In this document: positions 1 to 64,000 of the stretch, piece by piece
Layout: the number at the start of each line of letters is the position of its first letter
How positions within the stretch are numbered: position 1 is the stretch's first letter
NCBI RefSeq assembly: GCF_051622035.1
Contig: NC_135356.1
Location: 26,008,839-26,072,838, forward strand
Origin: Arctopsyche grandis
Taxonomy: Eukaryota; Arthropoda; Insecta; Trichoptera; Hydropsychidae
Direction of reading: 5' to 3'
DNA: 64,000 nt
Notes under the pieces: model-generated
What the model was told of the DNA's origin: nothing
The model's database searches: none
Seen by the model: only the letters and a program-made list of their open reading frames with translations
Program-made: the position numbers and the translations under genes

Positions 1-1061
1 GGGACAAGAGGAAGAGGACAGCAACAGGCCTGACACCTACCCTACCTCACCTAACCCAACATAACCTAACCTAACGCGAAAGGCGCGAATCTCTCAGACA
101 AGACGGCAACCAGTTCGCAACGCGGAATTGCAGACTCGTTCTAGATATTTCCATTTCGCAACTCGACCAACCCTCTTTGCCTTTCCTTTCACGCGGGCAA
201 CGAAACGCTACTTAATGTGACTTTTTCCTTTGCCAAGCACAACTATGTGCATGTATGTATGTGTACATCGGGGCCCGAGTGAAAGATGCAAAATTTTGAT
301 TTCCCACAATGGGCAAAAGTGGAAAACTTGCATCGTATCAAGGGAACGTTAAATAAAAAAAATTCGTCGATTTCAAACAACGTCCTGTTTTTATTACGTT
401 TGTAATCAAAAGAACGACAGCATCATTAAAATTATTCAATTTTCTGAAAAGACCGCTTTCGTCACACAAAATACCGGTTGCGAGCGTCGCGCGCCTTGTT
501 TAAGAGTTTTGGGTAAAACGCAACTTTAAATTCTCGTTAATCAGTCAAAACTAATCATAGTCGAACAAATTAAACAGCAATATATTTATTTGTTATTTAT
601 TGTAAAAATAGTGAAAAAAAATTAAATCTGCTCTAAAAAAAATTGACTTCAGTGCACAGACTCGTACGCGGCACGTGTTTTGTTTTTAGATAGTTTTGCA
701 CATGTAAAAAAAACGCTGGCATGCTTAGTCTGTGCCGTAGCGATCGTTCCAAAACTCAGCTGCAGGAGTGATATTTTATCTTTGTATTGACAGTGTTTAA
801 CGACGGATTCCCATATTTGAAGAAATGTAGGAGAAATAATAATATCTTACGATTTAACATTGACTCGAAGAAACGCCCTTCCCAGCTGGAAACCACGAGC
901 ACTTATTTTTTTTAAATTCCTTTAAAACGACGCAAGAAACACTAGGTTCATCGTAGAAAATCCGAAATTCGTTAATTTTTATCCATACATATATATGTAC
1001 ATACACAAGATCGTCTTATCGTGTCCTTGTTTTTAATTGTTAAATTAAAGACAAAATGTGT
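1..1061. other. AT-rich sequence, no gene recognised
   Basis: No coding region is recognisable. At 41-75 there is a short degenerate run of CCTAA/CCTAC words, resembling the insect TTAGG telomere motif but far too short and irregular to call a telomere. The segment at about 769-840 recurs inverted at about 4838-4925, so it is a fragment of a dispersed repeat. The rest is A/T-rich without obvious structure. Confidence 0.5.
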
Positions 1062-1069
1062 GTCATTAG

Positions 1070-1213
1070 TAGAGGTCGGAATCTGAAGGGGCCGGAAACG
1101 TGCTGCCTATTGTTCCATTGTTGTAAATCCTTTGTAAAAAAGGTTCGGCAAACCTTTAACAATGCATTTACAATCTTTGAACAATAAACAGCCCCTTCAG
1201 ATTCCGGGCTCTA
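1070..1213. mobile_element. hAT-like MITE, TAGAG family, copy 1
   Basis: The element runs from TAGAGGTCGG to CCGGGCTCTA and is flanked by a perfect 8-bp direct repeat GTCATTAG (1062-1069 and 1214-1221). The ends are inverted repeats sharing CGGAATCTGAAGGGGC. The interior is a long imperfect palindrome around the core GGCAAACCTTTAACAATGCA. An 8-bp duplication fitting nTnnnnAn, together with ends fitting YARNG, is the signature of the hAT superfamily. There is no coding capacity, so it is non-autonomous. It is the most symmetrical of eight related copies in the window. Confidence 0.85.
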
Positions 1214-1860
1214 GTCATTAGTGTTGAAAAACACCGTTTCTCAAGCTCGTATTCTTAATGAGAAGGGATAGGGATGTATCGTTAACATATAAAAATTGAA
1301 TATCAAATATTTCTTAGACATGTATGTACATACATATTATGATGACATCCAGAAATCCATGAAATACAGACCAGCTGAATTTGCGAGAGGAAGCTGATGC
1401 CGATTTCATAGGAACCATCACAATAATCAAACGCTAATAAGAGAAACGCCGATTTGGATTTAATAACACTGAGCAACAAAAAAAAAAATACCAGAGCGGA
1501 GACTAGCCAATCTTTACTAGGTTTGACTCACTGAATTCGAATATGATATTGATTTTTGTTGGTGGGTGATCGTTTACGAGATATGAGCGTTTAAAAAAAT
1601 GCGCGATTTTTGGCTTTTGCGGTCTTTAACTCAAAATTTAGGATTGTTACGCTCAAAGTTAGTATTGGAATCAATAGTCAGATATTTTTCCTATTAATTG
1701 TTATATTTCATTGCTTTAAAATACTTCTAATTAATTGTCTAGCGAATTTTTAAAGTCAAAAATATATTTTTTTTTACGGATTTTTTTCCCGTGCTATACT
1801 AACTAACTCGACCGGTTTTTGCGTAAGAAAGATTTTCGTTCAGTTCCCGTATGCGTATAA

Positions 1861-2838
1861 TGCTGCGTACGGACCAAACCAACGACGATTTTGGGCCAAC
1901 GTTTTAACCAGCAGGATAAAACCAGTAGCGTACAAAATATCGAAATAAAAATTAAATTTAAAAATTGAAATTAAATATCAAAATTAATACTATTATTATT
2001 ATATTAAAATTAAATTCAAATATCAAAATAAAACTATAATCAATATATTAAAATTAAAATAAAATATTGAAAGTTAAAACAGAACATGCCCAATTTAAAT
2101 AAATTTTCGAGATTGACCTAAAATTAGATTATCAACAATCACATACAGGTAATCCTCGACTTTTGTTTGTCAAAGATGTTTTGACTTACGAAGATACGAA
2201 CTAAGATCGAAAAAAAAATCAAAGAATTATTATTTTTACTTCCCCGTAATGCGCAGTTATTGAGAATATCTCATGGGTGACCGAGCAATCATCGCAATCC
2301 GGTGCGTAGTCGGTAGATCAATCGAAATTTTTTTAGTCTTCAATTGTTTCTCTCGTCGAAATAAATCAATTAATTAAATCATTTCAGAGGTAAAATTTAT
2401 CGGATAATGTCATCAATTGTTTCTCTCGTCGAAATAAATCAAATAATTAAATACATCTCAGAGGTAAAATTTATTGGATAATGCGTGATTATTAATTTTA
2501 TTTCGACGAAAGAAAAAAAAACCCTTTGACAAATCACCGACATTTTTTTGTTAAATATTTCATCGACGGCGAAACACAGTAGTATATCGTGACGACTTAT
2601 AAGAAACAATAACAAGGTTTTTTCACTCGTAATTATAATATTTCTCTGGTTGTAATGCGTATCGTCGTAATTCAAAACATTGTTGTGATTCAAAACATCA
2701 ACGATGATCTAATTTTAGCTCAATCTCGCTCTTTAGCTTAATTTTGATATTTAATTTAATTTTTTTTAACGATATTTTGTACGCTACTGGTTTTAAAAGT
2801 TGGCCCAAAATCCTCATAGGTTTGGTGCGTACGGACCA
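1861..2838. mobile_element. Long-TIR element L, copy A
   Basis: A 978-bp non-coding element whose ends are long inverted repeats. They read TGCTGCGTACGGACC, AAACCAACGACGATTTTGGG, GCCAACGTTTTAACC and onwards, mirrored at 2770-2838. It is flanked by TAA (1858-1860 and 2839-2841), a 3-bp duplication typical of PIF/Harbinger-type insertion. It sits inside the fold-back element, and joining its flanks restores the palindrome of the host. The interior is AT-rich with no recognisable protein. Two further copies lie at 35784-36948 and 38953-39885. Confidence 0.75.
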
Positions 2839-3038
2839 TAACAGAAACGTTTGTGCAAGCGAGATGGCAAGTCCGTCGCTTAAGCGCGTGTGGTGTCTCG
2901 TTTGCCGTCTCGCTTGCACAAACGCTTCTGTTATACGCATTCGGGAACTGAACGAAAATCTTTCTTACGCAAAAACCACTCGAGTTAGTGCGTTTAGATA
3001 AAAAAAAAACATTGGGATATAAAACCAATCCTTATAAT

Positions 3039-3140
3039 TAGAGGTAGGATAGTCACAGTGCTATCCATTGTTCGGCAAACCTTTAACAATGCATTTACAA
3101 CCTTTGAACAATACATGGCCCCCTCAGGCTCTGGTGACTA
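3039..3140. mobile_element. hAT-like MITE, TAGAG family, copy 2
   Basis: A 102-bp element from TAGAGGTAGGATAGTCAC to CTCTGGTGACTA, with flanking 8-bp repeats CTTATAAT (3031-3038) and CTTATAAA (3141-3148), seven of eight matching. It carries the family core GGCAAACCTTTAACAATGCA but lacks the left hairpin arm seen in copy 1. It is inserted in the right arm of the fold-back element. Confidence 0.85.
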
Positions 3141-3533
3141 CTTATAAACTTGGTGAAATAAAAAAATTGCCAAATAAATGAAAAATAGCACGGGAAAAAA
3201 TCCGTAAAAAAATATATATTTTTGACTTTTAAAATTCGCTAGACAATTAATTAGAAGTATTTTAAAGCAATGAAATATAACAATTAATAGGAAATATATC
3301 TGACTATTGATTCCAATACTAACTTTGAGCGTAACAATCCTAAATTTTGAGTTAAAGACCGCAAAAGCCAAAAAACTGTAAAAATGGCGCAATTTTTTAA
3401 ACGCTCATATCTCGTAAACGATCACCCACCAACAAAAATCAATATCATATTCGAATTCAGTGGGTCAAACTTAGTAAAGATTGGTTAGTCTCCGCTCTGG
3501 TAACTCAAAAACGTGATTTTTTGTTGCTCAGTG

Positions 3534-3850
3534 TAATCATCCAAATCTTGCCAGAAACGATAGAGATGCTCGTAGTCATTGAGCCAATCGAATAAAATTT
3601 TCTGATTCGGGCTGGGGTTCAAATCCACGACCTCTCTACTGGTAAACAATCGTTTAACGAGTGAGCTCTTTTAAATCATATTTATTTATAAACTAGTGGT
3701 GCTACCCGGCTTCGCTTGGTTAATACAAATTAAATAAAAACCATGAACAAATTAGCGACCGATCAATCCAGCCAATCAGAAACGACTTTGACGACAGCCA
3801 ATCAGAAATGAATTACAGACGCTTAAATTATTAATTATAAATTAATTGAT
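3534..3850. other. AT-rich, no gene; start of a TGCTACCCGGCTT repeat
   Basis: No gene is visible. The phrase TGCTACCCGGCTTCGCT at about 3700 recurs in diverged form near 13990 and 15365, so it marks a dispersed repeat end whose family I cannot name. Confidence 0.4.
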
Positions 3851-4614
3851 TAAAAAATTGAAAGAATATCCAAATTTTCTTAAAATAATATTTGCATATT
3901 ATATTTAGAAGAATTCGAAGAAAGCTCTATGAAAATTGCAAAACACTTAAATACAGCGGGGTACTATTCATCAATTATACATACTCAATTTTGATTGGGG
4001 TCAGGGTTGAAAACATCGGCACAATATTTACGTATTCGCATAATTTATCAAATCAAAAGATGTAGTAATACATGTACATATGTAGGGTCACCCCCATATA
4101 ATACGGTTGATTAGTTCTAACTTTTTTTCCGTTTTCTTGCAGAAAAGATCTACCGCACTATAGGACGGTTGACAGTAGCAAAAATTATACGCGGTATATT
4201 TCAAAATTATAACACGTATACAGTAAAAAATTGAAAGAATATCCAAATTTTCTTAAAATAATATTTGCGTATTATATTTAGAAGAATTTGAAGAAAGCTC
4301 CATGAAAATTGCAAACCACTTTAATACAGCGGGGTACTATTCATCAACTATACGTACTCAAATTTGATTGGGGTCAGGGTTGAAAACATCGGCACAATAT
4401 TTACGTATTCGCATTATTTATCGAATCATAAGATGTAGTAAAACATGTACATATGTATACATATGTAGGGTCACCCCCATATAACACGGTTGATTAGTTC
4501 TAACTTTTTTTTCCGTTTTCTTGCAGAAAAGATCTACCGCACTATAGGACGGTTGACAGTAACATAAATTATACGCGCTATATTAAATATAAAAATTATA
4601 ACACGTCTACAGTG
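3851..4614. repeat. Direct tandem duplication of about 373 bp
   Basis: Two adjacent copies (3851-4223 and 4224-4614) share the same order of words: ATTGAAAGAATATCCAAATT, a TACAGCGGGGTACTATTCATC block, GGGTCACCCCCATATAA, and GAAAAGATCTACCGCACTAT. The second copy has a small TACATATGTA expansion and scattered substitutions. Neither copy contains a recognisable coding region. Confidence 0.8.
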
Positions 4615-4820
4615 GATGGTATACCTTTAAAAATGAACGAAAACACACAGAAAAATGTCAATATTCTGATTAAACGTAAAAAGAGTCAGGAATCTTTATT
4701 GACTGTTTCGATTTTAATAAAATTTCAAACGCTCTGTGAAGTAACATTCCTTTTAATAAGACAAAAACACACTGGATGGTGTGGGACGTCATGTGTCCTT
4801 GGCTCCCCGCTGTGCACGTG

Positions 4821-4880
4821 CATTCCATATTTGAAGAAATGCACGACAAGTTTCTCCTACATTTCTTCAAATATGGGATG
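4821..4880. repeat. Perfect-stem hairpin, 21-bp arms
   Basis: CATTCCATATTTGAAGAAATG is mirrored by CATTTCTTCAAATATGGGATG across an 18-bp loop, one mismatch aside. The right half plus the following 50 bases is the inverted counterpart of 769-840. It is therefore more likely the joint of two inverted repeat copies than an RNA gene. Confidence 0.55.
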
Positions 4881-6402
<1,522 letters not shown>

Positions 6403-7641
6403 CGATTAAACCAATAATTAAAACGTTATTTTTTAACTAAGCATACATAAATGCGTACATAGCATGTTTGGAACGGTTATTTAAATGATGGGTTTTATTT
6501 ACAGCAAATTATCAGTTACTCTCGTGGGGACATTTTCACACACAAATGCTACATTTGTAAACAGAGACACTTGCCCCTTAACCCTCTTCTGCCAAATATA
6601 AATTCCATTATGAACATTTAAAAAAAAATCTTAAAACTCAAAAATTCTTAGCCGGTATTACATGCGAGATTGCGAATGTTTCAATGGGAAAAAAGTGTCA
6701 ATAATTACAACCGAAGAGATATTTAAAAAAGGACACTCTTGGTTGAACTTCGTTAAAAATTAGGATTTTCAACATTGACCAATATAGCTAAAACCATAGA
6801 AACGTTTTTGATATACAATAGATACTTATTAGGCAGAATTCAAAAAAATAAATTAAAATACGATTTGCAGACAATGAACTTATGATAGTGACTATGGTGA
6901 TTTCAATCTGGAAGTACAAACATGTCAAACTATGAAGTCAAGCGACTACTCTTCATTGTTTGAATTCTTATAATAAAATCATTCCCAATCCGCGGATAAA
7001 GGCTTCTCTTCAACAACATGTCGTTTCTCTCTATTAGCAACAAACAATCACCATCCACGATTCATTTCGTGTCCATTCTTACACCCCTTTATACACTCTA
7101 TATAGTATTATTAGAACAGTACCTTTCGCATATTTTTTTACAAACATCCGTTTAGCTTCACTTACGATAACAATTATTCTGAAAAAAAAATTGCCTCTTA
7201 TTGTTCCGTTGCTTTCACTCGCTATACTATGTCAACCATTCCCCCCAGTCATATATAATTCATATTCATGTTTCTCCGAGTACATTGCACTTTATGCAAC
7301 AGTTTGATTTCCAAGTTTCGAATACATACATCGTGAATAACTAAAGTGGATGATTTCCTCCTCTCAACCCCCACCGAGTGTATTAATAGTACCACTTATT
7401 CTAAAGGAGACCTTTTCAAGCCAAGCATAATAAGAATACCTCAAAATGTTCGAAATACTACCCTTTTGAATAAAAAAAAATATATATATTTTAGAAAGCA
7501 GGGGACCTTCTACCGAGAATTCAAAATATTTAGAGGTGATGCGATTTTAATTACCGGCACTGTAGGTATATACATACATATTTATTTACAATTTAGGAAA
7601 GCTACAGGGGATATGGGTGGATGAAATTAGAAAAAATTGTT
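6403..7641. other. AT-rich, no gene recognised
   Basis: Only an orphan 92-codon open frame at 7346-7624 stands out. It begins without an ATG and shows no family resemblance that I can name. Confidence 0.4.
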
Positions 7642-7649
7642 GTGATGAG

Positions 7650-7788
7650 TAGAGGTCGGAATCTGAAGGGGCCGGAAACTTGCCGCCTATTGTTCAATTG
7701 TTGTAAATGCTTTGTAAAAAAGGTTCGGCAAACCTTTAACAATGCATTTACAATCTTTGAACAATAAACAGCCCCTTCAGATTCCGAC
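7650..7788. mobile_element. hAT-like MITE, TAGAG family, copy 3
   Basis: It starts TAGAGGTCGGAATCTGAAGG and ends CAGATTCCGAC, closely matching copy 1 including the palindromic core. The left flank GTGATGAG (7642-7649) is partly repeated on the right as ATGAG. The last few bases of the right terminus are missing, so the right end is eroded. Confidence 0.8.
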
Positions 7789-8178
7789 ATGAGATGGATG
7801 AGTTGTCCAAAACAGAGACGAATGGAAGCGTGTCATGGAAACTTTCACCCAGCAGCGTATGGCGAGTGGTTGTAAGTGATGATGATGACGAATACGCAAT
7901 TGTTCAATAAGTTAATATTTGAACTAATTTGTTAAAATTGAAATGTCGTATTCAAAAATAGTTTTCCTTATGTTGCATATGAAAGTAATTTATTTTATCA
8001 ATCTATAGCGTAATTATTACTAAAATGGCCAGAGAATGCTTGTGTAATTATAAATCGCAAAAGGGATTTTTTACCATAAACATACATATACATATAAATC
8101 ATTCAAAATATTTCTATTTGGAAAAGTTATATGTATAAATATCGCATCGCTACTGTAATTTCTTGCCATACTAATAAT

Positions 8179-8311
8179 TAAAGAGCGGACCCAGAGCGTG
8201 CTGTTCATTGTTCACATGTTGTAAATGCATTGTTAAAGGTTTGACGAACCTTTTTTACAAAGCATTTACAATAATGGAACAATAGACGGCGCGCTTCCAG
8301 TCCTACCTATA
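8179..8311. mobile_element. hAT-like MITE, TAGAG family, copy 4 (variant ends)
   Basis: The element is bounded by a perfect 8-bp repeat CTAATAAT (8171-8178, 8312-8319) with ends TAAAGAGCGGACC and GGTCC-like TCCTACCTATA. It carries the same internal palindrome (TTGTAAATGCATTGTTAAAG and its mirror) but different outer 25 bp from copies 1-3. Confidence 0.8.
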
Positions 8312-8747
8312 CTAATAATAAATGAGAAACATTTTAAATGCGTAATGGACTAGTTACTATAATAGATCCATAATGTATTGTTAACATACACTGGCGGTCA
8401 CATAAACTGCATTACTTTGAATTTTACGATTTTCGGGTCGTAAAATCTCTACCCTATTCTAGGTTCGAATTTTTATTTAGGGTTTTGTTTAAATAGACCC
8501 TTCTCGATATTTTTAACTCATTTTCAAGTGTGATTTCGAAGTGGAAGCAGCGTTATTCTTAATCTAAAAAATAGTAAACTAAAAAAATGTCAAAACACCA
8601 TGAAACAACTCGGAAAACGAAGTGAAAATTTTAACTTTTTCGAAATGTGGACTTTCAACAAGAGACATTTCAAGTCAGTTAGGATATCAACAATTTCAAG
8701 AATACTGAAGAAATAATGAGAAACTGGGAGGGTTTGTATAATAATAT

Positions 8748-9130
8748 TGTTACGTACGCCGTGGATTGAGCGAATTGTACTTAGACCAACGGATATCTGT
8801 AATCGGTTAACTAAATGCATGCACTTACTTCCAAAGATTATATCTGGACTCTAAGTGCATTTAGGCTTAACAATGACCGTTATTAGTTATTTCTCAGAAT
8901 CGGTACGGGAAGACCCAATGTCTTGGAAATACATATCCGAATACGTGACTATACAACAGGTAAACAGATTAGGCGTCCTGAGAGATCTACCCTTTATAAG
9001 GCGGTACGTAGGCGATATAATTCATTCTGGACTTAGCAGTGACACTGCATGTATCTCCTGAATCATCAATAAATGCTGTGAAACGACTGTTGGCCTTTTA
9101 CTTTGATCCTCCACCCACCCCTACGTAACA
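8748..9130. mobile_element. Solo LTR, 383 bp, Ty3/Gypsy-like
   Basis: The segment begins TGTTACGTAC and ends CTACGTAACA, giving the canonical TG...CA with a short terminal inverted repeat. It is flanked by a 4-bp duplication ATAT (8744-8747, 9131-9134). A CATCAATAAATGC polyadenylation-like signal lies near the 3' end (about 9063-9076). It interrupts the Tc1 relic. The family assignment rests on LTR form and duplication length only. Confidence 0.75.
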
Positions 9131-9159
9131 ATATAAATGTAATTTTTGTATAAATAATG

Positions 9160-9560
9160 AGGGAGGGAGCGTAAAGGCACCGGACTGACTCGGAAGATAA
9201 ATTCACGGGAAGATCGATTGCTGACACGCCAATTTATTCAAAATCTTTTCAAAACTGCTTTAGATTTAAGAAGAGATATTTTAGAAGATTTTTCAATTAA
9301 TATTAGTGTGGAAACTGTGCGGAGACGATTGAGAGAAGGTGACTTTTACGCTCGGAGACCTGCAAAAAAAACCATTTCTCTCAAATAAAATGAAGGAGAC
9401 ACGTCTTCAATGGGCCAAAACTTATGAAAACTGGACAGTTTTGTATTGGCAGAAATTGATACTCTCGGATGAGTCCAAGTTCAACCTCTTTGGATCGGAT
9501 GGGTTACATTATGTTCGACGCAAAAGTGAAGAATGACACAAAGCACCCTGACATCCGAAT
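9160..9560 (+). pseudogene. Tc1-like transposase fragment
   Basis: Translation across frames gives the second helix-turn-helix region (GKINSREDRLL, then INISVETVRRRLREGDFYAR). The catalytic-core start follows (KETRLQWAKTYENWTVLYWQ, then LILSDESKFNLFGSDGLHYV). The SDESKFNLFGSDG block contains the first aspartate of the DDE triad and is diagnostic of Tc1. A frame change near 9385 and the absence of the second D and the final acidic residue mark it as dead. Confidence 0.8.
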
Positions 9561-9863
9561 GGTTTGGAGAACTTTTTCTTAAAAATGGTTTTGTGAATTC
9601 TATTGATAACTGGCTTACCTCGATAAATACTAGTTCGAGCTTTTAACTCGCAATTTTACCACTTTAAAATTCAGCACACTTCCAATTAACCCTTTTAAAT
9701 GAAAACAGAAAATAGTGTGGCCAGAACACTATCCCAATAAACATCTTTCAATAGAAAATACTCTATATAAAATAGTATTAGTATTAAAAAAAAAAGGTTA
9801 ACAATAGAAATTGACAAAAGGATCCCGTTTCGGCTCATTCGTCCGCCGAAGACTGCTTATAAC

Positions 9864-9966
9864 TAGACTCCGGACCCAAAAGCGCGCCGTTTATTGTTCA
9901 ATTTTTGTAAATGCATTGTTAAAGGTTTGCCGAACAATGGATAGCATTGTGACTATCCTACCTCTA
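9864..9966. mobile_element. hAT-like MITE, TAGAG family, copy 5 (hybrid ends)
   Basis: Flanked by CTTATAAC (9856-9863) and TTTATAAC (9967-9974). Its left end (TAGACTCCGGACCCAAAAGC) is of the copy 4/6 type, while its right end is the reverse complement of the left end of copies 2, 7 and 8 (CTATCCTACCTCTA). It is therefore a hybrid of two sub-families joined at the common core. Confidence 0.8.
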
Positions 9967-9988
9967 TTTATAACTTATAAATTATATG

Positions 9989-10141
9989 TAGAGCGCGAAT
10001 AGAGAGCGTGCTTTTTCCAGGAATCGGGGCGGTTTGGCCCTATTTACGAAGCTAGAGTGCAACAAAAAAGGTCCGGCAAACCTTTTACAAAGCATTTACA
10101 ACAATTGAACAACGAACGGCACGCTTTGGGTCCGCACTCTA
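9989..10141. mobile_element. hAT-like MITE, TAGAG family, copy 6
   Basis: It starts TAGAGCGCGAATAGAGAGCG and ends GGGTCCGCACTCTA. The flanks ATTATATG and GTTATAAG match at six of eight positions. The left half carries unrelated filler (about 10015-10055) in place of the first core arm. It lies only 23 bp from copy 5. Confidence 0.65.
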
Positions 10142-10149
10142 GTTATAAG

Positions 10150-10888
10150 TATGTAGTATTTAAATTATGTATGAGAGAAATAAATTTACGTGTATCAAAA
10201 AACAAAAATTTTACCCATTGCTATTTTATCAATATGTAATGACTAAATAAACAACTAATTAACATTCCATTCTAATATGACTTTAGCTTAAGTCTCGACG
10301 TGATATAAATAGATAGTTACCTATATAATCATCAAAAGGATCATCATTTACCAAGGTGATCATAAAAAATCAACCCTCCTCAGAAGACATTTGCAGTGGC
10401 ATCGATTAAATCACACCTGTAAAGTTTCATGACGTTTGGCGAATTATTTGAAATGAAATTGATAAAAATCATATAAAAAAATGAAATATTTAAAAAGAAA
10501 ACATACAATATGGCTGATTTTACTACCAACCTACTCGTGGATACTTATGTAACATTTTTTTAAATAATATATTTTCTTGTTTTCATTTGTTTTTTTCAGT
10601 AATATTTAAAGATTGTTCTGTTGTTTTTTTTATAGACTTTTCAAGATTGGAAATGCGTTCTTCTATGCAGTTTCAATCATGGACAGAAATACTTTACCTG
10701 TTAATGAGAAGGTCAGCTAAGGATGAACTGAGCAATGGCGTGAAGCCTCATGTTGGAATTGAATATGTTCATCATACCAGCTGAATCTTCAGAAATGTTC
10801 GTGGTCCGCAGTTTCAAAGCCCCTGGTCTAGGCGACGGCCACCAGACCTATTCGCAATTTCAAGGTCGAATGGCATGCATCATAAATA

Positions 10889-10921
<33 letters not shown>

Positions 10922-11060
10922 CAATGCACACATGTCGCCAGCACACACACGCGCGCGCGCACAATCTGTAAAACACATGACCAAGAGACCTACATACATC
11001 CATCTAACCTCAAAAGGTAAACATTGCCAAGAGACGTGCATGTGTGAACGCACATTAGGG
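10150..11060. other. AT-rich, one possible terminal exon on + strand
   Basis: At 10636 a polypyrimidine run and TTTTTATAG precede an open stretch to about 10785, in a more codon-like composition than its surroundings. None of the three frames gives a protein I recognise, so it is at most a candidate last exon. A (CA)n array with an adjacent CG-rich run follows at 10887-10965. Confidence 0.25.
10887..10921. repeat. (CA)n microsatellite
   Basis: About 35 bases of CA repeat, followed at 10945-10963 by alternating CA/CG. It is responsible for several spurious His/Thr open frames. Confidence 0.9.
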
Positions 11061-11420
11061 AATTCGAACTCCGGAAGTACGCGACGTCACGGAACGGACA
11101 CCGTTCAGTCCCAATGCGCGTGACGTCAGAGCGCGGGGCCGCCGGGGGGGCGCGCCGCGGCGTCCATTTTCGGATAGGCAATGAACGCGGGGGGGCTTCG
11201 GTGGGGGGCTCGGGGAGTACTTACCGTGGGGGCGCGCTGCTACTGCGGGGGGCGGAGGCGCGGGCGCGGGGCGCTGCATGGCGCCCCGATGCGGCTCGCG
11301 CGGCCCCCGATCTGGGTCTGTAGGCCACCCGGCCGAGTCGAGCGCGTTCCCGTGCTCGCCGCTGACATTGAACGCGAAACTGTGGCCGGCAGCGACATCG
11401 CTCGACCCATATACGAGACG
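11060..11420. promoter_or_regulatory. GC-rich CpG island, promoter-like
   Basis: An abrupt change from AT-rich DNA to about 350 bp of very GC-rich, CpG-dense sequence. At its left edge lies CCGGAAGT (11071-11078), the ETS/GABP core. It is followed by GACGTCAC (11083-11090) and a perfect CRE palindrome TGACGTCA (11121-11128). A YY1-like AAAATGGACGCC is present on the minus strand (about 11159-11170). This combination is typical of ubiquitously active animal promoters. The transcription direction is not certain: a minus-strand splice donor sits inside the island. Confidence 0.6.
11225..11279 (-). CDS. Possible first coding exon, unknown gene
   Basis: On the minus strand an ATG at 11279 opens a Pro/Ala-rich frame (MQRPAPAPPPPAVAARPH). 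It runs 55 nt to a consensus donor CACG/GTAAGT (donor at 11224-11219). The exon lies inside the CpG island, where a first exon is expected. Low-complexity protein gives no family assignment and no downstream exon could be found. The call rests on ATG, donor and context only. Confidence 0.3.
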
Positions 11421-11544
11421 ATCGGGAACAAGTGTGTGTCCGGCAGCGATATCTCTACCGTACGCACCTAATTATGTAGGCTTACCACCTGTACTCTTTT
11501 CAAAACTCAATTAAGATCACTCTTACTTTCAACAAGAAAAATAA

Positions 11545-11585
<41 letters not shown>

Positions 11586-12251
11586 AAAACATAAATAAAA
11601 CAAACCTTCATCTTTACGTCTTTAATTTATTTATTTTAATCATTGATCGAATAAACATTAAATAAGTTATGTATTTATAGTATATATAGGATAAATATGT
11701 ATGTATGTGTGTATAAGGAAAATATATACTTTGTTTAGATTTTTTATGGTTATGTATTAAAATAATTCCAATCGATGTATTCACGTAGTGTGTATTTAAT
11801 GAAATGAAAGGTGTCCCTTTTAAAATTGGTGTATGTATATGTGTGCATTTGCTGCGCACTGTCTGGGAAGCGTTTCGCAATCAGAATCAACATAATCCGC
11901 ACAAAATTACGATTCATCTCTGGCGATGTGCTATTTGGAACACTGTCGTTGATGAATTACGAAATCCATTACACAATACTTTCACGAGAGCTTAATGTAG
12001 GTCATGCCGTAAAGTATATGCAGACGCAAGGTCAGGCAGAGCGAGCCGAAAAGACGCGACGAATAATTGATAAAAAAATATTTTAACGTTGATGGAGTTC
12101 GTTGCGAAGTGTATTTTGATTGAAATTGTATTTTTGAAAGGATTTACTTTGACTGTTCGTTCAGTAAGCGATGAGGTACCGCAGCGCCATCTACCTTTGA
12201 CAGGTGGCGATCGCTACGACTAAGCGCGCCTTTTTTCAATCACGGTCACGA
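11421..12251. other. No gene recognised; short TA array
   Basis: A (TA)n run occupies 11548-11579. Sequence at 11800-12080 has overlapping short open frames on the plus strand without recognisable similarity. Stretch 12100-12250 is GC-richer but without features. Confidence 0.35.
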
Positions 12252-12259
12252 CTCATGAT

Positions 12260-12361
12260 TAGAGGTAGGATAGTCACAGTGCTATCCATTGTTCGGCAAA
12301 CCTTTAACAATGCATTTACAACCTTTGAACAATACACGGCCCCCTCAGGCTCCGGTGACTA
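12260..12361. mobile_element. hAT-like MITE, TAGAG family, copy 7
   Basis: 102 bp from TAGAGGTAGGATAGTCAC to GCTCCGGTGACTA with a perfect 8-bp duplication CTCATGAT (12252-12259, 12362-12369). It is almost identical to copies 2 and 8, indicating recent spread of this short sub-family. Confidence 0.9.
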
Positions 12362-12369
12362 CTCATGAT

Positions 12370-13745
<1,376 letters not shown>

Positions 13746-13753
13746 ATCTCTAT

Positions 13754-13899
13754 CGGTGTCAGCTCGTCTATATGAGCTGTGGACTACAGCCCTCCTATAT
13801 AGTACAAATACATGCTGTTTTTGTCTGCATTTGATCACAGATACTACAGCCCGATTAATCTCTGCAGCCCCCCCTATGAATTCTCACGAGCCGCCACTG
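13754..13899. mobile_element. Small hAT-type MITE (CAGTG-like ends)
   Basis: The left end CGGTGTCAGCTCGT and the right end, read inverted as CAGTGGCGGCTCGT, are imperfect inverted repeats, and both continue into CTACAGCCC-like sequence. Flanks ATCTCTAT (13746-13753) and AACTCTAT (13900-13907) match at six of eight. The 146-bp element has no coding capacity. Confidence 0.55.
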
Positions 13900-14361
13900 A
13901 ACTCTATATAAATTCAATTGAAAACCATAAAACCAAATTTAGTAAAATTCGTTTTTTTTTTTTTTGGTATTTTTCTCTATGATATACAAGTTGTTTTACC
14001 CGGCTTTGCTCAGTATTTGTAATATAAACGGCGTAAACATGGCGAATCTAATAGTATATATATATATTTTTTTTTATTAAATTTATTTGAATCGCGGCAG
14101 AGTTTGTCAGCTGTTTGCTCAGTTGTTTCTCTCTTCCCGTCTCTCTCAGTTGTTTCGCCGTTTCTCTCTTCGATGGCTAGCTTTTAGACGATACTTTTGT
14201 TAGCAACGACCATTCTATGCATTCTACTTCCATGTATATATTAGATGTATTTAAATAAAAATACTAAACGTCCATTGGTCGATCACTTAATGATGCTCTT
14301 ATCTTAGTCACAAAATTCCGTAAAATAGGAAACACTCTTTCATTAGCTGATCAACTAGGTT

Positions 14362-14797
14362 CAGGCGCGCCATACGGGCCTTTTAGATTTAGGGGCCCAA
14401 AAGGTTTTCAAATAAAAATACTAGACATTTTTCAAATAAAACTTGAAAGCCTTCTTAAAATTATTCATATGACTAATAGGAAACTATATTTAAAATTTTA
14501 TGATCCAAATTTGATACACAACATATTGCGTGTCGAATTTTCACCCATCTGTTCTCTTTCTCATGACATTCAATAATTTTCCGAAATGATACAGTAATAA
14601 TAATTGTCTGCAATTACCTATAAGAGTGATGTTAAAAAAAATGTCTTTGAAATATGTAATTGCATAGTCTGCGACTTTGAAAGCGAGGAAAAAGAATATT
14701 TAAATTATGTTAGTTAATTACTAATTTAATTTTAATAGCAAAAATACTAATGGGGGCCTTTTTCTAATATTGCCCAATTTTTCTAGTTACGTCACTG
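14362..14797. mobile_element. Non-autonomous hAT-type element, 436 bp
   Basis: The left terminus CAGGCGCGCCATACGGGCC and the right terminus CTAGTTACGTCACTG are flanked by ACTAGGTT (14354-14361) and ACTCGGTT (14798-14805), seven of eight matching. Both sub-terminal regions carry a GGGGCC-rich word next to AT-rich interior. No transposase is present. Confidence 0.6.
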
Positions 14798-14892
14798 ACT
14801 CGGTTGTATGGTTTTCAGGAAGTCAACAAACGAATCAAATACAGGAAATTCTAATGGGACTAATTATACATGCTCCATATTAGAGAGGTGTA

Positions 14893-15951
14893 TAGAGGTT
14901 GTGATTTCTCGAATTTTTTTGATTCTCGAGATTCGAGAATCTCCTTTTCTCGGAATATTTGAATCTCGAGATTTGAGAATCTTATTTTCTCGAAATATTT
15001 GAATCTCGAGAATTCGAGATTTTCTTTTTTTGTTTCTCGAGATTCTCGAGAATTCTCGAGAAAGTATAATTTTTTTTTTAATATAGTGAATTGATTTTTT
15101 TAGCATATAAACTTGACAACATACAAAAATCAAATGGACACAAACACTACATATGTATGTTATATCAGGGGTTTACAACTTTATTAAAGACATGACGAAA
15201 GAAAGATATAGAGAGATACAATAGAACATTGAATAGAAAAAAATGTAAAATTATATTAAAAATATATTATAAAAGAAGGCATGAAAAGAAAATAAAAATA
15301 TACAAAAGTAATTTAAAATAGTAAAAATAACAATATGTAAAAAATAATTTTATAAAATTCCCAGTGTTGCTACCCGGCTTTGCCCGTGTTTTTGTGACCG
15401 GACAAATAATAAAAATACTGACCATCTATGCATATTAAAATACTGACTATAAATTGATTAATATCTAAGGAACAAATACTCGAATAAATAAATAATAAAT
15501 CAAAAATCTTTGTTTTATGTGTGTTAAGTGGGGTCATATTGTCAGTGAAAATATATTTTCACTAGCGTTTTAGTGATATCATAACCGAATACTTCCGCAC
15601 TAGTGAATAGTATCTACATGCACATACATATATGCAACTTAAAATGGTGCGATTTCGTTGTAACATGTGTACTTATATGATGACCGAATAATAACTTACC
15701 GGACAAATAATAAAAATACTGACCATCTATAAATATTACAATACTTCATAAAATTATTTACGAGTTAACAAGTATACAAATCAGTCAGTTTATTGAGTAA
15801 ATACATGTAGTGATAAATTAAGAATATTGTCGATATTTTCGAGATTCTAATAAACGATTTCTCGAGATACGAGAATCTCGAATTTTCGTAATAAAATATT
15901 CTCGAGAAATGAGAATCAAAATTTCTCGAGAATTCTCGATTACAACCTCTA
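14893..15951. mobile_element. Non-autonomous TAGAG element with TCTCGAGA palindrome arrays
   Basis: Ends TAGAGGTTGTGATTTCTCGA and, inverted, TAGAGGTTGTAATCGAGAAT form terminal inverted repeats. Flanks GAGGTGTA (14885-14892) and GATGTGTA (15952-15959) match at seven of eight. Each sub-terminal region (14910-15065 and 15835-15945) is packed with repeats of TCTCGAGA and its variants, each a self-complementary word. The interior (15360-15750) holds a duplicated GGACAAATAATAAAAATACT block and a GTTGCTACCCGGCTTTGC word. No protein is encoded. Confidence 0.75.
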
Positions 15952-15959
15952 GATGTGTA

Positions 15960-17196
15960 CACTAGTTGGTTGGTTTGATTTTTGGAAAACGCGAGAATAC
16001 AAAATTAGCCAAGATTTCATCGACTTGTTACCTTTTACAAAGTTTTATCCGAGTGTCAGGTATGCCTTACTAGTTTTTACGTTACGTTCACCATACAAAT
16101 ACGCTAAAGTAAATTAAAACATTACTAAACATATTTTGCCCCCCCTTAGAAAGTTTTATGCGGGCGCCCATGGAAAAACGTGAATTTTGGATTTTCATCG
16201 ATGGACCTGTTATATGTAAGGAAACGTAAAATAAATTTTTTCATTAATATTTCAAAAACTTCGATAAACTAAGTTTTTTTTATATAAATCGAACATTCTG
16301 TAGGCTTTAACGGCGCCCTTCGTAGCGCTCACCGTACGTGAAAATTGACGAAAATTGAAATGCTGCAAAATATATGTTATTGATTTTATTTGCTCTCGGC
16401 TAAAGCTCTATCCGATACGTGCATTTGATGACAAACCTGGGCTTTGCGAATGTGCTCAAATGGCGAGTCGGTGTACAAATGTACAATGGAAGCTTAATCT
16501 AGAAAAGCAAATTACAAACTGTGGTGCGATATGACATGTTTCGCCCCAAAGTATGCAAATGTACTGCAGAAATATTCGCAGTTCGCAGCCTTCTTTCTCG
16601 ATATAAGGTTCGCAGTTTGTGTTCAGTGATTGTGTTTTGTTTTGAAATATTTTATAATTTTCAACTTTCCGAAGAACCTTCCCACACTCGCCGTAGTTAT
16701 TGAAAAGGTAAAATTATACAAGCACGGTATATATGTATGTACATTATACATACTTCTGAAAATTCGCTTTTCAAGCAAGCGTATTTTTTCTCATGGTCAT
16801 ATTTTCAATAAAGTCTATTTACAAGCTTTTTTAATAATGACGTAAAGTAAATAAATTTGTCACCAAACCACTGAGAAAACCTTTAAACAATCGCAGGTGG
16901 AGCAAAATATGTAAGTATCATGTATACAAGTGTATGACTTGAGTCAGTTTTATTACTTTCGATAGTTTCAAGTTGGACAATGGTAAATTATATTGAGTGC
17001 ATATAAATTTGGGCCCTCATATTTGGCTATGAGGTAGCTACGCCACTGTGGACCAGTCATTTTCAGTGACCCATTATACCACTGAATATGACTGGTACAA
17101 TAAACTGATTTAAAGTACCATGAAAACTCAAAGTTATTATTAAATAAGTGACAATTTCTGACTAGTAACAATTTTAAAAACTAATATTTCTAGATT
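15960..17196. other. AT-rich, no gene recognised
   Basis: GAATTTTGGATTTTCATCGA at about 16180-16200 recurs near 34270 and 56340, so part of this stretch is a dispersed repeat. GCTACGCCACTG at about 17038-17049 looks like a single surviving transposon end, but no partner end or target duplication is visible. Confidence 0.35.
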
Positions 17197-17660
17197 TATT
17201 TATTTAAGAATACTTGGGAAAGGCGGCAAAGCCGATGGACCTAAGGGGTTTGAAAATCTTACGGTAGTACAGAAATACAAATATCAAATAAGATAATGAA
17301 AAAAAAGCAAAAAATAAAATAAAAATCAAAAACATAGAAAATATTAACAACTCAAAATAGACAAGAAAAAATACAAAAAAACTTGACTTATTTTTAAGTA
17401 AAGTAAACTTATTTTTGGGAAGAACTACAAAAACCCTTTTATTTTAAGGAACGCATCAATATTATTTTTAATAAAAATATTTAAGTTACTGGAAGTTACT
17501 AATTCATTGGATAGACTATTCCCAACTTTAACCACTCTATTTGAAAAGAAAAATTCACTAATTATTTTGTTGTAAATATCTTTTTTAAATCTGAGAGTAT
17601 GACCTCTCACATGAGTGTTATTGTTAAACGTATGGAGGTTTATCATTGGGCAATTGTAAT
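17197..17660 (-). mobile_element. 3' end of a CR1/Jockey-like non-LTR retrotransposon
   Basis: On the minus strand the frame from about 17646 to 17425 reads HVRGHTLRFKKDIYN, then FFFSNRVVKVGNSLSNELVT. This is the conserved tail of ORF2 in CR1/Jockey-type elements (RGH...FFSxRVVxxWNSLP). It is followed downstream by a GGCTTTGCCGCCTTTCCC untranslated block and a (TAAA)n tail at about 17197-17206. Only the 3' end was copied, as is usual for 5'-truncated retrotransposons. Confidence 0.65.
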
Positions 17661-18460
17661 GGTTATTTATATGTAATTGTTGTTCTTAATATTATTTTAC
17701 TGTAAAGTTTATGAAACTACATATAATATTGTTATGTATTTTTGTTATTAAAATATTTAATTAAATATAAGAATGTCAATTTTCATATATTGGTCTTAAT
17801 TTGATATTATACTTTTACATACTCAAATACATAGGTATTAAATATTTTATTTGTTTTTGATTAATACTAATGAGAATTTATATGAAACCATTATTGGATT
17901 CATAAATAGATTTGATCAGTGGTATCAATGTATTTTACTCAACTCAGACAACACATATTATATATAAATGATATCATAATTTTCCGATTACATTGATCAC
18001 AAATTAAGTATTTTTGAAAGTTAAAAGAGAAACACTAAAAGTGTAAATAAAAACAGAAAGTGGGACTGGGAACCTTTTATGTTCAATGAGTGATGGTGCT
18101 TTCATTCTGTACATTCAGCACTGATAGCAATATATGCATTGCTAAACTTTTGGTAATTATTTATCTCTTTTTACAAGCTTTTTATTTTTCTTTTCGGTTA
18201 AATTTTAGAGGAATCTATTGAGTGAAAAGAAAATAACAACTGTTAAATAAATACAAAATAATAAAAAAACAAAATTATAAAAAAAATGCTAAAAAATTCA
18301 ATAATCGAATATTAAAATTTTTCTCATTTTACATACGAATGTAAAATAACACATAGAGATTAATGATACTTAAACTTAAACTTAAGTTAAATTCTCAGAT
18401 CAAATTTTGGATGTTTTACTTTGGCTCTAATAGATACATGACAGTTTGTGTTCTTTGGTA
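17661..18460. other. AT-rich, no gene recognised
   Basis: No open frame of note, element terminus or repeat structure is supported here. Confidence 0.5.
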
Positions 18461-18469
18461 ATTTTTCTG

Positions 18470-19170
18470 TCGACCTGAAATCAATCCACATGAGTGTGAA
18501 TTACATTAATATAGCATTATACGATTTATAATATTGTAAATAGATATGAAATCGGCTTACTATTCAGTTGGGATTGGTTATTCAGCAACATTTGCAAGAG
18601 GCCAAGAACAGACTCTAGTCTGATCGTCCAATTGGTTAGACATTGAGAGGATCGCCAATCGACATAAAAGTAAAATGATATATGTATAAATATAAATTGC
18701 TTTATATATAGCCATATATAAATGTACACAATAAAGCAGATTGGCTTACAATTCGGCCACTCCAAGTGCGGTGAAATTTGCAGAGACTGAGTTGTTAAGA
18801 TTAGATTATCGATTTTGCTTCTAGTATCCTGTATCAAGTGACGAAGTTTCAGCGTGCGAATTCGTCAATACTGTCGTGTAAACCCACAACACATATTTTC
18901 TGCCTAGATGTATTTACTATGACGCCAAGCTGATGGTGTGTTTTACTCATCGAGCTTTCTTTTGGACTCTTTGCATATAAGTGTCGAAGAAATTTCCATG
19001 GCAAGAAAGAAGATGAAGACATCTTATGCAATTATTATTATTAAAACACTAATTCACCTTCACTCCACCACGCACCTATAAACGTCAAACGTAAACTGTC
19101 ACTTTGACACTTCTGCACCAATATACTCGTAATATCCACAAATCCGACCATTATTTTCATATTTTTTTTC
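18470..19170. repeat. Duplicated block, related to 56461-57130
   Basis: From GTCGACCTGAAATCAATCCA through the ATGGCAAGAAAGAAGATGAA region to AATCCGACCATTATTTTC the two blocks align in the same orientation with scattered substitutions and small gaps. Part of it (CTATAAACGTCAAACGTAAA onward) occurs a third time at about 34383-34490. The open frames on the minus strand are not recognisable proteins. Confidence 0.75.
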
Positions 19171-19301
19171 TTTCGACATTATAAATAGACAATCAATATT
19201 GTTTAAACGCATATTTATTTTATTGAAATTATTCAAATCAACAGATTATTGTAGCAGAGCGAAGAGGAATGGAGCAATGAGGTTTTTCGTGGAGTGGGAG
19301 T

Positions 19302-20672
19302 TAGAGATGTTCCGACGGGAAGGAACCCGGTTTATTCCCGGTAATAAACCGGGTTCTTAATGTGACCTTTGCAAACCACGTATTTCGAACATGCGATAAT
19401 AACTTGTAGGCGGGGTAGGTATGGGTTGACCGTATCCCAGCCTAACGCAACACTGCTGTGCTTGTTTTAGTAAAGTTTTATTGTTTGCCTAATTATTGTA
19501 CAAAGGTATTATATTTGGGCAAAAGTATGTCGTTCAGCGGTCTCTGGATATGGTAGAGTGTCGCTGGCTCGGCATTCGGCTATGTTCAGAAGGTCTCTGG
19601 ATGCTGCAGTGTGTTGTTGGCTCGGTGTTCGGCTATGTTCAGAAGGTCTCTGGATGCGGCAGTGTGTTGTTGGCTCGTTGTTCGGCTATGTTCAGAAGGT
19701 CTCTGGTTGCGGCAGTGTGTTGTTGGCTCAGCGTTCGGCTATGTTCAGAAGGTCTCTGGTTGCGGCAGTGTGTTGTTGGCTCGGCGTTCGGCTATGTTCA
19801 GAAGGTCTCTGGATGCGGCAGTGTGTTGCTGGCTCGTTGTTCGGCTATGTTCAGAAGGTCTCTGGTTGCGGAAGTGTGTTGCTGGCTCGTTGTTCGGCTA
19901 TGTTCAGAAGGTCTCTGGATGCGGCAGTGTGTTACTGGCTCGTTCGGCTGGTTGATCTTCCAAGTCCGCGAAGTGTAGTGGTGGCAGGTCAGGAGCTGGA
20001 TGTCGACTGGTCTGCTGCTGTGTGTCGACTGGCATTGTTTGGGTTGTACCTCCTTTTATAGTGTTTCTGGTATCGCCTGAACCATGGTGGTGGTTGTTGA
20101 TGCGTAAGCGAGGAATGTGCTTTTGTCGAGGGGTAGAATTTTCTGGAATGATTGGCGCCGTTCCGCTCGATGTAGTTTAATGGCTGCGGTGTGCTTCGAC
20201 CGGTTTGGTTCCGCTCGACTGGTAGGGGTGTTCCACTTGAGTTTAGTTTAATGGCTGCAGGTGTGCTTCGACTGGTTTGGTTCCGCTCGAGTGGTAGGGG
20301 TGGAACTTTTTCGAAGGTTTTGGCACCGTTCCGCTTGAGTTTAGTTTAATGGCTGCAGGTGTGCTTCGACTGGTTTTGGGAATGTATTCTGCGTCGCAGT
20401 AAATGTTTTTGATGAATGTGACGAGATTCCCACAAACTAATAGGTTATTTACGTAAAGCATCCGACTCAAACACAAAACAGAAAACGTTTAGATTCATTC
20501 AAATGTAGCATGTATCAATGGCATTGACTCAATGCGAGTATCTAAAAATGTGTCGATTTGAAAATGTAATTGATATACATTTCTTCAATTTTCCCAAAAT
20601 TTCCATCGCCCAAAGTTCCCAGGGAAAAAAACCCGGTTTATTCCCAGGTCTTTTCCCGCTGGCACATCTCTA
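19302..20672. mobile_element. TAGAG-ended element carrying a minisatellite
   Basis: The left end TAGAGATGTTCCGACGGGAA and the right end, inverted as TAGAGATGTGCCAGCGGGAA, are terminal inverted repeats. They continue into shared AACCCGGTTTATTCCC words. The YARNG-type end suggests hAT, but the flanks (GTGGGAGT, GCCATACA) do not match. The interior holds the 53-bp tandem array and three degenerate repeats of a TTTAATGGCTGCAGGTGTGC unit (20175-20375). A second copy of the right 1.2 kb ends at 63866. Confidence 0.6.
19535..19957. repeat. 53-bp minisatellite, about 7-8 units
   Basis: TATGTTCAGAAGGTCTCTGG recurs exactly every 53 bases (starts 19581, 19634, 19687, 19740, 19793, 19846, 19899). Units differ mainly at a GATG/GTTG position and at GGCTCGG/GGCTCGT/GGCTCAG. 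No unit contains a plus-strand stop in any frame, so all three frames stay open and encode the same 53-residue peptide cycle. The open frames are therefore not evidence for a gene. Confidence 0.95.
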
Positions 20673-20852
20673 GCCATACATAGTGAGTGTGGCAAGCACG
20701 TAAATACAAATCTCCAACACTCCCCATTGATTAGTGCTTGCCGATATATACAGTACAATATTAAAATACAAAATTCAAAACTCTCACCGAGTTTACATAT
20801 ACATCATACATTCAATGATAATCAATTAAATATCTTCTTCTTCTTCATGTGC

Positions 20853-21574
20853 TGTTCCGACCAATTGCCTTATGGTCGGCTTTCATGACCTTACGACCTC
20901 GAAACTGCCCGATGTTTTTTGTACTGGCCGCATTACCCCCGGTACACAGTCAGCGCTTTCAATTGAGCGCTTTTGAAGTGCGCGTTTCGAGATACTGAAT
21001 TTCGTATGAAAGCGCCCGAACGCGTACACACTCGGCCGACTGTGCCGACCGTTTCGACCGTTGCCGAGTGAACACATTTCTCGCAGTTCGTTTCCCCACT
21101 CCTGAATCACCAGTTCGAGACTGGTGATGTTCATGATACATGGAGACGAGCTCCAGTATTCGGCCGGGATTGAAGTGAGGTAGCCTGGTCTGTCTTCGTA
21201 TCGAAGGCATACAACGTAGCCATGTGTGTTGGTACTATAACCTCAAAACCACGCCGTGCTTGTTTGTTTGTACACAAACTTCGCCCCCCCTTTCCCTCTG
21301 CTTGCTCTCTGTACATGTTAATATAATCATTATAAAAAGGTTAAAGACCTGTTTTAATTGATACATAATCTCCCGCCATTTTCCTTCTCCCCACATTACA
21401 CTCACACACATGCTGTACTTGAGGGAGAGGGAGACAGAGAGCCGACCACCAGCAAAGACCACGGATACGACTTTCTACGACACCGTGGGGGAAACCACGC
21501 CACACTACCGCCGAGCAACTACAAATTACAAATTATAGGTGGCATCTCGATTGAGAATGCCTGGCGTCCGAACA
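20853..21574 (+). mobile_element. Probable BEL/Pao solo LTR
   Basis: It starts TGTTCCGACC and ends GTCCGAACA. Along its length it matches, with divergence, the BEL LTR at 59497-60252: GGTCGGCTTTCATGACCTTA, a CACCAG...CTGGTGA hairpin, CTCCAGTATTCGGCCGG, and TCTGTCTTCGT all recur in the same order. No clear target duplication was found. No internal BEL coding region follows, hence a solo LTR. Confidence 0.6.
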
Positions 21575-21792
21575 ATTATTATGTACATTTATGTATGTGC
21601 CGGTTATTATGAAATTGGAATAAGTCATATATTTCATTTTTAAATAAAATATTTATAAAAATATATGTATACTGTATACATATATTTACTTTATCGATGT
21701 ATGTAGTAACAATAGATGAAGTTTAGTAATCATGAGAAAATTCGAACTCGAGATTGACTTATTCCAATTTAATAATAACCAGCACAATTATT

Positions 21793-22400
21793 GTCCGAGC
21801 CAAAAACCCTCATGGCCGTTGGTTGTCCTCTTACGGCTTCGGCTCCTGTTTTCTCTCTTTTACTCTGATCATCTGTCAGTCGCTCCAGAGTCTCCCGTGG
21901 GTCCGGCGCCCGGTGATCCCGGCGCAGACCGCCAGATGCAGCGTCCCTCGTAAAAGCCGGCCTCGAACTAAGGCAGGCTGGCCCCGTGATCCGCCCAAGC
22001 GATCACGGCGAGCGCTCATTGGCATCATAGAAGCCCTCCGAGGAGTATGGCTTCTTCCATAATCGTGCCTCACCGACTATGTCTACCGACTATACTCGAA
22101 CACGGCGAGCTCTCAGACGCTCGTGAGACTCCGACCGAGAGGGTCTTGGCGTGGCTGGTCTACCCTTCCTGACCAGCCACAGCCTCCGCCATAAAGGGGC
22201 ACAGGCGCCGAGAAACTTCCCGGCGTGCCATCTATTCATCAATAAAAACGAGATCATAACCGTTACTCTTTGTATAATTCCCCCACCCCGCACCGTTCCA
22301 GAGCAAGCTGATCGAGACGACGACACACACACACACACAGCCGCTGGTCACCCATACATATACACACATTACAGCTGCTGAAGCTATCGTTCAATTATAA
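21793..22400. repeat. GC-rich dispersed repeat, copy inverted at 34850-35770
   Basis: From CGAGCCAAAAACCCTCATGG to CAGCTGCTGAAGCTATCG this segment is the reverse complement of sequence at 35640 down to about 34990, with good but incomplete match. It contains an AATAAAAACGAG signal and a TCGAGACGACGACACACA simple-repeat stretch, which would suit an LTR or transposon terminus. No target duplication was found. Confidence 0.65.
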
Positions 22401-22583
22401 AGAAAATTGTTAAAAATAAACAATTTTTTGTTTAAAAGTTCCCTTTTTTATTTACTAACCTCATCTTATTTGACTATACATATATAACAGTTGACAACCT
22501 TAACTTACGCATGCCCGGGAAACTACGTCCGGGGAGTGTAGGGGGTAAGATGTTGGTAAACGGACTACTAGTCATATGTGAAC

Positions 22584-22910
22584 CAGTCACAGGACAACCG
22601 GTCGCTCTAGATTGGTCACACGTGATCACCCGTCACACTAAAACTGGTCACGATAAAACTGGTCACACTGAAAAATTAGTCACGAAAAAACCGGTCACAC
22701 CCAAAAATTCGACCAATTTTTAATTTTTGGGTGTGACCAGTTTTTTCGTGACCAATTTTCGGGTGTTACCAGTTTTCTCGTGACCAGTTTTAGGGTGTGA
22801 CCAGTTTTCTCGTGACCAGTTTTAGGTTGTGACCAGTTTTCTCGTGACCAGTTTTAGTGTGACGGGTGATCACGCGTGACCGATTTAGAGCGACCGGTTG
22901 TCCTGTGACC
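22584..22910. mobile_element. Fold-back element made of GGTCAC/GTGACC tandem units
   Basis: The left arm (22584-22712) and right arm (22728-22910) are inverted copies. The outer ends are GTCACAGGACAACCGGTCGC and its mirror, then a GTGATCACCCGTCACACTAA block, then head-to-tail units of the type AAAACTGGTCAC. On the right arm the units form a roughly 32-bp dimer repeated more often than on the left. The axis lies near 22718. This architecture, inverted repeats composed of short direct repeats, is that of fold-back (FB-like) transposons. No coding region and no clear target duplication were seen. Confidence 0.75.
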
Positions 22911-23474
22911 TTTCGCCCCCATACCAATATAAATTAATCATATGAAAGATGCATGTTGAGTTGCATCAAGTATGCCTACTACTCAAACGAGTATTGAGCA
23001 ACTATTTCAGCGTTGAAATTAATTTGAAGCGAGAAGAGGCAAACAATAACGGATGATTTGCCATATAGCTTGTTGAAAACTATTTATGTTTAATTTAATA
23101 TTTGTACACATAATTCATTGTACAGTTTTTAATCTGGAGCACAGAGCGAAATATGGAGCAGAGCTGGAGCAAAAACTTCCATACTGAAGTGAAGCTGGAG
23201 TGGAATAATGAAAATAATGGCCTTCTCTAATCCTCTGCAAATTAATTCTAAACTTATTCTAAAAAATTATAAAGCATTCAACGAGGGACAGCAACTTAGA
23301 TGATTATCATTTTTCATTATAGATTCTATAAAAATTTAACGCAAGACTTATATTTTACCGTGTCAATCAGAATGAATTTGAGTGAGCTTTGTCCATGTTT
23401 TATTCTCAGTGCCATATACTAGACTAAAACTAGGTATCCTCCTTTGAATTTTTTTTCTCTCCTAAATCACAGAA
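22911..23474. other. No gene recognised
   Basis: Moderately AT-rich sequence with no open frame or repeat boundary that I can support. Confidence 0.5.
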
Positions 23475-23697
23475 TAGATTGAGCTGAAACAATGAAAATA
23501 ATGAAAAAACTGAAAAAACCGAAAAAACTGAAAAAATGAAAAAAATGAAAAAACTGAAAAAATGAAAAAAATGATAAAACTGAAGAAATGAAAAAACGGA
23601 AAAAATGAAAAAACTGAAAAAATGAAAAAAAAATGAAAAAACTGAAAAAATGAAAAAAATGAAAAAACTGAAAAAATGAAAAATATGAAAAAAAAAA
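23475..23697. repeat. A-rich satellite, GAAAAAACT/GAAAAAATG units
   Basis: About 220 bp of 8-9-bp units, GAAAAAACT alternating irregularly with GAAAAAATG. On the minus strand it translates to runs of Phe/Ser/His/Gln, which explains the apparent open frames. Confidence 0.9.
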
Positions 23698-24048
23698 ATT
23701 GTTCCCCATACTGGTTGAGGGTTGATCGTCCGTCACATATATACAAATATACAAATATATATATTTAGCGACAGTCCGTTTTTATATATAGTATTCCAAA
23801 TAAATTATTTATTAAATATGTTTTTCCAATCTGAAGTAATACTTTTATTATTTTGTTTATCGTATTTTTTTCCAAAACTGTTCAGTGTAGCAAAGTGAAC
23901 TTTCTTACCTTTTAGTTTCAGTTTAAAGTGAGATAACACGATAAATTTGCTGAAGATCATGGTATTTTATAATTATAGTAATAATTTAAAAAAATATATA
24001 CAAATCGGACGACCGGAAATGGAACTGTTCAATCAAAATGTCAAGAAC

Positions 24049-24241
24049 GGTGACCTGAAAAATGCAATCGAGATAGTTGCACTCTCCAAACACCCAAAAT
24101 GCGTCAGGGGGTAGTTGTATGTTATCCGAGGGCGCTAACCTTTTTTGTGAAATTCTATTGCGTAAGTTATTTTTGAGCGCCTTTGAAAATTAGAAAATTG
24201 CGCTACTATTCAGTGCAATTTAGTGCATCTTTCAGGGAACC
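24049..24241. mobile_element. 193-bp MITE with 9-bp target duplication
   Basis: Imperfect terminal inverted repeats (GGTGACCTGAAAAATGCA and, inverted, GGTTCCCTGAAAGATGCA) are flanked by a perfect 9-bp repeat GTCAAGAAC (24040-24048, 24242-24250). The paralogous site at about 42180 has one GTCAAGAAC and no insert, as does the inverted third copy near 58165. A 9-bp duplication points to a Mutator-like mechanism. There is no coding region. Confidence 0.85.
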
Positions 24242-24448
24242 GTCAAGAACATGCATCTTTATGCATTATCATGGAATCGTAAAAATTACCTGGAGACACA
24301 CTTTTTCAATACTGATTCATTCTGTAAGTTTCATTGTTGCATAAACGTGTTGCATTTCAATTTATGTTTTTTTTTTATCATAAAAGCATCAGAAGAAAAT
24401 TTATTAAGTGGATTTATTCTAGAAGTTTTATTGCATGTAGTAATTATT

Positions 24449-25177
24449 CATGACAAATTAACCCATGCACTAAACCAAACTGGGATAAATGCAAAGGATA
24501 TCGCCCTTTTGAAGAACCTATATTGGAACCAATCTACTGTTGTGAAGGTTGAAGACTTGGAAACCGAAAAAGTAGAAATTAGTCGAGGGGTACGGCAGGG
24601 ATGTGTATTGTCACCCATGCTCTTCAATCTGTATTCGGAAATGGTGTTCAACCAGACAGTCGATAGTCGAATAGGAGTAAAAATAGACGGCGAAATTATA
24701 AATAATATCCGTTTCGCTGATGATACGGCAATATTGACTGAGAGTGCCGAAGACCTGCAATCGTTATTGATCGCAATTGATCATTCATGTCAAAAATGGG
24801 GTCTGTCTATTAATATCAACAAGACAAAATCAATGGTCATATGTAAAGAAAAGACGGATCCATTAAACCTGAGTGTGCGCGGACAAATGATTGAACAGGT
24901 CGAACAATACGAATACCTAGGAGCAATGATCAATACGGACGTCAGTTCCGAAATGGAGATAAGAAGAAGGATCGAAATAGCAAGAAATGCCTTCGGCAGC
25001 ATGAAAAATGTTTTGTGTTGTCGAAAGTTTTCTATGAAATTGCGCTTAAGAGTCCTGCACTCCTATGTTTGGTCGGTGTTGCTGTACGGATGCGAAACGT
25101 GGACACTGTTAGTGGCATCCATGAACAGGATAGAGTCCTTTGAAATGTGGTGTTACCGGAGGATGCACGGGCCATAA
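24449..25177 (+). pseudogene. RTE-like reverse transcriptase, C-terminal half
   Basis: The open frame reads KVEISRGVRQGCVLSPMLFN, then IRFADDTAIL, the catalytic FADD box of reverse transcriptase. WGLSININKTKS, YEYLGAMI and SVLLYGCETWT follow, in the order found in RTE/BovB-type elements. The protein lacks the endonuclease and the first RT blocks and stops soon after the RRM motif at 25177. The upstream part of the same open frame (24251-24448) belongs to the host sequence, not the element. Confidence 0.85.
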
Positions 25178-25240
25178 ACGATGTCTGCCCATGGTAGTCG
25201 CCTACGTCCGAATACGGATTCGGCATTAGAAGAAGAAAAA
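24449..25240 (+). mobile_element. 5'-truncated RTE-like non-LTR retrotransposon
   Basis: A 792-bp insert flanked by the perfect duplication GTAATTATT (24440-24448 and 25241-25249). The empty site is present in copy 2 at about 42384. The 3' end is an AGAAGAAGAAAAA-type tail. Only the second half of the reverse transcriptase and the connecting region were copied, as expected for incomplete target-primed reverse transcription. Confidence 0.9.
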
Positions 25241-25837
25241 GTAATTATTAATTTAATGTATTTTTATGTACTATCTACATTTTTTAAAAAAAAAAAATGT
25301 AGATCATTATTTTTGTCGAAATATACTTTTTTGACATTGATTTATTTGTTATTATTGAGTCGTTAAGAACTACACAATCTCCTTTTTACTTTTTTTATAT
25401 AGGTATAATAACTTTTCAATAGTCTGAAATATGGAATGTCCTAACAAAATATATACATAGGTAAAATGATAATAATTAAATGAAAAATTTTCATTATATC
25501 CTTAATCTTATATTATTTTTATTATATTTAGAGAATGATTTTCTTCAGCAATTATTATTTAGGAAATCAAAGTAGTGACGCACCCAAAGTTTTCCAAAAA
25601 AAAGAAACATGACTGAAGTTAATTTAAAATCCTTATTAAGGGATCGTAAGATACCGTACCATATATATCACGAGTGTTTTTATATGGGAGCCCTTCGATT
25701 TTGATCCTAGAATAATTTTGAGCCAATTTAAAACTAGTCTAGGATCTCAGTTAGGGTACTTTGAGATGGTATACCAAATTTGGTGATTTCAAGTCAAAAA
25801 CTGCGGCTGTGCGTAGCAGACATGCACATAAACCTAT

Positions 25838-25870
25838 ACACACACACACACACTCACACACCATGCACAC

Positions 25871-25914
<44 letters not shown>
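25838..25914. repeat. (CA)n then (TA)n microsatellite
   Basis: CA repeats at 25838-25870 are followed by a TA array to 25914. The corresponding place in copy 2 (from 43519) carries a hAT insertion and a hugely expanded TA array. Confidence 0.9.
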
Positions 25915-25917
<3 letters not shown>

Positions 25918-27094
25918 CATATGCAAGGATTTTTTTCAATAGTGCCGGAACTCATTTTTTGTCAAAAATTTTAGTAAAGAAAACTGTCTGATTGCTTTTG
26001 AAACATTAAAAATGCAACAAAACACTGCATTATTTGACAAAAAAAGCCCTGCATATATATGTATGTATGTAGATACATACATACATGCATATGTACATAC
26101 ATTGATAGACTAAGGCTATATTATACATAAATTAAAAATTAATGTTTTTTATATAAATATATGTACATATTTATGTACATTTGTCGTATATGTTTGTATA
26201 TACATATATACTCCAGGATTTATGTCAGTTTGCATAAATAAAAATATTTTTATACTTTCAAACCTTTATGAATATGAATAAATGGAAGACAGAATTTGTA
26301 GTAGTCAAATTATCGCACTTTAACATGCATATGATCAGATGCTTATAATATAACATGAGATACAAATCAAAATAAGAATATCCACAATACATGTACATTC
26401 GAATATATCAAAATAATCTAGATCTAATAATTCAGGCCAAGTCGGTGGTGGGGTGATTTGGTGACCAACAAGACAAGATATTTAATAATACAATGAATAG
26501 TTATGTATATGTTGAACCAGATGTACAACAGGAGGTACAATCTTTCTCTGTCAGAAAGGCGCTTATTTAAAAAAAAAAAAATAGCATATACAATATTAGT
26601 AGACACCGTTAGTATTAGTACCGTGTAACAAAAATTAATGCAGTAGGTACATGTATGTGCTTTTAAAAGTTTATATCATTATCTGACTTTTTGGATCCAA
26701 TTATGTACTTATCTCCTAAACCACTTAACAGATTAGGTTAAAACTTTTTTTACATGTACATACATATATGATAAAATTCAAACACTTGTTTTTTTTTTTA
26801 ATAATTTTATCTAGACCGAAATTAGTACTTTTATTCTAGAGTTTTGAGGTGGACAAATTTAATTTAATTTATATATGTTTTAATTTATCACATTTAAACA
26901 ATTTTATTTACAACAGATTTTGATTTATATAAATATTTTTTAGTTTCTTATATTTCAATTTTGTATAATTGGACGATTGGGGGGGTCTGTAACAAATTAA
27001 AAATAATTTGGGGGTGCATAGACAGCGTCGGGTGATCCGCGAAAGAAATATAAAGAAAACACATTTTCATTATTATGAAAGTTAAAATACATAA

Positions 27095-28250
27095 TTAAAA
27101 ATCCGTTGCTACTGACGGTGCTACGGCAACGACACCGAGGCTTTCTGGCATGCTTAAAACAAGCTATACTGAATGTATTAATTGTTCATTATGATCTTAT
27201 TGAACGCTTATATAGCTCACTAGATTATGTCATTAGAGCAGTAAATAAAATCAAAAGGAATGCCATAAATGAGAGATTATTTTTCACAAACTCAGATGTA
27301 TCTATTCCAGGACAGGGGCAATTTATTGAAATATCCAAAAATGAGGAACTAAAACCAGTGTTTGAACGAGGATCCCACAAATTCTTATTACAAAAACACT
27401 GTACATACAGAAATCTAGTAAAATAATAAAAATAATAAAAGGATACAGAAATCTGCTCATAAAAATGACATATATATGTAAATTTACATAGCTTATATGA
27501 CTAACTTATTTGCCAAATTTAACAAAACCAATTTGAAGCTGTAAGGTTATCAATGAAACTCAATAAAAGCTATAAGTAAAATATAATATCTGCCTTTGTT
27601 GGCAAAATTTTTCTATACAAACAACACTTGTATAGAAGAATGTTCTCCGTCTTCAAATTTTATAAAATTGCGAAAAAGAGATGAAGATTTGCAGAAGCTG
27701 TTGATTGGTTTCCCGTCTTCCTATTTAGTATAATGTGGATTTGGAGCAGTTATGAACCTCATCACTCATGAAACTAATATAAACCTTGTGAAAAAAGAAA
27801 CCCACTGGAAATAAGTGCTCGTGGAGACTAAGTAAGAATGTTACACACAAACATAGAGTCAAACATAAATAATCTCTTATCATACCATCAGGTTCACCCA
27901 TCTCATTGAAAAAAAATGTGTTTTTGTGTTTTAAAATAATTTAATAAAAATAATTACAATTTCAACAAATATTACTTTGAATAACAATTTTTTTGTTAAT
28001 ATGTTATTTTATTTTGTGATAATTAAATTTTTTTATTTTGTGATAATTAAATAATAAAAATTACAATTTCAACAAATATTACTTTGAATAAATTTTTTTT
28101 GTTAATATCACCATTTTCCATTCAAGACATAAAAATCTATTTTATAATTTGTATATTATGCTGTTATGTATAGTTATTTCACTTGAGTGTTCGTGGTCAG
28201 GTTTAGGCTTAAATAAGAGGTCCATGGCCATAAAAGTTTGAGAACTACCG
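27095..28250 (+). pseudogene. Decayed hAT transposase (ZBED/SCAND3-like), copy 1
   Basis: Fragments in different frames: VATDGA (27103-27120), RHRGFLACLKQAILNVL, ERLYSSLDYVIRAVNKIKRN (27106-27426). After a gap come IGFPSSYLV and CGFGAVMNLIT (about 27697-27780), ending near 27909. These match the RHxGFL and C-terminal dimerisation regions of ZBED-type hAT transposases. AAAGTTTGAGAACTACCG at about 28230-28248 resembles a hAT terminal repeat. Frameshifts and internal deletions make it non-functional. A shorter copy lies at 49225-49840. Confidence 0.7.
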
Positions 28251-28736
28251 AGATGGACTAAGCTTCCTGCAAGATAAAAGTGAACATTCTCCATATTTTA
28301 ATGTCAAAGTAAGTCGCCAATTTTATTGCCCAGTAATTTTAATAATATTTGAATGCCCCCCCACACCCACCCACTTGACTATTATCTGGATCCGCTAATG
28401 CATTTGGAATTGAAGGAGTTCGTGTGAAAAGGAACGTCGTGTGTGTTCCTACTTACATACATACATTGTACGAGTTGAAAAGCGTTGGGTCGAGATTGGA
28501 GCTTTATCAACAGTCAACAATAAAACTTATTGTTGCAAAGCAATTGCAAAAATTGCAAATATACTCATATGTAAATAAGGTGTTGAATTTCTGCGAGCGA
28601 TGGTCTGGATGGCGTGAAAAATGTGCAATTTTTTAATTCGCAACTAAAACTGCACACGCTGCAGACGCCATACATTATCGTCTTACAATTCTTTACAAAT
28701 AAAATGATTCATTTTGCTTAGTCGAAGATTACTCGT

Positions 28737-28762
28737 ACTAACAGCTCGTACGAGCTGTTAGT
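28737..28762. repeat. Perfect 26-bp palindrome at a deletion joint
   Basis: ACTAACAGCTCGT is followed immediately by its exact reverse complement. Copy 2 (about 50296-50730) has roughly 400 extra bases here and only the right half of the palindrome, so the palindrome marks where copy 1 lost sequence. Confidence 0.85.
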
Positions 28763-29145
28763 GTTCAATCTGTTTGCCTTTTTGATCAGCTCAATACCAT
28801 CGGTGAACATGTTTGGGTTGATATTCGCCTAAATAATTTTTCTCTTTTAATATGCGTTTTATATTTTCCTCCCAGTGAATCACCTCATATAATTAGTTAA
28901 TTTTTTTCAAACTTGCAAAAGAACTTAAGGTTTTTGGCTGGCGGGAGGGTTAATTCTAGGAGTTTGAGTAATGAATTAATTTTTATTCCCGAATTATTAA
29001 ATATGTATTTGTGTATATATTTGCAAATGTGTGTACGTGTATGTATATTTTTGTGTATATGTAATTATTATTGGCCAGGAAGGCCCATGGGGTTTACCTG
29101 CTAGACCTTCCTGGTATAAATATATAAATAAATAAATAAATTTCG
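28763..29145 (+). mobile_element. R1-like retrotransposon remnants and 3' tail, copy 1
   Basis: 28763-28905 encodes the end of an R1-type endonuclease piece (SVCLFDQLNTIGEHVWVDIR, LLICVLYFPPSES). 29073-29145 is a separate 3' tail with a GGCCAGGAAGGCC...GGCCTTCCTGG-type stem and a (TAAA)n end. The same tail appears at 51038-51110 and, inverted, at 42004-42082. The two parts are probably from different elements. Confidence 0.6.
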
Positions 29146-29180
29146 ATAATCGTTGATAAATGATTTTGTTTTTCGGTAAG

Positions 29181-30006
29181 TGGATGCACACTTCACGAAA
29201 TTAACTGTTGCATATTGGACATCGACGAGATTCGCCTGAACCAAGCTATGGATCTATCGAATATTATGGGGATGTTGACACCTTTAGAAAGTTTAGAGCA
29301 AAAAGCGATGGATTTTATTATTGATAATTTTGGGATTGTGAGTAGTGTCGATTGTAAAAAATAGTATTATTTCTTAATTAACAATAAATAATTTATATTT
29401 ACACATATTTCAGTTGTACAAAACGCCAGAGTTCTGTCGTTTACCGGATTCTCTCGTATTGAAAATTTTGAGATCAGATCGATTAAATGTGTCTTCCGAA
29501 GAAGAAGTCTTCCATGCTGTGAGACTTTGGATCACTTTTGACGAAAATAATCGTAAAGAAAAATTAATAGATATGCTAAGCTCAGTGAGACTAACATTGT
29601 TGTCCTTGGAGGTAAATAATTTTGTGTTTCCCTATCACTGACGTATTTTTCTATCACTCGATAATAATGTTATATAAATTTATAATATTATTATTACATG
29701 ATTTTTATTATTATATAACATTATAGAATATTAATTTTTATTTTCAGTTTTTCCTCCTTGAAGTTGTGGAATTATGCGAGCCATTCGAAGAATGTATGAT
29801 CAACCTCAATCAAGCTGTTTATGAAATGATGATACCCAATCATCTCAGCAAACCCAAATATCGCATGGGGAGAGCAAAACTGGCAGTCATTGGTGACTCT
29901 GAACTCACAGACGTGAGTATGGTGTATAAATGCTATACCCTATTTGACTTACCATCAGCAATTGGAAAACTCTAGACTTCATCTTCTAAACTCTAGAAGA
30001 TTCATA

Positions 30007-30081
<75 letters not shown>

Positions 30082-31570
30082 TATATAAATTTTGGGTAAC
30101 ATTTTGCTGATGAATAAGAATCGTATATTTTCCTTCTGACTGCCAAGTTAACTGAAATGAGTATAAATTTAAATTGAATATGTACATGTTTTTAGGCGTC
30201 CAGTACTATCGATATCTACGATGGAGTCAGAAATACGTGGACCCAATCAAAAAAACTAAATATCGACCGTGCGAGGTTCGGTTCAGTCGTTGTTAACGAT
30301 TGGATATTAATCATCGGTGGATGCAGACCGATAAGAATATGTGAAGCGATAATCGGGGTACCTCTTAGCGAAGTATGATTCAATTTATTTTTAAACGTGT
30401 TGTAAATTGGACCCTAATAACTAATGTGCAAATTAGTAATTACCAAATTACTGATGTGATGTAGTTCACCAATATTTTGATCTACATGTAACAAATTTTT
30501 AGATAGGTATAATTAATTACGTTACATCTAGTTGACTAGCTATAAGTTAGAGTTTGATATCCTATAACAAAATCCAAGTGGCGGAATACTATTCACATGT
30601 AGATCAAATCAATTATTTATTTTATAAACTAATATTGTAGAAATATATACCTACATAATATAGATAGAAATACATATTTATAGTATAATCGAAATAATTT
30701 ATCTTTATCGTTTGTAGGTAATATATATAGATTTAAAGGATGGCCAGATTCACGAATTGAAATCATTAAATGGACCACGATTCAACTTTCAAGTGGCAAC
30801 AATTTCAGACGATTCATCTACTGACGTGTACGTCATCGGCGGTTTTAGTGATTATAAAACTGCATTGACGACAGTGGAGAGGTAAAATCTAAAACTTTAA
30901 CTGTTATAAAATAGTAATCCCTATCTAAAATCAAATCTCTGAACAGGTGGAACAGCGAGAAGCAGATCTGGAAAAAAAATATCGCTCGTATGCTCACGAT
31001 AAGTATTCATCCCGGTGTATCCGTCATCAACGATAATATATATCTGACAGGTGGCTTAAGAACTATCAACTTAAAGATTTATTGCACCGACCTAGTACAA
31101 ATGTACTCACCAAAAAACAATAAATGGATATATTGCACGCCCATGATCCAGAAAAGAGCAAATCACTCGGTAAATGGAAACTAGAATTTAAGCTTGTTTC
31201 GCTGTCAGTTTATGGTTTTTGGCGATTTCGAATTCCATAAGTCGTACTTAGTTGATAGATATTAAATTAAATTGAAGACTCCCAATCAGCTGCTTGGTTT
31301 GAAAGTCCTATAGACTAGTAAAATTTGAATCATTCATGGAAATGTTAATATAAGGCATAAGTGGTATTTCGTTGATAAATATTAAATTAAATTGAAGACC
31401 TCCAATCAGCCAGTTGGGTAGAAAGACATTTCAGACATATAGTCCCTATAATATCAGATGATAGTGACCATATAAATTACTTGAATCATTCATGGAGTTG
31501 TGAATATAAGGCCAGATTCTGATTATATTCTCATCAAATGTCTTAAACTGACAGTAAACACAGTCAGCAT

Positions 31571-31651
<81 letters not shown>

Positions 31652-33463
31652 TCAATACTTATAATTTATCGTTTTTAGAGCGTGACAATCAATGGGAAGT
31701 TATACGTCGGCGGTGGCTTTTGCAGCATCATCGGTAATCAAATACGTCATCTCATAAGTATGGAATCATTCGATCCTGTAGCCAACGTGTGGACTAGTTT
31801 TTCTGAGTTGCCGAGTGCGAGATCAGGAGCCGCACTTATTTTCTCTCAAAACAAACTGTTTCTCATAGGTGAGATTTTGTATATAGTATTACAGCAAATT
31901 TTTTCATAAAGGGTTTTAGAGGAGTCATAATTGATCCTTTTATCATGTGTTTCTTCTATACCATAAAATATCTAGATATTTCTGGATACTTTTTTTTATA
32001 AATAATACTCGACTCATCATTCCTTTTGTGGGCAATAAATGAATAAATGAACATTCAAATTCCAGTATCGTACTGAGCTCCAAAAACACTACAAATCAAC
32101 TTGAATTAATCTTTTCTAAACAATAATATTATGATAATACAAAAACATCCAATAAAAAATACAAATGCAAAAATTGCAAATAAAAATATAAAATATAAAA
32201 CATGGTTACAAACATTTTTCCACACATCTTTAAATATGCAATTTTTTCAACCACAAGTTCTTTTACACTGTACATTGTCATCTCGATGTTTCTCCAAGCC
32301 ACACATCCCTTAATTACTTCCCATATCTTTTCAATTGGATTGAGTTCCAGCTGAAATGGGGGTGACCTTAGAGTCTATAACATACTTTTTCTGTCGACAT
32401 TTATGCTCCAATACTAATTTATAAAGCTCTGCGGGTCAAAATAAATATTTTTTTATGTCAACCACTGCTTTATAATATCTTTTTAGGAATCTAGGGTCAA
32501 AAATAAGATCCATTATCTATCACCCACAACAGAATTCGGTACCAAATTTGGAATCAACTTTTCGGTTATCCATTTCTTATAATTGTCGAAGTTCATTTCA
32601 TGGTGATAATCTCCGGTTCTTTGATGACAGGAATTTGGAACAAAGCCTCGTTCTGTACCGGCGTTTACAATTATAAATCCTGCTCCTTTGGATGCCGCAT
32701 TTACATATAATGCCACTTTCCGAAGAATCTCTCCACGTCATTGACTTGTGTTGTGTGTTGAATGTATATACATATGTTTCATCGGTATACACGATTGGTC
32801 TACCTTCTGCTCTAAATCGAGCTATTGATCTTAAAAATGTGATTCTTTTATATACATTGCACATTTTCTCTTGTAACAATTTTCTGTCATCGGACATTTT
32901 TTTTCTGTCTGGACTGTGAAGAGTAGTGCGCTTGCCCGTAAACCCTATGGATTGTTTCATTTTTTCCAATATCCCAGAACGCATTTATTATTTATAATTT
33001 CGAGAAAATCTCGGGAACTTTGTAACCACCGTCACTGTCAAGCCACGCGTCTACCAAGAAGCAAAAAAGGCGTGGATTCGTATCGGCAGACTAACGATAT
33101 CTGTACACCCGGGCACGCACACTGTCTCAATTTTCTTCTCTCGTTGAACGAACTCTACATGTGGCCATTTTCAACACTACAGATATGAATTCCAGAGAAT
33201 GAAATTAAATCGACAACTCTTATTTTACGTTTTTATTCATAATTACTCAAAAGTGCTATACTTTCTACCTTATACTATCTCTTTCTTCAATTTTTAATTT
33301 AATCTTAATTGTTTTAGGGGGAACAGTTGCACAAAAATCTTTAGACGATGTCTGTGAGTATGATCCGAGATGTGAAGAATGGATAGCCCGTAAAAGTCTC
33401 AGCATTCCAAGGACCGGAGTGCAAGCATTAATATTGCCATACGACGTTATAGATTTTCAATAA
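29181..33463 (+). CDS. BACK-kelch repeat protein, copy 1 (5' end missing)
   Basis: Exons: 29181-29337 (start approximate), 29414-29611, 29748-29912, 30196-30372, 30718-30881, 30947-31169, 31679-31868, 33318-33463, all with GT-AG introns and compatible phases, ending in TAA at 33461. Exons 1-2 encode a BACK domain (LSNIMGMLTPLESLEQKA, then VSSEEEVFHAVRLWITFD). Exons 3-8 encode about six kelch repeats (IIGG, VYVIGGFSD, IYLTGG, LYVGGG, LFLIGG). Such proteins are usually Cullin-3 ubiquitin-ligase adaptors, but the BTB domain needed to bind Cullin-3 is absent: R1 debris lies where it should be. The remaining frame is open. The last intron holds a dead DDE transposase, and introns carry TA arrays. 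Truncated gene or distant 5' exon cannot be told apart here. Confidence 0.85.
30008..30077. repeat. (TA)n in kelch copy 1 intron 3
   Basis: Pure TA array of about 70 bp within the intron. The paralogous array is at 51976-52047. Confidence 0.95.
31579..31648. repeat. (TA)n in kelch copy 1 intron 6
   Basis: About 70 bp of TA. The paralogous array at 53552-53712 is more than twice as long. Confidence 0.95.
32510..33045 (-). pseudogene. DDE transposase fragment (Tc1/mariner superfamily), in kelch intron 7
   Basis: On the minus strand, frames at 32984-32598 and 32716-32513 together give RFRAEGRPIVYTDETYVY, then GAGFIIVNAGTERGFVPNS, GDYHHEMNFDNYKKW and LIPNLVPNSVV. The order YTDETYV, IIVxAG, GDYHxxMN, W.xEKLIPNLPPNSV is that of a DDE transposase group common in insects. 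The sequence breaks where the second catalytic Asp (VIDNA) should be, and a frameshift lies near 32700. It is present in both gene copies, so it predates the duplication. Confidence 0.75.
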
Positions 33464-34370
33464 TATTTTTGTAACAAAGTATACAATACAGTAAGAAACT
33501 TAGAATATGCTATCCAAGTCTATAAGCTAATTGCCCTTCACATTTTAAATCTAAGTTCTGAGTGTATTAGTATTATAACATTAAAGCGTTTGGATAATTT
33601 TAATAAAATAAAGAATGTATGACCGAAAAATGTAGAAAGTAATAATGCGATTTTTGAACGTAAGCGGTGAGGACGGATGAGTATTATGAATGTATTACGT
33701 AATATTATGCTAAGCATATTTAACATAACAGAATACATATTTTGTTTCTAACATTCCAAAGTAAGGCCCATCCAAGATAAGACCCTCCCAAGAAATTTTT
33801 CTGTAGAATGATTGGTCCATCTTCTTTTAAATAAACACAGCTTAAGATTTTTGATCCACGGGACTACTGATGCCACCGTAAAAGTTAACATACATTTATG
33901 ATTCCATATTTACCATTAAGTTTTTAGTCATAATGTTTCATATTGATATGATTCAATGACATCTTCACTCTTATTATATTGATGTTGTTATTCTTATTTA
34001 ATATTTGCTTGCTATTGTATTCAAGTGAGTGTTACATGCAATAAGCAATTTAAAAAAATTAAGACTTTATAGGTAAGACCTATACAAGGTGATGTTATTT
34101 TGTAAAATCTTTAAACTATCGAAATAAAAATACTTTTCTTGAATTAATGAGTTTTATTTAAAATTTGATTATAACAAGATATGTATCTCTACTGCGGTGA
34201 CTAGCTACATTTAGGATGTTCATAATAAAGCTGACCGGAAAAGTCTATATTAGGTCGTAGCGAAAGACACGAATTTTGGATTTTCATCGATGGAACTAGT
34301 GGAAAACGTGCATCGTATCAAGAAAACGTAAAATCAAAATTTTCATTGTTTATTTTTGATAAAGTAGGTA
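33464..34370. other. Kelch 3' flank, AT-rich
   Basis: Probable 3' untranslated region and downstream sequence. AAATAAAAATAC at about 34120-34131 could serve as polyadenylation signal. It is conserved in copy 2 (55536-56430). No other gene is seen. Confidence 0.5.
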
Positions 34371-34683
34371 CCACGAGCCTATAAACGTCAAACGTAAACT
34401 GTCACTTTGACATTTCTGCACTAATATACTCGTAATATCCACAAATCCGACCACTATTTTTTTGACATTATAAATAGACAATCAACATTGTTTGCAATAA
34501 TTTGATCATTTTTAGTATGGATATTTGTTTAATTGAAAATGTGGCGGCTCTACGGTATGTTCGAGGATAATTGGATTATTAGTCACATTGCGATGGTCAC
34601 AAAGACAATTTTTGCTATGAAAACCGCGAATGCGGAATATTTGGCACTCGAGTTTTCGTTAATATGATAGTTATCGTTAGTAT

Positions 34684-34841
34684 TGTGGCGGATCGCTATA
34701 CGACATGGTCGAGTTTGGTCACCTTCCTGCGAGTGGGGACCAATTCGGCTGTGTTCAGAGTAGCTACCTCACTCTGCCTTCAGCCGTCATAAATAAAGCA
34801 CGTGCATCAATATGTCAGTCGTCTCATTCGTTCATCCCCCA
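34684..34841 (+). mobile_element. Short LTR, 158 bp, sibling of 36602-36761
   Basis: It starts TGTGGCGGATCGCTATACGA and ends TTCATCCCCCA. It shares CGACATGGTCGAGTTTGG, CCTTCCTGCGAGTGGGGACC, the ATAAATAAAGCACGTGCAT polyadenylation region and AGTCGTCTCATTCGTTCATC with the solo LTR at 36602. No target duplication is visible here; the right side runs directly into a GC-rich repeat. Confidence 0.55.
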
Positions 34842-34849
34842 TAACTGGT

Positions 34850-35770
34850 GAACGATAGCTGCAGGGGCTGTAATGTGTGTATGTGTATGTATGGGTGACC
34901 AGTGGCTGTGTGTGTGTGTGTGTGTCGTAGTCTCGTTCAGCTCGCTCTGGAGCACGTGCTGGAACAGGGCGGGGTGGGGAATTAGACACGTCAGGTTGAT
35001 TATATCCTCGTGAACGATAGCTGCAGGGGCTGTATATATGCGTGTGTATGTGTGGATGACCATTGGCTGTGTATGTGTCGTCGTCTCGATCAGCTTGCTC
35101 TGGAACGGTGTGGGGTGGGGGAATTATACAAAAGAGTAATGGTTATGATCTCGTTTTTATTGATGAGTTGATGGCCGAGCCGGGGAGTTGCTCGACGCCT
35201 CTGCCCCTTTATGGCGGAGGCTGTGGATCGAGTAGGCTGTGGCTGGTCAGGAAGGGTAGACCAGCCACGCCAAGACCTTCTCGGTCGGCGTCTCACGAGC
35301 GTCTGAGAGCTCGCCGGGTTCGAGGCTTGGGTCGAACACGTGGTCGAGCATAGTCGGTGAGGCATGACTATGGAAGAAGCCATACTCCTCGGAGGGCTTC
35401 TATGATGCCAATGAGCGCTCGCCGTGATCAGACTTGGGCGGATCACGTGGCCAGCCTGCCTTAGTTCGAGGCCGGCTTTTACGTGGGACGCTGCATCTGG
35501 CGGTCCGCGCCGGGATCACTGGGTGCCGGACCCACGGGAGAATCTAGAGCGACTGACAGATGGTCGGTGTAAAAAGAGAGAAAACAAAAGCCGAAGCCGT
35601 AAGAGGACAACCAACGGCCATGAGGGTTTTTGGCTCGGACACCTCGTTTATTAAGGAGTAGATGGCGAGCCGGGGAGTTTCTCGGCGCCTGTGCCCCTTT
35701 ATGGCGGGGGCTGCAGATTGAATACGCTGGCTGGTCAGGCAGGGTAGACCAGCCACGCCAAGACTTTCTC
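34850..35770. repeat. GC-rich repeat with internal tandem modules
   Basis: A module beginning GAACGATAGCTGCAGGGGCT with a GTGTGT run occurs twice in tandem (34850-35008 and 35009-35150). The rest to 35640 is the inverted counterpart of 21793-22400. From 35655 a further partial copy (GATGGCGAGCCGGGGAGTTT to CCAGCCACGCCAAGAC) repeats the 35170-35280 part. Open frames here are by-products of the GC content. Confidence 0.65.
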
Positions 35771-35783
35771 ATCGGAAACATTT

Positions 35784-36948
35784 AACCAACGACGATTTTG
35801 GGCCAACTTTTAAAACCAGTAGCGTACAAAATATCGAAATAAAAATTAAATTAAAAAATTGAAATTAAATATCAAAATTAAGCTAAAGAGCGAGATGGAG
35901 CTAAAATTAGATCATCGTTGATGTTTTGAATTACAACAATGTTTTGAATTACGACGATACGCATTACAACCAGAGAAATATTATAATTTCTCTGATTACC
36001 AGCGAAAAAAACCTTGTTGCTATTTCTTATTAAAAGTCGTCACGATATACTACTGTGTTTCCGCCGTCGATGAAACATTTAACAAAAAAAATGTCGGTGA
36101 TTTGTCAAAGGGTTTTTTTTTCTTTCGTCGAAATAAAATTAATAATCACACATTATCCGATTAATTTTACTTCTGAGATGGATTTAATTATTTGATTTAT
36201 TTCGACGAGAGAAACAATTGAAGACATTATCCGATAAATTTTACCTCTGAAATGATTTAATTAATTGATTTATTTCAACGAGAGAAACAATTGAAGACTA
36301 AAAAAAATTCGATTGATCTACCGACAACGCACCGGATTGCGACCATCGCTCGGTCACCCATACTAATACATGAGATATTCTCAGTAACTGCGCATTACGG
36401 GGAAGTAAAAATAATAATTCTTTGATTTTTTTTCGATCTTAGTGCGTATCTTCGTAAGTCAAAACATCTTCGACAAACAAAAGTCGAGGATTACCTGTGT
36501 GTGATTGTTGATGATCTAATTTTAGGTCAATCTCGAAACTTTATTTAAATTGGACATGTTCTGTTTTAACTTTCAATATTTTATTTTAATTTTAATATAT
36601 TTGTGGCGGCTCGCTTATACGACATGGTCGAGTTTGGTTGCCTTCCTGCGAGTGGGGACCAACCCGGCTGGGTTCGGAGAGCCGCTACTCACTCTGTCTT
36701 CAGCTGTCATATAATAAACACGTGCATTAACATGCCAGTCGTCTCATTCGTTCATCCTCCATATATTGATTATAATTTTATTTTGATATTTGAATTTAAT
36801 TTTAATGTAATAATAATAGTTTTAATTTTGATATTTAATATCAATTTTTAAATTTAATTTTTATTTCGATATTTTGTACGCTACTGGTTTTATCCTTCTG
36901 CTTAAAACTTTGGCCCAAAATCGTCGTTGGTTTGGTCCGCACGCAGCA
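35784..36948. mobile_element. Long-TIR element L, copy B, interrupted by a solo LTR
   Basis: The left end starts within the terminal repeat (AACCAACGACGATTTTGGGC) and the right end reads GTTGGTTTGGTCCGCACGCA. The interior matches copies A and C in inverted order. The outermost left bases are lost where it meets the GC-rich repeat, and no TAA pair is seen. A 160-bp LTR sits inside at 36602-36761. Confidence 0.7.
36602..36761 (+). mobile_element. Solo LTR, 160 bp, inside element L copy B
   Basis: TGTGGCGGCTCGC...CATCCTCCA (TG...CA) flanked by TATATT on both sides (36596-36601, 36762-36767). The uninterrupted host sequence in element L copy A (about 2040-2050, inverted) has a single TATATT, confirming the insertion. 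A CATATAATAAACACGTGC polyadenylation region is present. The LTR is unusually short. Confidence 0.8.
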
Positions 36949-37298
36949 TCAGAGAGACACAACAACTCGTTACCGCGTCTCGAACACATCCAACTCACGA
37001 ACACGCGTTGGATGCGTTCGTGAACGTTCGGGAACCCTTTCTCGTGGGACAAAAAACGGGAAACACAATAACGCACGAAATCAACGCGCGAAACGCACAC
37101 ACTCATATTTCGACTCACACACACGCATCACACATCGGTGCTCGCGGCCGCACACGATGCGAGTGAAGAGCCCGCGTAACTTTACGTTTAAAATGATCAT
37201 AAAACGAAAAATGACGCCTTTTGAACTAAGCATCTTTTTAAATTCAAATTATAAAAATAAAAATATTGTTATGGGGACTGGCTAGAGTTGTGATGTAT
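36949..37298. other. No gene; CpG-rich patch then repeat shared with 57680-57810
   Basis: 36950-37170 is moderately GC-rich with CACGAACACGCG/CGTTCGTG words. From about 37178 (TACGTTTAAAATGATCATAA) the sequence matches 57686-57810 almost exactly up to the MITE insertion point. Confidence 0.5.
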
Positions 37299-37306
37299 CT
37301 CATAAC

Positions 37307-37408
37307 TAGAGGTAGGATAGTCACAGTGCTATCCATTGTTCGGCAAACCTTTAACAATGCATTTACAACCTTTGAACAATACACGGCCCCCTCAGGCTCC
37401 GGTGACTA
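37307..37408. mobile_element. hAT-like MITE, TAGAG family, copy 8 (with empty site)
   Basis: 102 bp, near-identical to copies 2 and 7, with perfect duplication CTCATAAC (37299-37306, 37409-37416). The paralogous sequence at 57799-57806 reads GTATCTCATAACCAGCCACC without the insert. This proves mobility, the element boundaries and the 8-bp duplication together. Confidence 0.95.
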
Positions 37409-37978
37409 CTCATAACAAGCCACCACGTTGTTTTGAGACAGATTCATCTGGGGGGATCTGACGTGTCCAGTAGTGGAAATACGGTTGTATGTTTGAATAA
37501 ATTGTAGGCGAGGGTATGGATGTTGACCGTATCTCGGCCGAACGAAACACGGCTGTGGTTTGTTGAAATAAATTGTTTTATTATAGTTTTGGGTATACAA
37601 GTGTATAAATGGTTATGTTGATGAAGCTGTTATGTTATGGAAGTTTCTCGAAGTGACTGGAATCGACTAAGCCAATTTAAGAGGTCAAGGAATTTGAGCC
37701 TTAAAGCCCTCAACATGAGGCCCCCCATCGAACAGTCTAAGAGACCCTTTCGTCGGAGAACGAGACGGTTGTTCATGAATATCGCACAAGAACAACCGCA
37801 CATCACTGTTCTAATAAAAAAATCACACTGTACATAACCAAGTACAAAATAAACAACAACGCATGAACACATAAAGCGCGCATGCGTAAAGAAAAAATAC
37901 CTAAAATGTGCCGTGCGAAAGCACGCACACCTCAAGTAAAAATACATGTATGTATGTATGTTTATGCGGGCTTAAGCA

Positions 37979-38002
37979 AGCACACACACACACACACGCA
38001 CG

Positions 38003-38053
<51 letters not shown>

Positions 38054-38145
38054 GCACACACACACATACACGCAATCACACACACACACAAACCACAAAT
38101 ACATACACACACCTAAACAGCAAACGCACACTCTCACACACACAC
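37979..38145. repeat. (CA)n-rich microsatellite
   Basis: CA repeats with CG and CACG interruptions, broken by non-repeat words near 38088-38120. Open frames across it are artefacts. Confidence 0.9.
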
Positions 38146-38952
38146 ATTCACTGAATAAAAAAAATAAAAATGAACTCACAAATGCTTTTGCAATCAAGTG
38201 GAGTAGTAGCATCCACGGGAACACAGCTTCCCAAAGCATTTCGCGAACTTTTCGAAAGCTCTAAACCAGTGGTTCTTAACGGGGGCGCCAGCGCCCCCTT
38301 GTGGGCGTTTTAAAGGTCTGAGGGGGCGTTTTTAAATTTTTAACATTTGGGGGGCGCTGCAGGAGTTCAAGTGGGCGTTGTGACGTGCAAAGCGATTTTA
38401 TGGGCGCTCACAGACTGTGCGTTTGCCTTGCGTTTTGAGGAAACGCAATTGAGTACAGCCGTTTGCAGTTACCCCTCGTTTTTATATATACGTATATACA
38501 TATATGTATATCGCTTTCATTTTTGTACCCAAATGGGTTTCCTCAAAACGCAAAGTGTCAATAGGCCTTATTGCATCATGCACTCCTCTGTCAATTCGTT
38601 GGAGATGGTCGCGTTCATTTATAAGCGTTACTGTGTGTGGTGTAGTCTGAGTTCTTGAAAATTTTTTCTTCGCAAATTGGCCTTTATTTAAAGATGACAA
38701 CCAATCAGAAAAAAAATGTCGACAATATTCTATTGACTATTTAAAATTCGGTTTTGTTCCATCTCCTACAAATCAACAATTGCCAATGTGTTTAATCTGT
38801 CAACACGTATTTTCTTTTGAGGCAATGAAGCCATCGCGGTTAAATGAACATTTTTTAAAGAAACATCCCGACAAGAATAATAAAGACATATTGTACTTTC
38901 AAGAACTTAAGAAAACATTTGAAAGCCGTAATACTCTCAGTAATGTTTTTAA

Positions 38953-39885
38953 TGGTGCGTACGCACCAAGCCAACGAACAGCCCACAGGCCAACTTTTAA
39001 AACCAGTAGCGTACAAAATATCGAAATAAAAATTAAATTTAAAAATTGAAATTAAATATCTATTATTATTATATTAAAATTAAATTCAAGTATCAAAATA
39101 AAATTATAATCATTATATTAAAATTAAAATTAAATATTGAAAGTTAAAACAGAACATGCACAATTTAAATAAATTTTCGAGATTGACCTAAAATTAGATC
39201 ATCAACAATCACATACAGGTAATCCTCGACTTTTGTTTGTCGAAGATGTTTTGACTTACGAAGATACGCACTAAGATCGAAAAAAAATCAAAGAATTATT
39301 ATTTTTACTTCCCCGTAATGCGCAGTTACTGAGAATATATCATGTATTAGTATGGGTGATCCAACGATTTTTGCTAACCCGGGGTGTTGTCGGTCACATC
39401 AAACGGATTTTTTTATTCTTCAATTGTTTCTCTCGTCGAAATAAATCAAGTAATTAAATCATTTCAGAGGTAAAATTTATCGGATAATGTGTGATTATTA
39501 ATTTTATTTCGACGAAAGAAAAAAAACCCTTTGACAAATCACCGACATCCGACACCGCGTTTTTTATGAATTGTTTTTTTTTTTATCGATCATCCCCGTG
39601 GAAATACAGTAACATCTCGTGACGACTTTAACAATATTTTTTTTCGCTCGTAATCAGAGAAATTATAATATTTCTCTGGTTTTAAATGCGGTGTCGTCGT
39701 AATTCAAAACATTGTTGTAATTCAAAACATCAACGATGATCTAATTTTAGCTCAATCTCGCTCTTTAGCTTGATTTTGATATTTAATTTCCATTTTAAAA
39801 TTTAATTTTTATTTCGATATTTTGTACGCTACTGCTGGTTAAAAAGTTGGCCCAAAATCGTCGTTGGTTTAGTCCGTAAGCACCA
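38953..39885. mobile_element. Long-TIR element L, copy C, in the hAT transposase
   Basis: 933 bp with terminal repeats TGGTGCGTACG and CGTAAGCACCA, flanked by TAA (38950-38952, 39886-39888). Without it the transposase frame runs continuously (...SNVF then KKISSRNEKG), so the insertion site and the 3-bp duplication are secure. No protein is encoded. Confidence 0.85.
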
Positions 39886-40074
39886 TAAGAAGATTTCAAG
39901 TCGGAACGAAAAAGGACTAATGGTATCTTATGAAATAGCACAAATTATGGCAAAATGTGGTGCACCACATACATATGGAGAAAAATTAATACTACCAGCT
40001 ATACGTGTATTCATTAATAATATGATCGGACAAAACCAGCAAGAGATTCTTTCTTCAGTCCCATTGAGCAATGA

Positions 40075-40152
40075 CACGGTTTCAAAAAGAATTGATGAGA
40101 TGGCAAATGATATCACGGTTTCAAAAAGAATTGATGAGATGGCAAATGATAT
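40075..40152 (+). repeat. 39-bp in-frame tandem duplication in the hAT transposase
   Basis: CACGGTTTCAAAAAGAATTG onward occurs twice, head to tail (40075-40113 and 40114-40152), repeating TVSKRIDEMANDI. It is specific to this copy. Confidence 0.95.
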
Positions 40153-40935
40153 CGAAATTCAATTATGTGATGAACTGCAGTCTAACGAATTTTCATTACA
40201 ATTGGATGAGATAATGGACTGCGTGATAATGAATCTCTACTACTTGCTTATGTACGATTTGTGAAGAATGAAGAAATTATCGAAGAAATGTTATTTTCAA
40301 AATTACTTAATACTGACACGAAAGGTTCACTCAAAATGACTGTGAAGCTAAAATAGTATTCAATCAATGTGATTATGATGTTTTTTGGGTCCGTTTTCGC
40401 CATCGATACCCTCTTCTGTGGAAAGAGGTAAAATTACCCATTGTAGTATTTCCTTCATCATATTTAGTAGAAAAGGGTTTTAGCGCAGAACGCATATATT
40501 AAAAAAATCCCGAAATCGATTACAGATAAGCCAAAGAGGAGATTTGAGACTGTATTTAACTAAACTTGAACCTAATTTTACGAAAATAGCGCAGTCACAT
40601 GAGGCTCAAGGATCTCATTAATTTTTTTGTTATTTTTTAATAAAAAATTCACATTTCCATTGAATTATTTACTTTTAAATTGAAATAACATTATAATGTA
40701 TGTAATGATAATTTGACATAAATGGCAATTAATACATAATGTTTATAAAAATAATCATGTTTTTTATTTGTTTTTCTTATAATTTTTTATTTGTAAAGAA
40801 AATCATTGCATGAAATACATACATAGAAAATAGAGTAATTTTTTGTGGGGGGGGGGGGGGGGGAGGGCGCTGGATAATTTTACTGTGGTAAAGGGGGCGA
40901 TTCTTTCAATATGGTTAAGAAACACTGCTCTAAAC

Positions 40936-41588
40936 GATGCTTTATTCATTATAAGATCCACATGATGCAGGGGGACAATGAGACCCCTGACGCTGTCCAG
41001 CTCATCTTCCATCCTAGGACAGAACCACAAAATGTGATCTGCGTCCTGCTCCGGAAAAGAACACGGACAAAATGATTCAGATACTAACCCCATAGATGCA
41101 ATCTTTCCGTTAAAGTGGCCATGACCAGTCAAAAATTGACTGGTCCAAAAATTGGGCGACAGCCAATCACGCTCAAGGCGCGAAATGACCCTCGGAAATA
41201 ACAAATAAGTGTGTTTACCTTTGGAAAAACAATCCCATCTAAGTTTCCAAGCCGAAATAGCACAATTTAAAATAACAGACTTCAAACCACGCCAAAATCG
41301 AGGATCATCGCACTGTGACTGATTAGGTGCACGGAAAAGAACGCCCGAGACGGAAGCATCTATCCCTCCACGAAGCTTTTCCGGAACAGCTCTAATTTGG
41401 ACGATCAAGTCAAGTGGAAATGTACCCGCGAGAATCTGTAGTGATTCTGTAGACGCAGTGCGATAGGCCTGTGTAAGGGCGATCAGAGGAAAACGCTGAC
41501 CACTATTTACTGTACGACGGACCGTCTTTAATTCGACACGATGGCACTTACAAATCAGGGTAACTATTTTCAACAGAATAACCATCAA
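40936..41588 (-). pseudogene. R1-like ORF2, C-terminal part
   Basis: Minus-strand frame: VELKTVRRTVNSGQRFPLIA, LTQAYRTASTESLQILAGTF, PLDLIVQIRAV, then SRLERDWLSPNFWTSQFLTG and GHGHFNGKIASMGL. CPCSFPEQDADHILWFCPRM is the CCHC-type zinc-finger region at the end of R1 ORF2. It continues on the far side of the hAT insertion. The reverse transcriptase is lost upstream. Confidence 0.85.
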
Positions 41589-41687
41589 AGAAATTACAAA
41601 GACGGGATTTAAAATTTATCCAAGATAAATTGGTGCCATGACGAAATGTAAGGGTAAATTAGACATAGAATCAATAGGACAGGACAA

Positions 41688-42000
41688 TCACGGCTTAAAT
41701 TGAAAGTTATGGTCAATCAGAGTCTCTCCCGAATGAACCCTCCAATATTTTATTTCACCTATACCTACACCTAAAGACAAAGTGACATCAATATATGAAG
41801 AGCCAGCAGGACGTTCAAACGTCGGGATATCATCTCTGTTGTTGTGGATATATAGATCGTTTTGACAAATAAAGTCTACAAAGGCGGTACCCCAAACGCA
41901 TCTTATGATACCAAAGTGGGGAGTAAGAATTAAAAACGCCACCAATGATGATCTTTTTAGAAGTAGGGCGCAGATGACACAGAATATTATCTAATGTCTG
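41688..42000 (-). pseudogene. R1-like endonuclease domain fragment
   Basis: Minus-strand fragments LDNILCHLRPTSKKIIIGGV (first frame), then AFVDFICQNDLYIHNNRDDI, PTFERPAGSSYIDVTLS and SGETLIDHNFQFKP. GSSYIDVTLS and SDHN-like IDHN are hallmark blocks of the apurinic-type endonuclease; the conserved S of SDHN is replaced. A frameshift lies near 41900. Confidence 0.75.
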
Positions 42001-42003
42001 AAT

Positions 42004-42082
42004 TTTTTTTTATTTTTTTTTATTTAATTTACACCAAGAAGGCCTAACAGGTAAACCCAATGCGCCTTCCTGGCCAAAGACA
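42004..42082 (-). mobile_element. Retrotransposon 3' tail (same family as 29073 and 51038)
   Basis: Inverted copy of the CCAGGAAGGC...GGCCTTCTTGG stem with a poly(T)/ATTT-type tail. It lies head-on against the R1 endonuclease, so it is likely an independent insertion. Confidence 0.6.
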
Positions 42083-42934
42083 ATTATATAAACATATATG
42101 TACACCATCCATATATACACAAATACTTGGATGTAATACTTGGAACACAAAACACCGGAAATGGAACTGTTCAAACTAAATGTCAAGAACATCTTCATGC
42201 ATTATCATGGAATCGTAAAAATTACATGGAGACAAACTTTTTCAAACCGATTCATTCTGTAAGTTTCATTGTTGCATAAACGTGTTGCATTTCAATTTAT
42301 GTTTTTTTTATCATTAAAGCATCTGAAGACAATGTATTAATTTGACTTATTCTAGAAGTTTTATTGCAATATAAATAGTGGTAGTAATTATTAATTTAAT
42401 GTATTTTTATGTAGATCATTATTTTTTGTCGAATTAAATATACTTGTTTGACAATGATTTATTTGTTATTATTGAGTCGTTAAGAACTACACAATCTCCT
42501 TTTTACTTTTTTATATAAGTATAAATTACTTTTCAATAGTTTGAAATATGGAATGTCCTAACACAATATATATGTAGGTAAAATGATAATAATTAAATGA
42601 AAAATTTTCATATCCTTAGTCTTATATTATTTTGATTATATTTAGAGAATGATTTTCTTCAACAATTATTATTTAGGAAATTCAAAGTTTTCTAAAAAAA
42701 AGAAACATGACTGAAGTTAATTTAAAACCCTTATTAAGGGATCGTAAGATACCGTACCATATACATATATCACGAGTGTTTTTATATGGGAGCCCTTCGA
42801 TTTTGATCCTAGAATAATTTTGAGCCAATTCAAAACTAGTCTAGGATCTCAGTTAGGGTACTTTGAGATGGTGTACCAAATTTGGTGCTTCAAGTCAAAA
42901 ACTGCGGCTGTGCATAGCAGTCATGCATATAAAC

Positions 42935-43518
42935 CAGGGCTACTCAAACTATGGTCGCGGCCCAGTACTGGTCCGTGCACAAAGAAGTAAATAAAAAATT
43001 AAAACAATAGCTTATAATAACGTTATTTGGAAAATAAAATAATTGATCTGACTACAAATGAAGAATTAAAAAAATGTTTTGAAACCACAACTTCACTTGC
43101 GTCATTTTATATCAAATTGAAAGCAGAATTCTTCCCAGATATATAAGAATATGCACTGAAACTCTTTTACCTTTACGAGACTTGTTTCTCAACCATTAGT
43201 TTAATAAAGACAAAATATCGTAATAGTATAAATATTCATGATCCATTACGTGTGGAATTAATTGTCTTCGATAAAACCACGACATTTTCATTTTTCATCT
43301 TTGTCTAAGTACATATATGATATATAGATATTGTACTTCTTTGAATTCAGCAAAATAATTTTTACTACTTATATTTAATATTATTTTAATTTGTTTTATG
43401 AACAAATTTTCACTCATATTCATATATAAGTTTTTTATTTAAAAATATGATGCTGGTCCGTGAGAATTACTGAAAAATATATGCTGGTCCGCCAACTGAA
43501 AAAGTTTGAGTAGCACTG
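42935..43518 (+). mobile_element. hAT element remnant, 584 bp, copy-2 specific
   Basis: Ends CAGGGCTACTCAAACT and, inverted, CAGTGCTACTCAAACT. Flanks ATATAAAC (42927-42934) and ATATAAAT (43519-43526) match at seven of eight. The interior keeps only a transposase C-terminus (TTTSLASFYIKLKAEF, then ISLIKTKYRNSINIHDPLRV). Copy 1 has no insert at the paralogous place (about 25832). Confidence 0.85.
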
Positions 43519-43557
43519 ATATAAATCTATATACACACACACACACACACACTCATA

Positions 43558-44211
<654 letters not shown>

Positions 44212-44254
44212 GGGAAGATAATATTCCCATTAACTTACTAATATGTGGCGGCCC

Positions 44255-44726
44255 CCCCCTAATTAATATCTTAGCTAGGCTTTTCAGCAAATGCATCCAG
44301 AGTCAAGCTATACCGGAAGGATGGAATAACGCAACTATCATTTTAATACACAAAAAAGGCGACAAAAGTGATATCAAGAACTACCGACCCATTAGTTTAC
44401 TTTCAGCGGTCTACAAGCTCTTCACGAAGGTTATTACAGAAATGCTGAAGAATATCCTTGACGAGAACCAAACTATAGAACAGGCAGGGTTTAGGACAAA
44501 TTTCAGCACAATGGACCACCTCCATGTAGTTGGTGAACTAATCGAGCGCGCCAACGAATATCAACGGCCATTGTGCCTAGGTTTCGTCGATTATGAGAAA
44601 GCCTTCGATACAGTTAGCCATAATGCAGTACTTAACGCTCTACAAACACAGGGAGTGCCGGAACCCTATGTGGGACTGTTAGCTGCAATATATAAGAATG
44701 CCACAGCTTCGGTTAAATTTTTTTAG
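44255..44726 (+). pseudogene. RTE-like reverse transcriptase fragment (first half)
   Basis: Frame reads [57 protein letters not shown], then [15 protein letters not shown] and [23 protein letters not shown] is the RT A-box with the first catalytic Asp. It stops at 44726 against the hAT element at 44729. The 5' end is lost in the TA array. Confidence 0.85.
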
Positions 44727-44728
44727 AT

Positions 44729-45668
44729 CAGTGGTTCTCAGGCGAAATTTTACCGTGGCCGCACATGTGATAATAGTGGTCCCATAAAAATGTCTGGTGG
44801 CCGCACCAAATTTAATCAAATAAATTAAAGTTACAAAAAAAGTGGATCAATTTATTCATAAAATAAAAGAAATTTTAACATTTTGGTATCTATTTATTTA
44901 ATAATAATGCAAATGGAAATTGCTCAATACTCCTTTCTTCCAATGCAAGCCGCATTGCTGCTTCTAAGTTTGCGTCTGTCAGCTGGTTTCTAAATTTGTT
45001 TTTAATAAAGTGCATTACACTGAATGATCTTTCGCAATATACGGTAGTGGGAAAAATAGACAATATTAATGAAGCAATTACTGCCAAATCTTTATATTGG
45101 TTTGTTTCATTGTCAACGTATATTTCCGAACAAATTTTTTTAACTGAAATATTATCAAAATGGTTATTAAGTACTTGATCATGACTAATTTCTAATAATG
45201 CACATTTTACGTTAGCCCAGTTAATTAATCTCAATACTGAAAATGATTTTAATCTATTTTGTAGTACTATGAAATTTTCATTTGTCATCATAATAAAAGG
45301 TAAGATACAAAAGAAACAGTTTTAAAAAAATTCAATTCTTCGAACCTTTTATCAAGTTCCAGATTCAGAGATTTTAGACACTCTATTATTTTAAGTTTTA
45401 ATTTTAATTTTGAAGTTGTTTCTGTCAATCTTATCTATGAAATCTCACTAACGGAAGATAAAATTGTCATTTTCAACTTCTGTCACAAGGCTTTTCGCTA
45501 TAATTTTAGTTTGTCAATGATGAGTATGGTTTCTATAATATTATTGTTAAGTTACTTTTTTGTGGTTTTTAAAATATATTTAATTTTTTTTCAATATTAG
45601 TATTATTTACTATTAAGTCGCTGGTGGCCGCAGTAAAATCCACTAGTGGCCGCACTTGAGAACCACTG
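44729..45668 (-). mobile_element. hAT element, CAGTGGTTCTCA ends
   Basis: Terminal repeats CAGTGGTTCTCAGG and, inverted, CAGTGGTTCTCAAG. Right flank CTCTAGAT (45669-45676); left flank TTTTAGAT (44721-44728) matches at six of eight. The interior includes a minus-strand transposase C-terminus. It abuts a second hAT element across a single 8-bp target. Confidence 0.85.
44890..45291 (-). pseudogene. hAT transposase C-terminal fragment
   Basis: Minus-strand frame of 133 codons: LKSFSVLRLINWANVKCAL, YKDLAVIASLILSIFPTTVY, then CERSFSVMHFIKNKFRNQLT and DANLEAAMRLAL. This ends the hAT transposase with its dimerisation region (ERSFSxMxxIKxxxRxxL). The N-terminal two thirds are missing. Confidence 0.85.
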
Positions 45669-45942
45669 CTCTAGATCATAGGTTCCCAAACTTTTTTTCC
45701 CCGTGGACCCCTAGCCCAGTATTTTATCCTTCGTGGACCCCCTCCCCCAGGATGCCTAATAGTGAAATTTTCTAATTTTTTTAAATACAAATATGAACAC
45801 ACTGTGATAGGTTTTTTTACTTTATCTATGTACGTAGTAACAATAGATGAAGTTTTGTGATCATGCGAAAATTCGAACTCGAGATTTTGACTGATTCGAA
45901 CTCAGAATCGATCACTAATCATATTTTCATGATCTAGAAAAA

Positions 45943-45944
<2 letters not shown>

Positions 45945-45985
<41 letters not shown>

Positions 45986-46025
45986 TGTGTGTCTGTGTGT
46001 GTGTCTGTGTGTGTGTCTGCGTGGG
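45945..46025. repeat. (GT)n microsatellite
   Basis: GT repeats with GTCTGT interruptions, inside the second hAT element. Confidence 0.9.
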
Positions 46026-47159
46026 TGTGTATTTTGGGGATATTTTTAACACCGTTAGTCCTATCGAACTGAAACTTAGTATCGGTTACTGAAATTTTTA
46101 TCGACACGACGTAAATTTTTTTCAAACTTTTAAGTTGACCGGAAATGGTACCTCGCCTTATAGGTGTCCTCTTTTTTTAAGTTTTTGAATTCAATTATCT
46201 CCCAAACCACTAGTTGAATCGGACTGAATTTTTTTTAAATATAATACAAATAATAATTTTTATAACCTCATATTTTTTAAATATTTCTATCTGAACCGGA
46301 AGCAGGACTTTTACTCTAGAGAATTGAAGTTTTTTATGTTTTTTTCAGAAACCTTTTGGTTTATTGAACTGAAATTTCATATCTAGAAGTTAAAGTTTAA
46401 TACCAAGTTAATTAAAAAATTTAGTTAGCATCCGTCAACCGGAAGTAGCAGTTTACTCTTGTTCGATTTTTCTTCCACTATTTTTTTCGACCCCTTAAAC
46501 ATGTGTGTTCGTCACAAAAAAATTCAAGTATAATTCTTGTAGCAATTTGATGAAAATGAAAAAAAAAAATTAAATTTTATAAACCAGAAGTGGGATTTTT
46601 TTCCTCGTAGAAAGGTCAAAAATGTTGTGCCCACTACTCTGTCCGCACCCCTGAACGTATTAAGCTGAAAATTTATATTTCTATCCTTTATGTACTAACT
46701 TAGAGCTGGTAGGGTTTTGGTCAGAATTTGTAAACCGGAAGTAGTATTTTTTTTTATAACAATATTTCATTATTTTATTTTGACCTTTAAAATTATTTTT
46801 ATTTTCTTGATATTTAATGAGTATAATACTGATAGTGATTTTTAGTAATAAAAAAAATTTGAACAAAATCTGACAACCGGAAGTAGATCTTTTGTTTTGT
46901 GCAAGTTTCCATACATTTGCGCTCAATTTGTATCGCTATCATAGTCATCAGTTCAATATCGAATTTTGTTTTGTAACCTTCTTATATTCATCAAATACAT
47001 AGATAAAGTCATGGGTTGGTCACACCCGAATTTTTTGTATAGTAGACAATTGTAAAAAAAAATATGTATATTTTTTACTCTTATCTTTATTGAATTTTTT
47101 TTAATGAAAATGAACAAATCAAAACACAATAAAATTCTTACATAAAATAATAAATTCTG

Positions 47160-47520
47160 TTAATGAGAGGGATGAACCTGATGCTCCGATATCAATTGGT
47201 CAATATTTGGCTTCAAATTCGTAAGGTACAGTCGTAAATCTCCACGTTCAGTGATTTGCAACCGATTTCTTTTTTTCGTAAGATAATTGGTAACAGCACC
47301 AAAACCTCTTTCCACGAGGTATGAAGAAGGAAATGCTATCAAAAACTTTCTTGAGAAAGCCCACAATACAGGATAAAAAACAGGGATATCTTTCTGCAGC
47401 CAGAACTGCTGGTAATCCTTTCTAAACTGTACCTCACGTTCTTCGTTTGTACTTAATCCAATCAATTCTTCTTGTACTGTGTATTTAAACCCGCATTATT
47501 TTGATTAATTTTGATTCCAT
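47160..47520 (-). pseudogene. hAT transposase C-terminus, ZBED-type
   Basis: Minus-strand frame: GLSTNEEREVQFRKDYQQFW, LQKDIPVFYPVLWAFSRKF, then FPSSYLVERGFGAVTNYLTK and KRNRLQITERGDLRLYLTNL. The FPSSYLVERGFGAV and RGDLRLYLT blocks are the C-terminal signature of ZBED5/SCAND3-like hAT transposases. It is more intact than its relative at 40400-40620. Confidence 0.85.
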
Positions 47521-48060
47521 TGATTCCGGTCCGTGGACCCCCATTTACATCTCGTGGAACCCCATTTTTTTTTCTTCCTGTCAGTCCTCACCGACCCCCG
47601 GAGGTCCCTACGGACCATTTTGGGAACCTCTGCTCTAGATCTAATAATTCAGGGCAAGTCGGTGGTGAGGTGATTTGGTGACCAACAAGACAAGACCTTT
47701 AATAATACAATGTATAGTTATGTATATGTTGAACCAGATGTACAACAAGAGGTACAATCTTTCTCTGTCAAAAAGGCGCTTATTTAAAAAAGAAACAGCA
47801 TATAGAATACATATTAGTAGACACCGTTAGTATTAGTACCGTGTAACAAAAATTAAAAAAGAGTAAAAAAAATTATAAAAATTTAAACAGAACCAAATTT
47901 ATAATTATATGTAGTAGATACATACATATATTATGTACATATGGGCTTTTAAAAGTTTACATCATCATCTGAATTTTTGGATCCAATTATGTATCTCCTA
48001 AACCACTCAACGGATTAGTTTGAAACTTTTTTTACATGTACATATGTACATATACCTATG

Positions 48061-49205
48061 TATAGACTTGCCATACGTCCCGTATTTCACTACTCGGTCC
48101 CGTATTTGTCCCGTTTTCTCCCTAAACTCTGCGTGAGAGAATCGGCGCAGTGAGGATCTAAATCTAAATATTCCCATGAATAAGCTTATCGCTTTTTGTG
48201 GAGATAATACGAACACTAACTTCGGAGGTCTAAACCGAGCTGGAGGAAATTATGTGTTTTTTAAACTGAATTCTTAATCGGAAAGTTATATTGAAGGCAT
48301 AGGATGTCCAGCACACGTTTTTCATAACACTCTATCAATAGCCGCTGATGTTTTGACTGTCGATGTTGAATCAATAGTCGTCAAGAAATTCAAGTACTGA
48401 AAAACTCAAAGGCTTTTGTGAATATGTTGGTGTTGCCTACCAAAACTTATTATCCTACGTTGGGACTAGGTGGTTATCACTTTTACCTACAATTGAAAGA
48501 ATATTGAATCTGTGGTAGCCATTAAAATATTTTTTTGCTAATGAAGACAGACCAAAAGCCCTTAAAGATTTTTTTGATGATCCAATTAGTGAAGCCTATT
48601 TTTGCTTCTTGAATTCACAGCTCAATACATTTGAATCTCAAATTAAAAAAATAGAAAAATCAAACATCACAGTCCTGGAAGTAAAGTCTTTATTAGAAGA
48701 GACAAAACGACATATGAGCAAGATAAAAAAATCTTGAATCTCTTAAAGCTTGATTCTGAAAACAATGCCAAAGTGGAAACTTTCGAAAAACAGACTGTCG
48801 ATTTCTTTAACACTGCTGTGAAATACATTGATAAGTGGTCCCAATCATTCAAAAAAATTAATGCTTTCGATTGGATGACTCTCAAGCAAGTTCCTTAATG
48901 GAGGGAAATAGAACGAACCGTTTAATATTTGCAAGTAAGGAACATCGATGTTGGAAACAATGAGCTTCTTTTCAACCAGTTCGTATATTTAAAAGATTAT
49001 TTAAATAAAAATAATACCAACGAAAACTGGGAGACAACGCTGAAATTGAGTATGGAAGAGAAATGGCTGAAGTTTTTTAGAGATACCAAGCATATTGAAC
49101 AGAAGTCATGTTTAATAAAACTATGTGAATATTTGCCATTCCAGCCCACAATGCCAATGTGGAGAGAATATTTTCGGATGAAAGAAATGAGCTGGCAGTT
49201 GAGAC
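48061..49205 (+). pseudogene. hAT transposase of a second family, frameshifted
   Basis: Across frames: IAFCGDNTNTNFGGLNRAGG, SYIEGIGCPAHVFHNTLS, YVGTRWLSLLPTIERILNL, KALKDFFDDPISEAYFCFLN and IKKIEKSNITVLEVKSLLEE. Further on come WMTLKQVP and LLFNQFVYLKDY (48929 onward). FCGDNTNTNFGG, GCPAHVxHNT and TRWLSLLPxxERIL are typical of an insect hAT-like transposase group distinct from the ZBED copies nearby. Several frameshifts and stops. Absent from copy 1. Confidence 0.75.
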
Positions 49206-49224
49206 ATTTTCATTATTATGAAAG

Positions 49225-49840
49225 TTATAATAATTAAAAATCCGTTGCTACTGACGGTGCTACGGCAACGACACCGAGGCTTTCTGGCATGCTTAAAACA
49301 AGCTATACTGAATGTATTATTTGTTCATTGTGATCTTATTGAACGCTTATATAGCTCACTAGATTATGTCATTAGAGCAGTAAATAAAATCAAAAGGAAT
49401 GCCATAAATGAGAGATTATTTTTCACAAACTCAGATGTATCTATACCAGTACAGGGGCAATTTATTGAAATATCCAAAAATGAGGAACTAAAACCAGTGT
49501 TTGAACGAGGATCCCACAAATTCTTATTACAAAAACACTGTACATACTAGGATACAGAAATCTGCTCATAAAAATGACATATATATGTAAATTTACATAG
49601 CTTAAATGCCAAATTTAACAAAACCAATTTGAAGCTGTAAGGTGATCAATGAAACTCAATAAAAGCTATAAGTAAAATATAATATCTGCGTTTGTTGGCA
49701 AAATTTTTCTATACAAACACTTTTGTATAGAAGAATGTTCTCCGTCTTCAAATCTTATAAAATTGCGAAAACGAGATGCTTCTTCCTATTTAGTATAACG
49801 TGGATTTGGAGCAGTTATGAACCTCATCACTCATGAAATG
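49225..49840 (+). pseudogene. Decayed hAT transposase (ZBED/SCAND3-like), copy 2
   Basis: Paralogue of 27095-28250 (RHRGFLACLKQAILNVL, IERLYSSLDYVIRAVNKI). It ends about 540 bp earlier because of a deletion next to CACTCATGAA at 49839. Confidence 0.7.
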
Positions 49841-50631
49841 CCAATTTTGTTGACCAGTACTTTTAACAATATTTTAATGCCCCCACCCCCCCCCCGTTGA
49901 CTATTATCTGGATCCGTTAATGCCTTTGGAATTGAAGGAGCTCGTGTGAAAAGGAACGTTGTGTGTGTTCCTACATATGTATGTATGTACATACATTGTA
50001 TGAGTTGAAAAGCGTTGGGTCGAGATTGGAGCTTTATCAACAGTCAACAATAAAGCTTATTGTTTCAAAGGTATTCGATAATAAAATTGATAAAACTTTA
50101 AGTTGATATTTAGCACGGCAAATATACTCATATGTAAATAAGGTGTTGAATTTCTGCGAGCGATGGTCTGGGTGACGTCAAAAATGTGCAATTTTTTAAT
50201 TCGCAACTAAAACTGCACACGCTGCAGACGCCATACATTATCATCTTACAATTCTTTACAAATAAAATGATTCATTTTGCTTAGTCGAAGATTACTCGTG
50301 CTTGAGGTGAGTTGTGTGCTCTTGCATATATTTTATAACGTTTATATTGTAGACCAGTATTCTTCAGAATACGTCAAAATTCAAGTCCATAATATAAAAT
50401 GATAAATCGATAAAAAGTAATACAGAATTTCATGTTTTCTTATATTTTTTTTACGTGTTTCTTAAAAAAGCTCGAAAATTGTTTGTAAACGCTCCCATTT
50501 CAAGCTTTTAACAAATCATTTCGGTAAAACGTTTAAGCCACTTTAAATTTTATATTCGCTATATTTTTATAAACGCTCCTTATACTACTAAAATACGTGT
50601 ATTATATGTAAATATCGTTTCATTTCACGGA

Positions 50632-51110
50632 ATGGTGAATTATTCGATGAGAGATACATACATAGTTTTTCGGAGGGATCGTTGCAGCAGAGGCGGGGGA
50701 GTTCTTCTGGTTCTACGAGCTGTTAGTGTTCAATCTGTTTGCCTTTTTGATCAGCTCAATACCATCGGTGAACATGTTTGGGTTGATATTCGCCTAAATA
50801 ATTTTTCTCTTTTAATATGCGTTTTATATTTTCCTCCCAGTGAATCACCTCATATAATTAGTTAATTTTTTTCAAACTTGCAAAAGATCTTAAGTTTTTT
50901 GGCTGGCGGGAGGGTTAATTCTAGGAGTTTGAGTAATGAATTAATTTTTATTCCCGAATTATTAAATATGTATTTGTGTATATATTTGCAAATGTGTGTA
51001 CGTGTATGTATATTTTTGTGTATATGTAATTATTATTGGCCAGGAAGGCCCATGGGGTTTACCTGCTAGGCCTTCCTGGTATAAATATATAAATAAATAA
51101 ATAAATTTCG
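50632..51110 (+). mobile_element. R1-like endonuclease fragment and 3' tail, copy 2
   Basis: The frame at 50668-50862 reads FRRDRCSRGGGVLLVLRAVS, VQSVCLFDQLNTIGEHVWVD and IRLNNFSLLICVLYFPPSE, the middle of an R1-type endonuclease (RGGGVLLxVR...VYFPP). A tail with a GGCCAGGAAGG stem and TAAA repeats follows at 51038-51110. Copy 1 lost the first part. Confidence 0.75.
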
Positions 51111-51970
51111 ATAATCGTTGATAAATGATTTTGTTTTTCGGTAAGTGGATGCACACTTCACGAAATTAACTGTTGCATATTGGACATCGACGAGATTCGC
51201 CTGAACCAAGCTATGGATCTATCGAATATTATGGGGATGTTGACACCTTTAGAAAGTTTAGAGCAAAAAGCGATGGATTTTATTATTGATAATTTTGGGA
51301 TTGTGAGTAGTGTCGATTGTAAAAAATAGTATTATTTCTTAATTAACAATAAATAATTTATATTTACACATATTTCAGTTGTACAAAACGCCAGAGTTCT
51401 GTCGTTTACCGGATTCTCTCGTATTGAAAATTTTGAGATCAGATCGATTAAATGTGTCTTCCGAAGAAGAAGTCTTCCATGCTGTGAGACTTTGGATCAC
51501 TTTTGACAAAAAGAATCGTAAAGAAAAATTATTAGATATGCTAAGATCAGTGAGGCTAAAATTGTTGTCCATGGAGGTAAATAATTTTGTGTTTCCCTAT
51601 CACTGACGTATTTTTCTATCACTCGATAATAATGTTATATAAATTTATAATATTATTATTACATGATTTTTATTATTATATAACATTATAGAATATTAAT
51701 TTTTATTTTCAGTTTTTCCTCCTTGAAGTTGTGGAATTATGCGATCCATTCGAAGGATGTATGATCAACCTCAATCAAGCTGTTTATGAAATGATGATAC
51801 CCAATCATCTCAGCAAACCCAAATATCGCATGGGGAGAGCAAAACTGGCAGTCATTGGTGACTCTGAATTCACAGACGTGAGTATGGTGTATAAATGCTA
51901 TACCCTATTTGACTTACCATCAGCAATTGGAAAACTCTAGACTTCATCTTCTAAACTCTAGAAGATTCAT

Positions 51971-51975
<5 letters not shown>

Positions 51976-52047
<72 letters not shown>
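51976..52047. repeat. (TA)n in kelch copy 2 intron 3
   Basis: About 70 bp of TA, similar in length to copy 1. Confidence 0.95.
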
Positions 52048-52052
<5 letters not shown>

Positions 52053-53540
52053 TATATAAATTTTGGGTAACATTTTGCTGATGAATAAGAATCGTATATT
52101 TTCCTTCTGACTGCCAAGTTAACTGAAATGAGTATAAATTTAAATTGAATATGTACATGTTTTTAGGCGTCCAGTACTATCGATATCTACGATGGAGTCA
52201 GAAATACGTGGACCCAATCAAAAAAACTAAATATCGACCGTGCGAGGTTCGGTTCAGTCGTTGTTAACGATTGGATATTAATCATCGGTGGATGCAGACC
52301 GATAAGAATATTTGAAGCGATAATCGGGGTACCTCTTAGCGAAGTATGATTCAATTTATTTTTAAACGTGTTGTAAATTGGACCCTAATAACTAATGTGC
52401 AAATTAGTAATTACCAAATTACTGATGTGATGTAGTTCACCAATATTTTGATCTACATGTAACAAATTTTTAGATAGGTATAATTAATTACGTTACATCT
52501 AGTTGACTAGCTATAAGTTAGAGTTTGATATCCTATAACAAAATCCAAGTGGCGGACTACTATTCACATGTAGATCAAATCAATTATTTATTTTATAAAC
52601 TAATATTGTAGAAATATATAACTACATAATATAGATAGAAATACATATTTATAGTATAATCGAAATAATTTATCTTTATCGTTTGTAGGTAATATATATA
52701 GATTTAAAGGATGGCCAGATTCACGAATTGAAATCATTAAATGGACCACGATTCAACTTTCAAGTGGCAACAATTTCAGACAATTCATCTACTGACGTGT
52801 ACGTCATCGGGGGTTTTAGTGATTATAAAACTGCATTGACGACAGTGGAGAGGTAAAATCTAAAACTTTAACTGTTATAAAATAGTAATCCCTATCTAAA
52901 ATCAAATCTCTGAACAGGTGGAACAGCGAGAAGCAGATCTGGAAAAAAAATATCGCTCATATGCTCACGATAAGTATTCATCCCGGTGTATCCGTCATCA
53001 ACGATAATATATATCTGACAGGTGGCTTAAGAACTATCAACTTAAAGATTTATTGACCGACCTAGTACAAATGTACTCACCAAAAAACAATAAATGGATA
53101 TATTGCACGCCCATGATCCAGAAAAGAGCAAATCACTCGGTAAATGGAAACTAGAATTTAAGCTTGTTTCGCTGTCAGTTTATGGTTTTTGGCGATTTCG
53201 AATTCCATAAGTCGTACTTAGTTGATAGATATTAAATTAAATTGAAGACTCCCAATCAGCTGCTTGGTTTGAAAGTCCTATAGACTAGTAAAATTTGAAT
53301 CATTCATGGAAATGTTAATATAAGGCATAAGTGGTATTTCGTTGATAAATATTAAATTAAATTGAAGACCTCCAATCAGCCAGTTGGGTAGAAAGACATT
53401 TCAGACATATAGTCCCTATAATATCAGATGATAGTGACCATATAAATTACTTGAATCATTCATGGAGTTGTGAATATAAGGCCAGATTCTGATTATATTC
53501 TCATCAAATGTCTTAAACTGACAGTAAACACAGTCAGCAT

Positions 53541-53715
<175 letters not shown>

Positions 53716-54589
53716 TCAATACTTATAATTTATCGTTTTTAGAGCGTGACAATCAATGGGAAGTTATACGTCGGCGGTGGCTTTTGCAGCATCATCGGTA
53801 ATCGAATACGTCATCTCCTAAGTATGGAATCATTCGATCCTGTAGCCAACGTGTGGACTAAGTTTTCTGATTTGCCGAGTGCGAGATCAGGAGCCGCACT
53901 TATTTTCTCTCAAAACAAACTGTTTCTCATAGGTGAGATTTTGTATATTACTTACAGCAAATTTTTTCATAAAGGTTTTTAGAGTAGTCATAAATGATCC
54001 TTTTATCATGTGTTTCTTCTATACCATAAAATATCTAGATATTTCTGGATACTTTTTTTTATAAATAATACTCGACTCATCATTCCTTTTGTGGGCAATA
54101 AATGAATAAATGAACATTCAAATTCCAGTATCGCACTGAGCTCCAAAAACACTTCTAATCAACTTGAATTAATCTTTTCTAAACAATACTTCAATAATAT
54201 TATAATAATTCAAAAACATCCAATAAAAAATACAAATGCAAAAATTGCAAATAAAAATATAAAATATAAAACATGGTTACAAACATTTTTCCACACATCT
54301 TTAAATATGCAATTTTTTCAACCACAAGTTCTTTTACACTGTTCATTGTCATCTCTATGTTTCTCCAAGCCACACATCCCTTAATTACTTCCCATATCTT
54401 TTCAATTGGATTGAGTTCCAGCTGAAATGGGGGTGACCTTAGAGTCTATAACATACTTTTTCTGTCGACATTTATGCTCCAATACTAATTTATAAAGCTC
54501 TGCGGGTCAAAATAAATATTTTTTTATGTCAACCACTGCTTTATAATATCTTTTTAGGAATCTAGGGTCAAAAATAAGATCCATTATCT

Positions 54590-55117
54590 ATCACCCACAA
54601 CAGAATTCGGTTCCAAATTTGGAATCAACTTTTCGGTTATCCATTTCTTATAATTGTCGAAGTTCATTTCATGGTGATAATCTCCGGTTCTTTGATGGCA
54701 GGCATTTGGAACAAAGCCTTGTTCTGTACCGGCGTGTACAATCAATAAATCCTGCTCCTTTGGATGCCGGATTTACATATAATGCCACTTTCCGAAGAAT
54801 CTCTCCACGTCATTGACTTGTGTTGTGTGTTGAATGTATATACATATGTTTCATCGGTATACACGATTGGTCTACCTTCTGCTCTAAATCGAGCTATTGA
54901 TCTTAAAAATGTGATTCTTTTATATACAATGCACATTTTCTCTTGTAACAATTTTCTGTCATCGGACATTTTTTTTCTGTCTGGACTGTGAAGAGTAGTG
55001 CGCTTGCCCGTAAACCCTATGGATTGTTTCATTTTTTCCAATATCCCAGAACGCATTTATTATTTATAATTTCGAGAAAATCTCGGGAACTTTGTAACCA
55101 CCGTCACTGTCAAGCCA
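54590..55117 (-). pseudogene. DDE transposase fragment in kelch copy 2 intron 7
   Basis: Paralogue of 32510-33045 with the same truncation before the second catalytic Asp (RFRAEGRPIVYTDETYVYTF). Shared position shows it was in the ancestral gene. Confidence 0.75.
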
Positions 55118-56460
55118 CGCGTCTACCAAGAAGCAAAAAAGGCGTGGATTCGTATCGGCAGACTAACGATATCTGTACACCCGGGCACGCACACTGTCTC
55201 AATTTTCTTCTCTCGTTGAACGAACTCTACATGTGGCCATTTTCAACACTACAGATATGAATTCCAGAGAATGAAATTAAATCGACAACTCTTATTTTAC
55301 GTTTTTATTCATAATTACTCAAAAGTGCTATACTTTCTACCTTATACTATCTCTTTCTTCAATTTTTAATTTAATCTTAATTGTTTTAGGGGGAACAGTT
55401 GCACAAAAATCTTTAGACGATGTCTGTGAGTATGATCCGAGATGTGAAGAATGGATAGCCCGTAAAAGTCTCAGCATTCCAAGGACCGGAGTGCAAGCAT
55501 TAATATTGCCATACGACGTTATAGATTTTCAATAATATTTTTGTAACAAGTATACAATACAGTAAGAAACTTAGAATATGCTATCCATGTCTATAAGCTA
55601 ATTGCCCTTCACATTTTAAATCTAAGTTCTGAGTGTATTAGTATTATAACATTAAAGCGTTTGGATAATTTTAATAAAATAAAGAATGTATGACCGAAAA
55701 ATGTAGAAAGTAATAATGCGATTTTTGAACGTAAGCGGTGAGGACGGATGAGTATTATGAATGTATTACGTAATATTATGCTAAGCATATTTAACATAAC
55801 AGAATACATATTTTGTTTCTAACATTCCAAAGTAAGGCCCATCCAAGATAAGACCCTCCCAAGAAATTTTTCTGTAGAATGATTGGTCCATCTTCTTTTA
55901 AATAAACATAGCTTAAGATTTTTGATCTACGGGACTACTGATGCCACCGTAAAATTTAACATACATTTATGATTCCATATTTACCATTAAGTTTTTAGTC
56001 ATAATGTTTCATATTGATATGATTCAATGACATCTTCACTCTTATTATATTGATGTTGTTATTCTTATTTAATATTTGCTTGCTATTGTATTCAAGTGAG
56101 TGTTACATGCAATTAGCAATTTAAAAAATTAAGACTTTATAGGTAAGACCTATACAAGGTGATGTTATCTTGTAAAATCTTTAAACTATCGAAATAAAAA
56201 TACTTTTCTTGAATTAATGAGTTTTATTTAAAATTTGATTATAACAAGATATGTATCTCTACTGCGGTGACTAGCTACATTTAGGATGTTCATAATAAAG
56301 CTGACCGGAAAAGTCTTTATTAGGCCGTATCGAAAGACACGAATTTTGGATTTTCATTGATGGAACTGGTGGAAAACGTGCGTCAAGAAAACGTAAAATC
56401 AAAATTTTCATCGTTTATCTCAACAAAAATTTTGATAAAGTCGGTAGATACATATTGTAG

Positions 56461-57345
56461 CTGTCGACCTGAAATCAATCCACATGATTGTAAATTACAT
56501 TAATTATATGATTTATAATATTGTAAATAGATATGAAATGGGCTTACTGTTCGGTTGGTCTGGATGTAGCAACATTTGCAAGAGGCCAACAACAGACTCT
56601 AATCTGATCGTCCAATTGGCCAGACATCGGGAGGATCGCCAATCCACATAAAAGTAAAGTGTTATATGTATAAATATAAAGTGCTTCGTATATAGCCATA
56701 TATAAATGTACATAATAAAGCGGATTGACTTACGATTCGGCCACTCACTAGAAGTGCGGCGAAATTTCCAGAGACCGAGTTGATAAGATCGTGTGGCGAA
56801 GTTTCAGCGTGCGAATTCGTCAATTCTGTCGTGTAAACCTAGAATACATATTTTCTGTCTAGATGTATTTACTATGATGGCAACCTGATGGTGTGTTTTA
56901 CTCATCGCGTTTTCTTTTGGACTCTTTGCATACAAGTGTCGAAGGAATTTCCATGGCAAGAAAGAAGATGAAGACATCTTATGCAATTATTATTATTAAA
57001 ATACTAATTCACTTTCACTCCACCACGAGCCTATAAACGTCAAACGTAAACTGTCACTTTGACATTTCTGCACAGATATACTAGTAATATCCACAAATCC
57101 GACCATTATTTTCTCACTATATTTTTATTTTGCCATTATAAATAGACAATCAAAATTGTTTGCATTGATTTGATAATTTTTAGTACGGATATTTGTTTAA
57201 TTGAAATTGTGGTGGCTCTACGATATGGTCGAGGGTAATTGGATTATTAGTTACATTGCGATGGTCACAAAGACAATTTTTGCTATGAAACCGCGAATGT
57301 GGAATATTTGGCACTCGAGTTTTCGTTAGTATGATGGACTTTTCG
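56461..57345. repeat. Duplicated blocks shared with 18470-19170 and 34383-34660
   Basis: 56461-57130 follows 18470-19170. From ACGAGCCTATAAACGTCAAA (about 57024) the block also follows 34383-34660, through TACGGTATGTTCGAGG-like sequence to GCACTCGAGTTTTCGTTA. Not coding. Confidence 0.7.
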
Positions 57346-57685
57346 GCTGCCAGATGTTCCGTAATAGAGATTTAAGTGACTTTTGGGGGAGCGCTTTGTG
57401 ACCAATGATCACCCAACCATGGTGGAGTTTCGGTCACCATCCTGCGAGTTGGGACTAACTCGGCCATGTTGGTTCGTTGCTCCTTTACTTTCGATAAATG
57501 CCGAGTTTACAGACGAGGTGGACCTTCTCGGCTCACTTGCCGCTGGTAGTGGACCCGCTGGCCACTGTCATTGGCTGCTGTGTGAGAGTACTCGAGTATT
57601 GCCGTGCCGTGATTAAAACGGTGCGCAATTATTATACGTACCTATACAGTTTATTAACAACAAGACATTTACCGATATACTTATT
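57346..57685. other. Diverged relative of the short LTR, no gene
   Basis: GTGGAGTTTCGGTCACCATC and CTGCGAGTTGGGAC at 57420-57455 resemble the short LTRs at 34684 and 36602, but boundaries cannot be set. Open frames here are not recognisable. Confidence 0.3.
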
Positions 57686-57845
57686 ACGTTTAAAATTATC
57701 ATAAAACGAAAAATGACGCCTTTTGAACTAAGCATCTTTTTAAATTCAAATTATAAAAATAAAAATATTGTTATGGGGACTGGCTAGAGTTGTGTTGTAT
57801 CTCATAACCAGCCACCATGTTGTTTTGAGACAGATTCGTCTCAAA
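57686..57845. repeat. Repeat containing the empty site of MITE copy 8
   Basis: Matches 37178-37450 except that the MITE at 37307-37408 and one CTCATAAC are absent (site at 57799-57806). Confidence 0.9.
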
Positions 57846-58200
57846 AAAAAGTAAAAAGGAGATTGTGTAGTTCTTAACGACTCAATAATAACAAATAAAT
57901 CATAGTCAAAAAAGTATATTTAATTCGACAAAAATAATGATCTACATAAAAATACATTAAATTAATAATTACTACCACTATTTATATTGCAATAAAACTT
58001 CTAGAATAAGTCAAATTAATACATTGTCTTCAGATGCTTTAATGATAAAAAAAAACATAAATTGAAATGCAACACGTTTATGCAACAATGAAACTTACAG
58101 AATGAATCGGTTTGAAAAAGTTTGTCTCCATGTAATTTTTACGATTCCATGATAATGCATGAAGATGTTCTTGACATTTAGTTTGAACAGTTCCATTTCC
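57846..58200. repeat. Inverted third copy of the duplication edge (42140-42510)
   Basis: Reverse complement of 42140-42510, for example AAAAAGGAGATTGTGTAGTT against AACTACACAATCTCCTTTTT at 42484. It lacks both the 193-bp MITE and the RTE insert, matching copy 2 rather than copy 1. A 46-bp tandem duplication (GTTTGAACAGTTCCA units) follows at 58178-58270. Confidence 0.85.
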
Positions 58201-58259
58201 ATTGATTGTTATTAAGAAGCATAAAAGTTTGAACAGTTCCAGTTCCATTGATTATTATT

Positions 58260-59363
58260 AAGAAGCATAATACTGACAGACTAGCTAGTGAACCTAAGGC
58301 TTATCGCCCAATCAGTTTGTTACCTATTTTTGGGAAGGTCCTAGAGAGGCTAATTTCGAGTCGGCTCAGTAGTTTCATTGACGATAACTCTGTTTTACCC
58401 GATGGTCAATTTGGATTTAGATCGGGCAAGTCTACTGTTGATGCAATTCGCTGTGTCTTGAGGGAGTCTTCGGACTCTCTATCCAAGTATGTAGTTGTTG
58501 TTTTGTTGGACGTTGCTGGAGCGTTTAATAATGTCTGATGGCCCATGTTATTGATCAAGTTGCGTCTGCTGGGACTACATCCGAATTAACTATGCTTACT
58601 GCAGAGTTACTTGTCGGATAGGAAATTGGTTTTCGAACTCGGTGGACAGGTTAGTTTCAGGGATCTCTCTATTGGATGTCCACAGGGCTCCGTTTGGGGA
58701 CTCCTTTAGAACATTCTCGTCAATGACCTTTTTACAATCAATTTACCGGAGGGTTGCAGGTTGCTTGCGTACGCTGATAACATCGTGTTATTAACGCACG
58801 CAAAGTCCCGTGTTGAGCTGGAATTGAAAGCTACTGCGGAATTTCACCTTCTAGACAATTGGGCCATAATTAACAAACTTTCTTTCTCGCCTTCTAAGTC
58901 CAAGTGCTTATTAACAAAGGGTTCTCTTGTTAGAGCCCCTAATATCAACCTCAGAGACTGTAAGATCAAATTTGTCAATGAGTCCACTTATTTGGGTGTT
59001 TTTCTCGATGTCAGGCTTTCATTCAATGGTCATATTGGGAGAACATTAGATAAAGCTAAGGTTTCCTTTGGTCGTATTGGTGGTCTCTGTGGTCGCTCAT
59101 GGGGTTTAGGTTTTCATGACAAACGCTTGGTGTTCGATGCTGTGTTTGTGAACTCTTTGACGTATGCATCTAGCATTTGGAGTAATCGTGTCGAATTAAA
59201 GACGGTCTGTCGTACATTAAATAGTGGTCAGCGTTTTCCTCTGATCGCTCTTACCCAGGCTTATCGCACTGCGTCTACAGACTCACTACAGATTCTTGCG
59301 AGTACATTGCCACTTGACTTGATCGTCCAAATAAGAGCTGCTCGGGAAAAACTTCGTTCTTAG
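58260..59363 (+). pseudogene. R1-like ORF2 reverse transcriptase, inactive
   Basis: Frames give PKAYRPISLLPIFGKVLERL, GQFGFRSGKSTVDAI and VVVLLDVAGAFNNV (A-box Asp kept). After stops come LAYADNIVLL, NKLSFSPSKSKCLL, LGVFLDVRLSFNGHI and SLTYASSIW. The catalytic box is YADN instead of YADD, which would abolish activity. An in-frame deletion joins SSIWSN directly to RVELKTVCRT. Confidence 0.85.
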
Positions 59364-59496
59364 GTTAGATGCTACCGTCTCGGGTGTCCTTTTACGTACT
59401 CCTTATCAATCACAATGCGATGACCCACAATTCTGGCGAAGTTTGAAGTCTGATATTTTAAATTGTGCTATTTTGGCTTGGCAACTTAGATGGGAT
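58260..59496 (+). mobile_element. R1-like retrotransposon relic
   Basis: Contains most of the reverse transcriptase and part of the C-terminal region, cut at the right by insertion of a BEL LTR at 59497. Sequence near 59180-59480 is colinear with 41550-41230 of the inverted R1 copy. Confidence 0.85.
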
Positions 59497-60252
<756 letters not shown>

Positions 60253-60255
60253 TTT

Positions 60256-60273
60256 TGGTCCTTCGAGCCGGAT
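60256..60273 (+). other. Primer-binding site, tRNA-Tyr type
   Basis: TGGTCCTTCGAGCCGGAT starts three bases after the LTR. It is the complement of ATCCGGCTCGAAGGACCA, the 3' end of eukaryotic tRNA-Tyr including CCA. Position and full 18-base complementarity identify the reverse-transcription primer site. Confidence 0.75.
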
Positions 60274-60426
60274 GTCTTCAGAGCTGGTCTTCCAACGTCG
60301 CCGAATCCAGGTTGGTCGTAATTAGCATTTTTCTGTTGTTGTTGCTATTTTTTTTGGTCGTCAACGTCCATTTTGTTTTTTCCCGCGTCCATTTTTTCCT
60401 TTGTTTGATTTCGTCGCATTTCAATA

Positions 60427-62675
60427 ATGGCGTCTTTGAGTACGCTTAAAAATACGCGGAAAAGCATTCGCGCTCGGTTAACGAGAAACGCGAATCAATT
60501 GGGGGACGATCTGAGCATCTTCGAGCTCAGAATCAGGCTCGAAACAATCAGACCATTACTGTCTGAATTCGAAGCGATCCAAGCTCAGATAAACGAGCTG
60601 GACCAAGAAGAGGCGCAGGCCTCCGAATCCGTCGTGGACCTATTTGATAGGGAGCATATGGCCGCCTTCGTGCGATGTACCGAAGCAATCAATTTGCGTG
60701 AGCCGCAATTGAGCGCTTCACCGTTAGATGGCGCTAACCTCACAATGTCACCTGTACCGCAATCAAATTCGGCAATAAAATTGCCCCGTTTGGAGTTGCC
60801 CACCTTCGAAGGCAACGTCCAAAATTGGCCGCTTTTTTCACAACGCTTCTTGGCCGCTATGGCCGGCGAGTGTTCGCAAATCGCCCGGTTCCAATACTTA
60901 CTAGGAAGCCTAAAAGGAGAGCCCCAACGTTTAGTTGACGGCTTGGAATTAGCTTCAAATTCATTTACGAGCGCGTGGTCCATTTTGGATCAACGCTATA
61001 ACAACAAAAAAATTGTTGTTCAGTATCACCTTCAGGCATTGCTTGAAGCCGAGCCAGTCGTGAGCAACAATCACGTCAGTCTGCGTCGTCTCATAGATGA
61101 TGCCAACATGCATGTACGTGCGCTCGTTAACTTGGGCGTCCGGGTCGAGACCTGGAACGAGATTCTGGTGATGTTTATCACCAGAAAACTCGACCGGAGT
61201 ACACTTCAGCAATGGGAGTTTCAGACTCCCAAGTATGAAGACTGCACGTTTAGCAAAATAATGCATTTTCTAACGTGCCAGTGCCAATCGATGGCAAATG
61301 CCGACTTCGTCTTAAAAGGCGAGTCGAATCCTCGACCAAGAACCATTACGAATCCGAAGGCAGCAGTTCTGCATGTGAGGAGGGAACGCCCCTCCTGCAT
61401 CAGTTGCAGCGGAAGTCATTATCTGCTAGCCTGTCCATCATTCCGCCAAATGAGCGGTGATGAGCGTAGGTCGAACGCCATAAAACGTCGACTATGTCTC
61501 AACTGCTTGAGGCCAGGGCACATAGTTCACGCGTGCCAAACAAAGCAGAGATGCTTCAAATGCGGTCATGCCCATCACACCATGTTGCATGACTCAACTC
61601 CATACCAAACTTCGCCTTCAAATAAGGCCAAACATTATCGGAGCCCCAAGAAATCAGAGAACGCCAAACCCGTAAAATCATCGTTGGTTTTACACTCGGT
61701 GAGACGCGTATCGCCTTCTCACGCCCGAACTGTCCTGTTATCCACCGTGGAAGTACAAGTTCGCGGCGGAGATGGGCGTTCACACAAGGTTCGAGCATTG
61801 TTAGATAACGGCTCCGAACTCAACCTCATCTTTGAAGACTTAAGAAGGCGACTCGCCTTAAAGTCGAAAAGGATGGACGTCAACCTGGTAGGAATAGGTT
61901 CAAATAGGACGTCCATTACTAGTGGCGCGGTAATTCGAATTCTACCGCGCATCCCCAATCAGGGCTCCAGTGTTGATCTCGATTGCGCAATCATGCCCGA
62001 GATCGCGAATCAACTTCCATCGCGCAACGTGTCCGAGATTCGGAGCCATTTGCCGCTTCATCTCCCCCTTGCCGATCCGTCATTCGATATTCCCGGTACA
62101 GTGGATATGGTGATAGGCAGCGACGCCTATCATGCGATGTTACGCAATGGCAAACGTACCATTTTAGTTCCCTCCAAGTCACGCGGTGACAGAGGAGGAC
62201 GCATCGCGATGATGAATACAGCTTTCGGCTGGATATTGGGCGGCTCTCTAGAAGCGCCCACAGTTTCAAGCGATTCTCGGAATTGCCATCACACAACGGG
62301 TCGTGATCCGTTATCTTGTTTTGGCGCGAGACGTCCAGTCAAGACAGTTACGCGTCCCCTGGACGAATCGCGTATTTCCGCGGTACGAAGATTCCGCTTG
62401 CCGAAGCGCAATGTACCCGCGCCCTTTAACCCTCACATCTTTCGACCTTCCCAACCGAGCTCCCATAACTCCTGGCCAGTTCCTAGTGGGTGCACCACTA
62501 GTTGCGCAACAGCAGGAGGATCTGGTCGATCAGCTCGGAGCGAGGGTGCTACCACACCAGCACATGCAGCAGCGGCCCCTGGCAGACAGGGGCACAGGAG
62601 TAGGTCCTACTACTCCTCCATCAGCAACACCAAGCGAGCAGTCCGGCGAGTAGCTCGACTGCCAGTCGAGCAGCA

Positions 62676-62739
<64 letters not shown>

Positions 62740-63255
62740 GGATGCGGCAGTGTGTTGCTGGCTCGTTGTTCGGCTATGTTCAGAAGGTCTCTGGTTGCGG
62801 CAGTGTGTTGTTGGCTCGGCGTTCGGCTATGTTCAGAAGGTCTCTGGATGCGGCAGTGTGTTGTTGGCTCAGCGTTCGGCTATGTTCAGAAGGTCTCTGG
62901 TTGCGGCAGTGTGTTGTTGGCTCAGCGTTCGGCTATGTTCAGAAGGTCTCTGGTTGCGGCAGTGTGTTGTTGGCTCGGCGTTCGGCTATGTTCAAAAGGT
63001 CTCTGGATGCGGCAGTGTGTTGCTGGCTCGTTGTTCGGCTATGTTCAGAAGGTCTCTGGTTGCGGCAGTGTGTTGCTGGCTCGTTGTTCGGCTATGTTCA
63101 GAAGGTCTCTGGATGCGGCAGTGTGTTACTGGCTCGTTCGGCTGGTTGATCTTCCAAGTCCGCGTAGTGTAGTGGTGGCAGGTCAGGAGCTGGATGTCGA
63201 CTGGTCTGCTGCTGTGTGTCGACTGGCATTGTTTGGGTTGTACCTCCTTTTATAG
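60427..63255 (+). CDS. BEL/Pao gag-protease ORF, chimeric C-terminus
   Basis: ATG at 60427 opens 942 codons. An N-terminal coiled-coil-like part is followed by the gag domain (about residues 118-300; LPRLELPTFEGNVQNWPLFS, then SAWSILDQRYNNKK). Three Cys/His clusters follow (CISCSGSHYLLAC near 324, CLNCLRPGHIVHAC near 357, CFKCGHAHHTMLH near 376). The retropepsin-like part has LLDNGSELN with the catalytic Asp near 460. Homology ends near residue 615 (FGWILGGSLEAP). Reverse transcriptase, RNase H and most of integrase are deleted. The frame then passes integrase remnants out of frame, a TA array (IYIYIY) and the 53-bp minisatellite, so the last 170 or so residues are not BEL. The element is defective. 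Confidence 0.85.
62300..62530 (+). pseudogene. BEL integrase C-terminal remnant
   Basis: In the third frame relative to gag, LTLTSFDLPNRAPITPGQFL and VGAPLVAQQQEDL give the conserved end of BEL/Pao pol (TPGHFLVGAPL). It joins the protease region through a large internal deletion. A palindromic AGCTCGACTGCCAGTCGAGC follows at 62651-62670. Confidence 0.8.
62680..62737. repeat. (TA)n joining BEL and minisatellite block
   Basis: About 58 bp of TA forming the breakpoint between the BEL remnant and the duplicated minisatellite block. Confidence 0.95.
62738..63147. repeat. 53-bp minisatellite, second copy
   Basis: TATGTTCAGAAGGTCTCTGG (one unit has CAAAAGG) recurs at 62775, 62828, 62881, 62934, 62987, 63040 and 63093, exact 53-base period. 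The unit variants come in a different order from the first array. Confidence 0.95.
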
Positions 63256-64000
63256 TGTTTCTGGTATCGCCTGAACCATGGTGGTGGTTGTTGATGCGTA
63301 AGCGAGGAATGTGCTTTTGTCGAGGGGTAGAATTTTCTGGAATGATTGGCGCCGTTCCGCTCGATGTAGTTTAATGGCTGCGGTGTGCTTCGACCGGTTT
63401 GGTTCCGCTCGACTGGTAGGGGTGTTCCACTTGAGTTTAGTTTAATGGCTGCAGGTGTGCTTCGACTGGTTTGGTTCCGCTCGAGTGGTAGGGGTGGAAC
63501 TTTTTCGAAGGTTTTGGCACCGTTCCGCTTGAGTTTAGTTTAATGGCTGCAGGTGTGCTTCGACTGGTTTTGGGAATGTATTCTGCGTCGCAGTAAATGT
63601 TTTTGATGAATGTGACGAGATTCCCACAAACTAATAGGTTATTTACGTAAAGCATCCGACTCAAACACAAAACAGAAAACGTTTAGATTCATTCAAATGT
63701 AGCATGTATCAATGGCATTGACTCAATGCGAGTATCTAAAAATGTGTCGATTTGAAAATGTAATTGATATACATTTCTTCAATTTTCCCAAAATTTCCAT
63801 CGCCCAAAGTTCCCAGGGAAAAAAACCCGGTTTATTCCCAGGTCTTTTCCCGCTGGCACATCTCTAGCCATACATAGTGAGTGTGGCAAGCACGTAAATA
63901 CAAATCTCCAACACTCCCCATTGATTAGTGCTTGCCGATATATACAGTACAATATTAAAATACAAAATTCAAAACTCTCACCGAGTTTACATATACATCA
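62738..64000. repeat. Near-identical copy of 19600-20812
   Basis: Apart from the tandem array and a few substitutions (GCGTAGTG against GCGAAGTG), the sequence repeats the first block including its right terminus (63866 equals 20672) and at least 130 bp of flanking DNA up to the window end. Shared flank means duplication of a larger segment, not independent transposition. Confidence 0.95.

Follow-up and report, generated by a model that had tools for sequence, protein, structure and literature searches.

A short stretch of the Arctopsyche grandis genome carries eight small elements that share one core while their ends differ. The classification of MITEs into families usually relies on their ends, and the question raised by this locus is how elements with such different ends come to hold one core in common. 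We analysed the window, which is the whole 64,000-nucleotide stretch containing these elements, together with related copies from the rest of the genome.

A hAT-like MITE family around one core

All eight short elements named in the preliminary description were present, with eight core matches (at most three mismatches) vs. a mean of 0.00 in 100 shuffles (Table 1). The mirror motif of the core was recovered as well, at 10 matches in the window vs. a mean of 0.04 in shuffles. Rfam gave no matches within the window, and two 18-mers from the core were absent from the open-licence literature that we searched. We also note that the start of the window is rich in CCTAA and that copy 2 is located within a long-inverted-repeat element.

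Table 1. Elements with the core in the window, with target duplications (TSDs) and the number of their eight positions that match
Copy	Position	Strand	Type	Length	TSD	Remarks
1	1070..1213	+	subfamily T6	144 bp	GTCATTAG, 8/8	left end composite: outer GGAATCTGAAGGGG block before a remnant of CCGGAAACGTGC
2	3039..3140	+	subfamily T1	102 bp	CTTATAAT/CTTATAAA, 7/8	
3	7650..about 7787	+	subfamily T6		none recognised	right terminus lost
4	8179..8311	-	resembles subfamily T5	133 bp	CTAATAAT, 8/8	core with 1 mismatch; end at 8311 and TSD determined by eye
5	9864..9966	-	chimera		7/8	T1/T2-type left end and TAGACTCCGGACCCAAAAGCGCG right end
6	9989..10141	+	F2-type	153 bp	6/8	F2 left arm (GTGCTTTTTCCAGGAATC) and core-type right arm; core with 2 mismatches
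7	12260..12361	+	subfamily T1	102 bp	CTCATGAT, 8/8	
8	37307..37408	+	subfamily T1	102 bp	CTCATAAC, 8/8	

Across the genome (475.7 Mb, 189 contigs), a 20-mer of the core has 4,774 exact copies, and its reversed control has none. Our sample of core copies (n = 100) consisted of 94 of the 100 places listed, all on contig C1, and six exact copies from the window. Element borders with a TSD matching at six or more of eight positions were found for 88 copies, and 12 were not delimited. Leaving out the five copies with a 6/8 TSD gave 83, and removing a further two that were mis-delimited gave the 81 copies used for arm statistics. Two copies (L104 and L105) have identical flanks in the letters read and are counted in the sets of 88, 83, and 81; they are probably one insertion that was duplicated. 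The delimited copies were mostly 102, 133, or 144 bp long. Being short, homogeneous, and numerous, with inverted termini and without a transposase gene, the elements are MITEs.

They are also hAT-like, as indicated by identical 8-bp TSDs in 72 of the 88 delimited copies (a further 11 matched at 7/8 and 5 at 6/8) and by the target motif nTnATnAn. Positions 2, 4, 5, and 7 of this motif were conserved in 74, 80, 81, and 78 of 83 copies, respectively. The motif nTnnnnAn is of the Ac-group type, and the earlier claim that the TSDs fit it was borne out by 71 of 83 copies in the genome sample. The more specific motif found here fits hAT elements of the Ac group too. A second claim, that the ends fit YARNG, was true of 139 of 212 sampled termini and failed for the rest, with TAGTC and TAGAC being common; among the right ends of the T subfamilies, the fit was 31 of 81.

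We named these subfamilies by hand as T1 (102 bp), T2–T5 (133 bp), and T6 (144 bp), leaving a mixed group of other copies. T1 is the most frequent subfamily, and its 26 sampled copies differ from their consensus by a mean of 1.2% outside the core, with 10 being identical to it. One T1 64-mer has 963 exact copies in the genome. T1 thus looks young.

Different ends on one fixed-spacing frame

The preliminary description recognised at least three unrelated end types. These types do differ in sequence, but they proved less separate than proposed. Read from the terminus inward, most arms follow the pattern TA-N6-GGA-N17-ATTGTTC and then continue with TTGTAAATGC. Because most arms share this frame, the seemingly unrelated ends are variants on it. 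In T, 66 of 81 left arms and 78 of 81 right arms had 28 bp between the terminus and the start of ATTGTTC (at most one mismatch). In seven T left arms the distance was 39 bp, the value expected from the composite end of T6. The frame had 189 matches in 314,529 sampled bases, which are enriched for the family by design, vs. none for the reversed control.

Copy 6 belongs to a related family, F2, whose left arm (GTGCTTTTTCCAGGAATC) has 892 exact copies. For F2, we used 25 of 43 matches, chosen by an automatic TSD threshold of at least 7/8; the 18 omitted include several that by eye are seemingly complete elements. Right arms of F2 had ATTGTTC (at most one mismatch) 28 bp from the terminus in 16 of 25 copies and departed from this spacing in the other nine.

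Within the frame, TA and GGA are nearly invariant, and positions 3–8 and 12–28 are variable. We compared variability only among arms with ATTGTTC at positions 29–35 (at most one mismatch), and the invariance of ATTGTTC in this comparison is partly an artefact of that selection. In T left arms, the inner region was less variable than the ends (0.23 vs. 0.29–0.39). In F2 right arms, which had not been selected by the core, it was about as variable as the ends (0.34 vs. 0.29–0.48). The proposal of a constant core with exchanged ends stands for the modular ends, but the constancy of the core is in part a matter of ascertainment, because the copies were collected by their core.

A core that sits between differing outer sequences might also be a separate element inserted into different MITEs. 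The sharing of one core by otherwise different elements is what such insertion would produce. However, the core arm simply continues an arm that has ATTGTTC at a fixed distance from the terminus, in F2 it forms the inner portion of the right arm, and by eye there is no duplication at the core borders. We consider this origin extremely improbable, and the fixed distance to the terminus ruled it out as a candidate. The core thus belongs to one arm, as its inner portion, and the palindrome appears to be an inverted duplicate of this arm.

Exchange of end segments and a possible origin of T

Exchange is supported by the way in which compatible sites cluster along the 133-bp elements. Among 81 copies, 32 were 133-bp elements, and merging identical rows left 31 distinct ones. 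Their neighbouring-site compatibility was 0.325 vs. a permutation mean of 0.509 (sd 0.043) at window 3, and none of 5,000 permutations matched the observed value at windows 3, 5, and 8. A stricter filter, requiring site states to occur at least three times, weakened the test, with 4, 2, and 147 of 5,000 permutations reaching the observed value. Individual ends tell a similar story. The 23-bp end TAGAGGTAGGACCGGAAGCGTGC is joined exactly to three inner regions, namely that of F2 (163 copies), the core arm (229 copies), and a third one (8 copies), with no matches for the reversed controls. In two composite ends, a newer end lies outside what remains of an older one; these ends occur in 259 and 70 exact copies, indicating that they multiplied as units.

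These results bear on whether the family could have arisen by clonal divergence only, with fast evolution of the ends at unconstrained positions and combinations due to descent and chance. Such divergence would fit the strong linkage within subfamilies, where five module combinations account for 49 of 81 copies, as well as the placement of T and F2 ends on one frame, which common descent predicts. It is at odds with the permutation test, with the exact recurrence of one 23-bp end on three inner regions, and with composite ends that retain an older remnant, and we regard it as quite unlikely. Groupings by core and by ends were concordant within the common subfamilies but reshuffled between subfamilies.

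Copy 5 indeed joins ends of two types, as first described, and the window holds the only genome copy of its 64-base arrangement. Together with the dominance of five module combinations, this shows that exchange is rare, yet some products succeed. Further relations can be traced within T: deleting 31 bp between GTTC repeats from the T2 left arm gives the T1 left arm, and the T1 right arm by eye has T2 sequence outside and inside with a T4-like patch in the middle.

The mechanism originally suggested was end exchange by template switching at the palindrome. Exchange of end segments is supported, but the palindrome is one apparent breakpoint site among several. Others, identified by eye, are located at GGA, at CCGGAA, and close to ATTGTTC, and switching at the palindrome can therefore be at most part of the process. 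We infer that exchange occurred by template switching or gene conversion. Arms could also be copied onto their own opposite side. In T, similarity between the two arms of the same element was not clearly raised at positions 12–28 (736 of 5,000 shuffles reached it) and was weakly raised at 3–8 (38 of 5,000); ongoing arm-to-arm copying is therefore probably not general. In F2, own-arm similarity was raised both at 3–8 (141 of 5,000 shuffles) and at 12–20 (4 of 5,000).

F2 also offers a possible source for T. Among the F2 copies examined, those with a core-type arm carry it exclusively on the right, where some other copies have a different inner region. With relatives carrying the core arm on one side only, the palindrome is not common to all members of the group. 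The left arms of T carry TTGTAAATGCTTTGT, as in F2 right arms, followed by AAAAAAGGTTC, as in the tails of F2 left arms. The simplest reading of these sequences would be that T arose from an F2-like element in which most of the left arm was replaced by an inverted copy of the right arm. States of the T core also occur in F2: ATTGTT in copies L143, L170, and L172, GGCAAACC in L160, and both in L154. Their presence supports a direction from F2 to T without proving it.

Mobilisation, precedents, and significance

A transposase gene bounded by these ends had been proposed as a search target, and we looked for it among hAT C-terminal loci. From 2,335 first-look candidates, 150 were scored and 90 of these were examined (30, then 20 with 2 kb downstream only and 40 with 1.3 kb downstream only), and no gene with these ends, and hence no autonomous partner, was found among them. 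The abundant hAT family of this genome was rejected as the partner, given that its ends (TAGGCTTGGGCATAG...) differ and the core was found in 0 of 30 loci (at most four mismatches). Arm-model matches occurred in 6 of 60 further loci (L122, L130, L184, L198, L204, and L212), all of them two-armed, with a weak second arm in L212 (E 0.0074). Isolated arms were also sought. The F2 left-arm 20-mer enters an A-run in 7 of 7 sampled copies, and the exact 20-mer followed by non-A bases had no genome matches. An isolated right arm had 34 genome matches; of 12 examined, 10 were two-armed MITEs or internal deletions, and the remaining two (L220 and L223) were solo arms with no reading frame open throughout the 424–434 bases upstream. 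The partner transposase may be present in the genome or extinct.

It is conceivable that several hAT transposases are involved, one per end type, and that end swaps pass one core between enzymes. The many hAT loci in the genome would allow for this, and the terminal five bases do vary by type (TAGAG, TAAAG, TAGTC, and TAGAC). However, the target motif was alike across all end types with at least four copies, and this similarity favours a single type of transposase; agreement was weakest for F2 TAAAG, at 5 of 8 for position 5. The inner spacing is common to the types as well, and many elements with two different end types keep matching TSDs. We therefore find a set of several enzymes unlikely.

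Our preferred explanation, which we consider probable, is that these are non-autonomous hAT-like MITEs mobilised in trans by a single type of hAT transposase, with ends of fixed geometry and with mosaics that amplify as subfamilies. The transposase would read a fixed signal at each end, composed of the terminal TA, GGA at 9–11, and ATTGTTC at 29–35, while the stretches between these blocks would tolerate change. During repair or replication, copying may switch at short blocks of common sequence, either to a different copy or to the opposite arm of the same element. In the resulting mosaics, an old inner end could acquire a new outer end, the middle could be patched, or an inverted copy of one arm could occupy the opposite side; this last outcome would account for the palindrome of the core. 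The few mosaics in which the geometry is preserved would remain mobile and could amplify as new subfamilies. Fixed spacing, mosaic structure, matching TSDs, the many exact copies of composite ends, and the 31-bp difference between T1 and T2 are observed. The transposase, its contact sites, the direction from F2 to T, and switching or conversion as the process are what we infer from these patterns, and GGA and ATTGTTC could instead be relics of descent. More tentatively, the family may be a recombining population, in which TA-N6-GGA-N17-ATTGTTC is the docking geometry for one hAT-type transposase and end cassettes exchanged among thousands of copies, including inverted arm copying, repeatedly founded amplifying subfamilies.

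From the parts of the literature consulted, the closest precedents are the CMITEs of Acropora corals and chimeric Galileo elements, neither of which is hAT. CMITEs are MITEs of about 100 bp whose families are more alike in the internal region than in the TIRs; the two ends of an element can come from different families, and in one case the ends of one family flank an inner region like that of another (PMC2872659). They resemble the present family in their length of about 100 bp, exchanged ends, and tandem arrays, but they are piggyBac-type with TTAA duplications, whereas the present elements are hAT-like with 8-bp TSDs. Their copy number is estimated at about 1,600, far below that found here, and the portions of that paper we drew on report no fixed-spacing block frame (PMC2872659). 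Membership of our elements among the CMITEs, which have CCYT ends, is ruled out by the 8-bp duplications and TA ends.

Galileo of Drosophila mojavensis (PMC3573991) and D. willistoni (PMC4168063) similarly shows exchange between subfamilies and chimeric copies, as well as TIR extension by inverted recruitment. In the sections consulted, its authors discuss ectopic recombination, conversion, gap repair, and template switching (PMC3573991, PMC4168063). Unlike the present hAT-like MITEs, Galileo belongs to the P superfamily and has long TIRs (PMC3573991, PMC4168063). The 12 two-TIR chimeras described for D. mojavensis also lack matching TSDs (PMC3573991), by contrast with the predominance of 8/8 duplications here.

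For the frame itself, Herves and other hAT elements offer a model of conserved inner blocks beside tolerant sequence, as the part of the work consulted describes a transposase whose short subterminal binding motif occurs at both ends, although the enzyme does not treat the two ends alike (PMC3143072). The Herves motif, CG/AATTCAT (PMC3143072), differs from the blocks of the present family. In the open-licence literature searched, partly as excerpts, we found no hAT MITEs described as having end cassettes at fixed spacing.

Where ends are exchangeable between fixed blocks, sorting by ends would split one family into several. With its many near-identical copies and intact TSDs, this genome is a natural experiment both on the end positions that a hAT transposase needs and on the frequency of segment exchange between dispersed repeats.

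Repeats enclosing and near MITE copy 2

MITE copy 2, one of the eight window copies of the hAT-like MITE family, is enclosed by an element or a composite whose long inverted arms are complementary over 183 nt (98%), 123 nt (96%) and 67 nt (91%) within the window. The outermost bases of this element are CACTGAGCAACAAAAAA. By eye, CACTGAGCAACAAAAAA also adjoins MITEs at two loci (L106 and L153). The copies of the tandem duplication are spaced by about 373-384.

Features located in the window
Feature	Position	Strand	Basis
Long-inverted-arm element or composite	1489-3502		Self-complementarity
Direct tandem duplication	3851-4584		Two copies, 234 nt, 95% alike
Tc1/mariner-like remnant	about 8390-9800		By eye
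Reverse transcriptase fragment	24251-25177	+	PF00078, E 1.7e-19
133-aa ORF, hAT C-terminal domain	44890-45291	-	PF05699, E 5.8e-08
Retroelement-type ORF, DUF1759	60427-62400	+	E 1.2e-27

Tc1/mariner-like and hAT sequences

By eye, the Tc1/mariner-like remnant is split near 8757-9130 by an insert whose ends are TGTTACGTA...TACGTAACA. A 48-residue peptide read by eye had no match in Pfam. Scanning for the frame common to most MITE arms (TA-N6-GGA-N17-ATTGTTC) gave no match near the hAT ORF. In the genome, hAT copies that carry a 628-aa open frame are plentiful and almost identical (L010-L037 and others); the ends of this abundant family, TAGGCTTGGGCATAG, are unrelated to the MITE arms.

MITEs within repeats and possibly in tandem

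One T5-like MITE occurs with identical flanks at six loci (L219, L224, L225, L226, L229 and L230), a passenger transported within another repeat. In addition, three exact matches to T1, the subfamily of copy 2, lie head to tail 129 bp apart on one contig (C1 40322160, 40322289 and 40322418). This trio is possibly a tandem array, in which case it would resemble the tandem arrays described among the CMITEs, piggyBac-type MITEs of Acropora corals (PMC2872659).
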